DNA of 64,000 nt. It comes from Clarkia xantiana subsp. parviflora (Eukaryota > Streptophyta > Magnoliopsida > Myrtales > Onagraceae). The DNA is taken from positions 2,429,834 through 2,493,833 of the forward strand of contig JAPTYO010000023.1 of assembly GCA_036873135.1 (NCBI GenBank), in the 5' to 3' direction. Shown in pieces: positions 1-64,000 of this stretch (its first letter is position 1; each line of letters opens with the position of its first letter). The notes below the pieces were generated by a model. The model did no database searches, was not told where the DNA came from, and saw only the letters and a program-made list of their open reading frames with translations. The position numbers and the translations under genes are program-made.

Positions 1-287
1 ATCAAACTTCAAATCGATAAATCCAGCCTTTAGAGTTGAATATTAGTGTAAAACATACTATTTACTTTTGATGAGCCAAGATGGAACTAACCTAGTATTG
101 CATTCAAAAGAGCCGGAACCTGGAAATGTTTCAGTTCAGATGCACCTAATTATTGTCGGATTCAAACTTATAAAGTAATTCAAGATCATAATAGATTGAT
201 CCAAAGTTCAATTAATTTAATTTTGATTCGCCCATCTAGTTAGTGTGTTTTTTCTTATCTTTTGTTTCGTTTTCTGCTCTAAAAAGT

Positions 288-360
288 TGATGTAAGCGTG
301 GATCTAACATGCGGCCGATAGATCTTCAGTCTCACTATCTCCCAACTGAGCTATCCCCAT
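288..360 (-). pseudogene. B-class tRNA-Phe pseudogene
   Basis: This 73-nt tRNA-Phe relative keeps the GAA anticodon, but the acceptor stem is destroyed (TGATG in place of TGCGG on the + strand), and the T arm and anticodon stem carry many changes. Confidence 0.8.
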
Positions 361-915
361 TTGTTGATGTTTTGAAGTTACTCAAGAAGTCCTAAACAAC
401 CTAGTTCGATTCTTCCATATTCAAATTTCAATTCTATAAATCCCATCAATTTGAGTCAACTTGAAATGATACAGTAATTTGAGCTCGAGCTGAATATTAG
501 TGTAAAAATTCTTATTTAATTATGATGAGCCAAATGGAACACGCCTATTATTGAGTTCAGAAGAGCCCCAACCTGGGAAAAACTCAGTTCAATATACATT
601 ATGTAAAGATTAAAATATCTTGAGCCAAATTTTAATTAATATAATTTTGATTCTCATTTATAGTTATTTCCTAAGTGCTTATCTTTTGTTTCGTTTTCGA
701 AATTCAAATTCCATTTCAGTAAATCTCATCATTGGGAGTCAACTTGACCTGATACAGTAATTTGAGCTCGAGTTGAATATGAGTGTAAAAATTAAAAAGA
801 ACACGCAAATTAGTGCGTTCAAATGAGCAAACACCTAGTAATGAAACGAAATAGCTTGAGCTTTGTTTGTATTAATCTAATTTAGATTCTCCCTGCTAAT
901 TAGTGTCTATGTTCG

Positions 916-924
916 TATCCCCGC
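916..924 (-). pseudogene. Nine-base relic of a deleted A1 tRNA-Phe
   Basis: Where the A1 tRNA should lie, only the first nine sense bases (TATCCCCGC on the + strand) remain. They are fused to the upstream GTTCGTATC motif. The short ATC/TATC match suggests a microhomology deletion. Confidence 0.6.
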
Positions 925-1018
925 TTGTTAAATTAGTGGACTTAAACAAGAAGCCCCATCCAACATAGTTCAACTCTTCCCTATTCAAACTTCAAATCGA
1001 TAAATCCAGCCTTTAGAG

Positions 1019-1975
1019 TATAGTGAAGGCGACGGTTACACCCATTCGGTCACACCCTAACGCCTCGTCTAACCGCTGCTTTCACTATACCAACTGCTCA
1101 ATCATTCTCTTTTCATTATGGCCACCAAATTCTCAAATATTTGGCTCTCCATGGAAGACCTCGCTAGCTAAAATGTGTAAATTACACATTTGTCCTCACA
1201 TCAATAGTGTTTTTTTATGGGTTAACAGGTCTTTTGGTCCATGATGTTTGACAACTTTTGGGTTTTGGTCCATGATGTTTTTTTTTACCTAGTTTTGGTA
1301 CCATATGTTTGCAGATTTTTTTCTAGTTTTGGTCTAACCGTTACATTCCGTCCATTTTTTGACATGTTCAAGTCACGTGATCCACTCTAAACTTTAAATT
1401 TAGTCCCTCTAATACTTTCTTAATCTTTTTTTTGTTCAATTTAGTCCCGAAGTTTCAAAATTGACCCAAATTGGACAATAGGTCCAATTGAAATTTTGAA
1501 ACTTCGGGACTAAATTGAACAAAAAAAAGGTTAGGAAAGTATTAGAGGGACTAAATTGAACAAAATTAAAAGCTTATGGTGGATCACGTGACTTGTACAT
1601 GTCAAAAAATGGACGGAATGTAACGGTCGGACCAAAAATAGAAAAAATCTGCAAACATATGGTACCAAAACTTGGAAAAAAAACATCATGGACCAAAACC
1701 AAAAAATGGTCAAACATCATGGACCAAAAGACCTGTTAACCCTTTTTTTTATTACATCAATAAAAATCTGTAAAATCAAATTTGTCCTCACATCAATAGT
1801 GTTTTGCATTGCATTGGAAGTGCTCTTTTGCATTCATTGGGGTGTATAGTATGAGAATAGTGTCTATTATCTATTACATCAATAAAAATCTGTAAATTCA
1901 AATTTGTCCTCACATCAATTGTGTCCTCATAAAAAAATAAAAATATGCTCATACTATATACCCCGTTCGGTCAAT
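1019..1975. mobile_element. Composite transposon insertion in the array
   Basis: The array sequence breaks off after CCTTTAGAGT near 1018. About 50 bp of array sequence (from TCAACTCTTCCCTA onward) recurs right after the insert near 1979. The insert has no array similarity. It contains AT-rich DNA, two copies of a TTACATCAATAAAAATCTGT motif (near 1752 and 1875), a short inverted pair (near 1840 and 1950), and a complete foldback element nested at 1219-1742. No coding capacity is visible. Confidence 0.7.
1219..1742. mobile_element. Foldback MITE, GGGTTAA family
   Basis: This element is an almost perfect hairpin of about 524 bp. It begins GGGTTAACAGG and ends CCTGTTAACCC, with arms of roughly 240 bp. 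The flanks are T-rich and compatible with, but not proof of, a 9-bp target duplication. It is a close relative of the element at 57,370-57,873. It is non-coding; open frames across it are incidental. Confidence 0.85.
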
Positions 1976-2281
1976 ATAATTCAACTCTTCCCTAATCAAA
2001 CTTCAAATCGATAAATCCAGCCTTTAGAGTTGAATATTAGTGTAAAACATACTATTTACTTTTGATGAGCCATGATGGAACTAACCTAGTATTGCATTCA
2101 AAAGAGCCGGAACCTGGAAATGTTTCAGTTCAGATGCACCTAATTATTGTCGGATTCAAACTTATAAAGTAATTCAAGATCATAATAGATTGAGCCAAAT
2201 TTCAATTAATCTAATTTTGATTCGCCCATCTAGTTAGTGTGTTTGTTCTTATCTTTTGTTTCGTTTTCTTCTCTAAAAAGT

Positions 2282-2354
2282 TGATATGAGCATGGATCTA
2301 ACATGTGACCGATAGATCTTCAGTCTCACTATCTCCCAACTGAGCTATCCCCAT
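2282..2354 (-). pseudogene. B-class tRNA-Phe pseudogene
   Basis: This is a 73-nt decayed tRNA-Phe. The GAA anticodon is retained, but the acceptor and T stems are disrupted. Confidence 0.8.
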
Positions 2355-2939
2355 TTGTTGATGTTTTGAACTTATTCAAGAAGTCCTAAACAACCTAGTT
2401 CGATTTTTCCATATTCAAATTTCAATTCTATAAATCCCATCAATTGAGTCAACTTGACATGATACATTAATTTGAGCTCGAGCTTAATATTAGTGTACAA
2501 ATTATTATTTAATTATGATGAGCCAAATGGAACACGCCTATTATTGAGTTCAGAAGAGCCCCAACCTGGGAAAAACTCAGTTCAATATACATTATGTAAA
2601 GATTAAAATATCTTGAGCCAAATTTTAATTAATATAATTTTGATTCTCATTTATAGTTATTTCCTAAGTGCTTATCTTTTGTTTCGTTTTCGAAATTCAA
2701 ATTCCATTTCAGTAAATCTCATCATTGGGAGTCAACTTGACCTGATACAGTAATTTGAGCTCGAGTTGAATATGAGTGTAAAAATTAAAAAGAACACGCA
2801 AATTAGTGCGTTCAAATGAGTAAGAACCTAGTAATGAAACGAAATAGCTTGAGCTTTGTTTGTATTAATCTAATTTAGATTCTCCCTGCTAATTAGTGTC
2901 TATGTTCTTATCTTTTGTCTTATTTTCTTCTCTAAAATA

Positions 2940-3012
2940 TTTGATGAGCGTGGATCGAACATGCGAGCTTCAGATCTTCAGTCCGATGCTCTCCCAACTA
3001 AGCTATTCCCGC
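2940..3012 (-). pseudogene. A-class tRNA-Phe, decayed
   Basis: It has the A1 position and length (73 nt) and anticodon GAA. The 3' acceptor strand, T stem, anticodon stem and D arm are all altered, so it is probably non-functional. Confidence 0.75.
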
Positions 3013-3392
3013 TTTTTGATTTATTAAACTTAAACAAGAAGCCCCAGCCAACCTAGTTCGACTTTTCCCTATTCAAACTTAAAATCAATAAATCCAGCAT
3101 TTTGAGTATAGTCGGCCTGATACAGTAATTCGAGCTCAAGTTGAATATTAGTGTAAGACGTACTATTTTCTTTTGATGAGCCAAGATGGAACAAAACTAG
3201 TATTACATTAAAACAAACTGGATCCTGAAAATAACTCGGTTCAAATGCACTCTGATTAGTGTCGGATTTGAATTTATACAGAAATTCTAGATCAGAATAG
3301 TTTTAGCCAAATTTCATTATTATTTTTTTTATTTGCACCTCTGGTTAGTGTGTATGTTCTTATATTTTGTTTCGTTTTCTTATCTAAAAAGA

Positions 3393-3465
3393 TTGCTTAA
3401 GCAGGGATCAAACATGCGACCTTTAGATCTTCAGTACCACCCTTTCCCAACGGAGCTATCCCCGC
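3393..3465 (-). pseudogene. C-class tRNA-Phe pseudogene
   Basis: This 73-nt relic has the 5' acceptor strand and anticodon GAA recognisable. The 3' acceptor strand and T arm are replaced by TTGCTTAAGC-type sequence. Confidence 0.75.
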
Positions 3466-3722
3466 TTGTTGATTTTTTGAACTTAAACAAGAAGTCAAAG
3501 CCAACCTACATCGAGTTTTTCATATTCAAATTTCAATGAATCCCATCATTTCGAGTAAACTTGACATGATATAGTAATTTGAGCTCGAGTTGAATATGAA
3601 TGTAAAAATTAAAAGGAACACGCATATTTGTGAGTTCAAATGAGCAAGAACCTGGTAATTTAGATTCTCTCTGGTTAGTGTCTATGTTCTTATATTTTGT
3701 TTCGTTTTCTTATCTAAAAAGA

Positions 3723-3784
3723 TTGCTTAAGCAAGGATCAAACATGCGACCTTTAGATCTTCAGTACCACCCTTTCGCAACGGA
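3723..3784 (-). pseudogene. Truncated C-class tRNA relic
   Basis: This is a C-class copy cut after CGCAACGGA. It is fused to the GTTAGTGTCTATG flank of the next A1 monomer, so the sense 5' end is missing. Confidence 0.7.
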
Positions 3785-3834
3785 TAGTTAGTGTCTATGT
3801 TTTTATCTTTTGTCTCAAATTCTTCACTTAAATA

Positions 3835-3907
3835 TGCGGTGAGCGTGGATCGAACACGCGACCTTCAGATGTTCAGTCTGACGCTCTCCCAACTAAGCTA
3901 TCCCCGC
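3835..3907 (-). tRNA. trnF-GAA: tRNA-Phe(GAA), near-intact
   Basis: It differs from the seven-copy consensus at two sites: C13 to T in the D stem (G-U pair tolerated) and G37 to C next to the anticodon. Position 37 is normally a modified purine in tRNA-Phe, so decoding may be impaired. Confidence 0.65.
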
Positions 3908-4289
3908 TTGTTTATTTACTAAACTTAAACAAGAAGCCCCAACCTACCTAGTTCGACTTTTCCCTATTTAAACTTCAAACCAATAAATCCAACCTTTTGA
4001 GTAAAGTCGACCTGATACAGTAATTTGAGCTCGAGTTGAATATTAGTGTAAGACGTACTATTTTCTTTTGATGAGCCAAGATGGAACAAAACTAGTATTA
4101 CATTAAAACAATCTGGAACCTGAAAAAGGCTCGGTTAAAATGCACTTTGATTAGTGTCGGATTCAAACTTATACATAAATTCTAGATCATAATAGTTTTA
4201 GCCAAATTTCATTATTTATTTATTTTCATTTGCACCTCTGGTTAGTGTGTATGTTCTTATATTTTGTTTCGTTTTCTTATCTTAAAAGA

Positions 4290-4361
4290 TTGCTTAGGCA
4301 ATGATCAAACATGCGACCTTAAATATTTAGTATCACCCTTTCCCTACGGTGCTATCCCCGC
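4290..4361 (-). pseudogene. C-class tRNA-Phe pseudogene
   Basis: This is a 72-nt relic with one base lost in the anticodon arm. The anticodon region reads as TAA rather than GAA. Confidence 0.75.
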
Positions 4362-4971
4362 TTGTTGATTTTTTGAACTTAAACAAGAAGTCAAAATCAA
4401 CCTAGATCGAGTTTTTCATATTCAAATTTCAATTCAAAGAATCCCATCAATTCGAGTAAACTTGACCTGATACAGTAATTTGGGGTCGAGCTGAATATTA
4501 GTATAAAAATTAATATTTAAATTTGAAGAGCAAAATGGAACACACCTATTATTTTGTTCAACTGAACGCGAACCTCGAAATGACTTAGTTCAGTACACCG
4601 TAAGTAAAGATTGAAATATGTTGAGCCAATCAATTAATTTAATTTTGATTCTCATTTATAGTAAGTGCCTAAGTTCCAGTCTTTTATTTAGTTTTCCATA
4701 TTCAAAATTAATTCAATAAATCTCAACCTTTCGAGTCAACATGACCTGATACAGCAATTTGAGATTGAGTTGAATATTAGTGTAAAAAATATAAGAAACA
4801 CGCCTTTTATTGCATTCAACTGAGCCCGAACATGGTAATGGCTCAGTTCAGTATAAAGTAATTCAAGATCGAAATAGATTATGCATTTCATTTCAATTAA
4901 CCAAAGTTAAGTTCTCCCGTCTAATTAGAGCATCTGTTCTCATCTTTTGTTTCGTTTTCTTCTCTAATATA

Positions 4972-5044
4972 TGCGGTGAGCGTGGATCGAACACGCGACT
5001 TTCAGATCTTCAGTCTGACGCTCTCTCAACTGAGTTATCCCCGC
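4972..5044 (-). tRNA. trnF-GAA: tRNA-Phe(GAA), A2, three changes
   Basis: This is a full 73-nt cloverleaf with anticodon GAA and a normal acceptor stem. G10 is A, one of the D-loop guanines is A, and G45 is A. The first two fall in box A and tertiary-contact positions, so it may be a young pseudogene. Confidence 0.55.
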
Positions 5045-5390
5045 TTGTTGAATTAGTGGACTTAAACAAGAAGCCCCATCCAACATAGTTCAACTCTTCC
5101 CTATTCAAACTTCAAATCGATAAATCCAGCCTTTAGAGTTGAATATTAGTGTAAAACATAGTATTTACTTTTGATGAGCCAAGATGGAACAAACCTAGTA
5201 TTACATTCAAAAGAGTTGGTACCTGGAAATGTTTCAGTTTAGATGCACCTAACTATTGTCGGATTCAAACTTATAAAGTAATTCAAGATCATAATAGATT
5301 GAGCCAAATTTCAATTAATCTAATTTTGATTCGCCCATCTAGTTAGTGTGTTTGTTCTTATCTTTTGTTTCGTTTTCTTCTCAAAAAAGT

Positions 5391-5463
5391 TGATGTGAGC
5401 ATGGATCTAACATGCGACCGATGGATCTTCCGTATCACTATCTCCCAACTGAGTTATCCCCGT
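5391..5463 (-). pseudogene. B-class tRNA-Phe pseudogene
   Basis: This is a 73-nt decayed copy. The anticodon triplet GAA survives within an altered loop, and the stems are disrupted. Confidence 0.8.
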
Positions 5464-6051
5464 TTGTTGATGTTTTGAACTTATACAAGAAGTCCTAAAC
5501 AACCTAGTTCGATTTTTAAATATTCAAATATCAATTCTATAAATCCCATCAATTTGAGTCAACTTGAAATGATACAGTAATTTGAACTCGAGATGAATAT
5601 TAGTGTAAAATTTATTATTTAATTATGATGAGCCAAATGGAACACGCCTATTATTGAGTTCAGAAGAGCCCCAACCTGGAAATGACTCAGTTCAGTATAC
5701 ATTATGTCAAGATCAAAATATCCCGAGCCAAATTTTAATTAATATAATTTTGATTCTTATTTATAGTTATTTCCTAAGTGCTTATCTTTTGTTTCGTTTT
5801 CCAAATTCAAATTCCATTTCAGTAAATCTCATCATTTGGAGTCAACATGACTTGATATAGTAATTTGAGCTCGAGTTGAATATGAGTGTAAAAATTAAAA
5901 GGAACACGCATATTTGTGCGTTCAAATGAGCAAGAACCTGCTAATGAAACGAAATAGCTTGAGCTTTGTCTGTATTAATCTAATTTAGATTCTCCCTTCT
6001 AATTAATGTGTCTATGTTCGTATCTTTTGTCTCAATTTCTTCTCTAAAATA

Positions 6052-6124
6052 TAGAGTGAGCGTGGAACGAACACGCGACCTTCAGATCTTCAGTTTAACG
6101 CTCACCGAACTGAGCTATCCCCGC
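6052..6124 (-). pseudogene. A1 tRNA-Phe, decayed
   Basis: It is an A1-position copy of 73 nt with anticodon GAA. Changes in the acceptor 3' strand, the T loop (GGAACG), the anticodon stem and the D stem make it a probable pseudogene. Confidence 0.7.
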
Positions 6125-6481
6125 TTGTTGATTTATTAAACTTAATCAAGAAGCCCCAGCCTACCTAGTTCGAATTTCCCTATTCAAACTTCAAATCAAT
6201 AAATCCAACCTTTTGAGTAAAGTCGACCTGATATAGTAATTTGATCTCGTGTTGAATATTAGTGTAAAACGTACTATTTTCTTTTGATGAGCCAAGATGG
6301 AATAAAACTAGTATTACATTAAAACAATCTAGAACCTGATTAGTGTCGGATTCAAACTTATACAAAAATTCTAGATCAGAATAGTTTTAGCCAAATTTCT
6401 TTTTTTTTTCTTTTTTTTCATTTGCACCTCTGGTTAGTGTGTATGTTCTTATATTTTGTTTCGTTTTCTTATCTTAAAAGA

Positions 6482-6527
6482 TGTCTTAAGCAATGATCAA
6501 ACATGCGACCTTAAATATTCAGTATCA
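6482..6527 (-). pseudogene. Truncated C-class tRNA relic
   Basis: This C-class copy ends after CAGTATCA. It is joined directly to the downstream ATTTCAATTCAATGAATCCCA flank, so the whole sense 5' half is deleted. Confidence 0.7.
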
Positions 6528-6757
6528 ATTTCAATTCAATGAATCCCACCTATTATTGTGTTCAACTGAACGCGAACCTCGAAATGACTTAGTTCAGTAC
6601 ACCGAAAGTCAAGATCCCGAACATGGTAATGGCTCAGTTCAGTATATAGTAATTCAAGATCGAAATAGATTGAGCATTTCATTTAACCAAATTTAAGTTC
6701 TCCCCTTTAATTAGAGCATCTGTTCTCATCTTTTGTTTCGCATTCTTCTCTAATATA

Positions 6758-6830
6758 TGCGGTGAGCGTGGATCGAACACGCGACCTTCAGATCTTCAGT
6801 CTCACGCTCTCCCAAATGAGCTATCCCCGC
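6758..6830 (-). tRNA. trnF-GAA: tRNA-Phe(GAA), A2, two changes
   Basis: It is a 73-nt tRNA with intact acceptor and T arms and GAA anticodon. C28 to G breaks one anticodon-stem pair, and a D-loop base (G15) is T. Confidence 0.6.
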
Positions 6831-7175
6831 TTGTTGAATTAGTGGACTTAAACAAGAAACCCCAGCCAACATAGTTAAACTCTTCCCTATTCAAACTTCA
6901 AATCGATAAATCCAGCCTGTAGAGTTGAATATTAGTGTAAAACATACTATCTACTTTTGATGAGTCAAGATGGAACAAACCTAGTATTACATTCAAAAGA
7001 GCTGGTACCTGGAAATGTTTCAGTTTAGATGCACCTAACTATTGTCGGATTCAAACTTATAAAGTAATTCAAGATCATAATAGATTGATCCAAATTTCAA
7101 TTAATCTAATTTTGATTCGCCCATCTAGTTAGTGTGTTTTTTCTTATCTTTATTTCATTTTCTTCTCTAAAAAGT

Positions 7176-7248
7176 TGATGTGAGCGTGGATCTAACATGC
7201 GACCGATAGATCTTAAATCTCACTATCTCCCAACTGAGCTATCCCCGT
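7176..7248 (-). pseudogene. B-class tRNA pseudogene, anticodon UAA
   Basis: It is a B-class relic of 73 nt in which G34 is T, so the anticodon reads UAA. The acceptor and T stems are disrupted. Confidence 0.8.
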
Positions 7249-7834
7249 TTGTTGATGTTTTGAAGTTACTCAAGAAGTCCTAAACAACCTAGTTCGATTT
7301 TTCCATATTCAAATTTCAATTCTATAAATCCCATCAATTTGAGTCAACTTGAAATGATACAGTAATTTGAGCTCGAGCTGAATATTAGTGTAAAAATTAT
7401 TATTTAATTATGATGAGCCAAATGGAACACGCCTATTATTGAGTTCAGAAGAGCCCCAACCAGGAAATGACTCAGTTCAGTATACATTATGTCAAGATCA
7501 AAATATCTTGAGCTAAATTTTAATTAATATAATTTTGATTCTCCTTTATAGTTATTTCCTAAGTGCTTATCTTTTGTTTCGTTTTCCAAATTCAAATTCC
7601 ATTTCAGTAGATCTCATCATTTGGAGTCAACTTGACCTGATACAGAAATTTGAGCTCGAGTTGAATCTGAATGTAAAAATTAAAATGAACACGCATATTT
7701 GTGCGTTCAAATGAGCAAGAACCTGGTAATGAAACGAAATAACTTGAGCTTTGTTTGTATTAATCTCATTTAGATTCTCTTTGCTAATTAGTGTCTATAT
7801 TCTTATCTTTTGTCTCAAATTCTTCTCTTAAATA

Positions 7835-7859
7835 TGCGGTGAGCGTGGATCGAACACGC

Positions 7860-7902
<43 letters not shown>

Positions 7903-7907
7903 CCCGC
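7835..7907 (-). tRNA. trnF-GAA: tRNA-Phe(GAA), consensus copy 1
   Basis: Cytosolic tRNA-Phe reads UUC/UUU codons. The sense sequence runs from GCGGGGATAGCTCAGTTGG to CACGCTCACCGCA. Anticodon GAA is flanked by C32/T33 and G37/A38, the T loop is TTCGATC, and there is no intron and no encoded CCA. It agrees with the plant cytosolic tRNA-Phe as I recall it. Upstream on the sense strand is CAACAA, fitting the CAA initiation motif of plant tRNA genes. No run of four or more T follows until about 150 nt downstream (7682-7685), so a normal close Pol III terminator is missing. Confidence 0.96.
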
Positions 7908-8286
7908 TTGTTGATTTACTAAACTTAAACAAGAAGCCCCAACCTACCTAGTTCGACTTTTCCCTATTTAAACATCAAATCAATAAATCCAACCTTTTGA
8001 GTAAAGTCGACCTGATACAGTAACTTGAGCTCGAGTTGAATATTAGTGTAAGACGTACTATTTTCTTTTGAAGAGCCAAGATGGAACAAAATTAGTATTA
8101 CATTAAAACAATCTGGAACCTGAAAAAGGCTCGGTTCAAATGCACTCTGATTAGTGTCGGATTAAAACTTATACAGAAATTGTAGATTCATAATAGTTTT
8201 AGCCAAATTTCATTATCTTTTTTCATTTGCACCTCTGGTTAGTGTGTATGTTCTTATGTTTTGTTTCGTTTTCTTATCTTAAAAGA

Positions 8287-8358
8287 TTGCTTAAGCAATG
8301 ATCAAACATGCGACCTTAAATATTTAGTATCACCCTTTCCCTACGGAGCTATCCGAGC
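8287..8358 (-). pseudogene. C-class tRNA-Phe pseudogene
   Basis: This is a 72-nt relic with the anticodon region reading TAA. The 5' acceptor strand is also mutated (TCCGAGC on the + strand). Confidence 0.75.
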
Positions 8359-8828
8359 TTATTGATTTTTTGAACTTAAACAAGAAGTCAAAAGCAATCT
8401 AGATCGAGTTTTTCATATTCAAATTTCAATTCAACGAAACCCATCATTTCGAGTAAACTTGACCTGATACAGTAATTTGGGGTCGAGCTGAATATTAGTA
8501 TAAAAATTACTATTTAAATTTGAAGTGCAAAATGGAACCCACCTATTATTGTGTTCAACTGAACGCGAGCCTCGAAATGACTTAATTTAATTTAATTTTG
8601 ATTCTCATTTATAGTAAGTGCCTAGTTTCCAATCTTTAATTTAGTTATCAACATTCAAAATTAATTCAATAAATCTCATCATTTCGAGTCAACACACCTT
8701 TTATTGCATTCATTCAATTGAGCCCGAACATGGTAATGTTTAGTCTAATTCAATTAACCAAATTTAAGTTCTCCCCTCCAATTAGAGCATCTTTTCTCAT
8801 CTTTTGTTTCGTTTTCTTCTCTAATATA

Positions 8829-8901
8829 TGAGGTGAGCGTGGATCGAACACGCGACCTTCAGATCTTCAGTCTGACGCCCTCCCAACTGAGCTATCCCCG
8901 C
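8829..8901 (-). tRNA. trnF-GAA: tRNA-Phe(GAA), A2, two changes
   Basis: It is 73 nt with anticodon GAA. A23 to G keeps a G-U pair, while G71 to T breaks the second acceptor pair. Function is uncertain. Confidence 0.65.
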
Positions 8902-9247
8902 TTGTTGAATTAGTGGACTTAAACCAGAAACCCCAGCCAACATAGTTAAACTCTTCCCTATTCAAACTTCAAATCGATAAATCCAGCCTGTAGAGTTGAA
9001 TATTAGTGTAAAACATACTATCTACTTTTGATGAGTCAAGATGGAACAAACCTAGTATTACATTCAAAAGAGCTGGTACCTGGAAATGTTTCAGTTTAGA
9101 TGCACCTAACTATTGTCGGATTCAAACTTATAAAGTAATTCAAGATCATAATAGATTGATCCAAATTTCAATTAATCTAATTTTGATTCGCTCATCTAGT
9201 TAGTGTGTTTTTTCTTATCTTTTGTTTCGTTTTCTTCTCTAAAAAGT

Positions 9248-9320
9248 TGGTGTGAGCGTGGATCTAACATGCGACCGATAGATCTTCAATCTCACTATCT
9301 CCCAACTGAGCTGTCCCCGG
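9248..9320 (-). pseudogene. B-class tRNA-Phe pseudogene, GAA type
   Basis: This B-class relic has GAA and the GCTGTCCCC variant. Both match the copy at 19,969 and not its immediate neighbours at 7,176 and 11,355. Confidence 0.8.
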
Positions 9321-9906
9321 TTGTTGATGTTTTGAAGTTACTCAAGAAGTCCTAAACAACCTAGTTCGATTTTTCCATATTCAAATTTCAATTCTATAAA
9401 TCCCATCAATTTGAGTCAACTTGAAATGATACACTAATTTGAGCTCGAGCTGAATATTATTGTAAATATTATTATTTAATTATGATAAGCCAAATGGAAC
9501 ACGCCTATTATTGAGTTCAGAAGAGCCCCAACCAAGAAATGACCCAGTTCAGTATACATTATGTCAAGATCAAAATATCTTGAGCTAAATTTTAATTAAT
9601 ATAATTTTGATTCTCCTTTATAGTTATTTCCTAAGTGCTTATCTTTTGTTTCGTTTTCCAAATTCAAATTCCATTTCAGCAAATCTCATCATTTGGAGTC
9701 AACTTGACCTGATACAGAAATTTGAGCTCGAGTTGAATATGAATGTAAAAATTAAAAGGAACACGCATATTTGTGCGTTCAAATGAGCAAGAACCTGGTA
9801 ATGAAACTAAATAATTTGAGCTTTGTTTGTATTAATCTAATTTATATTCTTTCTGCTAATTAGTGTCTATCTTCTTATCTTTTGCCTCAAATTCTTCTCT
9901 TAAATA

Positions 9907-9933
9907 TGCGGTGAGCGTGGATCGAACACGCGG

Positions 9934-9974
<41 letters not shown>

Positions 9975-9979
9975 CCCGC
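9907..9979 (-). tRNA. trnF-GAA: tRNA-Phe(GAA), A1, one change
   Basis: It is identical to the consensus except for T47 to C in the variable loop, an unpaired position. It is likely capable of folding and function. Confidence 0.85.
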
Positions 9980-10358
9980 TTGTTGATTTACTAAACATAA
10001 ACAAGAAGCCCCAACCTACCTAGTTCGACTTTTCCCTATTTAAACTTCAAATCAATAAATTCAACCTTTTGAGTAAAGTCAACCTGATACAGTAATTTGA
10101 GCTCGAGTTGAATATTAGTGTAAGACGTACTATTTTCTTTTGATGAGCCAAGATGGAACAAAACTAGTATTACATTAAAACAATTCTGAACCTGAAAAAG
10201 GCTCGGTTCAAATGCACTCTGATTAGTGTCGGATTCAAACTTATACAGAAATTGTAGATCAGAATAGTTTTAGCCAAATTTCATCATTTTTTTTTCATTT
10301 GCACCTCTGGTTAGTGTGCATGTTCTTATATTTTGTTTCGTTTTCTTATCTTAAAAGA

Positions 10359-10430
10359 TTGCTTAAGCAATGATCAAACATGCGACCTTAAATATTTAGT
10401 ATCACCCTTTCCCTACGGAGCAATCCGAGC
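10359..10430 (-). pseudogene. C-class tRNA-Phe pseudogene
   Basis: This is a 72-nt relic with TAA in the anticodon region and a mutated acceptor strand (CAATCCGAGC). Confidence 0.75.
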
Positions 10431-10936
10431 CTATTGATTTTTTGAACTTAAACAAGAAGTCAAAAGCAATCTAGATCGAGTTTTTCATATTCAAATTTCA
10501 ATTCAACGAAACCCATCATTTCGAGTAAACTTGACCTGATACAGTAATTTGGGGTCGAGCTGAATATTAGTATAAAAATTATTATTTAAATTTGAAGAGC
10601 AAAATGGAACCCACCTATTATTGTGTTCAACTGAACGCGAACCTCGAAATGACTTAATTTAATTTAATTTTGATTCTCATTTATAGTAAGTGCCTAGTTT
10701 CCCATCTTTAATTTAGTTTTCAACATTCAAAATTAATTCAATAAATCTCATCATTTCGAGTCAATACACCTTTTATTGCATTCATTCAATTGAGCCCGAA
10801 CATGGTAATGTTCAGTCTAATAGTAATTCAAGATCGAAATAGATTGAGCATTTCATTTCAATTAACCAAATTTAAGTTCTCCCCTCCAATTAGAGCATCT
10901 TTTCTCATCTTTTGTTTCGTTTTCTTCTCTAATATA

Positions 10937-10963
10937 TGCGGTGAGCGTGGATCGAACACGCGG

Positions 10964-11004
<41 letters not shown>

Positions 11005-11009
11005 CCCGC
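10937..11009 (-). tRNA. trnF-GAA: tRNA-Phe(GAA), A2, one change
   Basis: It is the consensus with T47 to C, the same variant as the A1 copy at 9,907. An identical variant in adjacent A1 and A2 monomers suggests exchange between the two classes. Confidence 0.85.
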
Positions 11010-11354
11010 TTGTTGAATTAGTAGACTTATTCAAGAAGCCCCAGCCAACATAGTTCAACTCTTCCCTATTCAAACTTCAAATCGATAAATCAAGCATGTA
11101 GAGTTGAATATTAGTGTAAAACATACTATCTACTTTTGATGAGTCAAGATGGAACAAACCTAGTATTACATTCAAAAGAGCTGGTACCTGGAAATGTTTC
11201 AGTTTAGATGCACCTAACTATTGTCGGATTCAAACTTATAAAGTAATTCAAGATCATAATAGATTGATCCAAATTTCAATTAATCTAATTTTGATTCGCC
11301 CATCTAGTTAGTGTGTTTTTTCTTATCTTTATTTCATTTTCTTCTCTAAAAAGT

Positions 11355-11427
11355 TGATGTGAGCGTGGATCTAACATGCGACCGATAGATCTTAAATCTC
11401 ACTATCTCCCAACTGAGCTATCCCCGT
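11355..11427 (-). pseudogene. B-class tRNA pseudogene, anticodon UAA
   Basis: It is a B-class relic of 73 nt with anticodon triplet UAA and disrupted stems. Confidence 0.8.
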
Positions 11428-12013
11428 TTGTTGATGTTTTGAAGTTACTCAAGAAGTCCTAAACAACCTAGTTCGATTTTTCCATATTCAAATTTCAATT
11501 CTATAAATCCCATCAATTTGAGTCAACTTGAAATGATACAGTAATTTGAGCTCGAGCTGAATATTAGTGTAAAAATAATTATTTAATTATGATGAGCCAA
11601 ATGGAACTCGCCTATTATTGAGTTCAGAAGAGCCCCAACCAGGAAATGACTCAGTTCAGTATACATTATGTCAAGATCAAAATATCTTGAGCTAAATTTT
11701 AATTAATACAATTTTGATTCTCCTTTATAGTTATTTCATAAGTGCTTATCTTTTGTTTCGTTTTCCAAATTCAAATTCCATTTCAGTAGATCTCATCATT
11801 TGGAGTCAACTTAACCTGATACAGAAATTTGAGCTCGAGTTGAATATGAATGTAAAAATTAAAATGAACACGCATATTTGTGCGTTCCAATGAGCAAGAA
11901 CCTGGTAATGAAACGAAATAACTTGAGCTTTGTTTGTATTAATCTAATTTAGATTCTCTCTACTAATTAGTGTCTATATTCTTATCTTTTGTCTCAAATT
12001 CTTCTCTTAAATA

Positions 12014-12040
12014 TGCGGTGAGTGTGGATCGATCACGCGG

Positions 12041-12080
<40 letters not shown>

Positions 12081-12086
12081 TCCCGC
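12014..12086 (-). pseudogene. A1 tRNA-Phe, decayed
   Basis: It is 73 nt with anticodon GAA. The T stem (AGTGTGG), T loop (GATCGATC), variable loop and 5' acceptor strand (ATTCCCGC) are all mutated. Confidence 0.7.
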
Positions 12087-12468
12087 TTATTGATTTACTA
12101 AACTTAAACAAGAAGCCCCAACCTACCAAGTTCAACTTTTCCCTATTTAAACATCAAATCAATAAAACCAACCTTTTGAGTAAAGTCGACATGATACAGT
12201 AATTTGAGCTCGAGTTGAATATTAGTGTAAGACGTACTATTTTCTTTTGATGAGCCAAGATGGAACAAAACTAGTATTACATTAAAACAATCTGGAACCT
12301 GAAAAAGGCTCGGTTCAAATGCACTCTGATTAGTGTCGGATTCAAACTTATACAGAAATTGTAGATCAGAATAGTTTTAGCCAAATTTCATCATTTTTTT
12401 TTTATCATTTGCACCTCTGGTTAGTGTGTATGTTCTTATATTTTGTTTCGTTTTCTTATCTTAAAAGA

Positions 12469-12540
12469 TTGCTTAAGCAATGATCAAACATGCGACCTTA
12501 AATATTTAGTATCACCATTTCCCTACGGAGCTATCCGAGC
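12469..12540 (-). pseudogene. C-class tRNA-Phe pseudogene
   Basis: This is a 72-nt relic with TAA in the anticodon region and the TCCGAGC acceptor variant. Confidence 0.75.
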
Positions 12541-13046
12541 TTATTGATTTTTTGAACTTAGACAAGAAGTCAAAAGCAATCTAGATCAAATTTTTCATAT
12601 TCAAATTTCAATTCAACGAAACCCATCATTTCGAGTAAACTTGACCCGATACAGTAATTTGGGGTCGAGCTGAATATTAGTATAAAAATTACTATTTAAA
12701 TTTGAAGAGCAAAATGGAACCCACCTATTATTGTGTTCAACTGAACGCGAACCTCGAAATGACTTAATTTAATTTAATTTTGATTCTCATTTATAGTAAA
12801 TGCCTAGTTTCCAATCTTTAATTTAGTTTTCAACATTCAAAATTAATTCAATAAATCTCATAATTTCGAGTCAACACACCTTTTATTGCATTCATTCAAC
12901 TGAACCCGAACATGGTAATGTTCAGTCTAATAGTAATTCAAGATCGAAATAGATTGAGCATTTCATTTCAATTAACCAAATTTAAGTTCTCCCCTCCAAT
13001 TAGAGCATCTTTTCTCATCTTTTGTTTCGTTTTCTTCTCTAATATA

Positions 13047-13071
13047 TGCGGTGAGCGTGGATCGAACACGC

Positions 13072-13114
<43 letters not shown>

Positions 13115-13119
13115 CCCGC
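13047..13119 (-). tRNA. trnF-GAA: tRNA-Phe(GAA), consensus copy 2
   Basis: It is an A2-class gene identical over all 73 nt to the copy at 7,835. The upstream CAACAA motif is present. The nearest sense-strand T4 is about 200 nt downstream (near 12,839). Confidence 0.96.
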
Positions 13120-13464
13120 TTGTTGAATTAGTGGACTTAAACAAGAAGCCCCAGCCAACATAGTTCAACTCTTCCCTATTCAAACTTCAAATCGATAAAT
13201 CAAGCCTGTAGAGTTGAATATTAGTGTAAAACATACTATCTACTTTTGATGAGTCAAGATGGAACAAACCTAGTATTACATTCAAAAGAGCTGGTACCCG
13301 GAAATGTTTCAGTTTAGATGCACCTAACTATTTTCGGATTCAAACATATAAAGTAATTCAAGATCATAATAGATTGATCAAATTTCAATTAATCTAATTT
13401 TGATTCGCCCATCTAGTTAATGTGTTTTTTCTTATCTTTTGTTTCTTTTTCTTCTCTAAAAAGT

Positions 13465-13537
13465 TGATGTGAGCGTGGATCTAACATGCGACCGATAGAT
13501 CTTAAATCTCACTATCTCCCAACTGAGCTATCCCCGT
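13465..13537 (-). pseudogene. B-class tRNA pseudogene, anticodon UAA
   Basis: It is a B-class relic with UAA, nearly identical to the copies at 11,355, 15,623 and 17,782. Confidence 0.8.
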
Positions 13538-14123
13538 TTGTTGATGTTTTGAAGTTACTCAAGAAGTCCTAAACAACCCAGTTCGATTTTTCCATATTCA
13601 AATTTCAATTCTATATATCCCATCAATTTGAGTCAACTTGAAATGATACACTAATTTGAGCTCGAGCTGAATATTAGTGTAAAAATTATTATTTAATTAT
13701 GATGAGCCAAATGGAACACGCCTATTATTGAGTTCAGAAGAGCCCCAACCAGGAAATGACTCAGTTCAGTATACATTATGTCAAGATCAAAATATCTTGA
13801 GCTAAATTTTAATTAATATAATTTTGATTCTCCTTTATAGTTATTTCCTAAGTGCTTATCTTTTGTTTCGTTTTCCAAATTCAAATTCAATTTCAGTAGA
13901 TCTCATCATTTGGAGTCAACTTGACCTGATACAGAAATTTGAGCTCGAGTTGAATCTGAATGTAAAAATTAAAATGAACACGCATATTTGTGCGTTCAAA
14001 TGAGCAAGAACCTGGTAATGAAACGAAATAACTTGAGCTTTGTTTGTATTAATCTAATTTAGATTCTCTTTGCTAATTAGTGTCTATATTCTTATCTTTT
14101 GTCTCAAATTCTTCTCTTAAATA

Positions 14124-14148
14124 TGCGGTGAGCGTGGATCGAACACGC

Positions 14149-14191
<43 letters not shown>

Positions 14192-14196
14192 CCCGC
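14124..14196 (-). tRNA. trnF-GAA: tRNA-Phe(GAA), consensus copy 3
   Basis: It is an A1-class gene identical to the 73-nt consensus, with CAACAA immediately upstream. Confidence 0.96.
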
Positions 14197-14575
14197 TTGT
14201 TGATTTACTAAACTTAAACAAGAAGCCCCAACCTACCTAGTTCGAATTTTCCCTATTTAAACATCAAATCAATAAATCCAACCTTTTGAGTAAAGTCGAC
14301 CTGATACAGTAACTTGAGCTCGAGTTGAATATTAGTGTAAGACGTACTATTTTCTTTTGAAGAGCCAAGATGGAACAAAACTAGTATTACATTAAAACAA
14401 TCTGGAACCTGAAAAAGGCTCGGTTCAAATGCACTCTGATTAGTGTCGGATTAAAACTTATACAGAAATTGTAGATTCATAATAGTTTTAGCCAAATTTC
14501 ATTATCTTTTTTCATTTGCACCTCTGGTTAGTGTGTATGTTCTTATATTTTGTTTCGTTTTCTTATCTTAAAAGA

Positions 14576-14647
14576 TTGCTTAAGCAATGATCAAACATGC
14601 GACCTTAAATATTTAGTATCACCCTTTCCCTACGGAGCTATCCCCGC
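14576..14647 (-). pseudogene. C-class tRNA-Phe pseudogene
   Basis: This is a 72-nt relic with TAA in the anticodon region. The 5' acceptor strand is consensus (TCCCCGC). Confidence 0.75.
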
Positions 14648-15203
14648 TTATTGATTTTTTGAACTAAAACAAGAAGTCAAAAGCAACCTAGATCGAGTTT
14701 TTCATATTCAAATTTCAATTCAATGAATCCCATCATTTCGAGTAAACTTGACCTGATACAGTAATTTGGGGTCGAGCTGAATATTAGTATAAAAATTACT
14801 ATTTAAATTTTAAGAGCAAAATGGAACCCACCTATTATTGTGTTCAACTGAACGCGAGCCTCGAAATGACTTAGTTCAGTACACCGTAAGTCAAGATTGA
14901 AATATGTTGAGCCAATCAATTAATTTAATTTTGATTCTCATTTATAGTAAGTGCCTAAGTTCCAATCTTTAATTTAGTTTTCCACGTTCAAAATTAATTC
15001 AATAACTCTCATCATTTCGAGACAACACACCATTTATTGCATTCATTCAAGTGAGCCCGAACATGGTAATGGCTCAGTTTAGGATATAGTAATTCAAGAT
15101 CGAAATAGATTGAGCATTTCATTTCAATTAACCAAATTTAAAATTCTCCCCTCTAATTAGAGCATCTGCTCTTAACTTTTGTTTCGTTTTCTTCTCTAAT
15201 ATA

Positions 15204-15228
15204 TGCGGTGAGCGTGGATCGAACACGC

Positions 15229-15271
<43 letters not shown>

Positions 15272-15276
15272 CCCGC
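15204..15276 (-). tRNA. trnF-GAA: tRNA-Phe(GAA), consensus copy 4
   Basis: It is an A2-class gene identical to the 73-nt consensus, with CAACAA upstream. Confidence 0.96.
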
Positions 15277-15622
15277 TTGTTGAATTAGTGAACTTAAACA
15301 AGAAGCCCCAGCCAACATAGTTCAACTCTTCCCTATTCAAACTTCAAATCGATAAATCAAGCCTGTAGAGTTGAATATTAGTGTAAAACATACTATCTAC
15401 TTTTGATGAGTCAAGATGGAACAAACCTAGTATTACATTCAAAAGAGCTGGTACCTAGAAATGTTTCAGTTTAGATGCACCTAACTATTTTCGGATTCAA
15501 ACATATAAAGTAATTCAAGATTATAATAGATTGATCAAAATTTCAATTAATCTAATTTTGATTCGCCCATCTAGTTAGTGTGTTTTTTCTTATCTTTTGT
15601 TTCTTTTTCTTCTCTAAAAAGT

Positions 15623-15695
15623 TGATGTGAGCGTGGATCTAACATGCGACCGATAGATCTTAAATCTCACTATCTCCCAACTGAGCTATCCCCGT
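15623..15695 (-). pseudogene. B-class tRNA pseudogene, anticodon UAA
   Basis: It is a B-class relic with UAA and disrupted acceptor and T stems. Confidence 0.8.
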
Positions 15696-16282
15696 TTGTT
15701 GATGTTTTGAAGTTACTCAAAGAAGTCCTAAACAACCCAGTTCGATTTTTCCATATTCAAATTTCAATTCTATAAATCCCATCAATTTGAGTCAACTTGA
15801 AATGATACACTAATTTGAGCTCGAGCTGAATATTAGTGTAAAAATTATTATTTAATTATGATGAGCCAAATGGAACACGCCTATTATTGAGTTCAGAAGA
15901 GCCCCAACCAGGAAATGACTCAGTTCAGTATACATTATGTCAAGATCAAAATATCTTGAGCTAAATTTTAATTAATATAATTTTGATTCTCCTTTATAGT
16001 TATTTCCTAAGTGCTTATCTTTTGTTTCGTTTTCCAAATTCAAATTCCATTTCAGTAGATCTCATCATTTGGAGTCAACTTGACCTGATACAGAAATTTG
16101 AGCTCGAGTTGAATCTGAATGTAAAAATTAAAATGAACACGCATATTTGTGCGTTCAAATGAGCAAGAACCTGGTAATGAAACGAAATAACTTGAGCTTT
16201 GTTTGTATTAATCTAATTTAGATTCTCTTTGCTAATTAGTGTCTATATTCTTATCTTTTGTCTCTAATTCTTCTCTTAAATA

Positions 16283-16307
16283 TGCGGTGAGCGTGGATTG
16301 AACACGC

Positions 16308-16350
<43 letters not shown>

Positions 16351-16355
16351 CCCGC
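16283..16355 (-). tRNA. trnF-GAA: tRNA-Phe(GAA), A1, one change
   Basis: It is consensus apart from G57 to A in the T loop. Position 57 is a purine in box B (GTTCRA), so both promoter and fold should be preserved. Confidence 0.88.
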
Positions 16356-16734
16356 TTGTTGATTTACTAAACTTAAACAAGAAGCCCCAACCTACCTAGT
16401 TCGACTTTTCCCTATTTAAACATCAAATCAATAAATCCAACCTTTTGAGTAAAGTCGACCTGATACAGTAACTTGAGCTCGAGTTGAATATTAGTGTAAG
16501 ACGTACTATTTTCTTTTGAAGAGCCAAGATGGAACAAAATTAGTATTACATTAAAACAATCTGGAACCTGAAAAAGGCTCGGTTCAAATGCACTCTGATT
16601 AGTGTCGGATTAAAACTTATACAGAAATTGTAGATTCATAATAGTTTTAGCCAAATTTCATTATCTTTTTTCATTTGCACCTCTGGTTAGTGTGTATGTT
16701 CTTATATTTTGTTTCGTTTTCTTATCTTAAAAGA

Positions 16735-16806
16735 TTGCTTAAGCAATGATCAAACATGCGACCTTAAATATTTAGTATCACCCTTTCCCTACGGAGCTAT
16801 CCCCGC
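16735..16806 (-). pseudogene. C-class tRNA-Phe pseudogene
   Basis: This is a 72-nt relic like that at 14,576. Confidence 0.75.
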
Positions 16807-17362
16807 TTATTGATTTTTTGAACTAAAACAAGAAGTCAAAAGCAACCTAGATCGAGTTTTTCATATTCAAATTTCAATTCAATGAATCCCATCATTTCGA
16901 GTAAACTTAACCTGATACAGTAATTTGGGGTCGAGCTGAATATTAGTATAAAAATTACTATTTAAATTTGAAGAGCAAAATGGAACCCACCTATTATTGT
17001 GTTCAACTGAACGCGAGCCTCGAAATGACTTAGTTCAGTACACCGTAAGTCAAGATTGAAATATGTTGAGCCAATCAATTAATTTAATTTTGATTCTCAT
17101 TTATAGTAAGTGCCTAAGTTCCAATCTTTAATTTAGTTTTCCACGTTCAAAATTAATTCAATAACTCTCATCATTTCGAGTCAACACACCATTTATTGCA
17201 TTCATTCAAGTGAGCCCGAACATGGTAATGGCTCAGTTTAGTATATAGTAATTCAAGATCGAAATAGATTGAGCATTTCATTTCAATTAACCAAATTTAA
17301 AATTCTCCCCTCTAATTAGAGCATCTGCTCTTAACTTTTGTTTCGTTTTCTTCTCGAATATA

Positions 17363-17387
17363 TGCGGTGAGCGTGGATCGAACACGC

Positions 17388-17430
<43 letters not shown>

Positions 17431-17435
17431 CCCGC
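17363..17435 (-). tRNA. trnF-GAA: tRNA-Phe(GAA), consensus copy 5
   Basis: It is an A2-class gene identical to the 73-nt consensus, with CAACAA upstream. Confidence 0.96.
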
Positions 17436-17781
17436 TTGTTGAATTAGTGGACTTAAACAAGAAGCCCCAGCCAACATACTTAAACTCTTCCCTATTCAAA
17501 CTTCAAATCGATAAATCCAGCCTGTAGAGTTGAATATTAGTGTAAAACATACTATCTACTTTTGATGAGTCAAGATGGAACAAACCTAGTATTACATTCA
17601 AAAGAGCTGGTACCTGGAAATGTTTCAGTTTAGATGCACCTAACTATTGTCGGATTCAAACTTATAAAGTAATTCAAGATCATAATAGATTGATCAAAAT
17701 TTCAATTAATCTTATTTTGATTCGCCCATCTAGTTAGTGTGTTTTTTCTTATCTTTTGTTTCGTTTTCTTCTCTAAAAAGT

Positions 17782-17854
17782 TGATGTGAGCGTGGATCTA
17801 ACATGCGACCGATAGATCTTAAATCTCACTATCTCCCAACTGAGCTATCCCCGT
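17782..17854 (-). pseudogene. B-class tRNA pseudogene, anticodon UAA
   Basis: It is a B-class relic and the last of the UAA run along the array. Confidence 0.8.
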
Positions 17855-18469
17855 TTGTTGATGTTTTGAAGTTACTCAAGAAGTCCTAAACAACCTAGTT
17901 CGATTTTTCCATATTCAAATTTCAAATTCTATAAATCCCATCAATTTGAGTCAACTTGAAATGATACAGTAATTTGAGCTCGAGCTGAATATTAGTGTAA
18001 AAATTATTATTTAATTATGATGAGCCAAATGGAATACGCCTATTATTGAGTTCAGAAGAGCCCCAACCAGGAAATGACTCAGTTCAGTATACATTATGTC
18101 AAGATCAAAATATCTTGAGCTAAATTTTAATTAATATAATTTTGATTCTCCTTTATAGTTATTTCCTAAGTGCTTATCTTTTGTTTCGTTTTCCAAATTC
18201 AAATTCCATTTCAGTAGATCTCATCATTTGGAGTCAACTTGACCTGATACAGAAATTTGAGCTCGAGTTGAATATGACTGTAAAAATTAAAATGAACACA
18301 CATATTTGTGCGTTCAAATGAGCAAGAACCTGGTAATGAAACGAAATAACTTGAGCTTTGTTTGTATTAATCTAATACTTGAACTTTGTTTGTATTAATC
18401 TAATTTAGACTCTCTCTGCTAATTAGTGTCTATATTCTTATCTTTTGTCTCAAATCCTTCTCTTAAATA

Positions 18470-18494
18470 TGCGGTGAGCGTGGATCGAACAAGC

Positions 18495-18537
<43 letters not shown>

Positions 18538-18542
18538 CCCGC
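18470..18542 (-). tRNA. trnF-GAA: tRNA-Phe(GAA), A1, one change
   Basis: It is consensus except for G51 to T, which breaks a T-stem pair with C63. The rest of the fold is intact. Confidence 0.75.
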
Positions 18543-18921
18543 TTGTTGATTTACTAAACTTAAACAAGAAGCCCCAACCTACCTAGTTCGACTTTTCCCT
18601 ATTTAAACATCAAATCAATAAATCCAACCTTTTGAGTAAAGTCGACCTGATACAGTAATTTGAGCTCGAGTTGAATATTAGTGTAAGACGTACTATTTTC
18701 TTTTGATGAGCCAAGATGGAACAAAACTAGTATTACATTAAAACAATCTGGAACCTGAAAAAGGCTCGGTTCAAATGCACTCTGATTAGTGTCGGATTCA
18801 AACTTATACAGAAATTGTAGATTCATAATTGTTTTAGCCAAATTTCATTATCTTTTTTCATTTGCACCTCTGGTTAGTGTGTATGTTCTTATATTTTGTT
18901 TCGTTTTCTTATCTTAAAAGA

Positions 18922-18993
18922 TTGCTTAAACAATGATCAAACATGCGACCTTAAATATTCAGTATCACCCTTTCCCTACGGAGCTATCCCCGC
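18922..18993 (-). pseudogene. C-class tRNA-Phe pseudogene
   Basis: This 72-nt relic retains GAA (TATTCAGT on the + strand), unlike the C copies to its left. Confidence 0.75.
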
Positions 18994-19549
18994 TTATTGA
19001 TTTTTTGAACTAAAACAAGAAGTCAAAAGCAACCTAGATCGAGTTTTTCATATTCAAATTTCAATTCAATGAATCCCATCATTTCGAGTAAACTTGACCT
19101 GATACAGTAATTTGGGGTCGAGCTGAATATTAGTATAAAAATTACTATTTAAATTTGAAGAGAAAAATGGAACCCACCTATTAGTGTGTTCAACTGAACG
19201 CGAGCCTCGAAATGACTTAGTTCAGTACACCGTAAGTCAAGATTGAAATATGTTGAGCCAATCAATTAATTTAATTTTGATTCTCATTTATAGTAAGTGC
19301 CTAAGTTCCAATCTTTAATTTAGTTTTCCACGTTCAAAATTAATTCAATAACTCTCATCATTTCGAGTCAACACACCACTTATTGCATTCATTCAAGTGA
19401 GCCCGAACATGGTAATGGCTCAGTTCAGTATATAGTAATTCAAGATCGAAATAGATTGAGCATTTCATTTCAATTAACCAAATTTAAAATTCTCCCCTCT
19501 AATTAGAGCATCTGCTTTCATCTTTTGTTTCGTTTTCTTCTCTAATATA

Positions 19550-19574
19550 TGCGGTGAGCGTGGATCGAACACGC

Positions 19575-19617
<43 letters not shown>

Positions 19618-19622
19618 CCCGC
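19550..19622 (-). tRNA. trnF-GAA: tRNA-Phe(GAA), consensus copy 6
   Basis: It is an A2-class gene identical to the 73-nt consensus. The upstream motif is CAACAG here instead of CAACAA. Confidence 0.95.
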
Positions 19623-19968
19623 CTGTTGAATTAGTGGATTTAAACAAGAAGCCCCAGCCAACATAGTTAAACTCTTCCCTATTCAAACTTCAAATCGATA
19701 AATCCAGCCTGTAGAGTTGAATATTAGTGTAAAACCTACTATCTACTTTTGATGAGTCAAGATGGAACAAACCTAGTATTACATTCAAAAGAGCTGGTAC
19801 CTGGAAATGTTTCAGTTTAGATGCACCTAACTATTGTCGGATTCAAACTTATAAAGTAATTCAAGATCATAATAGATTGATCAAAATTTCAATTAATCTA
19901 ATTTTGATTCGCTCATCTAGTTAGTGTGTTTTTTCTTATCTTGTGTTTCGTTTTCTTCTCTAAAAAGT

Positions 19969-20041
19969 TGATGTGAGCGTGGATCTAACATGCGACCGAT
20001 AGATCTTCAATCTCACTATCTCCCAACTGAGCTGTCCCCGT
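19969..20041 (-). pseudogene. B-class tRNA-Phe pseudogene, GAA type
   Basis: It is a B-class relic with GAA and the GCTGTCCCC variant shared with 9,248. Confidence 0.8.
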
Positions 20042-20647
20042 TTGTTGATGTTTTGAAGTTACTCAAGAAGTCTTAAACAACCTAGTTCGATTTTTCCATA
20101 TTCAAATTTCAATTCTATAATCTCATCAATTTGAGTAAACTTGAAATGATACACTAATTTGAACTCGAGCTGAATATTAGTGTAAAAATTATTATTTAAT
20201 TATGATAAGCCAAATGGAACACGCCTATTATTGAGTTCAGAAGAGCCCCAACCAAGAAATGACCCAGTTCAGTATACATTATGTCAAGATCAAAATATCT
20301 TGTGCCAAATTTTAATTAATATAATTTTTATTCTCCTTTATAGTTATTTCCTAAGTGCTTATCTTTTATTTCGTTTTCCAAATTCAAATTTCATTTCAGT
20401 AAATCTCATCATTTGGAGTCAACTTGACCTGATACAGAAATTTGAGCTCGAGTTGAGTATGAATGTAAAAATTAAAAGGAACACGCATAATTTTTACATT
20501 CATATTCAACTTTGTGCGTTCAAATGAGCAAGAACTTGGTAACGAAACGAAATAGCTTGAGCTTTGTTTGTATTAATCTAATTTATATTCTTTCTGCTAA
20601 TTAGTATCTACGTTCTTATCTTTTGTCTCAAATTCTTCTCTTCAATA

Positions 20648-20672
20648 TGCGGTGAGCGTGGATCGAACACGC

Positions 20673-20709
<37 letters not shown>

Positions 20710-20720
20710 ACTATCCCCGC
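20648..20720 (-). tRNA. trnF-GAA: tRNA-Phe(GAA), A1, one change
   Basis: It is consensus except for C11 to T. A U-G pair with G24 keeps the D stem, but box A is weakened. Confidence 0.8.
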
Positions 20721-21096
20721 TTGTTGATTTAATAAACTTAAACAAGAAGCCCCAACCTACCTAGTTCGACTTTTCCCTATTTAAACTTCAAATCAATAAA
20801 TCTAACCTTTTGAGTAAAGTCGACCTGATACAGTAATTTGAGCACGATTTGAATATTAGTGTAAGACGTACTATTTTCTTTTGATGTGCCAAGATGGGAC
20901 AAAACTAGTATTACATTAAAACAATCTGGAACCTGAAAAAGGCTCGGTTCAAATGCACTCTGATTAGTGTCGGATTCAAACTTATACAGAAATTGTAGAT
21001 CAGAATAGTTTTAGCCAAATTTCATCATTTTTTTCATTTGCACCTCTAGTTAGTGTGTATGTTCTTATATTTTGTTCGTTTTCTTATCTTAAAAGA

Positions 21097-21168
21097 TTGC
21101 TTAAGCAATGATCAAACATGCGACCTTAAATATTCAGTATCACCCTTTCCCTAAGGAGCTATCCCCGC
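21097..21168 (-). pseudogene. C-class tRNA-Phe pseudogene
   Basis: This is a 72-nt relic with GAA and the CTAAGGAGC variant in the D arm. Confidence 0.75.
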
Positions 21169-21723
21169 TTATTGATTTTTAGAACTTAAACAAGAAGTCA
21201 AAAGCAACCTAGATCGAGTTTTTCGTATTCAAATTTCAATTCAATGAATCCCATCATTTCGAGTAAACTTGACCTGATATAGTAATTTGGGGTCGAGCTG
21301 AATATTAGTATAAAAATTACTATTTAAATTTGAAGAGCAAAATGGAACCCACCTATTATTGTGTTCAACTGAACGCGAGCCTCGAAATGACTTAGTTCAG
21401 TACACCGTAAGTCAAGATTGAAATATGTTGAGCCAATCAATTAATTTAATTTTGATTCTCATTTATAGTAAGTGCCTAAGTTCCAATCTTTAATTTAGTT
21501 TTCCACATTCAAAATTAATTCAATAACTCTCATCATTTCGAGTCAACACACCATTTATTGCATTCATTCAAGTGAGCCCGAACATGGTAATGGCTCAGTT
21601 AAGTATATAGTAATTCAAGATCGAAATAGATTGAGCATTTCATTTCAAATAACCAAATTTAAGTTCTCCACTCTAATTAGAGCATATGTTCTCATCTTTT
21701 GTTTCATTTTCTTCTCTAATATA

Positions 21724-21748
21724 TGCGGTGAGTGTGGATCGAACACGC

Positions 21749-21791
<43 letters not shown>

Positions 21792-21796
21792 CCCGC
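21724..21796 (-). tRNA. trnF-GAA: tRNA-Phe(GAA), A2, one change
   Basis: It is consensus except for G64 to A, which breaks the C50-G64 T-stem pair. The next A2 copy (23,061) has the same change. Confidence 0.75.
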
Positions 21797-22142
21797 TTGT
21801 TGAATTAGTGGACTTAAACAAGAAGCCCCAGCCAACATAGTTAAACTCTTCCCTATTCAAAATTCAAATCGATAAATCCAGCCTGTAGAGTTGAATATTA
21901 GTGCAAAACCTACTATCTACTTTTGATGAGTCAAGATGGAACAAACCTAGTATTACATTCAAAAGAGCTGGTACCTGGAAATGTTTCAGTTTATATGCAC
22001 CTAACTATTGTCATATTCAAACTTATAAAGTAATTCAAGATCATAATAGATTGATCAAAATTTCAATTAATCTAGTTTTGATTCGCTCATCTAGTTAGTG
22101 TGTTTTTTCTTATCTTTTGTTTCGTTTTCTTCTCTAAAAAGT

Positions 22143-22215
22143 TGATGTGAGCGTGGATCTAACATGCGACCGATAGATCTTCAATCTCACTATCTCCCAA
22201 CTGAGCTATCCCCGT
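22143..22215 (-). pseudogene. B-class tRNA-Phe pseudogene, GAA type
   Basis: It is a B-class relic of 73 nt with GAA and disrupted stems. Confidence 0.8.
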
Positions 22216-23060
22216 TTGTTGATGTTTTGAAGTTACTCAAGAAGTCTTAAACAACCTAGTTCGATTTTTCCATATTCAAATTTCAATTCTATAAATCCCA
22301 TCAATTTGAGTCGACTTGAAATGATACACTAATTTGAACTCGAGCTGAATATTAGTGTAAAAATTATTATTTAATTATGATAAGCCAAATGGAACACGCC
22401 TATTATTGAGTTCAGAAGAGCCCCAACCAAGAAATGACCCAGTTCAGTATACATTATGTCAAGATCAAAATATCTTGAGCAAAATTTTAATTAATATAAT
22501 TTTGATTCTCCTTTATAGTTATTTCCTAAGTGCTTATCTTTTGTTTCGTTTTCCAAATTCAAATTTCATTTCAGTAAATCTCATCATTTGGAGTCAACTT
22601 GAAATGATACACTAATTTGAACTCGAGCTGAATATCAGTATAAAAATTACTATTTAAATTTGAAGAGCAAAATGGAACCCACCTATTATTGTGTTCAACT
22701 GAACGCGAGCCACGAAATGACTTAGTTCAGTACACCGTAAGTCAAGATTGAGCCTCGAAATATGTTGAGCCAATCAATTAATTTAATTTTGATTCTCATT
22801 TATAGTAAGTGCCTAAGTTCCAATCTTTAATTTAGTTTTCCACATTCAAAATTAATTCAATAACTCTCATCATTTCGAGTCAACACACCATTTATTGCAT
22901 TCATTCAAGTGAGCCCGAACATGGTAATGGCTCAGTTCAGTATATAGTAACTCAAGATCGAAATAGATTGAGCATTTCATTTCAAATAACCAAATTTAAG
23001 TTCTCCACTCTAATTAGAGCATATGTTCTCATATTTTGTTTCATTTTCTTCTCTAATATA

Positions 23061-23085
23061 TGCGGTGAGTGTGGATCGAACACGC

Positions 23086-23128
<43 letters not shown>

Positions 23129-23133
23129 CCCGC
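23061..23133 (-). tRNA. trnF-GAA: tRNA-Phe(GAA), A2, one change
   Basis: It is identical to the copy at 21,724, including G64 to A. It closes the shortened unit made by the deletion near 22.6 kb. Confidence 0.75.
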
Positions 23134-23479
23134 TTGTTGAATTAGTGGACTTAAACAAGAAGCCCCAGCCAACATAGTTAAACTCTTCCCTATTCAAAAT
23201 TCAAATCGATAAATCCAGCCTGTAGAGTTGAATATTAGTGTAAAACCTACTATCTACTTTTGATGAGTCAAGATGGAACAAACCTAGTATTACATTCAAA
23301 AGAGCTGGTACCTGGAAATGTTTCAGTTTAGATGCACCTAACTATTGTCGGATTCAAACTTATAAAGTAATTCAAGATCATAATAGATTGATCAAAATTT
23401 CAATTAATCTAATTTTGATTCGCTCATCTAGTTAGTGTGTTTTTTCTTATCTTTTGTTTCGTTTTCTTCTCTAAAAAGT

Positions 23480-23552
23480 TGATGTGAGTGTGGATCTAAC
23501 ATGCGACCGATAGATCTTCAATCTATCTATCTCCCAACTGAGCTATCCCCGT
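23480..23552 (-). pseudogene. B-class tRNA-Phe pseudogene
   Basis: It is a B-class relic with GAA and an extra anticodon-stem change (ATCTATCTATCTCCC). Confidence 0.8.
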
Positions 23553-24135
23553 TTGTTGATGTTTTGAAGTTACTCAAGAAGTCTTAAACAACCTAGTCCG
23601 ATTTTTCCATATTCAAATTTCAATTCTATAAATCCCATCAATTTGAGTCAACTTGAAATGATACACTAATTTGAACTCGAGCTGAATATTAGTGTAAAAA
23701 TTATTATTTAATTATGATAAGCCAAATGGAACACGCCTATTATTGAGTTCAGAAGAGCCCCAACCAAGAAATGACCTAGTTCAGTATACATTATGTCAAG
23801 ATCAAAATATCTTGAGCCAAATTTTAATTAATATAATTTTGATTCTCCTTTATAGTTATTTCCTAAGTGCTTATCTTTTGTTTCGTTTTCCAAAATCAGA
23901 TTTCATTTCAGTAAATCTCATCATTTGGAGTCAACTTGACCTGATACAGAAATTTGAGCTCGAGTTGAATATGAATGTAAAAATTAAAAGGAACACGCAT
24001 ATTTGTGCGTTCAAATGAGCAAGAACTTGGTAATGAAACGAAATAGCTTGAGCTTTGTTTGTATTAATCTATAGATTCTTTCTGTAAATTAGTGTCTATG
24101 TTCTTATCTTTTGTCTCAAATTCTACTCTTCAATA

Positions 24136-24160
24136 TGCGGTGAGCGTGGATCGAACACGC

Positions 24161-24203
<43 letters not shown>

Positions 24204-24208
24204 CCCGC
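24136..24208 (-). tRNA. trnF-GAA: tRNA-Phe(GAA), consensus copy 7
   Basis: It is an A1-class gene identical to the 73-nt consensus, with CAACAA upstream. Confidence 0.96.
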
Positions 24209-24586
24209 TTGTTGATTTAATAAACTTAAACGAGAAGCCCCAACCTACCTAGTTCAACTTTTCCCTATTTAAACTTCAAATCAATAAATCTAACCTTTTG
24301 AGTAAAGTCGACCTGATACAGTAATTTGAGCTCGAGTTGAATATTAGTGTAAGACGTACTATTTTCTTTTGATGTGCCAAGATAGAACAAAACTAGTATT
24401 ACATTAAAACAATCTGGAACCTGAAAAAGGCTCGGTTCAAATGCACTCTGATTAGTATCAGATTCAAACTTATACAGAAATTGTAGATCAGAATAGTTTT
24501 AGCCATATTTCATCATTTTTTTTTCATTTGCACCTCTGGTTAGTGTGTATGTTCTTATATTTTGTTCGTTTTCTTATCTTAAAAGA

Positions 24587-24658
24587 TTGCTTAAGCAATG
24601 ATCAAACATGCGACCTTAAATATTCAGTATCACCCTTTCCCTAAGGAGCTATCCCCGC
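24587..24658 (-). pseudogene. C-class tRNA-Phe pseudogene
   Basis: This is a 72-nt relic with GAA, matching the copy at 21,097. Confidence 0.75.
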
Positions 24659-25215
24659 TTATTGATTTTTTGAACTTAAACAAGAAGTCAAAAGCAACCT
24701 AGATCGAGTTTTTCATATTCAAATTTCAATTCAATGAATCCCATCATTTCGAGTAAACTTGACCTGATACAGTAATTTGGGGTCGAGCTGAATATTAGTA
24801 TAAAAATTACTATTTAAATATGAAGAGCAAAATGGAACCCACCAATTATTGTGTTCAACTGAACGCGAACCTCGAAATGACTTAGTTTAGTACACCGTAA
24901 GTCAAGATTGAAATATGTTGAGCCAATCAATTAATTTAATTTTGATTCTCATTTATAGTAAGTGCCTAAGTTCCAATCTTTAATTTAGTTTTCCACATTC
25001 AAAATTTTAATTCAATAAATCTCATCATTTCGAGTCAACACACCATTTATTGCATTCATTCAAGTGAGGCCGAACATAGTAATGCCTTAGTTCAGTATAT
25101 AGTAATTCAAGATCGAAATAGATTGAGCATTTCATTTCAAATAACCAAATTTAAGTTCTCCACTCTAATTAGAGCATATGTTCTCATCTTTTGTTTCGTT
25201 TTCTTCTCTAATATA

Positions 25216-25288
25216 TGCGGTGAGCGTGGATCGAACACGCGACCTTCAGATCTTCAGTCTAACGCTCTCCCAACTGAGCTATCCCCGC
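25216..25288 (-). tRNA. trnF-GAA: tRNA-Phe(GAA), A2, one change
   Basis: It is consensus except for C28 to T. A U-G pair with G42 preserves the anticodon stem. Confidence 0.85.
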
Positions 25289-25634
25289 TTGTTGAATTAG
25301 TGGACTTAAACAAGAAGCCCCAGCCAACATAGTTCAACTCTTCCCTATTCAAACTTCAAATCGATAAATCCAGCCTTTAGAGTTGAATATTAGTGTAAAA
25401 CATACTATCTACTTTTGATGAGTCAAGATGGATCAAACCTAGTATTACATTCAAAAGAGCTGGTACCTGGAAATGTTTCAGTTTAGATGCACCTTACTAT
25501 TGTCGGATTCAAAATTATAAAGTAATTCAAGATCATAATAGATTGATCCAAATTTCAATTAATCTAATTTTGATTCGCCCATCTAGTTAGTGTGTTTTTT
25601 CTTATCTTTTATTTTGTTTTCTTCTCTAAAAAGT

Positions 25635-25707
25635 TGATGTGAGCGTGGATCTAACATGCGACCGATAGATCTTCAATCTCACTATCTCCCAACTGAGCTA
25701 TCCCCGT
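25635..25707 (-). pseudogene. B-class tRNA-Phe pseudogene, GAA type
   Basis: It is a B-class relic with GAA. The D arm is nearly consensus, and the acceptor and T stems are lost. Confidence 0.8.
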
Positions 25708-26292
25708 TTGTTGATGTTTTGAAGTTACTCAAGAAGTCCTAAACAACCTAGTTCGATTTTTCCATATTCAAGTTTCAATTCTATAAATCCATCAATTTGA
25801 GTCAACTTGAAATGATACAGTAATTTGATCTCGAGCTGAATATTAGTGTAAAAATTATTATTTAATTATGATGAGCCAAATGGAACACGCCTATTATTGA
25901 GTTCAGAAGAGCCCCAACCTGGAAATGACTCAGTTTAGTATACATTATGTCAATATCAAAATATCTTGAGCCAAATTTTAATTAATATAATTTTGATTCT
26001 CCTTTATAGTTATTTCCTAAGTGCTTATCTTTTGTTTCGTTTTCCAAATTCAAATTCCATTTCAGTAAATATCATCATTTGGAGTCAACTTGACCTGATA
26101 CAGAAATTTGAGCTCGAGTTGAATATGAATGTAAAACTTAAAAGGAACACGCATATTTATGTGTTCAAATGAGCAAGAACCTGGTAATGAAACGAAATAG
26201 CTTGAGTTTATTTTGTATTAATCTAATTTAGATTCTCTCTGCTAATTAGTGTCTATATTCTTATATTTTGTCTCAAATTCTTCTCTTAAATA

Positions 26293-26317
26293 TGCGGTGA
26301 GCATTGATCGAATACGC

Positions 26318-26360
<43 letters not shown>

Positions 26361-26365
26361 CCCGC
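26293..26365 (-). pseudogene. A1 tRNA-Phe with broken T arm
   Basis: The D and anticodon arms are consensus, but the T arm carries at least three changes (GCATTGATCGAATACG). These damage box B and the T stem. Confidence 0.7.
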
Positions 26366-26731
26366 TTGTTGATTTACTAAACTTAAACAAGAAGCCCCAA
26401 CCTACCTAGTTCGACTTTTCCCTATTAAATCAATAAATCCAACCTTTTGAGTAAAGTCGACCTGATACAGTAATTTGAGTTCGAGTTTTAGTGTAAGACG
26501 TACTATTTTCTTTTGATGAGCCAAGATGGAACAAAACTAGTATTACATTAAAACAATCTGGAACCTGAAAAAGGCTCGGTTCAAATGCACTTTGATTAGT
26601 GTCGGATTCAAACTTATACAGAAATTGTAGATCATAATAGTTTTAGCCAAATTTCATTATTTTTTTTTCATTTGCGTCTCTGGTTAGTGTGTATGTTCTT
26701 ATATTTTGTTTCATTTTCTTATCTTAAAAGA

Positions 26732-26803
26732 TTGCTTAAGCAATGATCAAACATGCGACCTTAAATATTCAGTATCACCATTTCCCTACGGAGCTATCCC
26801 CGC
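26732..26803 (-). pseudogene. C-class tRNA-Phe pseudogene
   Basis: This is a 72-nt relic with GAA. It is the last tRNA-derived copy before the array is interrupted. Confidence 0.75.
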
Positions 26804-27151
26804 TTATTTATTTTTTGAACTTGAACACGAAGTCAAAACCAACCTAGATCGATTTTTTCATATTCAAATTTCAATTCAATGAATCCCATCATTTCGAGTA
26901 AACTTGACCTGATACAGTAATTTGGGGTCGAGCTGAATATTAGTATAAAAATACTATTTAAATTTGAAGAGCAAAATGGAACCCACATTATTGTGTTCAA
27001 CTGAACGCGAACCTCGAAATGACTTAGTTCAGTACACCGTAAGTCAAGATTGAAATATGTTGAGCCAATCAATTAATTTAATTTTGATTCTCATTTATAG
27101 TAAGTGCCTAAGTTCCAATCTTTAATTTAGTTTTCCACATTCAAAATTAAT

Positions 27152-28517
27152 TCAATAAATTTCATCCTCCGCAAGCTCCCTCATCAACTTATATGTCTTG
27201 TCCTCAATAGCAGCACTAAAGGGAGAGGTATTCAGATACTCAACAAAGCCCGCCTCCACTCTTTCCTTAGGAGCGGTCTCACATACAACAACCAACGCTG
27301 CCTCGCGCGCATTAAGATCATCAGTGACCTTCTTCTCAAGAGAAATCATCTCAGTCTAAAGCTCATAAATTCGACCCTGACGTGCGTTGAAACGAGCCTC
27401 AGAATCGGCGACCTTCGAACCAAGTACACGCACCTTCTCTTCAAACTGTGTAAGTTCACGACATGTGACATTACACTTGTCAACAGCTGCCTTCTTCTGA
27501 CTTGAGAGTTCCATCACAAAGGACGACATGTTAACCATGTGTGCAACAGCCTGAAAAACAGTATGGTAAAAACAAAGGCATAAGACTTACACAGCCAAGG
27601 AACACACTGACACAAGTAACAAAAAGGAGAAGTTTGGTTACTCAAAGGAGCGAACCCAGCCAAAGAACTCTCCACATAGGCCTCAGCCTCTTCATCAGTC
27701 AACGGGCAGGTATGTCGGTCACCCGGAGGAACGCACCTACGAAGAACACGCACACCAACTTCTGGTGTGCTAAGCTTGGAATCCTTTGGGAAATGAACAC
27801 CACCATTGGCAAAGGGAGTCCATTCATCCCCAGAGATATCGCCCTCCAAAGGACGAATCAGGTGGTCATGCCTCAATGCGGGAAGTGCTGAAAGGAAAAC
27901 AACATAAGAAAATGTAGACCATAGACAAATGTACAAGGAATGAAATTGAAAGACGTACATAACTCAAACCTCGATGTGGAGGGCGCTCCTCTGCGGGTCG
28001 ATCCCTCGACCGGGGGGCAGAAGGCGCCGTAGTACGACCTGCAACTCATTTCCCTTTATCGCAGGTAGGAGTTTGGACGACCGTACTAGTCTTGGAGCGC
28101 TTAAGGTCGCTCGAGGCACGCGCCTCCACGTCGGATCTCTTTGCAGGAGGGCTAGGGTCAGGCACCGGAGCGATACACTCAGTAACGGGCGCTGAACGAC
28201 CTGCGAACAAAGGCAATGTGAAAATAACGAATCAAGAAAATAACAAAGTTATATGAAGCCACAAGGATACATCTTACCCATAAGTCCCTTCCCGCGACCG
28301 TATCCAGAGGCCGCATGGGTCACGGGGGCAGGGGACAGTGTAGTCCCGCCAGCAGGAGAAGTACCGCGTGCAGACACCGCATGCAAAGTCGAACTTTTTC
28401 CAACAAACCAATCTGCAACTCGACACCATGAAAGTTACAAAGGTTGTCGACATCCGACTCATCACTGTCATCAGAACATAAAGCAGCTTGCGGAGTGGGA
28501 ATAAGAGACTTACTCAT
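27152..28517 (-). pseudogene. Decayed multi-exon, probably transposon-derived gene
   Basis: Several minus-strand coding segments separated by intron-like gaps can be read. The first begins MSKSLIPTPQAALCSDDSDE (start 28,517). A basic segment follows near 28,190-27,970 (contains PSPPAKRSDVEARASS). The next, near 27,890-27,640, contains HDHLIRPLEGDISGDEW. The last, near 27,556-27,152, is predicted coiled-coil (SSQKKAAVDKCNVTCRELTQ). A CAG acceptor is visible just before the last segment. At least two in-frame stops occur, a TGA near 28,050 and a TAG near 27,354. The 3' end is cut off where the tRNA array starts. The layout of a disordered basic region followed by a C-terminal coiled coil resembles gag-like or transposon-associated plant proteins. 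I do not recognise a specific family. Confidence 0.5.
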
Positions 28518-28739
28518 GATAGTGAGTCAGTGACTTCAACGGAGGGACCAATGCAAGCAAAAACCACCTCGACCCTGCAACCTGAAAATACGACCAACAG
28601 TCGGGTCAATGCTCATTAGTCTACAAACGTCAAACGACGAACACTCTGCATATATCAACCACTATGACAACATCCGCCCTATGACTTCATCAAGCCTATG
28701 GAAACAACATGCATGGCAATGGATAAAGAAAAAATTCTA

Positions 28740-28822
28740 AGTGTTGGAGCAAGCGTGCACATACAAGCACGCACATACAAGCGCACACATAGAAGCGCAC
28801 GCATACTCAGCTAGCACGCATA
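28740..28822. repeat. Short ACATACAAGCGC minisatellite
   Basis: This is a degenerate tandem run of about 14-bp units (CACGCACATACAAG type). No gene is seen between 28,518 and 28,858. Confidence 0.6.
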
Positions 28823-28858
28823 TGGATGGTAGTATGGTCATGAAACAAAGAGCCAATC

Positions 28859-29150
28859 AAGGAATATTTTCTAAGTGTTCCATTATGTCAGCAGTCGACA
28901 TATGACGAGGTGTCGACTATCGAGGAATATTTTCCAAGTGTTCCCCCATGTCAGCAGTCGACATATGACAAGGTGTCGACTATCAAGAAATATTTTCTAA
29001 GTGTTCCACCATGCAGCAATCGACATATAACGAGGTGTCAACTATCAAGGGATGTTTTCTAAGTCATCCACTATGGCAGCAGTCGACATATGACAAAGTA
29101 ATGACCATCAAGAAATACTTTCTAAGTATTTTCCTATGTCGGCAATCAAC
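28859..29150. repeat. Tandem repeat, about 63-bp unit, five copies
   Basis: Successive units begin near 28,859, 28,922, 28,985, 29,047 and 29,109. They share AATATTTTCTAAGTGTTCC and CAGTCGACATATGAC motifs with increasing divergence to the right. It is non-coding. Confidence 0.8.
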
Positions 29151-30228
29151 AACAGTCGACAAAGATCAAATAAAGACAATCATGGTAACGAGCATTAAAT
29201 ATCTCAAAAATATTTGCTAAGTATTTTATCATGATTGCAGACAGCGTACGATGCTCAATGAACAATATGCAACAACCAACTTACAACGGCCAACAACTAT
29301 GTCCGGACATCGACTAACAATCAACATTAAGCATGCCAAAACGTCATTCAAAGCATGGTGCAACATGTTGGCAATGATCACTATGCATAAGGGAAGTTTA
29401 ACAACTTATTTCCATTTTTCTAAAAATTTCAGCACTTAGCAAATTTTTGGCCGATTTGTGAAGGTAACTATTATTGGGAATTTTATCAAACACCTTATGT
29501 GCATGTTAAGGTAATCAAATTCATGAAGGTTTCAAGAGTAAATCAAGACTAAGCAAGGTCATAAAAAGGCTAGCCATGCACGGAATTGGTCTCACCTCGC
29601 CAAGCCGATCGAACCACCCTACAAACCACCACGAACCACCGCCCAAGAGCTCACGCGCCGCCAGGAAGCTCACGCGCCGCTGCTGTTTCGCTCTGAACCG
29701 CCACAACGCCGCCTTGTCGTCACCGTCGACCTCCACTCGCGATTCCGTCGTGGTAGTCGGGATTGATGGTGGCCGACCCTCTCTTTCTAGGTGGCCAAGT
29801 CTTTTACTCCAAAGGTGTCTTCTTCTTCAAGAATTGAGAGGATTCTAAAAACTACTAAGGGTGGAGGTTTAACTAATGGATATTCTCTCTCCTATATCTA
29901 TCCACAATTATCTATAGGTATTTCCTAAAACTTTCACTATTTCTTGTTAAGCCCCTAAAATGGCATGATTATGTGTTGTTATCTTCTCATTACAGCACTT
30001 ATGATTCTCTAGACTCATTTTTAGCAATCATGACTGCATGATATGTGCACATAATCTAGCGCGCACTATGTCATCTCAAAATGCATGATTCGTGTTTTTT
30101 ATTATTGCATGATTATTTTCATAATTCAATTATTGATTATGTGCTCACATCTTTTACATCATGTCATCACATTCATGTTAACATCATAGACCATGATTGC
30201 ACACATCCATGAGAATTATTGCTTAAGT
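29151..30228. other. Unrecognised transposon-island DNA
   Basis: There is no supportable gene here. A GC-rich stretch at about 29,570-29,770 lies in otherwise AT-rich sequence and gives overlapping open frames on both strands, with none resembling a known family. The context suggests transposon leader or LTR material. Confidence 0.4.
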
Positions 30229-30395
30229 CCATTATCATGTGTGCACTGTCTGTTGTTCATTGCTATGTGTCCACTGTCATGTGTGCACTGTCCGCTGTTC
30301 ATTGCTATGTGTCCACTGTCATGTGTTCACTTTCCACTGTTCACTACTATATGTGCACTGTCTATTGTTCATTTTTATATGCACATTGCTTGTTT
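30229..30395. repeat. Tandem repeat, about 41-bp unit, four copies
   Basis: The repeating core has GTGCACTGTC, TGTTCATTGCTATG and TGTCCACTGTCATG motifs. It gives three overlapping cysteine-rich open frames, which are repeat artefacts. Confidence 0.75.
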
Positions 30396-30574
30396 CACTA
30401 ACCATGTCAGCAGTTAATGAGTCTCCCGACAAGAATTAAAGTGGAGCAAAATCAAGGCCTTCGCGCCCGATTGTCAAACAAGCCACCCCTGAGGTCAGCA
30501 CCGAACCTAAATTGGGCTTATATCCTATCTTAAAATATAGTCAATTATGGTCTGAACTGTTACTTGACTCGGGG

Positions 30575-31342
30575 GCAAGTGATGGATATCTGCCCATTTC
30601 GGGTTCGTATTTACATTTCGGACTTCATAAACACGTCGAAAATCGCATAACGGATCCAAAACGCGTCACCCGAGGTTCAAAACGGTCCGGAAGCGCGGCA
30701 TACGCGTCCGGATTGTCCACAGGCAATCCGAACCCCGTCGGATTGCCTAAGTCTGACAGGGTTCGGACTGCTGTCTAGGTACCGTGCGCTACCCCTGTTT
30801 ACGTACACTGAGTAAAGAGTCTCCCAAATCCAAACTTAATCAAACCAGACGACGGTTCCTAGTTTCCTTTAAGACTGGCGTCGAACCGCACAGAAATCGG
30901 GCTCGGTTCTAAGATTGCCTATAAATAGGGGACCTTGGCCACCCATTTCAACTCATATTCTCAAGAGATTGGCTTTAGAGTTCTGACCTCTCTCTAGAAT
31001 CGTATTTAAGCATCAGAGAGGGCTCAACCAGCGCCGCCACCCCCCCCCCCCTCAGTGTACGTAAACAGGGGTAGCGCGCGGTACCTAGACAGCAGTCCGA
31101 ACCCCGCCAGACTTAGGCAATCCGACGGGGTTGGGATTGCCTGTGGACAATCCGGGTCGTCCGGATTACCTAAGGGCAACTTGGACGGGTCGGATTGCCA
31201 GCAATCCGGACGCGCATGCCGCGCTTCCGGACCGTTTTGAACCTCGGGTGACGCATTTTGGATTTGTTATGCGATTTTCAACGTGTTTATGAAGTCCGGA
31301 ATGTAAATACGAACCCGAAATGGGCAGATATTCATCACTTGC
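30575..31342. mobile_element. Large inverted repeat around a TATA-bearing spacer
   Basis: The left arm (30,575-30,812) and right arm (31,051-31,342) are inverted copies. They share, for example, CTACCCCTGTTTACGTACACTGAG in opposite orientation and GAATATCTGCCC-type ends. The spacer 30,817-31,050 has a good TATA box (CTATAAATAGGGG near 30,920) and ends in a run of C. It looks like rearranged LTR material rather than an intact element. Apparent open frames in the arms are not convincing. Confidence 0.65.
30817..31050 (+). repeat. LTR-like repeat, copy 1
   Basis: It is a direct copy of 31,467-31,701 with about 95% identity by eye. Features in order are GAGTCTCCCAAATCC, a TATA box (TATAAATAGGGG), CTCTAGAATC, GGGCTCAACCAGCGC and a poly-C run. 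The TATA placement suggests a promoter-bearing LTR or leader. Confidence 0.7.
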
Positions 31343-31466
31343 TCGAAGCCGGCGAAGTGCACATTGCCGACAATCAACTACCGTCATCCGACAACCAGCT
31401 GCCATCATCCGACAACCCACTGCCGTCATCCGACTACCCGACACGATCACAACCCGAAGTGCCAAA
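31341..31466. repeat. CATCCGACAACC-rich repeat, copy 1
   Basis: It starts GCTCGAAGCCGGCGAAGTGC and contains four short CATCCGACAAC/CATCCGACTAC units. It is repeated at 31,739-31,863. Confidence 0.75.
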
Positions 31467-31701
31467 GAGTCTCCCAAATCCAAACTTAATCAAACCAGAC
31501 GACGGTTCCTAGTTTCCTTTAAGACTGGCGTCGAACCGCACAGAAACCGGGCTCGCTTCTAAGGTTGCCTATAAATAGGGGACCTTGGCCACCCATTTCA
31601 ACTCATATTCTCAAGAGATTGGCTTTGGAGCTCTGACCTCTCTCTAGAATCTTATTTAAGCATCGGAGAGGGCTCAACCAGCGCTACCCCCCCCCCCCCC
31701 T
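31467..31701 (+). repeat. LTR-like repeat, copy 2
   Basis: It is the second direct copy of the TATA-bearing repeat (TATA near 31,570). It is followed by CTCTGTGCTGGTTATTGCCC and then the second CATCCGAC repeat, so repeat pairs alternate with a period of about 400 bp. Confidence 0.7.
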
Positions 31702-31738
31702 CTGTGCTGGTTATTGCCCTTTGTGTAGGTAAGGAGCG

Positions 31739-31863
31739 CTCGAAGCCGGCGAAGTGCACATTGCTGAAAATCAGCTACTGTCATCCGACAACCAGCTGCC
31801 ATCATCCGACAACCCACTGTCATCATCCGACTACCCGACACGATCACAACCCGAAGTGCCGAA
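31739..31863. repeat. CATCCGACAACC-rich repeat, copy 2
   Basis: It is near-identical to 31,341-31,466. About 30 bp beyond its end the tRNA array resumes with GAGCTCGAGTTGAATATGAG. Confidence 0.75.
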
Positions 31864-31945
31864 GAGTCCAACTCCCCGGTTGGATTTGGACGCAACAGAG
31901 CTCGAGTTGAATATGAGTGTAAAAATTAAGTGGAACACGCATATT

Positions 31946-31969
31946 ATCTCCCAACTGAGCTATCCCTGT
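31946..31969 (-). pseudogene. B-class tRNA fragment
   Basis: Only the sense 5' third (TCTCCCAACTGAGCTATCCC region) remains. It is joined to AACACGCATATT from another monomer. Confidence 0.6.
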
Positions 31970-32291
31970 TTGTTGATTTTTTGAACTCATTCAAGAAGTC
32001 CTAAACAACCTAGTTCGATTTTTCCATATTCAAATATCAATTCTATAAATCCCATCAATTTGAGTCAACTTGAAATAATACAGTAATTTGAGCATGAGCT
32101 GAATATTAGTGTAAAATTATTAATTAATTATGATGAGCCAACTGGAACACGCCTATTATTGAGTTCAGTTGAGCGAACACGCATGTTAATGCGTTCAAAT
32201 GAGCTAGAACCTGGTAATGAAACGAAATAGCCTCCCTGCTAATTAATGTCTATGTTCTTATATTTTTTTTCTAATATTCATCTCTAAAATA

Positions 32292-32364
32292 GGCGGTGAG
32301 TGAAGATCGAACACGCGACCTTCAGATCTTCAATATGACACTTTCCCAACTAAGCTATCCCTTC
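32292..32364 (-). pseudogene. A-class tRNA-Phe, decayed
   Basis: It is 73 nt. The anticodon loop is near-intact, but the T stem, D stem and both acceptor strands are mutated. Confidence 0.7.
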
Positions 32365-32745
32365 TTATTGATTTATTGAACTTTAACAAGAAGTCCTAGC
32401 CAACCTAGTTCGACTTTTCCCTATTCAAACTTCAAATCAATAAATCAAGCCTTTTGAGTAAAGTCGACCTGATAAAGTAATTTGATCTCTAGTTGAATAT
32501 TAGTGTAAGACGTACTATTTTCTTTTGATAAGCCAAGATGGAACAAAACTAGTATTATATTAAAACAAACTGGAACCTAAAAAATGGCTCGGTTCAAATG
32601 CACTCTGATTAGTGTCGGATTTAAACTTATATAGAAATTTTAGATCAGAATAGTTTTAGCCAAATCTCATTATTATTATTTTCATTTGCACCTCTGGTTA
32701 GTGTGTATGTTCTTATATTTTGTTTCGTTTTCTTATCTAAAAAGA

Positions 32746-32818
32746 TTGCTTACGTAAGGATCAAACATGCGGCCTTTAGATCTTTAGTACCACCATTTCC
32801 CAACAGAGCTATCCCCGC
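32746..32818 (-). pseudogene. C-class tRNA-Phe pseudogene
   Basis: It is 73 nt with the 5' acceptor strand intact. The anticodon region and T arm are degenerate. Confidence 0.7.
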
Positions 32819-33318
32819 TTGTTGATTTTTTGAACTTAAACAAGAAGTCAAAACCAACCTAGATCGGGTTTTTCATATTCAAATTTCAATTCAATGAATC
32901 CCATCATTTCGAGTAAACTTGACCCGATACAGTAATTTGAGGTGAGCTGAATATTAGCATAAAAATTACTATTTAAATTTGAAGAGCCAAATTGAACACA
33001 CCTATTATTGTGTTCAACTGAACGCGAACCTCGAAATGACTTAGTTCAAGACACTGTAAGTCAAGATTGAAATATGTTGAGCCAATCAATTAATTTAATT
33101 TTGATTCTCATTTATAGTAAGTGCCTAAGTTCCAATCTTTTATTTAGTTTTCCATATTCAAAGCTAATTCAATAAATCTCATATTTCCGAGTCAACATGA
33201 CCTAATACAGTAATTTGAGATTGAGTTGAATATTAGTGTAAAAAATATGGAACACACCTTTTATTGCATTCAACTGAGCTTGTTCTCATCTTTTGTTTCG
33301 TTTTCTTCTCTAAAATAT

Positions 33319-33391
33319 AAATATGAGTGTGGATCAAACACGCGACCTTCAGATCTTTAGTATTACGCTCTCCAAACTTAGCTATCCCCGC
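33319..33391 (-). pseudogene. A-class tRNA-Phe, decayed
   Basis: It is 73 nt. The 3' acceptor strand is lost and there are changes in the T loop, anticodon stem and D loop. Confidence 0.7.
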
Positions 33392-33737
33392 TTGATGAAT
33401 TAGTGGACTTAAACAAGAAGCCCCATCCAACATAGTTCAATTATTCCCTATTCAAATTTCAAATCGATAAATCCAGCCTTTAGAGTTGAATATTAGTGTA
33501 AAACATAATATTTACTTTTGATGAGCCAAGATGGAACAAATCTAGTATTACAATCAAAAGAGCTGGTACCTGGAAATGTTTCAGTTTAGATGCACATAAT
33601 TATTATCGGATTCAAACTTATAAAGTAATTCAAGGTCATAATAGAATGAGCCAAATTTCAATTAATCTAATTTTGATTCGCCCATCTAGTTAGTGTGTTT
33701 GTTCTTATCTTTTGTTTCGTTTTCTTCTCTAAAAAGT

Positions 33738-33810
33738 TGATATGAGCATGGATCTAACATGCGACCGATGGATCTTTAGTCTCACTATCTCCCAACTGAG
33801 CTATCCCCGT
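33738..33810 (-). pseudogene. B-class tRNA pseudogene
   Basis: It is 73 nt. The anticodon region reads AAA (CTTTAG on the + strand) and the stems are disrupted. Confidence 0.7.
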
Positions 33811-34017
33811 TTGTTGATGGTTTGAACTTATTCAAGAAGTCCTAAACAACCTAGTTCGATTTTTCCATATTCAAATTTCAATTTTATAAATCCCATCAAT
33901 TTTAGTCAACTTGAAATGATACAGTAATTTGAGATCGAGCTGAATATTAGTGTAAAAATTATTATTTAATTATGATGAGCCAACTGGAACACGCCTATTA
34001 TTAAGTTCAGAAGAGCC

Positions 34018-34074
34018 CAAACATGCGACCTTTAGATCTTCAATATCACCCTTTCCCAACGGAGCTAACCCCGC
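34018..34074 (-). pseudogene. Truncated C-class tRNA relic
   Basis: The sense 3' end is missing. AAACATGCGACC is fused to AGAAGAGCCC of a D-type monomer. Confidence 0.65.
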
Positions 34075-34526
34075 TTGTTGATTTTTTGAACTTAAACAAG
34101 AAGTCAAAACCAAACTAGATCGTGTTTTTCATATTCAAATTTCAATTCAGTGAATCCCATCATTTCGAGTAAACTTGACCCGATACAGTAATTTGAGGTC
34201 GAGCTGAATATTAGTATAAAAAATAATATTTAAATGTGAAGAGCCAAATGGAACACACATATTATTGTGTTTAACTGAACGCGAACCTCGAAAAAACTTA
34301 GTCCAGTACAGCGTAAGTCAAGATTGAAATATGTTGAACCAATCAATTAATTTAATTTTGATTCTCATTTATAGTAAGTGCCTGAGTTCCAATATTTTAT
34401 TTAGTTTTCCATATTCAAAACTAATTCAATAAATCTCATCCTTTCGAGTCAACATGACACGATACAGCAATTTGAGATTTGAGAGCATATGTTCTCATCT
34501 TTTGTTTTGTTTTCTTTTCTAAAATA

Positions 34527-34599
34527 TGCGGTGAGCATGGATCTAACTCGCAACCTCCATATTTTCAGTGTGATGCTCTCCAAACTGAGTTATCCCCGC
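34527..34599 (-). pseudogene. A2 tRNA-Phe, decayed
   Basis: It is 73 nt with the acceptor stem intact. The T arm, variable loop, anticodon stem and D arm have many changes. Confidence 0.7.
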
Positions 34600-34945
34600 T
34601 TGATGAATTAGTGGACTTAAACAAAAAGCCTCAGCCAACATAGTTCAACTCTTCCCTATTCAAACTTCAAATCGATAAATCCAGCCTTTAGAGTTGAATA
34701 TTAGCTTAAAACATACTATTTACTTTTGATGAGCCAATATGGAACAAACCTAGTATTACATTCAAAAGAGCCGGTGCCTGGAAATGTTTCTTTTTAGATG
34801 CACCTAATTATTGACGGATTCAAACTTATAAAGTAATTCAAGATCATAACAGATTGAGCCAAATTTCAATTAATCTAATTTTGGTCCGCCCATCTAGTTA
34901 GTGTGTTTGTTCTTATCTTTTGTTTCGTTTTCTACTCTAAAAACT

Positions 34946-35018
34946 GGTTGTGAACATGGATCTAACATGCGATCGATGGATCTTCACTCTCACTATCTCC
35001 CAAATGAGCTATCCCCGT
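34946..35018 (-). pseudogene. B-class tRNA-Phe pseudogene
   Basis: This is a 73-nt decayed copy with GAA retained. Confidence 0.7.
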
Positions 35019-35509
35019 TTGTTGATGTTTTGAACTTATTCAAGAAGTCCTAAACAACCTAGTTCGATTTTTCCATATTCAAATTTCAATTCTATAAATG
35101 CCATCAATTTGACTAAACTTGACATGATACATAATTTGAGCTCGAGCTGAATATTAGTGTAAAAACTATTATTTAACTATGATGAGCCAAGTGGAACACG
35201 CCTATTATTGAGTTTAGAAAAGCCCCAACCTGGAAATGAATCAGTTCAGTATACATTATGTCAAGATCAAGATATCTTGAGCCAAATTTTAATTAATATA
35301 ATTTTGATTCTCATTTATAGTTATTTCCTAAGTTCTTATCTTTGGTTTCGTTTTACAAATTCAAATTCGTTTTCAATAAATCTCATCATTTGGAGTCAAA
35401 TTGACCTGATACAGTAATTTGAGCTCGAGTTGAATATGAGTGTTATAATTAAAATGAACACGCATATTAGTGCGTTCCCATCTTATGTCTCATTTTCTTC
35501 TCTAAAATA

Positions 35510-35582
35510 TGCGGTGAGCGTGGATCAAACACGAGACCTTCACATCTTCAGCCTGACGCTCTCCCAACTGAGCTATACCCGC
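35510..35582 (-). pseudogene. A1 tRNA-Phe, decayed
   Basis: It is 73 nt with GAA and a good T stem. It carries about five changes across the T loop, variable region, anticodon stem and acceptor. Confidence 0.7.
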
Positions 35583-35955
35583 TTGTTGATTTATTGAACT
35601 TAAACAAGAAGCCCCAGCCAACCTAATTCGACTTTTCCCTATTCAAATTTCAAATAAATAAATCCAGCCTGTTGAGTCAAGTCGACCTGATACAGTAATT
35701 TGAGCACAAGTTAAATATTAAGACGTACTATTTTCTTTTGATGTACAAAGATGGAACAAAACTAGTGTTACATTAAAATAAACTGGAACCTGAAAATGGC
35801 TCGGTTCAGATGCACTCTGATTAGTGTCAGATTCAAACTTATACAGAAATTCTAGATCAGAATAGTTTTAGCCAAATTTCATTATTATTTTTCGTTCGCA
35901 CCTTTGGTTAGTGTGTATGTTCTTATATTTGTTTTGTTTTTTTTATCTAAAAAGA

Positions 35956-36028
35956 TTGCTTAAGCAAGGATCAAACATGCGACCTTTAGATCTTCGGTAT
36001 CACCCTTTCCCAATGGAGCTATCCCCGC
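35956..36028 (-). pseudogene. C-class tRNA-Phe pseudogene
   Basis: It is 73 nt. The 5' acceptor strand is intact and the remainder degenerate. Confidence 0.7.
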
Positions 36029-36575
36029 TTGTTGAGTTTTTGAACTTAAACAAGAAGTCAAAACCAATCTAGATCAAGTTTTTCATATTCAAATTTCAAT
36101 TCAATGAATCCCATCATTTCGAGTAAACTTGACCCGATACACCTATTATTGTGTTCAACTGAACGCGAACCTCGAAATGACTTAGTCAAGTACATCGTAA
36201 GTCAAGATTGAAATATGTTGAGCCAAATTTCAATTAATTTAATTTTGATTCTCATTTGTAGTAAGTAGTGCCTAAGTTCCAATCTTTTATTTAGTTTTCC
36301 ATATTCAAAATTAATCCAACAAATCTCATCATTTCGAGTCAACATGACCATATACAGCAATTTGAGATTGAATTGAAAATTAGTGTAAAAAATATATGGA
36401 ACACACATTTTATTGCATTCAACTGAGCCCGAACATGGAACTGGCTCAGTTTAGTATATAGTAATTCAAGATCGAAATAAATAGAGCATTTCTTTTCAAT
36501 TAACCAAATTTAAGTTCTCCCCTCTTAATTAGAGCATATGTTCTCATCTTTTGTTTCGTTTTCTTCTCTAAAATA

Positions 36576-36602
36576 TGCGGTAAGCGTGGATCGAACACGT
36601 GG

Positions 36603-36638
<36 letters not shown>

Positions 36639-36648
36639 TTATCCCCGG
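36576..36648 (-). pseudogene. A2 tRNA-Phe, lightly decayed
   Basis: It is the best-preserved copy of the right block. The anticodon arm is perfect, but G1 is lost (CCGG) and the D stem, T stem and acceptor have single changes. Confidence 0.65.
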
Positions 36649-36995
36649 TTGTTGATTTAGTGGACTTAAAAAAGAAGCCCCCAGCCAACATAGTTCAACT
36701 CTTCTCTATTCAAACTTCAAATCGATGAATTCAGCCTTTAGAGTTGAATATTAGTGTAAAACATACTATTTACTTTTGATGAGCCAAGATGGAACAAACC
36801 TAGTATTACATTCAAAAGAGCCGGAACTTGGAAATGTTTCAGTTCAGATGCACCTAATTATTATCGGATTCAAACTTATAAAGTAATTCATGATCATAAT
36901 AGATTGAGCCAAATTTCAATTAATCTAATTTTGATTCGCCCCTCTACTTAGTGTGTTTGTTCTTATCTTTTGTTTCGTTTTCTTCTCTAAAAAAT

Positions 36996-37068
36996 TGATG
37001 TAAGCATGGATCTAACATGCGACCGATGGATCTTCAGTTTCACTATCTCCCAATTGAGTTATCCCCCT
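36996..37068 (-). pseudogene. B-class tRNA-Phe pseudogene
   Basis: This is a 73-nt decayed copy with GAA. Confidence 0.7.
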
Positions 37069-37369
37069 TTGTTGTTGTTTTGAACTCATTCAAGAAGTCC
37101 TAAACAACCTAGTTCGAGTTTTCCATATTCAAATTTCAATTCTATAAATCCCATCAATTTGAGTATACAGTAATTTGAGCTCGAGCTGGATATTAGTGTA
37201 AAAATTATTATTTAATTATGATGAGCCAAATGGAACACGCCTATATTGAGTTCAGAAGAGTCCTAATCTGGAAATGACCCAGTTCAGTATCCATTATGTC
37301 AAAATCAAAATATCTTGAGCCAAATTTTAATTAATATAATTTTGATTCTCATTTATATTTAGTTCCTAA

Positions 37370-37558
37370 GTTCTTATCTTTTGTTTTGTTTTCCAATATC
37401 AAATTTCATTTCACTAAATCTCATCATTTAGAGTCAACTTAACATGATACAGTAATTTGAGCTAGTTCTTATCTTTTGTTTTGTTTTACAATATCAAATT
37501 TCATTTCACTAAATCTCATCATTTGGAGTCAACTTGACATGATACAGTAATTTGAGCT
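37370..37558. repeat. Direct duplication within a D monomer
   Basis: About 94 bp starting AGTTCTTATCTTTTGTTTTG is present twice in tandem with few differences. It is a local duplication outside the normal monomer period. Confidence 0.75.
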
Positions 37559-37678
37559 CGAGTTGAATATGAGTGTAAAAATTTAAAGGAACACGCTTAT
37601 TAGTGCATTCAACTGAGCCCGAATTTGGAAATGAAATAGCATGTTCTTATCTTTTGTCTCATTTTCTTCTCTAAAATA

Positions 37679-37745
37679 TATAGTGAGAGTGGATCGAACA
37701 TGCGACCTTCAAATCTTCAGTCTGATGCTATCCCAACTGAGCTAT
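37679..37745 (-). pseudogene. Truncated A-class tRNA-Phe at the array border
   Basis: About 67 of 73 nt remain. The sense 5' end is cut inside the acceptor strand (after GAGCTAT on the + strand), where non-array integrase sequence begins. Confidence 0.75.
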
Positions 37746-37961
37746 ACTGTGGAGATCAAATTCTTAGGCTCTGACAATGGAGTGGAGTATGAAAAGTCGG
37801 AATTCATCGCATTATGTGCAGTTGAGGGAATCATACTAATGAAGACAGTTCCTGGAAAGGCAAGACAGAATGGCATCTCTGAAAGGATGAACGGAACATT
37901 GAACGAAAGTGCACAGAGTATGAGAATCCATTGTGGACTGCCCAATATGTTTTGGGTCTGA
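37746..37961 (+). pseudogene. Ty1/copia retrotransposon integrase fragment
   Basis: The reading frame has the integrase core motifs of copia polyproteins: SDNGVEY (second catalytic Asp), then ARQNGISERMN with the catalytic Glu context, ending at FWV and a stop. Only about 70 residues are present. There is no gag, protease, RT or LTR next to it, so it is a relic. The left end is fused directly to the broken tRNA of the satellite. Confidence 0.85.
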
Positions 37962-38084
37962 CCATCCGTGCACAGGACCTAAGAGGATGAACAGGAACTA
38001 GGCGACCCCATCTGCGGTCTGACCCAATCATGGGTCGCACCATGGTTGGGTCAATTGGACTCTAGGGTCCAATTGGGTTTCCTA

Positions 38085-38310
38085 GGGACTAAATTGCAAA
38101 ATTCAAAAATTAGGTGTATAAATCAGAGGACTAAATTGAACAAAATAAAGTATTTAACGGTCAAACTTAACCGTTGACTAACAGATGCACCAAAAGTCTA
38201 CAACATGCACACATATTGCACAAAAAACCTACAAAATAAAACATATGACAGAAAAAGTCAACATTTGTCAAACATATGACACCAAAAGACCCATTAACCT
38301 AAAAAAATTC
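38085..38310. mobile_element. Half of a GGGTTAA-type foldback MITE
   Basis: It contains GGACTAAATTGAACAAAATA, an AACGGTC...CCGTTGACTAACAG segment, and ends CAAAAGACCCATTAACC, as in the right arms of the elements at 40,302 and 57,370. The left arm is missing. Confidence 0.6.
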
Positions 38311-38815
38311 AACATTTCAAGTCAACTCGACCACCACAGCATGTTTGTTGTCATGTAGGTTACACGCAATTAAAGAATAACCGAAAAAAATTGATCTAAA
38401 ATTACAAAATTGACATCATCAATATATTCATTCATAAACATCTACATAACCAGACTTAAAAAGTTACATCATAATGTGAAAAGCATTCCAAGAAATAGCA
38501 TTTTCCGTTAATGCAATTTCATCATTTTAAGTTTAGTTCTCAATCTTTCTTTAATCAGTCGGATAATCGACACATGATCAATTCCGTCCGATTTGTCAGA
38601 ACTAGTAATTATCCAAAACAGAAACTTAAGGAAACAAAACAAACAAAAATCTTGCATTTGTCCAAGCTAGCAATTTAAATTAATCCAGTTGTATTTCATA
38701 ACTCAATTTCGAACAAATATACAATCCGGTAACTTTATTAGGTGAGGAGCCGTAAGTGGCACTTTACTTGGGCTAACACCAAAAGTCCAGGTACCGAAAA
38801 AAAAAAAAAAATTGG
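38311..38815. other. AT-rich intergenic DNA, no feature recognised
   Basis: I see no gene, RNA or clear repeat here except a poly-A run near 38,797. Confidence 0.4.
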
Positions 38816-38824
38816 AATAGCGAA

Positions 38825-39558
38825 GAGTTTAAGAACACAATATGGGCATGAATATTTGCTCATGTTATCAAAAGGGGTCTGAATTAAAAAATTTCATTAT
38901 TAAAGGCCTAAATTTTCATGTTTGTGTGTTTTTGAGTTTCCGTCCAAATTTTCTGTTAAATGTAACGGAACCACGTGAAATGACAGAATTACCCTTTTGC
39001 AATTATTATACAATTTATCAGTTTAATTAATGAAATGTGAAATGTCTAAAATACCCCTGCACACTAATTATGCCCTTACGGCCACCACGGCTCCGGCGAC
39101 CACCACCCCGACTCCGACAACCACCACCCGGCTCCGGCGACCACCACCTCGACTCCGGCGACCGCTAAAAAAGCTCCAATCGGAGCTCTCTGTGGCCCTG
39201 ACTGGAGCCACAGAGCTCCAGATCGAAGCCACAGAGCTCCGATCAGAGCTTTTTTGGCGGTCGCCGGAGTCGGGGTGGTGGTGGTGGTGGCCTTGGTGGC
39301 TTAAAGGGTATTTTTGCCTTTTTAGGTCAAGCATGTGAGGGGCACACTTTGGTCAGAGGACATTTTCAGGTTTTTAGTTTATTTTCAGTCACATGTCAAG
39401 CATGTGACCACTTTCCATCACTTTTAACAGAAAAAATAGACGGAGACCTCTCATATAAACATAACTCAAAATTCAGGTCCTTATTAATATCATTTTTCAA
39501 TTCAGACCCCTTTTGGCAACATGGACAAACATTCAGGCCCCTATTGTGTTCTTAACCC
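38825..39558. mobile_element. Hairpin MITE with perfect 9-bp target duplication
   Basis: The terminal arms are GAGTTTAAGAACACAAT and ATTGTGTTCTTAACCC. They are flanked by the 9-bp direct repeat AATAGCGAA (38,816-38,824 and 39,559-39,567). The centre is a GC-rich second hairpin at about 39,070-39,300 with CCACCACC/GGTGGTGG arms and AAGCTC...GAGCTTTTT inner arms. Open frames on both strands across it are compositional. The 9-bp duplication points to a Mutator-type transposase. Confidence 0.85.
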
Positions 39559-39958
39559 AATAGCGAATACCGAGAAAAATAAAACCAAAGTCTAAATACA
39601 TGAAGCATATAGATTTAGAAACCTTATACATTAATTTATCTAGTACTAGTTGCACAAAAGTTAAACATATCTGTACTTGCAATAAACTTGCAAAATTTAT
39701 TACTGAAGAAGAATTGAGTAAATAACTGATGAACACATGCAATGTGGAGAGAAAAAGTGCAACATTTTAGTTATCTTCACAAAGGAGAAACAAAATTCAA
39801 CCAAAATAAAAGCACAGCTACTCCTTTCCGCTTCCCATCATTCACTCGGCAAACACAAAGACGACCACCACGCATCGAATCGACATCCGCTGCTGCTAGC
39901 TCGAGAGAAAGGTGCTCTCTTTCTTTCACGTACGTCATTATTAACACGACATGACGAC

Positions 39959-46991
<7,033 letters not shown>

Positions 46992-46996
46992 TCAAC

Positions 46997-47244
46997 CTGC
47001 AAATCGTGATATGAGGCTACTGCAAAACTGAGTATACTGAAGCAGAATTCTGAGGTATACTGAAGCACAGAGGTGGAGCTCATAGGATGCCAAATTATTG
47101 AAGTTCTGAGATTCATCGATTGCAAAACGAAAAACAGCCATAATAAAAATAAAAAATAAAAACTACACCAAATGAAGCAGAATTCGCATTCAAAGATTGC
47201 GATACGTATCAGGTTCAAAGGTGAAAAAGATGGAAGATCAGTAC
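46997..47244 (-). other. Probable 5' UTR intron of MIRO2
   Basis: A GTACTG donor follows CAGTG (exon edge 47,245). A TTTGCAG acceptor lies five bases before the start codon. No upstream ATG lies in the short leader between acceptor and start. This is inferred from splice motifs only. Confidence 0.5.
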
Positions 47245-47329
47245 CACTGCGAGATTTGACGAAGAAGGTGGAGAAGACGAAGCCACCAAAAACCCTAATG
47301 GCTAGGCTAAGTGTTTGGGTGGGGGGCTG

Positions 47330-49473
47330 CTAAGTATGAATAACTAAACGGAGGCTTCAAGGAGGAGTGCTTTCCAATCCAGGGTAGAAACTAGAAAGAA
47401 AGAGACGCTCTCAAATTAAACCAAAGTAATTTCTAATTTACTTGGTTAATTATAAAAAACAACAATGGAGTGTTTTGCAAGAAAATAAATGGTTTTTTTT
47501 TTTTTTTGCAAAAACAAACTAAATTAATTTTATATTAAAGAACTTTATAAACTCAGATCATATTTATTTACTTAATGTATGTATAATGGACAAATCAACT
47601 TTTTTTTATCGAACAACAAATCAACTTAGCTTTCGTTAATATACATTATTTTAAATATTATATGTTCAAATTTCATCATTTTTTAATGAAAAATATCAAT
47701 ATAGTTTACATTTTTCTATATTTTATTAATAAAGTTAAGTTTGTTTTCTTTAAAGAAAAAAAATCAGTATGTTTTTTTTTTCAAAACACTCAAAATTAAG
47801 TTTGGTTTATTGTAATTAACCTTAATATATAAATATATATTAATGTTATATATTTATATATATTTTTATGGTACAAATCTAATTATAGTGTCTATTCTAT
47901 CGTTAAAGTTATAAACTAATATATACAATTTTAGTGGATTAAATTAATTTAAAGATGATAATATTACATAAAAAAAAGTATGTGTATGTATATGTTTGAC
48001 TATAATTGTAATAGATATAACATATTTTGTGATAGATGTAACATGTTTCGTTTTGACTGTTTTAACGAATGAAATATGATTAACGGAATATTATATGGCA
48101 GATGATGCAAATATATAATTATTATTATTATTTTGAAAAATGTTAAAATTTCAAAATAAATAAAAAGGGGGGAATCTATAAATAAAAAAATAAAACTGAA
48201 AAATATGAGATTTAAAAATAATTTATTAAGTAAAATGTAACAAATAATATATATATTTTCTAAAAATGATAACTAATTTCTAAAAATGGTAAAGAAATCC
48301 TAAAACGGTAAAACTTATAAAGATGGTACAAAATTCATACTTTTTTTTTTGGTAAACGAAGCTCATATATTAAGAAACAAAATAGAATTACAACAATCTT
48401 TAGAAAAAAAGGCTTGATGGTAATTAATTGCACTACGTGATAAATGGTTAAAACCAAATTTCCGTTACATGAACATAGAGTGCAAAATACTCAAATTATT
48501 AAAGCTAAAACATTAGATGCAAATACTAAGATCGCGAGTGATCAGTTGAACTCCGAAAAAAGTAGGGGTAGAGGTGGTAGATGCGGTCGAGAAGTGATAA
48601 ACCTAAGAATGAAAGTGATCATATCAAGAAAAGGGTTGTCAGCTCTATGGACGCATACCAAGTGAATAATAATAATAATAATAATAAAATAAAGAAAAAT
48701 ATTAGCATATAAATTAGTATGGATAATTAATCACTATGGGAAAATAGTAAACTAAATTATGTAAATATTTATCAAAAAATAGAAACTAGAATTTAATATT
48801 CTAAAATAATTTTTGAATTTTTAAAAAATATAATTTTATTTTAAAAATATGAAAAAAAAATCCAAGAGTCCACTTGGTATCTTATTTTTTAAAATAAAGT
48901 TATAATTTTTCTTTTTATAATTTCATTTTAATGTTATTTTCACTATTTAAAAACAAATTGAATTTTTTAAGCATTTTATAATTTTGGTACCAAATTTTTT
49001 TTTTTTTTTTCAAAAATGTTATTTGAATTTATTACTTTTTTTCAATGTGATGAAGGAGTAAACGAAATTGTTCATAGATCATAAATAATGTAATTTTCTA
49101 TCATACTTTAGAAGATAAATTTTCATTATATCTTTTATGTTTGAACATTCATTATTTATTTAGTAACATCCAGACATTGCTTAAAAGTCTGATATAATAT
49201 AAATATAAAACTTGATGTCATATATTTTTGAAAGACATTTTCTACTAACAAAAAGAATGAGAACCCTATAATTTATTTTCGTAAACGTATAAGATTTAAT
49301 TGATTTACTATTAAGAATTTATGAAGAATTACTAAAAATAAGTTTTATTTGACTATTCACACACATATATATATTATGATAATTTTATAATTTCAATATT
49401 GTATTAAAAAAATTCATTATTTAAATAATACGTTGAAATTTTCACATAACATATGATATTATTATTTTTAGTG

Positions 49474-49512
<39 letters not shown>

Positions 49513-49690
49513 ATAATAATGTATGGAAGCCATCTAAGTGGATAACTACTATTTAAGATAATATTAGAATATTATTTATTATTATAAGATCATTTTATTA
49601 CCTCAAACATTATCATCATCATTATAAAATAATAAAAAATTATGCAGTAATCAATCAACAGTTGAGAAGTATACCAAAAATCAGCTCAGG
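47330..49690. other. AT-rich intergenic spacer between MIRO2 and MVK
   Basis: It is very AT-rich, with ATT/TAA microsatellites near 48,667 and 49,476 and several poly-T or poly-A runs. No gene or recognisable element was found. The 73-aa frame near 48,444-48,665 has no family features. Confidence 0.5.
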
Positions 49691-50047
49691 TTAGTGGCAA
49701 GCCATTATCTATATATATTCATCTTCATTTTAATGGTCTCACTGACCACTTCCATTGTTGGCTCTTCTAGCATGGAAGCAACATACAACAATTCCACCAG
49801 ATTACAAGGCAAAAGCCACAATTGATGAATTTTTCTTTTAGATTGATCATTGAAGTTTTCGGGTTTGTGAACATTCAAGCCATTTACCAACAAAATATGC
49901 ATGTTTCAACGATTCGCCGAACAGATACAACATGGACATGAAAACACACAGCAATCAAGTTTCTGTAAATTGACCAAACTCAATAACTACTCATCTTCGA
50001 TGGTATCGTTATTCATTTGGTGTAGATCGATCGAAGAAGACGACAAA

Positions 50048-52823
50048 TCAGGGTGGTGGAATGCTGTAGCAGATTTGAACTCCTTTCCCTCCAATTGCTG
50101 CGATCAGGCATTGGAATCCGCATGTCTGCAGCTCTGCAATTACTTTCTCAACAACAGCTCCTGATAGCACTGTTTCATCAGGTCAAGGAAAATGCTTCAC
50201 ATTCAACAACATAATACCATACCAACAATATGATCAAAATCAACTCATACAAGAGAAAATGAGAATAGTTGAATCTTAAGAATGATTCTAGATATCTAAG
50301 GAACTGCAGTGACCAAAGGTTCAAATCATCAAAATATGAACAATTTCATAATCCACCTCGGTTTTAGGCCTTCAACTAACGGTCCATGTGTTTACTAGGG
50401 TGTTTCACGACCATGAAGTTAACTACCAATGCAATAGTCTAGAACATTATAAGATGGGTTAATTACATACTTGTTAGCTGTACTTATACAAAGTTGCAAT
50501 TGTTAGCTCCATCTAACTGGGTAAATTGTGACAGAAACATGCACGTGCCAATCACATGTAGCAAATTGTACAAACAAGTAAAGCTAACAATTTGCTAATT
50601 AAACCCTTAAAAGATTAAAAGAGAGATCAATATAAATCTCAGAAACTGAACACAGCCAAATAGCATGAACACCAATCAGTTTTTTCCATTGGGTTTCTTG
50701 TTAGGGATATAATTATCCATAATCTATTAGAATATATTATTATTAGGATTAATATTAGTGATAATGTTATATCTACTATTAGTGATAGCGTTAGATATTA
50801 TATTTCATATTGTTATCGTTTAGAATATCTTATCTATTCAGATTATACTGGTCTAGACCTATATAAGGAACAGGGGTATGAATAAAACGATAAGCAGAAA
50901 GTTATTTCAATTATTTCAGTTATGTTATTTCAATTATCTAGTTCTTAGTTAGGTTAGTTCTTAGGGTTATCAAGACCCATAACATTTCCTTTCTGCTAAG
51001 TATGATCACTGAATGCATAATGCCCTGTAATTGCTAATTTTGTTCTTCCTGATGCATCTGTTCCCTATGTGACATATTCACTATCAATGTTTACTCAAGC
51101 CAAAATTCAGAATTAGTAGAAGGAATAAGAAAAGGATACGGGTTGGTAGCAATGTCAGAACACATCCTCCACCGCCAGCTCCAGTCAACTTAGAAGTTAA
51201 CTTGTATTTCAAGGTTGTACGGAGAACTGTTTCAATGGAAGCGTGGCTGACTCCCATAGACTGGAGCAGACCTTGATTCATTTCCATCAGTTCTCCAATC
51301 TTCTCTTCATTCTCAGTCAGAGAAAGGTCATCGGTAGCTGATGACTCAATAACTGTTGCCAGTTCATTGCTGATAGAGTCAACTGCATTGAACACAGAAG
51401 TCATGGCTTCTGGATACCTCCGAGCTCTCTCGGTAACACCAGCAACTAAGGCCTTTGTGTTCCTTCCCACCTTTGTGTTGGTAATTAGCATTCTAATGGG
51501 CAATCTGGACACTAAACGAGTCAAATTTCCTGACCTGAACTTGATCATATTACCTGTTGAAAAAAAAAAAAAACCAACATTACTATATGTAACTTAAGAC
51601 AACAGGGAAATTTAAGCATACGGTATTTTTTTTTCTAAGAAGAAACATGTATTACATACCGTATGTGCTCACTGTGTTGTCAATACCCGAGGGCTTCCCA
51701 TGTAATATCTTTTCACCCTCAAAAGCCCATTTGTTCACCAATTCTAGCTCATTCTCTGCAAAGTTTAGCCATCCTTGGTGGCTCAAGTCCAAGCTGACCG
51801 AACTAGAGAAACCAAGCAGTGCCCCTGAGAGAGCAACACAGAAAGCAGCAGATGATCCTAGCCCAGAGCTCAAGGGAAGATCAGAGGTGACAATAACTGT
51901 TGCAGGTTTGAATCTACCATTCAAAAGGAAAAACATAAATAGTTTATTGAGCAAATGCTTGAAGACATTGTAACATTCATTCAGCTATTAAAGTAAGATT
52001 GTTGAAAAGCTCTTACCCTTGAATGGAGGTATACAACCAGAGAAAAGCTGAAACTCCAGAAGCAAGGCCAATTTTCGCCTCTGGAATATTTTGTTCTTCA
52101 ACTAGAGTAGAAATCACTTTGGAACACTCCTTCGAGCATGTGGTTGGCTCGGAGCAGCTTCTGCCACTTGATTCAGGCAGCATTTGTTTGAGTCTTCCAA
52201 TTGGCCATGAAAACTCCAACCCCATGTCCTTTAGCTGAAGTTTAAGCGTATCATCGTTCTCTGCTTGAGAAAAAAAACGATGCTTAAAGACTGAAGATGC
52301 TGCTCTCAAAGTCTAGTATTCAAACATCAAACGGTTGAAAGCAAAAATATAAGAGAAAACAGTGAAGTTTCTATTAACAAGAACACATCCAGTGTAACCT
52401 AGGATCTTGGAAGAGAAAATCTACTCTTCAGTCTTCCCTTTAGATAATGGTACTAGCTGTCTCTTTCAAGAACCGAGCTCGATTCGATCTAAATGGTTCA
52501 GTATACATTATACATATGCAGAGCTTCTTACTAGATAAGACAATAGTAATAGTAGAAGAAACATCTGGAATTACGACAACTGATTCGCAAAAGTGAAAAC
52601 ACGTTATCAACTTTTCAAGAGGAGAATCAGATTAGATTCAGCATTTGCCACTACCCATTGAGATTGAGTCGATGATGAAAGAAAATGTACCAGTCTGTGT
52701 AGGAAAGCGGAGAGTAACAGAAGTGCATAGGTCAATTGCAGCAGCAACCGCGGTGGATCCGTGCACCACAGCGTGTTCGCCGGAGAGGATGATCTTTCCC
52801 GGAGCTCTCGCCGTCACCTCCAT
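50048..52823 (-). CDS. MVK: Mevalonate kinase
   Basis: It phosphorylates mevalonate to 5-phosphomevalonate with ATP in the cytosolic mevalonate pathway for sterols and other isoprenoids. The exons are 52691-52823, 52017-52260, 51660-51913, 51140-51553 and 50048-50160, totalling 1158 nt (385 aa; Arabidopsis about 378). This GHMP kinase starts MEVTARAPGKIILSGEHAVVHG with Lys10. The ATP-binding loop is GLGSSAA (143-149) and the catalytic base is Asp204 in GKPSGIDN. The C-terminal glycine motif is TGAGGGGC (334-341), and the tail is GVQICYSIPPP. The first ATG matches the family start; a reading frame extends upstream without an ATG. The last intron (50,161-51,139) contains a solo LTR. Exon 4 ends CCC before GTATCC, giving Arg349 where many homologues have Gly. 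Confidence 0.96.
50699..50984. mobile_element. Solo LTR in the last MVK intron
   Basis: It begins TGTTAGGGATAT and ends GACCCATAACA (5'-TG...CA-3'), 286 bp. A TATA-like CTATATAAGG lies near 50,870. The flanks TTTCT and TTTCC match at 4 of 5 bases as a target duplication. No internal region is present. Its size and ends fit a Ty1/copia-type LTR. Confidence 0.75.
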
Positions 52824-52890
52824 CGGAAAATTCCCTCGATCAATCCGCAACGACAGCTCTAACTCTCTCTCTCTCTCTCTTCTCAGTCGA
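52824..52890 (-). promoter_or_regulatory. MVK leader with GA repeat
   Basis: A (GA)n run (CT on the + strand, about 52,860-52,880) lies about 40 bp upstream of the start codon. GA/CT runs are common in plant core promoters and 5' leaders. No TATA box is clear immediately upstream. Confidence 0.4.
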
Positions 52891-53149
52891 TGATTCGGTT
52901 TTATAGCGCGATGATTGAATGGAGAGAGATCGGGAAATGGAGGAGACGGAAGTATAATGCAATGTGAAAGGGGTGATTTTTGCTTTCTCTCTCGATGGAG
53001 AGTCTACACTGGAGTGCTACTATGGCGGAGGAACCCAGTAATTGTCCAATTATTGTTCTCCCTTTTGGTTCGCTGTTCTTGGCTGACTGGTTTCTTTCTT
53101 TTATTGGACAAGCCTACAATACTAAATCTGGTAATATACTCATTTTATT

Positions 53150-53597
53150 CGAGCTCGAGTTTCAACTCGATAAAGTCTAACATTTTCATATTTGAGCTCG
53201 AATCGGTACCATATTGATGAGATCGAGTTCGGCTCGACTGGCTAGTTTAAAATTGTTCAATTAAATCATAAATTGTGCACATCAGCTCGAATTTGAACTC
53301 GAGTCAATTAGGTTTTTAGGTCGAACTCGATTTGAATTGAATATATAATATTATGTAAAACTCGAATAAATTCAAGTTCGAACTCAATTTGAATAAGTAA
53401 AAAAAAAAAGTAAGTTTGAACAGGCCCGCGATCTTCTCGAGTCGAGTTCCAATTAACTCGTACTTGACTCAGTACAAAAAATAAAAAATAAACTTGACTC
53501 GAGTTCGACTTGACTCGAAATTTAGCGAGCCTATTTCGAATATGAACCGAGTCGATCTCGAATAGCTCACGAGTAGCTTAATTCGTTTACACCCCTA
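53150..53597. repeat. TCGAGCTCGAA-rich dispersed repeat, copy 1
   Basis: It is rich in CTCGAACTCGAGT-type words, shares an AAATTGTTCAATTAAATCATA core with the copies at 56,140 and 58,027, and ends GTTTACACCCCT. The AGGGGTGTAA-type terminus suggests a hAT-type MITE. The left end is unclear. Confidence 0.55.
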
Positions 53598-55199
53598 TTC
53601 ATGGTCTTACTCGGTTCATAGCTCAACACAGAATGAGTTAATTAAGACCTTGTTATTAACTAACTCGGAGTCGGATGCACCGAACTAACGGCTTGTATGG
53701 CTCGATGTATTGGATAATACGTAAATTTCTAAGAACCGACTAAAATATTATAGTCGAGATGCTTAGATAATACAATGTTTGGATGAAACGTCTATAAGTA
53801 CTAGATATAAAGGGCGCGATCAGCTCAACTCCAAAATGATATAAGAGAATAATCAGGCCGATTCTAAGGATAATACAAGAACATAGCATAATAAAAAAAC
53901 TTCAATTAAACTACGTACAACATAATATATAAAATTAAATAAAAAAAAGTCTTAAAAAAATTACGTCAAATGCTCTAGCAACCTGGAAAAAGAACGTTCA
54001 TTAAAGGGCTCTCAGTTGCTCGAGCATTTGAGTTTAAAAAAATAATTTAAAATTAAAATTTTATTACATAAATATATAAATTTTAAATTATTATTATTAT
54101 TATTGGTCGGGAACATCGAAGTCACTATCCACCAAATAACACTAATAGTATTATGATTATTAGCTATTATGTATAAATAGTACCATGTATGTCATTTTTA
54201 ACAAATACTTAATTTACTTTAAAAGTAAGTATTAATTACATATAGGTATTATACTATATCACTAAATATTTCATTCAAACATATTAATAGATAATACACG
54301 TGTTATATCTAATATATTTGTAAATATTAAAATATAGTAGAAAAAAACTATAGTTTTTGTAGATATTAAAATAATACAGTTGTAGATATTTGAACAATAT
54401 AACTTTATACGAAAGTGATTTTTTATACGTTTTAATATAAGGAAATTAATTGGGCCAATAAGTTATAAAAAAAAATCTTAAAATTATAAATGTCGTCAAG
54501 TAATATTAATTAAATTAATCAAACACATTTATATTTATTTAAATTATTTAATAACATTAATTTTTTTAGTTCGTTTTTTAGTTAATAATTGTCTGTTAGG
54601 TTACATTGCATATATTAATATGCAGTTAAATTAAGTGCAGAATTTTTAGAATTAATAATTTTCAAATTACCGATTTTATTGAATATCACTATATAATTTA
54701 ATTGAACAGTTATATTTGATCGGATATAATGCAAGTTTTAATTTTAGGTGTAATTGAAACAATTATTTAGATCATATACACTGCTCTTTATGCCTCATAT
54801 TGCCTATCATTATGATATTGACACATATTCTTGAATTTAATATTTTTCTTTTAGAATTTACAATTTTAGACTAAAAATAAAATATTATAAAATTAATTAC
54901 CCTCAACAATACGTACGTACTCTTAAGTTTTAAAGTTTTAATTGATGGACCGTGTAAGGTGGACTAGAGTGAAAGTGGGTGGACTCGAGACAGAATCAAC
55001 CAGCCTACCTGCCAATACCTATCCCTTACCTGTTAAAAAAAATATATATATATTTATTAATATAATTAATAAATTAATCATTGGTCAACTTTAAACATCC
55101 CAAGAATAAATAAACTCATCCAACTAAAGTCGTCAACTTTGACCACTCCATTTATTTATTTATTTTTTGGTATAAACGAGCACTCCAGTTAATAATGCA
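53598..55199. other. AT-rich intergenic DNA, no feature recognised
   Basis: There is no supportable gene. Short ATT microsatellites lie near 54,090, and the sequence is otherwise AT-rich. Confidence 0.45.
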
Positions 55200-55754
55200 A
55201 GGGGTGAAACCAAAATTCGGTTGGTCCGAAAAATTGGTGAAAACCGAACCGGTCCGGATCGAAAAAATCGAATTTGCAATATGCATTTTGGTTTTTGGTC
55301 GGACTTTTTTTACTCTAATTCGGTTTTTCGGTCTGGTTCGGATTTTAAATTTTGAGGACTGTGGAGACCGAACCGACCGTTATGCTAATTAAATATATAC
55401 AATATATATTATATTAGTTGATTTATATTAATATAAATTGTAAAATAGTCACTTATGAGTATTAATTTTTCTAGTTGTATTTTATAATTTATTTAATTAT
55501 ATTAATGGGACTTATTTATCATCGATATGATATTGTCCATGAAAATAAAGAGAATTTTGAATGATAATTGTTAATATTGGATTTTCGGTTTAAACCGAAA
55601 ACCGAACCGAAAAAATCGTACTACCAATGGACGGTTTATTTTTCCTCAAACGGTTTTTTGGTCGAATTTTTTTAAGGGAAAAAACCAGACTGAAAATTTA
55701 AATACCCGACTTAAATAAGCAAAAATCCGGTCCGACCGGTCCGACTTCACCCCT
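55200..55754. mobile_element. hAT-like MITE, AGGGGTGAA ends
   Basis: The termini are AGGGGTGAAACC and GACTTCACCCCT. Subterminal regions are dense in ACCGAACCG and GGTCCGGT words in inverted arrangement around an AT-rich centre. No coding sequence is present. A target duplication is not clear. Confidence 0.65.
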
Positions 55755-55784
55755 AAATAATACTGTAATTTTTTTGGGTGTTCT

Positions 55785-56117
55785 TGTTAGTGTGTTTGAG
55801 AGAGTTTAAGTGTATACCGAAAGTCTTCATTCACAAGTTCGAGTTTATGGGCTAATTGGTTAAGGCGTACATCTTATTAATTAACAGTTATCAAAGTAAA
55901 AAAAACGTGAGTTTAAAAAAGAAGAAGGGAATAGAATGTGTTGAACCTCTCAGATGGCCAGGTGAAAAACTCATGTTACGGACCAAGTGATATGTCGGAT
56001 GTATAATGTTTGCGAACATCAGTTTAAGGGAGGGTATGTTAGTGTGTTTAAGAGAGTTCACTCACAAGTTCGAGCTTATGGGCTGATTGGTTAAGGTGTA
56101 CGTCTTATTCCCTAACA
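55785..56117 (+). mobile_element. Complete TRIM/SMART-type mini LTR retrotransposon
   Basis: The left LTR is 55,785-55,886 (TGTTAG...TAACA) and the right LTR 56,037-56,117 (TGTTAG...CTAACA). They are flanked by a perfect 5-bp duplication GTTCT (55,780-55,784 and 56,118-56,122). The internal region is about 150 bp. It opens with GTTATCAAAG, which resembles the initiator-Met tRNA binding site (GGTATCAGAG), and ends with a polypurine tract AAGGGAGGG just before the right LTR. The right LTR lacks about 20 bp of the left. There is no coding capacity, so mobilisation would need proteins supplied in trans. Confidence 0.85.
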
Positions 56118-56139
56118 GTTCTATATAGGGACATAATCG

Positions 56140-56435
56140 ATCCGAGTATTTGACAAGTTCGAGTCGACTCATATTACTTGAGGTCAAACTTGATTGATTG
56201 TAAAATTTTCAAGTTCGAACTCAACTTGGTGTCGTACTCGATGAATTCGAGCTCGTCTCGACTCAGCTCGTCAAGTTTAAAATTGTTTAGTTAATCATAA
56301 ATGATTCATTTTAGCTCGAACTCGACTTGAACTGTACATATAAAAAATATTAAGTAAAGCTCGGAAAAGAAAAAAAATCGAACTCGAATAGACTCACGAA
56401 CCTCTCGAGTCGATCTCGAATATCTCACGAGTAGT
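56140..56435. repeat. TCGAGCTCGAA-rich dispersed repeat, copy 2
   Basis: It shares CAGCTCGTCAAGTTTAAAAT and the CTCGAACTCGACTTG words with copies 1 and 3. It ends near TCTCACGAGTAG. It is non-coding. Confidence 0.55.
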
Positions 56436-56724
56436 TCTATATAAGCTAAACCAGTACTTGTTCAATGTCTATACTAATGTCTACTCACACCGTGTCAATC
56501 TATAAATAATAAAGTACTGAGCAAGTATATTTTTACATTCTTAAAGCTCGACGCAGTTTAAACTCGATACCTCTAATTAAGTCTTAAGAGATAGAAGCAT
56601 CGGACAACTATATCATATTATATGACTTTTTAAATTTAAGAGAATACAACATCAAAACTTTCCTAGACGTCACCCATTAAAAATCGTCCAAATATACTTA
56701 GTTTCAGAATATGCTTAGTTTCAA

Positions 56725-57261
56725 GGACCCAGAACCTACAAACTGTCTGAAATTTGCTCCATGTGAAATTTTGGTGTCTGAAGTTTAAAATGTTGAAATT
56801 GACAGTCATAGGTTTCATTTTTGTTGAAATTTGGTGTCTTCGAGCGTCTTTTCCTTTCCCTTCAAACATTTTCATCGACCCTTTCACCCACTCATAATTC
56901 ATCACTCTTTACTTTTTATAAAATCGCCAAATTTCTCCAAAAATTTGAACATCCGAAAGAAAATGTTTCCAGCAGAGTGGTGTGGAGTGATTTTCAGCGA
57001 CAATAGAGTGATATTTACTTGTGCGGATGTGGTCACCTTCTTAGGTAACGGTCCCGGCTAAGTGACGAGAAGGGAACGTGCATTAGAGCTCCTATTTGAC
57101 ATTTGGTTTCGCCGGGATTGGCTTCTCTAAAGTAATCACACCGAGACACCAAATTTCAACAAAAATGAGACATGAGACTGTTCATTTTAACATTTTAAAT
57201 TTCAGATACTAAAATCTCATATGGAGCAGCAAACTTCAAACAATTTATAGGTTCTTAACCC
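56725..57261. mobile_element. GGGTTAAGAACC MITE with internal cargo
   Basis: The inverted termini are GGACCCAGAACCT and AGGTTCTTAACCC. The perfect 9-bp duplication TAGTTTCAA lies at 56,716-56,724 and 57,262-57,270. The interior (about 56,880-57,080) is not part of the hairpin. It resembles, in opposite orientation, the interior of the element at 61,349-62,258 and includes a short frame around AEWCG. The cargo may be a captured host sequence. Confidence 0.8.
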
Positions 57262-57369
57262 TAGTTTCAAAGTTCTGATGGAATCAGCTGTCCTTCGTGA
57301 AATTAGGGTGGGGCCACTATGGACGATAAGGTAATTGTCGCCTCAACTTTATCTTACAAATTTTAATTA

Positions 57370-57873
57370 GGGTTAACATGTCTTTTGGTTCATGATGTTT
57401 GACCACTTTTGAGTTTTGGTCCATAATGTTTTTTTTTTTGCCTAGTTTTGGTACCATATATTTACAGATTTTTCTAGTTTTGGTCTGACCGTTACATTCC
57501 GTCCATTTTTTACGTTAAGTGACATATGCAAGTCACATGAAACACCCTAAACTTTCAATTTTGTTCAAATTTGGGGGAATTGACATCATAAACCTAGTTC
57601 AATTTGGGTGAATTGAAATATGTTTAATGGGTCAAATTTGGGTGAATTGACACCCTAAACCTATTTCAATGTGTTAATTTTCCCAAAATTGAAAGTTTAT
57701 GGTGAATCACGTGACTTGCACATGTCACTAAACGGGAAAAATGGACGGAATATAACGATCGGACCAAAACTAGAAAAATCTGCAAACATATGGTACTAAA
57801 ACTAGGAAAAAAAAACATCATGAACCAAAACTCAAAAGTGATCAAACATCATGGATCAAAAACTTGTTAACCC
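57370..57873. mobile_element. Foldback MITE, GGGTTAACATG type
   Basis: The ends are GGGTTAACATGTCTTTTGGTT and ACTTGTTAACCC, with long inverted arms. A perfect 9-bp duplication TTTTAATTA flanks it (57,361-57,369 and 57,874-57,882). It is a sister of the element at 1,219-1,742. Confidence 0.88.
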
Positions 57874-58026
57874 TTTTAATTATTGACAATTTAACCCTTT
57901 AAAATATTACTTTTGTCCACATAATTTTTTTACCTTAATTAATTATCCATAACTCAATTCTTGTACCTAAACAACAATTATAGTTCCGTCCCTGATTGAA
58001 ATGTTTCAAAATATGTTGTGTTGTTT

Positions 58027-58450
58027 AGGGGTGTAATAGAGCTAAAGTCGAGCATCTGGCAAGATCGACTCGATTTGTTTTACTCGAGCAATCGGCTGAG
58101 CCTGAATTTTTCAAATTCGAACTTGACTTGGTAACAGACTCGATCAGTTTGAACTCGGCTCGGATCAGCTCGTCAAGTTTAAAATTGTTCGATTTAGTCA
58201 TATATTATGCACTTTAGCTCGAACTCGAATAGGCTTTTTCCTCGAGTTGAACTTGAATATATATATATTATGTAAAACTCGAGCTCAAACTCGAATATAA
58301 TTTTGCCAAAAGAAAAGCTCGATTACGCTCGCGAGTGCTCGAGTCGAGTATAAAGAAGTCATAATCGACTTGGTACTATAAAAAGCTCGACTCAAAATCT
58401 TACAAGCCGAACATCGACCGAGCTGATATGGAGTAGCTTAACTCGCTTAT
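58027..58450. repeat. TCGAGCTCGAA-rich dispersed repeat, copy 3
   Basis: It starts with AGGGGTGTAATAGAGC, the complement of the right end of copy 1, and contains the shared CAGCTCGTCAAGTTTAAAAT core. A hAT-type MITE is likely. Confidence 0.6.
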
Positions 58451-58489
58451 ACCATGATGCTCTTGTTTAACTCCAATCTTGAAGTTAGT

Positions 58490-59170
58490 GTTGAGCAGAA
58501 GACCCAAATAGCCCGAAATCCCGACCAGTCCGTCTCGAAAATTGGCACAAACTTGATCGGGCATGACTTTTCTTCTTAAGTCGCACTCAGGCTTGAGTTT
58601 TTTTTTTCAAAAGCCCGAAAGTCCCGAGCCGCCCGACTATATTTAACTATGTATAGATTTTTCACTTAAATTGTAGTTTTTTTTTTTTTGCGAAACTTAA
58701 ATTGTAGTTGATGTAACTATTCTACAACTAAAGTTAAAAAACCTAATAGAGTATGTATGCACTTCACATTTGCCACAAGGATTAGGTGTCGCTCTTAGTC
58801 TCACTTCACATTTGCCACAAGGATTAGGTGTCGCTCTTAGTCTCACCACTCCTCTTGCTACGCCTCTCTTCACCACTCTCTCACTCAGCATCAGACTTAA
58901 CATTTGCATTTGTGTTGATGGTATTTAAACTCGATTTTTAAAGTTTATATTGATTGTATTTTAAGTTGTATGTATTTGAAGTTGTATGCTTGAATTTATC
59001 TTTTCAGATTTTTTTTGCTTACAATTCGAGCTAGCCCGAACCTGACTTGATTCCGATGTCTCGACTCGAGCGGGACTTTCTTTGAAATTCGGACTCGAAC
59101 TAACAAACTATGTCCCGAAATTTTCAAGCTCGGGCTCATGAAAAAGCCCGTCCGTCCCGAGCCTACTTGA
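58490..59170. repeat. CCCGA-rich repeat with a 43-bp tandem duplication
   Basis: CCCGAAATCCCGACC and GCCCGTCCGTCCCGAGCC words sit at the two ends. In the middle, CACTTCACATTTGCCACAAG and its continuation are present twice (about 58,759-58,801 and 58,802-58,844). The open frame across the duplication is an artefact. Confidence 0.55.
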
Positions 59171-59425
59171 AATTGCTAGAAGGAAAATATATCATCATTA
59201 CGTATTGTTATCTGGGCCGTATTACCACTGCCCAACATTCTGATATTTGGACCCAATTGCAGCCCAGCCCAATTACATAGTGGTTCTCTACTTCTATTGT
59301 TGTACTGTAAAATAAATCCTTAAGAAGTAAGTAGTTTGAGATTCATTCATTCACTATAGTAGAGTAGTTGAGAATTTGTTACCAGAAAAGAGTAGTTGAG
59401 AATTGAAATTCATTCATTCAATAAT

Positions 59426-62400
59426 TTAGCAACTTGTTTTCTCAGCAATTGCAACTTCCTCTTTTAGAGAATCACTGAGGGTCTCCACCAGATTGAGCAA
59501 GAACCCATCTGCACCATGCTTCGCTAGCAACGATATCGACACCGGTAACTCTTCGTAATTCCCCAGCGGAACACTCACCTATCCGAAAGGATTTCAAAAA
59601 TAAATCCATTACGACACAAAATTCAATCATCTAAGTTCGAGAAATGCATATTACCTGACAGAAGCCTGAAACTCCTGCAATCGATAGCAATGAGAAAGCC
59701 CTTGCTCGGAACACTTCTAGCTCCGATGGATCGGTTCTTAGCTTAGGTGGTGGCCCCGGTACTGTGGGGACTACTAACACACCCGAATCCTGCGGAAAAA
59801 AGTACTTCAAATTAAGTTTCTATGATTTTATTTCTCAACTCCATATACATATCAAGGGTTAAGATCCAATTTACAGTATTAGGTTTCACTCATGTTGCGA
59901 TTTGATGTCTCAGATTAAAACGTTAATATGGACGTTCCAGGTTTCATTTTGGTTGTTTTTATGTGTCTCGGTGTGATTACTTGAGAGAAGTCAATACCGA
60001 CAAAACCGAAAGAGAGAGGAAAAAACGCGCGAAGACACCAAAAGACAACCAAAATGAAACATGGGACTGTCCATATTAATATTTTAATCACGAGACACCA
60101 AAATCGCAACATGTGTGAAACCTGAATAGATTCTTAACTCATATATCAAAGCCGAACACTAATGAAGAACAATGTTTAAGGTTTCATTCTTATGCTGCTA
60201 ATTATGACCAAGAAAAACATACATACCCCAAGAAGTTCGGTAAGAGCAGCGCGTAGTTCTTTCTTGATCAGGTGACAAACATCGATTTTCTCATTAGTTG
60301 ATCGAACTGCTTCCCACACCCTTTCCGAGATTCCGGGACCCAGATCCGGTCTCACTCTTGTCACCCACTCTTCATGGTTTCTCTTAAACTCATGCCTTAA
60401 GAAAATGCGTAAAATCTCAACAGACGCAAGAGATGAAGAAAGTATACCATTTGCATAAACTACTGGGTTAATAACATAAATAACAGTCCCAACTATAAGA
60501 CGTTTTACTAATCGATGTTCCAGATTTAAAATGTTGACATTCTGTTTCTCATCCATCATATTAGTTGGTTTCCACTTTTTTCTCTTAAAATTGATAAAAC
60601 AAAAACATGTTTTTTAAGCATCAAATAAGCCTAAATCACGAGCAACAAATCTTATACTTTCAAAAAGTTGGCCAAAAAGTGGAAAATATGTTTTTGTTGC
60701 TTAAGAGGTCAACTTTAACATCAAAATTAGTCGAAAAAAGTGATGCCGAATATCAACATTTTAAATCTAGGTCAGCGATTTGCAACTTGACCTATAGTTG
60801 AGACCGTTTTTAGATTCATATCCCTAAACTACTAGAGAAAATGAGATTCATAACAATATCTTCACCTTTGGAGAGATCGCATAGCACCCGAAAGTGCTGC
60901 CAAGGACGGTATATTATATACTTGGCCTTCATCTTCTTTAATCAATAACGACTCGAGTGACGGAACATTGTCCTTCACATAGTCCCCAAGCGTTACATTT
61001 TTAACAATATGACCTACAAGTGAAACAAACAAAGTAAATCTGCATTATGTTCCCCAAAATTCATTCAGCTATTGCTTTATAATGGATGCTTTCTTCTAAA
61101 AACTTGAGATTGAAGTGGAATATCGAGTAGAGTAAGTTACCTCCGAATGTTTTGTCTACTGAATTAATGAGAACTTGAGCCACTCGTGCAGTTGGAATGC
61201 TCAAGAGCTTGAAACAATCCTCTGCTATAAGGATCTGACTAGGTTTTACTCTCTCCATAACAGGTGATTTTAGCAGCACATGTCCCACCTGCTTCAATAT
61301 CTTAGGATCCCTAGCAAACCATCCTGATAAGGATAATCATTTATGAAAGGGTTAAGAACCTAAAAACAGTCCCATGTTTTCAATTTGGTGTCTCAGGATT
61401 AAAATGTTAATATGGACATTCTCAGATTTCATTTTGGTTGCTTTTCGGTGCCTTGGTGTGATAACTTTAAAGAAGCTAATCCCGATGAAACCGATTGTTA
61501 CGTGCTTGGGTTATGGATCGAGTCACGGGACAATGAACCACGAAGTCAGGTCTGTCGACCTTATTTCTTCTTACGCGGAATTTTGATAAATGACTGAGTT
61601 CGTTAAGGGGACCTCAACCCTTGGACCTCGATAAAGAGAATCCGATCTCAGTTTTGAGGAATGAAATATTGTTTGTTCTTTTATTCATTACTGATCCCTT
61701 AAAATAGGATTACTGACATTATAAAACAGGAAAGACAATATCGGCCATTATAAGGAATATATTATTCCCAGCCATTTTTAGACTTATTCTAATTAAAAAC
61801 CCTAAACTTATTCAACAAGCAAACCAAACCTTATTGAACTACTATGCAGATCGACGGTTTTGCCTTGAATAGACCCAACCTACAAATGCATCGGTAACAC
61901 CGACTGTCAAATTCGAGCTCCCATACACGCTTCATTTCCGTCACCTTGCCAGGAACCGTCACCTGCCAGTAAATCCCGCTCCGTTTTCGCTGGAAATTGA
62001 TCCACACCACTCTGCTACAAACATTTTCTTTTGGATGTTCAAGTTTTGGTTGGGGGGGGGGAATTGGGCGATTTTGTAAAAAGTTAAGAGTGATGAATTA
62101 TGAGTGATTGGTTGATGAAAATAATTGTAGGGAGAGGAATTGACGCGCAGAGACACAAAATTTCATGAAACCTAGAACTGTCCATATTAACGTTTTAATC
62201 CTGAAACACTAAATTTCAACATGGGTGAAACCTGAGTTTGTTTTTAGATTCTTAACCCTTTATGAATTCTGCTTCTAAATCTGAAGGATGGAAATGTAAT
62301 TTGAGTGCAAACTTGCTTTAATTGCTTAATATGAGTGAGTTTTAAGTTCTTACCAACTGTATCAAAACTCTGAGCCATTGGTATAACCCCGGTTGTTGGA

Positions 62401-63808
62401 ACAACATCATGTGACGGTCGAAATCCCAGAATTCCACAGTAAGATGCTGGAACTCTCACACTACCACCAGTATCAGTCCCTGTAAGTGACTTCACTTTAA
62501 GCAGTGGCTCAAGTAAGGAATTTTAAATACTCAGTCCTTTCTCACCAAGGGAGAAATCTACAAGCATTGCACCTACTGCAACTGCGGATCCACTAGAAGA
62601 TCCTCCAGGAACCCGGTCTGCTGCACATGGATTTCTGGGTGTTCCATAATGGTTGTTCTCTCCATTTATACTGTTCAAAAGAATAATTTTGTGTTGAAAC
62701 TTTACACTGAATCACTGATGAGCTATTGTCCCAAAGAAAGAGGATAAAGTTTCTCAAAACTTGATCAGAAATAATGGTTGCTCAATTTTTTCGCATCTTA
62801 ATTTCTGCATTTTGTGCCAAGAATACTAAAATTCTAAACTGAGGGCATGGAAATTATGGGATTTTTCCAAACTTATTGTGAAATTTTAGATAGGCCAATT
62901 GACTAACTAAGGTGAATTGTGAATGTGTGGTTCATAATCTTTATACAGCACAACTTCCCCTCAGCTGTGGGCTGAAACACTTTGAAAACCGTCACACGAA
63001 ACTTTTCATTAAATTGGGGGTATAACGCGTTGCGGAGATTCAAATCTACGTACTTTGATACCATAAAAGCTCATTGTCAGTATAGTTAGTCAGGTGGCCC
63101 GTCTAAATTTCACACTTATGGCATGTATTTATGTTTACCTCTTCTTTTCAAATCTGAAACATATTTGTCAATTCAACATCTCATACTTAAATTCTGAAAG
63201 CATAGATTGGTAGATAATGCGACTGAGAGGAAATGAAATGGTGGTTGCCACAAACCTGTATGCCATTTCATCCATGACAGTTTTGCCAACACAAGTAGCA
63301 CCTGCCTCTAGCACAGCTAAAACTGCTGGGGCAGTTGAAGAAGCAGCTGAATGAGTTCTTGCCCAATCAGGATTTCCAAATCCAGTGACTTGTCCTTCTA
63401 CATCAAATCTGAATACATTTCCATTTAATTCTAGAGAAATCAAACCTCTACCAAAAAAAAAACACCACTCCACCAAATGTAAAAATTTCAGGTTTTGATT
63501 TAGGAATCTAAGTGCATAAAGTACGGTACAGACTAAATCGATATGCATTGGTATCAAACGGAAATCCAAAATAAGCATCAAACCAGAGAAGAGACGGGAA
63601 AATCAAGCATTGGAACTGTAATTAGGGCACAGAAGGGTAATGCGATCACAATTGGGAGTTTGAAAGTGAGGAGTAGGAAAATCTCAAGGACTTACATTTC
63701 TTTGATGGCGAATGTGAGGCCAGTTAATGGAAGAGAAGGAGAAGGTTTGGGTGGGTGCAGGAGGAATTTGCTCATGAAAGCTCCGTAATCTGATGATGTT
63801 GCCGCCAT
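59426..63808 (-). CDS. AMI1: Indole-3-acetamide amidase AMI1
   Basis: This amidase-signature enzyme hydrolyses indole-3-acetamide to the auxin indole-3-acetic acid, in the cytosol. The exons are 63696-63808, 63256-63408, 62546-62670, 62354-62479, 61141-61323, 60866-61013, 60227-60395, 59655-59789 and 59426-59578, totalling 1305 nt (434 aa; Arabidopsis AMI1 425). The Ser-Ser-Lys triad falls at the same numbers as in AMI1: Lys36 (TFAIKE), Ser113 (PGGSSSGS) and Ser137 (TDTGGSVR). IFDVEG and GFGNPDW follow the first exon, and [15 protein letters not shown] is near the C terminus. There is no outer-envelope or TPR extension, which distinguishes it from TOC64-like relatives. Three GGGTTAA MITEs lie in introns 4, 6 and 7. 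Confidence 0.96.
59856..60140. mobile_element. GGGTTAAG MITE in AMI1 intron 7
   Basis: It is a hairpin of about 285 bp with arms GGTTTCACTCATGTTGCGAT and its inverted match near 60,097-60,118. The flanks ACATATCAA and ATATATCAA match at 8 of 9 bases. Confidence 0.8.
60465..60824. mobile_element. GGGTTAATAAC MITE in AMI1 intron 6
   Basis: It is 360 bp, ends ...GATTCATATCCC, and is flanked by a perfect 9-bp duplication TAAACTACT (60,456-60,464 and 60,825-60,833). It is colinear with the interrupted element in the last MIRO2 intron. Confidence 0.88.
61349..62258. mobile_element. Large GGGTTAAGAACC MITE in AMI1 intron 4
   Basis: The termini are GGGTTAAGAACCTAAAAACAG and TTTTTAGATTCTTAACCC. The flanks TTTATGAAA and TTTATGAAT match at 8 of 9 bases. 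The 910-bp body carries non-hairpin cargo, including a region at about 61,930-62,110 related in inverted orientation to the interior of the element at 56,725. It makes up most of the 1.03-kb intron. Confidence 0.85.
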
Positions 63809-63829
63809 TTCTGCACCCTTCCTTTCTCT

Positions 63830-64000
63830 TCGGAATCGACTTTGCGAAGCTTGGAATGGATGCTCAACAAAGCTGACTGTGATAATCCGATAACCGATAA
63901 TTAGATAGCCACTCCACGTCAACGAAAATTCTGATTTTTTTTTTTCTAATTAAAAGATTTTTTTTTTTTTTTTTTCTAAAAGAGTAATTGCAAACTGCGC
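63830..64000. other. AMI1 upstream region
   Basis: This is the short 5' flank of AMI1, with poly-T runs near 63,935 and 63,957. I see no TATA box or other gene. Confidence 0.4.

Follow-up and report, generated by a model that had tools for sequence, protein, structure and literature searches.

The window analyzed here is a 64,000-nucleotide stretch of contig JAPTYO010000023.1 from Clarkia xantiana subsp. parviflora. It contains an array of tRNA-Phe genes and relics on the minus strand (Table 1). The left end of the array runs past the window edge at position 1, so the full array is longer than the part seen here. It is broken by the large insertion in Table 1 and again at about 1020 to 1971.

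A blastn search with the 73-bp tRNA-Phe consensus (E up to 1) returned 62 matches between positions 292 and 37745, close to the 60 or so copies and relics counted in an earlier, sequence-only reading. All 62 are on the minus strand. They range from perfect genes down to short relics; one is only 20 bp long, and one has an E value of 0.011. ARAGORN called 22 genes, every one a minus-strand tRNA-Phe(GAA), and Rfam gave 26 tRNA matches at the gathering score. The matches are thus of one kind and one orientation, as in a tandem plant tRNA gene cluster.

We counted 29 A-class copies, the figure that the earlier reading had estimated; copies 32364 and 37751 were left unassigned between A1 and A2. 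The 21 well-preserved A copies score 51 to 66 bits in Rfam. Only 3 of the 17 gaps between core A copies are 1,000 bp or less, which places them outside the 1-kb neighbor rule of surveys. The gaps are about 0.4 to 0.65 kb when relics are counted. The 1-kb rule is a survey threshold and not a biological feature.

Gene fragments lie 7 to 15 kb from the right end of the array, and a Miro gene and a mevalonate kinase gene neighbor the locus. The best match of a mevalonate kinase reading frame is 96% identical, and Cornus, Rubus, and Rosa reach 74 to 79% (among the matches listed, 120 of 277).

Table 1. Positions of the array and its parts in the window
Feature	Positions	Strand	Basis
tRNA-Phe higher-order-repeat array	1..37745	-	62 blastn matches and monomer tiling (103 pieces)
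Diverged left part: mixed A copies; TTTT in 6124 and 3012, none in 6830, 5044, and 3907	1..6830	-	
Homogenized core of ~2.16-kb hexamers, A1-E-C-A2-D-B	6831..27166	-	8 complete hexamers; unit identities 95.1-99.3%
Reference 2,159-bp unit	15277..17435	-	Self-alignment, halves 73.8% identical
A1 monomer, intact tRNA-Phe body, TTTT absent within 50 bp	17142..17435	-	
E monomer, tRNA deleted	16807..17141	-	
C monomer, decayed tRNA relic, TTTT kept	16356..16806	-	
A2 monomer, tRNA-Phe body intact but for one change in this copy, TTTT absent within 50 bp	16035..16355	-	
D monomer, tRNA deleted, same junction as E	15695..16034	-	
B monomer, decayed tRNA relic, TTTTT kept	15277..15694	-	
E joined straight to D, unit without C and A2	22548..22840	-	Single out-of-order pair of 69
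Insertion breaking the array	27167..31944	.	No monomer match; GC 0.45-0.48 across 28-32 kb
Diverged right edge: A-copy bodies decayed, TTTT kept	31945..37745	-	

The six-monomer unit

The reference unit consists of A1 (294 bp), E (335 bp), C (451 bp), A2 (321 bp), D (340 bp), and B (418 bp). Self-alignment resolved it into two 1.08-kb trimers. Tiling of the array gave 103 monomer pieces. We counted the 80 that reached at least 85% of the reference length and left out the 23 shorter ones. These 80 near-complete monomers make 69 adjacent pairs, and 68 of the pairs keep to the cycle A1-E-C-A2-D-B. In 2,000 label shuffles, the mean was 11.5 ordered pairs and the maximum was 23. Every class formed one side of a branch in the spacer tree of the same monomers (SH-aLRT, 96 to 100). 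The eight complete hexamers are uninterrupted. Identity among the eight core A1-to-A1 units is mostly highest between neighbors.

The repeating unit of about 2.1 kb with six monomers had been proposed from the sequence. Two of the checks proposed with it, monomer clustering with phylogeny and self-alignment, recovered it. The order had been given as A1-C-E-A2-B-D; ours, read on the plus strand as A1-B-D-A2-C-E, is the same pattern with the half labels exchanged.

Alpha-satellite-type higher-order repeats have diverged monomers in fixed order within a highly similar multimer. The array has six distinct classes in fixed order, and its core units (95.1 to 99.3% identical) are far more alike than the two halves of a unit (73.8%). 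It differs in that it is not centromeric, as far as seen, and that its monomer comes from a tRNA gene. The only out-of-order pair is the direct E-to-D junction, in a unit of 1,337 bp. This junction, at about 22.6 kb, would be the scar expected from unequal exchange.

The tRNA is missing from D and E at one common deletion junction. The two are sisters in the spacer tree (SH-aLRT, 91), as are B and C (SH-aLRT, 97). B and C share the body mutations C28G, G42A, and G51A. Their later decay was separate, with 4 and 12 private sites and 6 sites changed differently. The common junction, the shared mutations, and the sister pairs indicate that tRNA loss and early decay predate the trimer split. We rejected independent tRNA loss in D and E on the junction and the sister relation and wholly independent decay of B and C on the three shared mutations. 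The earlier suggestion that the tRNA was kept, decayed, or was lost independently from one monomer to the next is therefore not supported.

Gene bodies and terminators

The core body consensus of A1 and that of A2 are the same (0/73 differences), whereas the bases directly beside the gene differ at 13/73 (7/45 upstream and 6/28 downstream; Fisher p = 1.4e-4). The flank comparison uses ungapped bases; the gapped figure, 77/218, was not used because misplaced gaps inflate it. The gene was thus retained and was not free to drift. The sequence-only reading saw an essential gene family that evolves as a satellite does, and this describes the spacers, deletions, and relics but not these core bodies.

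Constraint on the A bodies since core amplification appears weak. Variable columns number 15/146 in the body and 78/468 in the flanks across the A classes (p = 0.065). In A2 alone, the two are almost alike (10/73 and 42/248). Core A1 changes per base are 0.9% in bodies versus 4.3% in flanks, and the lower rate in bodies may reflect continuing constraint. Exact matches to the consensus make up 7 of the 29 A bodies.

TTTT within 50 bp is found in none of the 21 well-preserved A copies and in all 8 with decayed bodies; body changes of copies 33391 and 37751 were counted without gaps, and a short indel or the array end inflates these counts. A body with four changes or fewer occurs together with T4 within 50 bp in 0/29 A copies. 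An upstream CAA is present in 28/29 A copies, including 18/18 in the core. No one copy combines the intact body, CAA, and T4 within 50 bp of a canonical efficient plant tRNA gene. The mutations that break the near T-run differ between A1 and A2, and the next T-runs lie further downstream, at +61 to +279.

By copies, the split between bodies and terminators is perfect (8 versus 21; 1/C(29,8) = 2.3e-7). Taken as proof of selection, this exclusion is too strong, since the copies share descent and no more than two losses are needed. The A1 and A2 cores both differ from the inferred ancestor in 14/148 four-column spacer windows. As two events, the pattern could be chance, with a probability of about 0.1. 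A stricter pattern, in which both A cores had changed and B, C, and the edges had kept the sequence, was found in 3/148 windows. The terminator window is not among them because the T-run of core C is shortened to four. The terminator count for C (13/13) leaves out one of the 14 complete copies, 6553, a rearranged relic.

With the near T-runs broken, RNA polymerase III (Pol III) would be expected to read through and to re-initiate poorly, and little tRNA probably comes from the array at present. Some expression is possible in view of the CAA motifs and the consensus-exact bodies. About 27% of dicot tRNA genes lack T4 within 50 bp according to the part of one survey that we draw on (PMC11700998), so a missing T4 is no proof of silence. 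C-to-T events per site are 0.31 at CG, 0.34 at CHG, and 0.23 at CHH, which is weak as a methylation signature. The CpG observed/expected ratio is 0.83 in the core versus 0.77 in the flank, without depletion.

Origin of the array and related systems

The array is probably a tandem cluster of nuclear plant tRNA-Phe genes that grew and was homogenized by nested unequal exchange and is now a largely idle by-product. Homology of the six monomers suggests that the first step was the tandem duplication of a tRNA-Phe gene together with some 350 bp of spacer. The common junction and the shared mutations indicate that, within a trimer, a single deletion then removed the tRNA from slot 2 and slot 3 started to decay. 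The trimer would have given rise to two lineages about 26% apart, with slot-1 bodies still identical. Purifying selection is the most likely cause of that identity, and short-tract conversion is a possible one. The fixed order and the likeness of the units show that an alternating trimer pair became the 2.16-kb unit and that this unit was then amplified and homogenized, presumably by unequal exchange as the scar suggests. The near T-run was broken in both slot-1 lineages, and the likely outcome was read-through. The intact bodies of the present array would be an inheritance from a functional past.

Three other readings were weighed against this history. Long tandem arrays are error-prone in assembly, and the regularity could be an artifact. 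This is highly improbable: the core units differ by 0.7 to 4.9%, the core is flanked by diverged edges with private mutations, and the monomers run in one order on either side of the 27- to 32-kb insertion. Conversion also occurs in tandem arrays and may have kept the A1 and A2 bodies identical in an array that was a neutral satellite throughout. The A2 core bodies, which vary almost like their flanks, fit this reading. However, the identity halts at the gene edges, and conversion did not restore the relic bodies of B and C, so we doubt it.

The array could also be a working tRNA-Phe supply. A1 and A2 would be transcribed and selected, Pol III would stop at the distant T-runs, and the long trailers would be trimmed. 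The identical core bodies, the CAA motifs, the Rfam scores, and the somewhat fewer variable body columns favor this reading, as does a yeast example, excerpted from PMC9278858, of fail-safe termination past a primary terminator that was missed. We nevertheless consider it unlikely. No well-preserved copy has TTTT within 50 bp, constraint within the core is weak, and Arabidopsis clusters are reported as mostly silent in the relevant parts of PMC10701932 and PMC12308677.

A different role for the broken terminators is conceivable but doubtful, namely, that their loss licensed amplification. Copies with both an intact body and an intact Pol III terminator would not have been multipliable, owing to excess tRNA or to Pol III conflict with replication, and only copies disabled in one or the other would have survived.

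Silencing of Arabidopsis tRNA clusters was reportedly described by Hummel in 2020. Tandem plant tRNA clusters on a unit of about 0.4 kb with a pseudogene are already described. The tRNA-Cys cluster on Arabidopsis thaliana chromosome 5 repeats in tandem every 420 bp or so and includes a pseudogene, according to the sections of PMC10701932 used here. Like our array, it holds nuclear tRNA genes of one kind in tandem; its copy number shifts by whole units. It differs in having 4 to 6 units, Pol III termination signals, and a Helitron annotation, and those sections report no higher-order structure. The Ser-Tyr-Tyr and Pro clusters on A. thaliana chromosome 1 are also large tandem tRNA arrays. Excerpts of PMC12308677 and PMC11700998 describe them as methylated and mostly silent, with transgenic copies active. 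They carry other tRNAs and, as far as those excerpts show, genes in each slot, whereas deleted and relic slots are built in here.

The maize tRNA-Ile cluster of 28 and the moss Val-Glu-Phe repeats are further tandem plant tRNA arrays, and the moss unit has a tRNA-Phe. Neither is tRNA-Phe only, and the excerpts of PMC11700998 and PMC12652284 mention no six-monomer structure. Pike 5S rRNA arrays, as portrayed in part of PMC5437419, are an amplified Pol III gene with a uniform gene, variable spacers, and higher-order blocks. They differ in being from a fish, with >20,000 copies, little pseudogenization, and blocks of spacer variants in place of a fixed hexamer. tRNA genes also form tandem units in the human 7.3-kb repeat and in Entamoeba. 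The human unit is large and GC rich, the Entamoeba units have several tRNA genes each, and nested monomer decay is unmentioned in the excerpts of PMC4041453 and PMC2652664. The literature searched yielded no six-monomer higher-order structure built on tRNA-Phe; tandem tRNA clusters as such are known.

The well-preserved copies lie about 1.08 kb apart, and the 1-kb rules of three surveys could miss or split such arrays. The pattern of bodies and terminators suggests a testable rule on what lets tRNA arrays grow. If terminator loss did license amplification, an essential gene would have to be disarmed before it could grow into a satellite, and the disarming mutations here differ between A1 and A2. 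Under the favored history of nested unequal exchange, the array illustrates how a tandem gene family turns into satellite-like DNA. The order of events, from deletion, decay, and divergence with the body retained to multimer formation and homogenization, would be readable at one locus.

Order and extent of the array

The tRNA-Phe array is real and well ordered. The two halves of its reference unit are 73.8% identical by self-alignment, and alignment resolves the unit into six segments that are one homologous monomer (tRNA plus spacer). In transcription order, the hexamer reads A1 (intact tRNA), E (no tRNA), C (relic), A2 (intact), D (no tRNA) and B (relic). Monomer tiling gave 103 pieces, and counts took the 80 that were at least 85% complete. 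The sequence-only reading had proposed six classes in recurring order, and this was borne out in 68/69 adjacent pairs, versus a mean of 11.5 and a maximum of 23 in label shuffles. The sole exception joins E to D and is likely the scar expected of unequal exchange between paralogous monomers. Identity among the eight units of the homogenised core, the resulting short unit included, was 95.1 to 99.3% and mostly highest between neighbours.

ARAGORN identified 22 tRNA-Phe(GAA) genes in the window, all 22 on the minus strand, and Rfam gave 26 tRNA matches. The 73-bp consensus had 62 matches across the whole window (blastn, E up to 1) and none right of 37745. The array continues past the left window edge, which cuts it. 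Tiling places breaks at about 27167-31944 and 1020-1971.

Coordinates of features in the window
Feature	Position	Details
Consensus matches	292 to 37745	62 by blastn
Reference unit	17435..15277	2,159 bp
E-to-D junction	22840/22553 (span 22548-22840)	C and A2 missing; unit 1,337 bp
Duplication in an A2 monomer	18349-18404	28 bp, two copies; explains extra length of its unit
Insertion splitting array	27167-31944	4.8 kb; looks like nested mobile DNA; inverted-repeat arms 141 and 105 bp; 63-bp tandem repeat
Direct repeats in insertion	30814 + 31464	237 bp, 96%
Direct repeats in insertion	31341 + 31738	131 bp, 95%
Stretch without monomer match	1020-1971	about 950 bp, within a B monomer
Tandem pair near right array end	37369-37558	95 bp, 96%
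Miro GTPase fragment	45147-45587	E=4.3e-20 to solved Mitochondrial Rho GTPase 1
Mevalonate kinase reading frames	51084-53003	GHMP kinase domains in 2/3; plant mevalonate kinases among the matches listed
Adjoining Miro GTPase and mevalonate kinase genes	45147-53003	
Reading frame	63168-63602	zero Pfam or solved-structure matches

The Miro GTPase and mevalonate kinase sequences lie in the flank of the array, and this is a gene-bearing part of a plant nuclear genome. The Miro GTPase and mevalonate kinase genes are presumably also near each other in Arabidopsis. We take the last reading frame, by eye, to resemble an amidase or outer-envelope 64-type protein.

History of the monomers

A tree was built from the 80 spacers, excluding the tRNA and terminator region. 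A single branch separated each class from all the others (SH-aLRT 96-100). D and E were sisters (91), as were B and C (97); the joining order of A1 and A2 was not settled. D and E have a common start junction beside short GAAAAC-like homology, and the B and C bodies have C28G, G42A and G51A in common. The proposal that each monomer lost or decayed its tRNA independently therefore fails. In the simplest history, a trimer whose slots were intact, deleted and decaying would have split in two, and the two trimers would then have formed an alternating hexamer. The diverged edges show the core order, though truncated pieces break it there, an indication that the hexamer predates homogenisation of the core.

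Bodies and terminators of the A copies

The A1 and A2 core consensuses (9 copies each) are identical over the 73-bp body, whereas 7/45 bases differ before the gene and 6/28 after (Fisher p=1.4e-4 versus body). Judged from these differences, the A body persisted as the bases around it diverged. The edges of identity are sharp, so we favour selection rather than conversion. Variable columns in the A classes of the core (body 15/146 versus flank 78/468, p=0.065) are a weak indication of constraint since core amplification; the relics show 13/144 versus 76/724 (p=0.65). Seven of the 29 A bodies are identical to the consensus.

Directly 3' of the gene, edge A copies carry TATTTTAG. Core A1 copies carry TATATTAG (one copy TATATTCG), and core A2 copies TATTTAAG or TATTGAAG. 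The terminator is thus broken in two different ways. T4 lies at +3 or +4 in 8/29 A copies, whose bodies carry 5-13 changes; five score 33.8-41.4 bits in Rfam and three fall below the gathering score. The other 21 lack T4 in the first 50 bp, where the nearest lies at +61 to +279; they have 0-4 body changes and scores of 51.1-66.1 bits. No copy in view combines a well-preserved body with a near terminator. The relics examined retain T4 or T5 (B 16/16, C 13/13). In one survey, 72.8% of 29,463 dicot tRNA genes have T4 within 50 bp (PMC11700998), so a missing T4 is not rare. The split amounts to two lineage events, and the rate at which the spacer itself changes puts their probability by chance at about 0.1. 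The exclusion pattern is a lead, not a proof.

C-to-T events per site (CG 0.31, CHG 0.34, CHH 0.23) hint weakly at methylation. The CpG ratio of observed to expected (0.83 core, 0.77 flank) does not support it.

Comparison with known tRNA clusters

A literature search limited to open-licence papers found no higher-order structure described for a tRNA-Phe array. The closest systems it found are Arabidopsis tRNA clusters (PMC10701932, PMC12308677), a tRNA-Ile cluster in maize (PMC11700998) and a Val-Glu-Phe repeat in moss (PMC12652284). Surveys define clusters by tRNA genes lying at most 1 kb apart (PMC2888827, PMC12652284) or by 3 of them per kb (PMC11700998). Only 3/17 core A-to-A gaps are at most 1 kb, so such surveys could overlook this array unless relics were counted. 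The array belongs to a known kind, the tandem plant tRNA cluster; its form, a higher-order repeat of six monomers that has dead slots built in, is new within the papers searched. What merits following is the retention of the A body, together with the terminator pattern.
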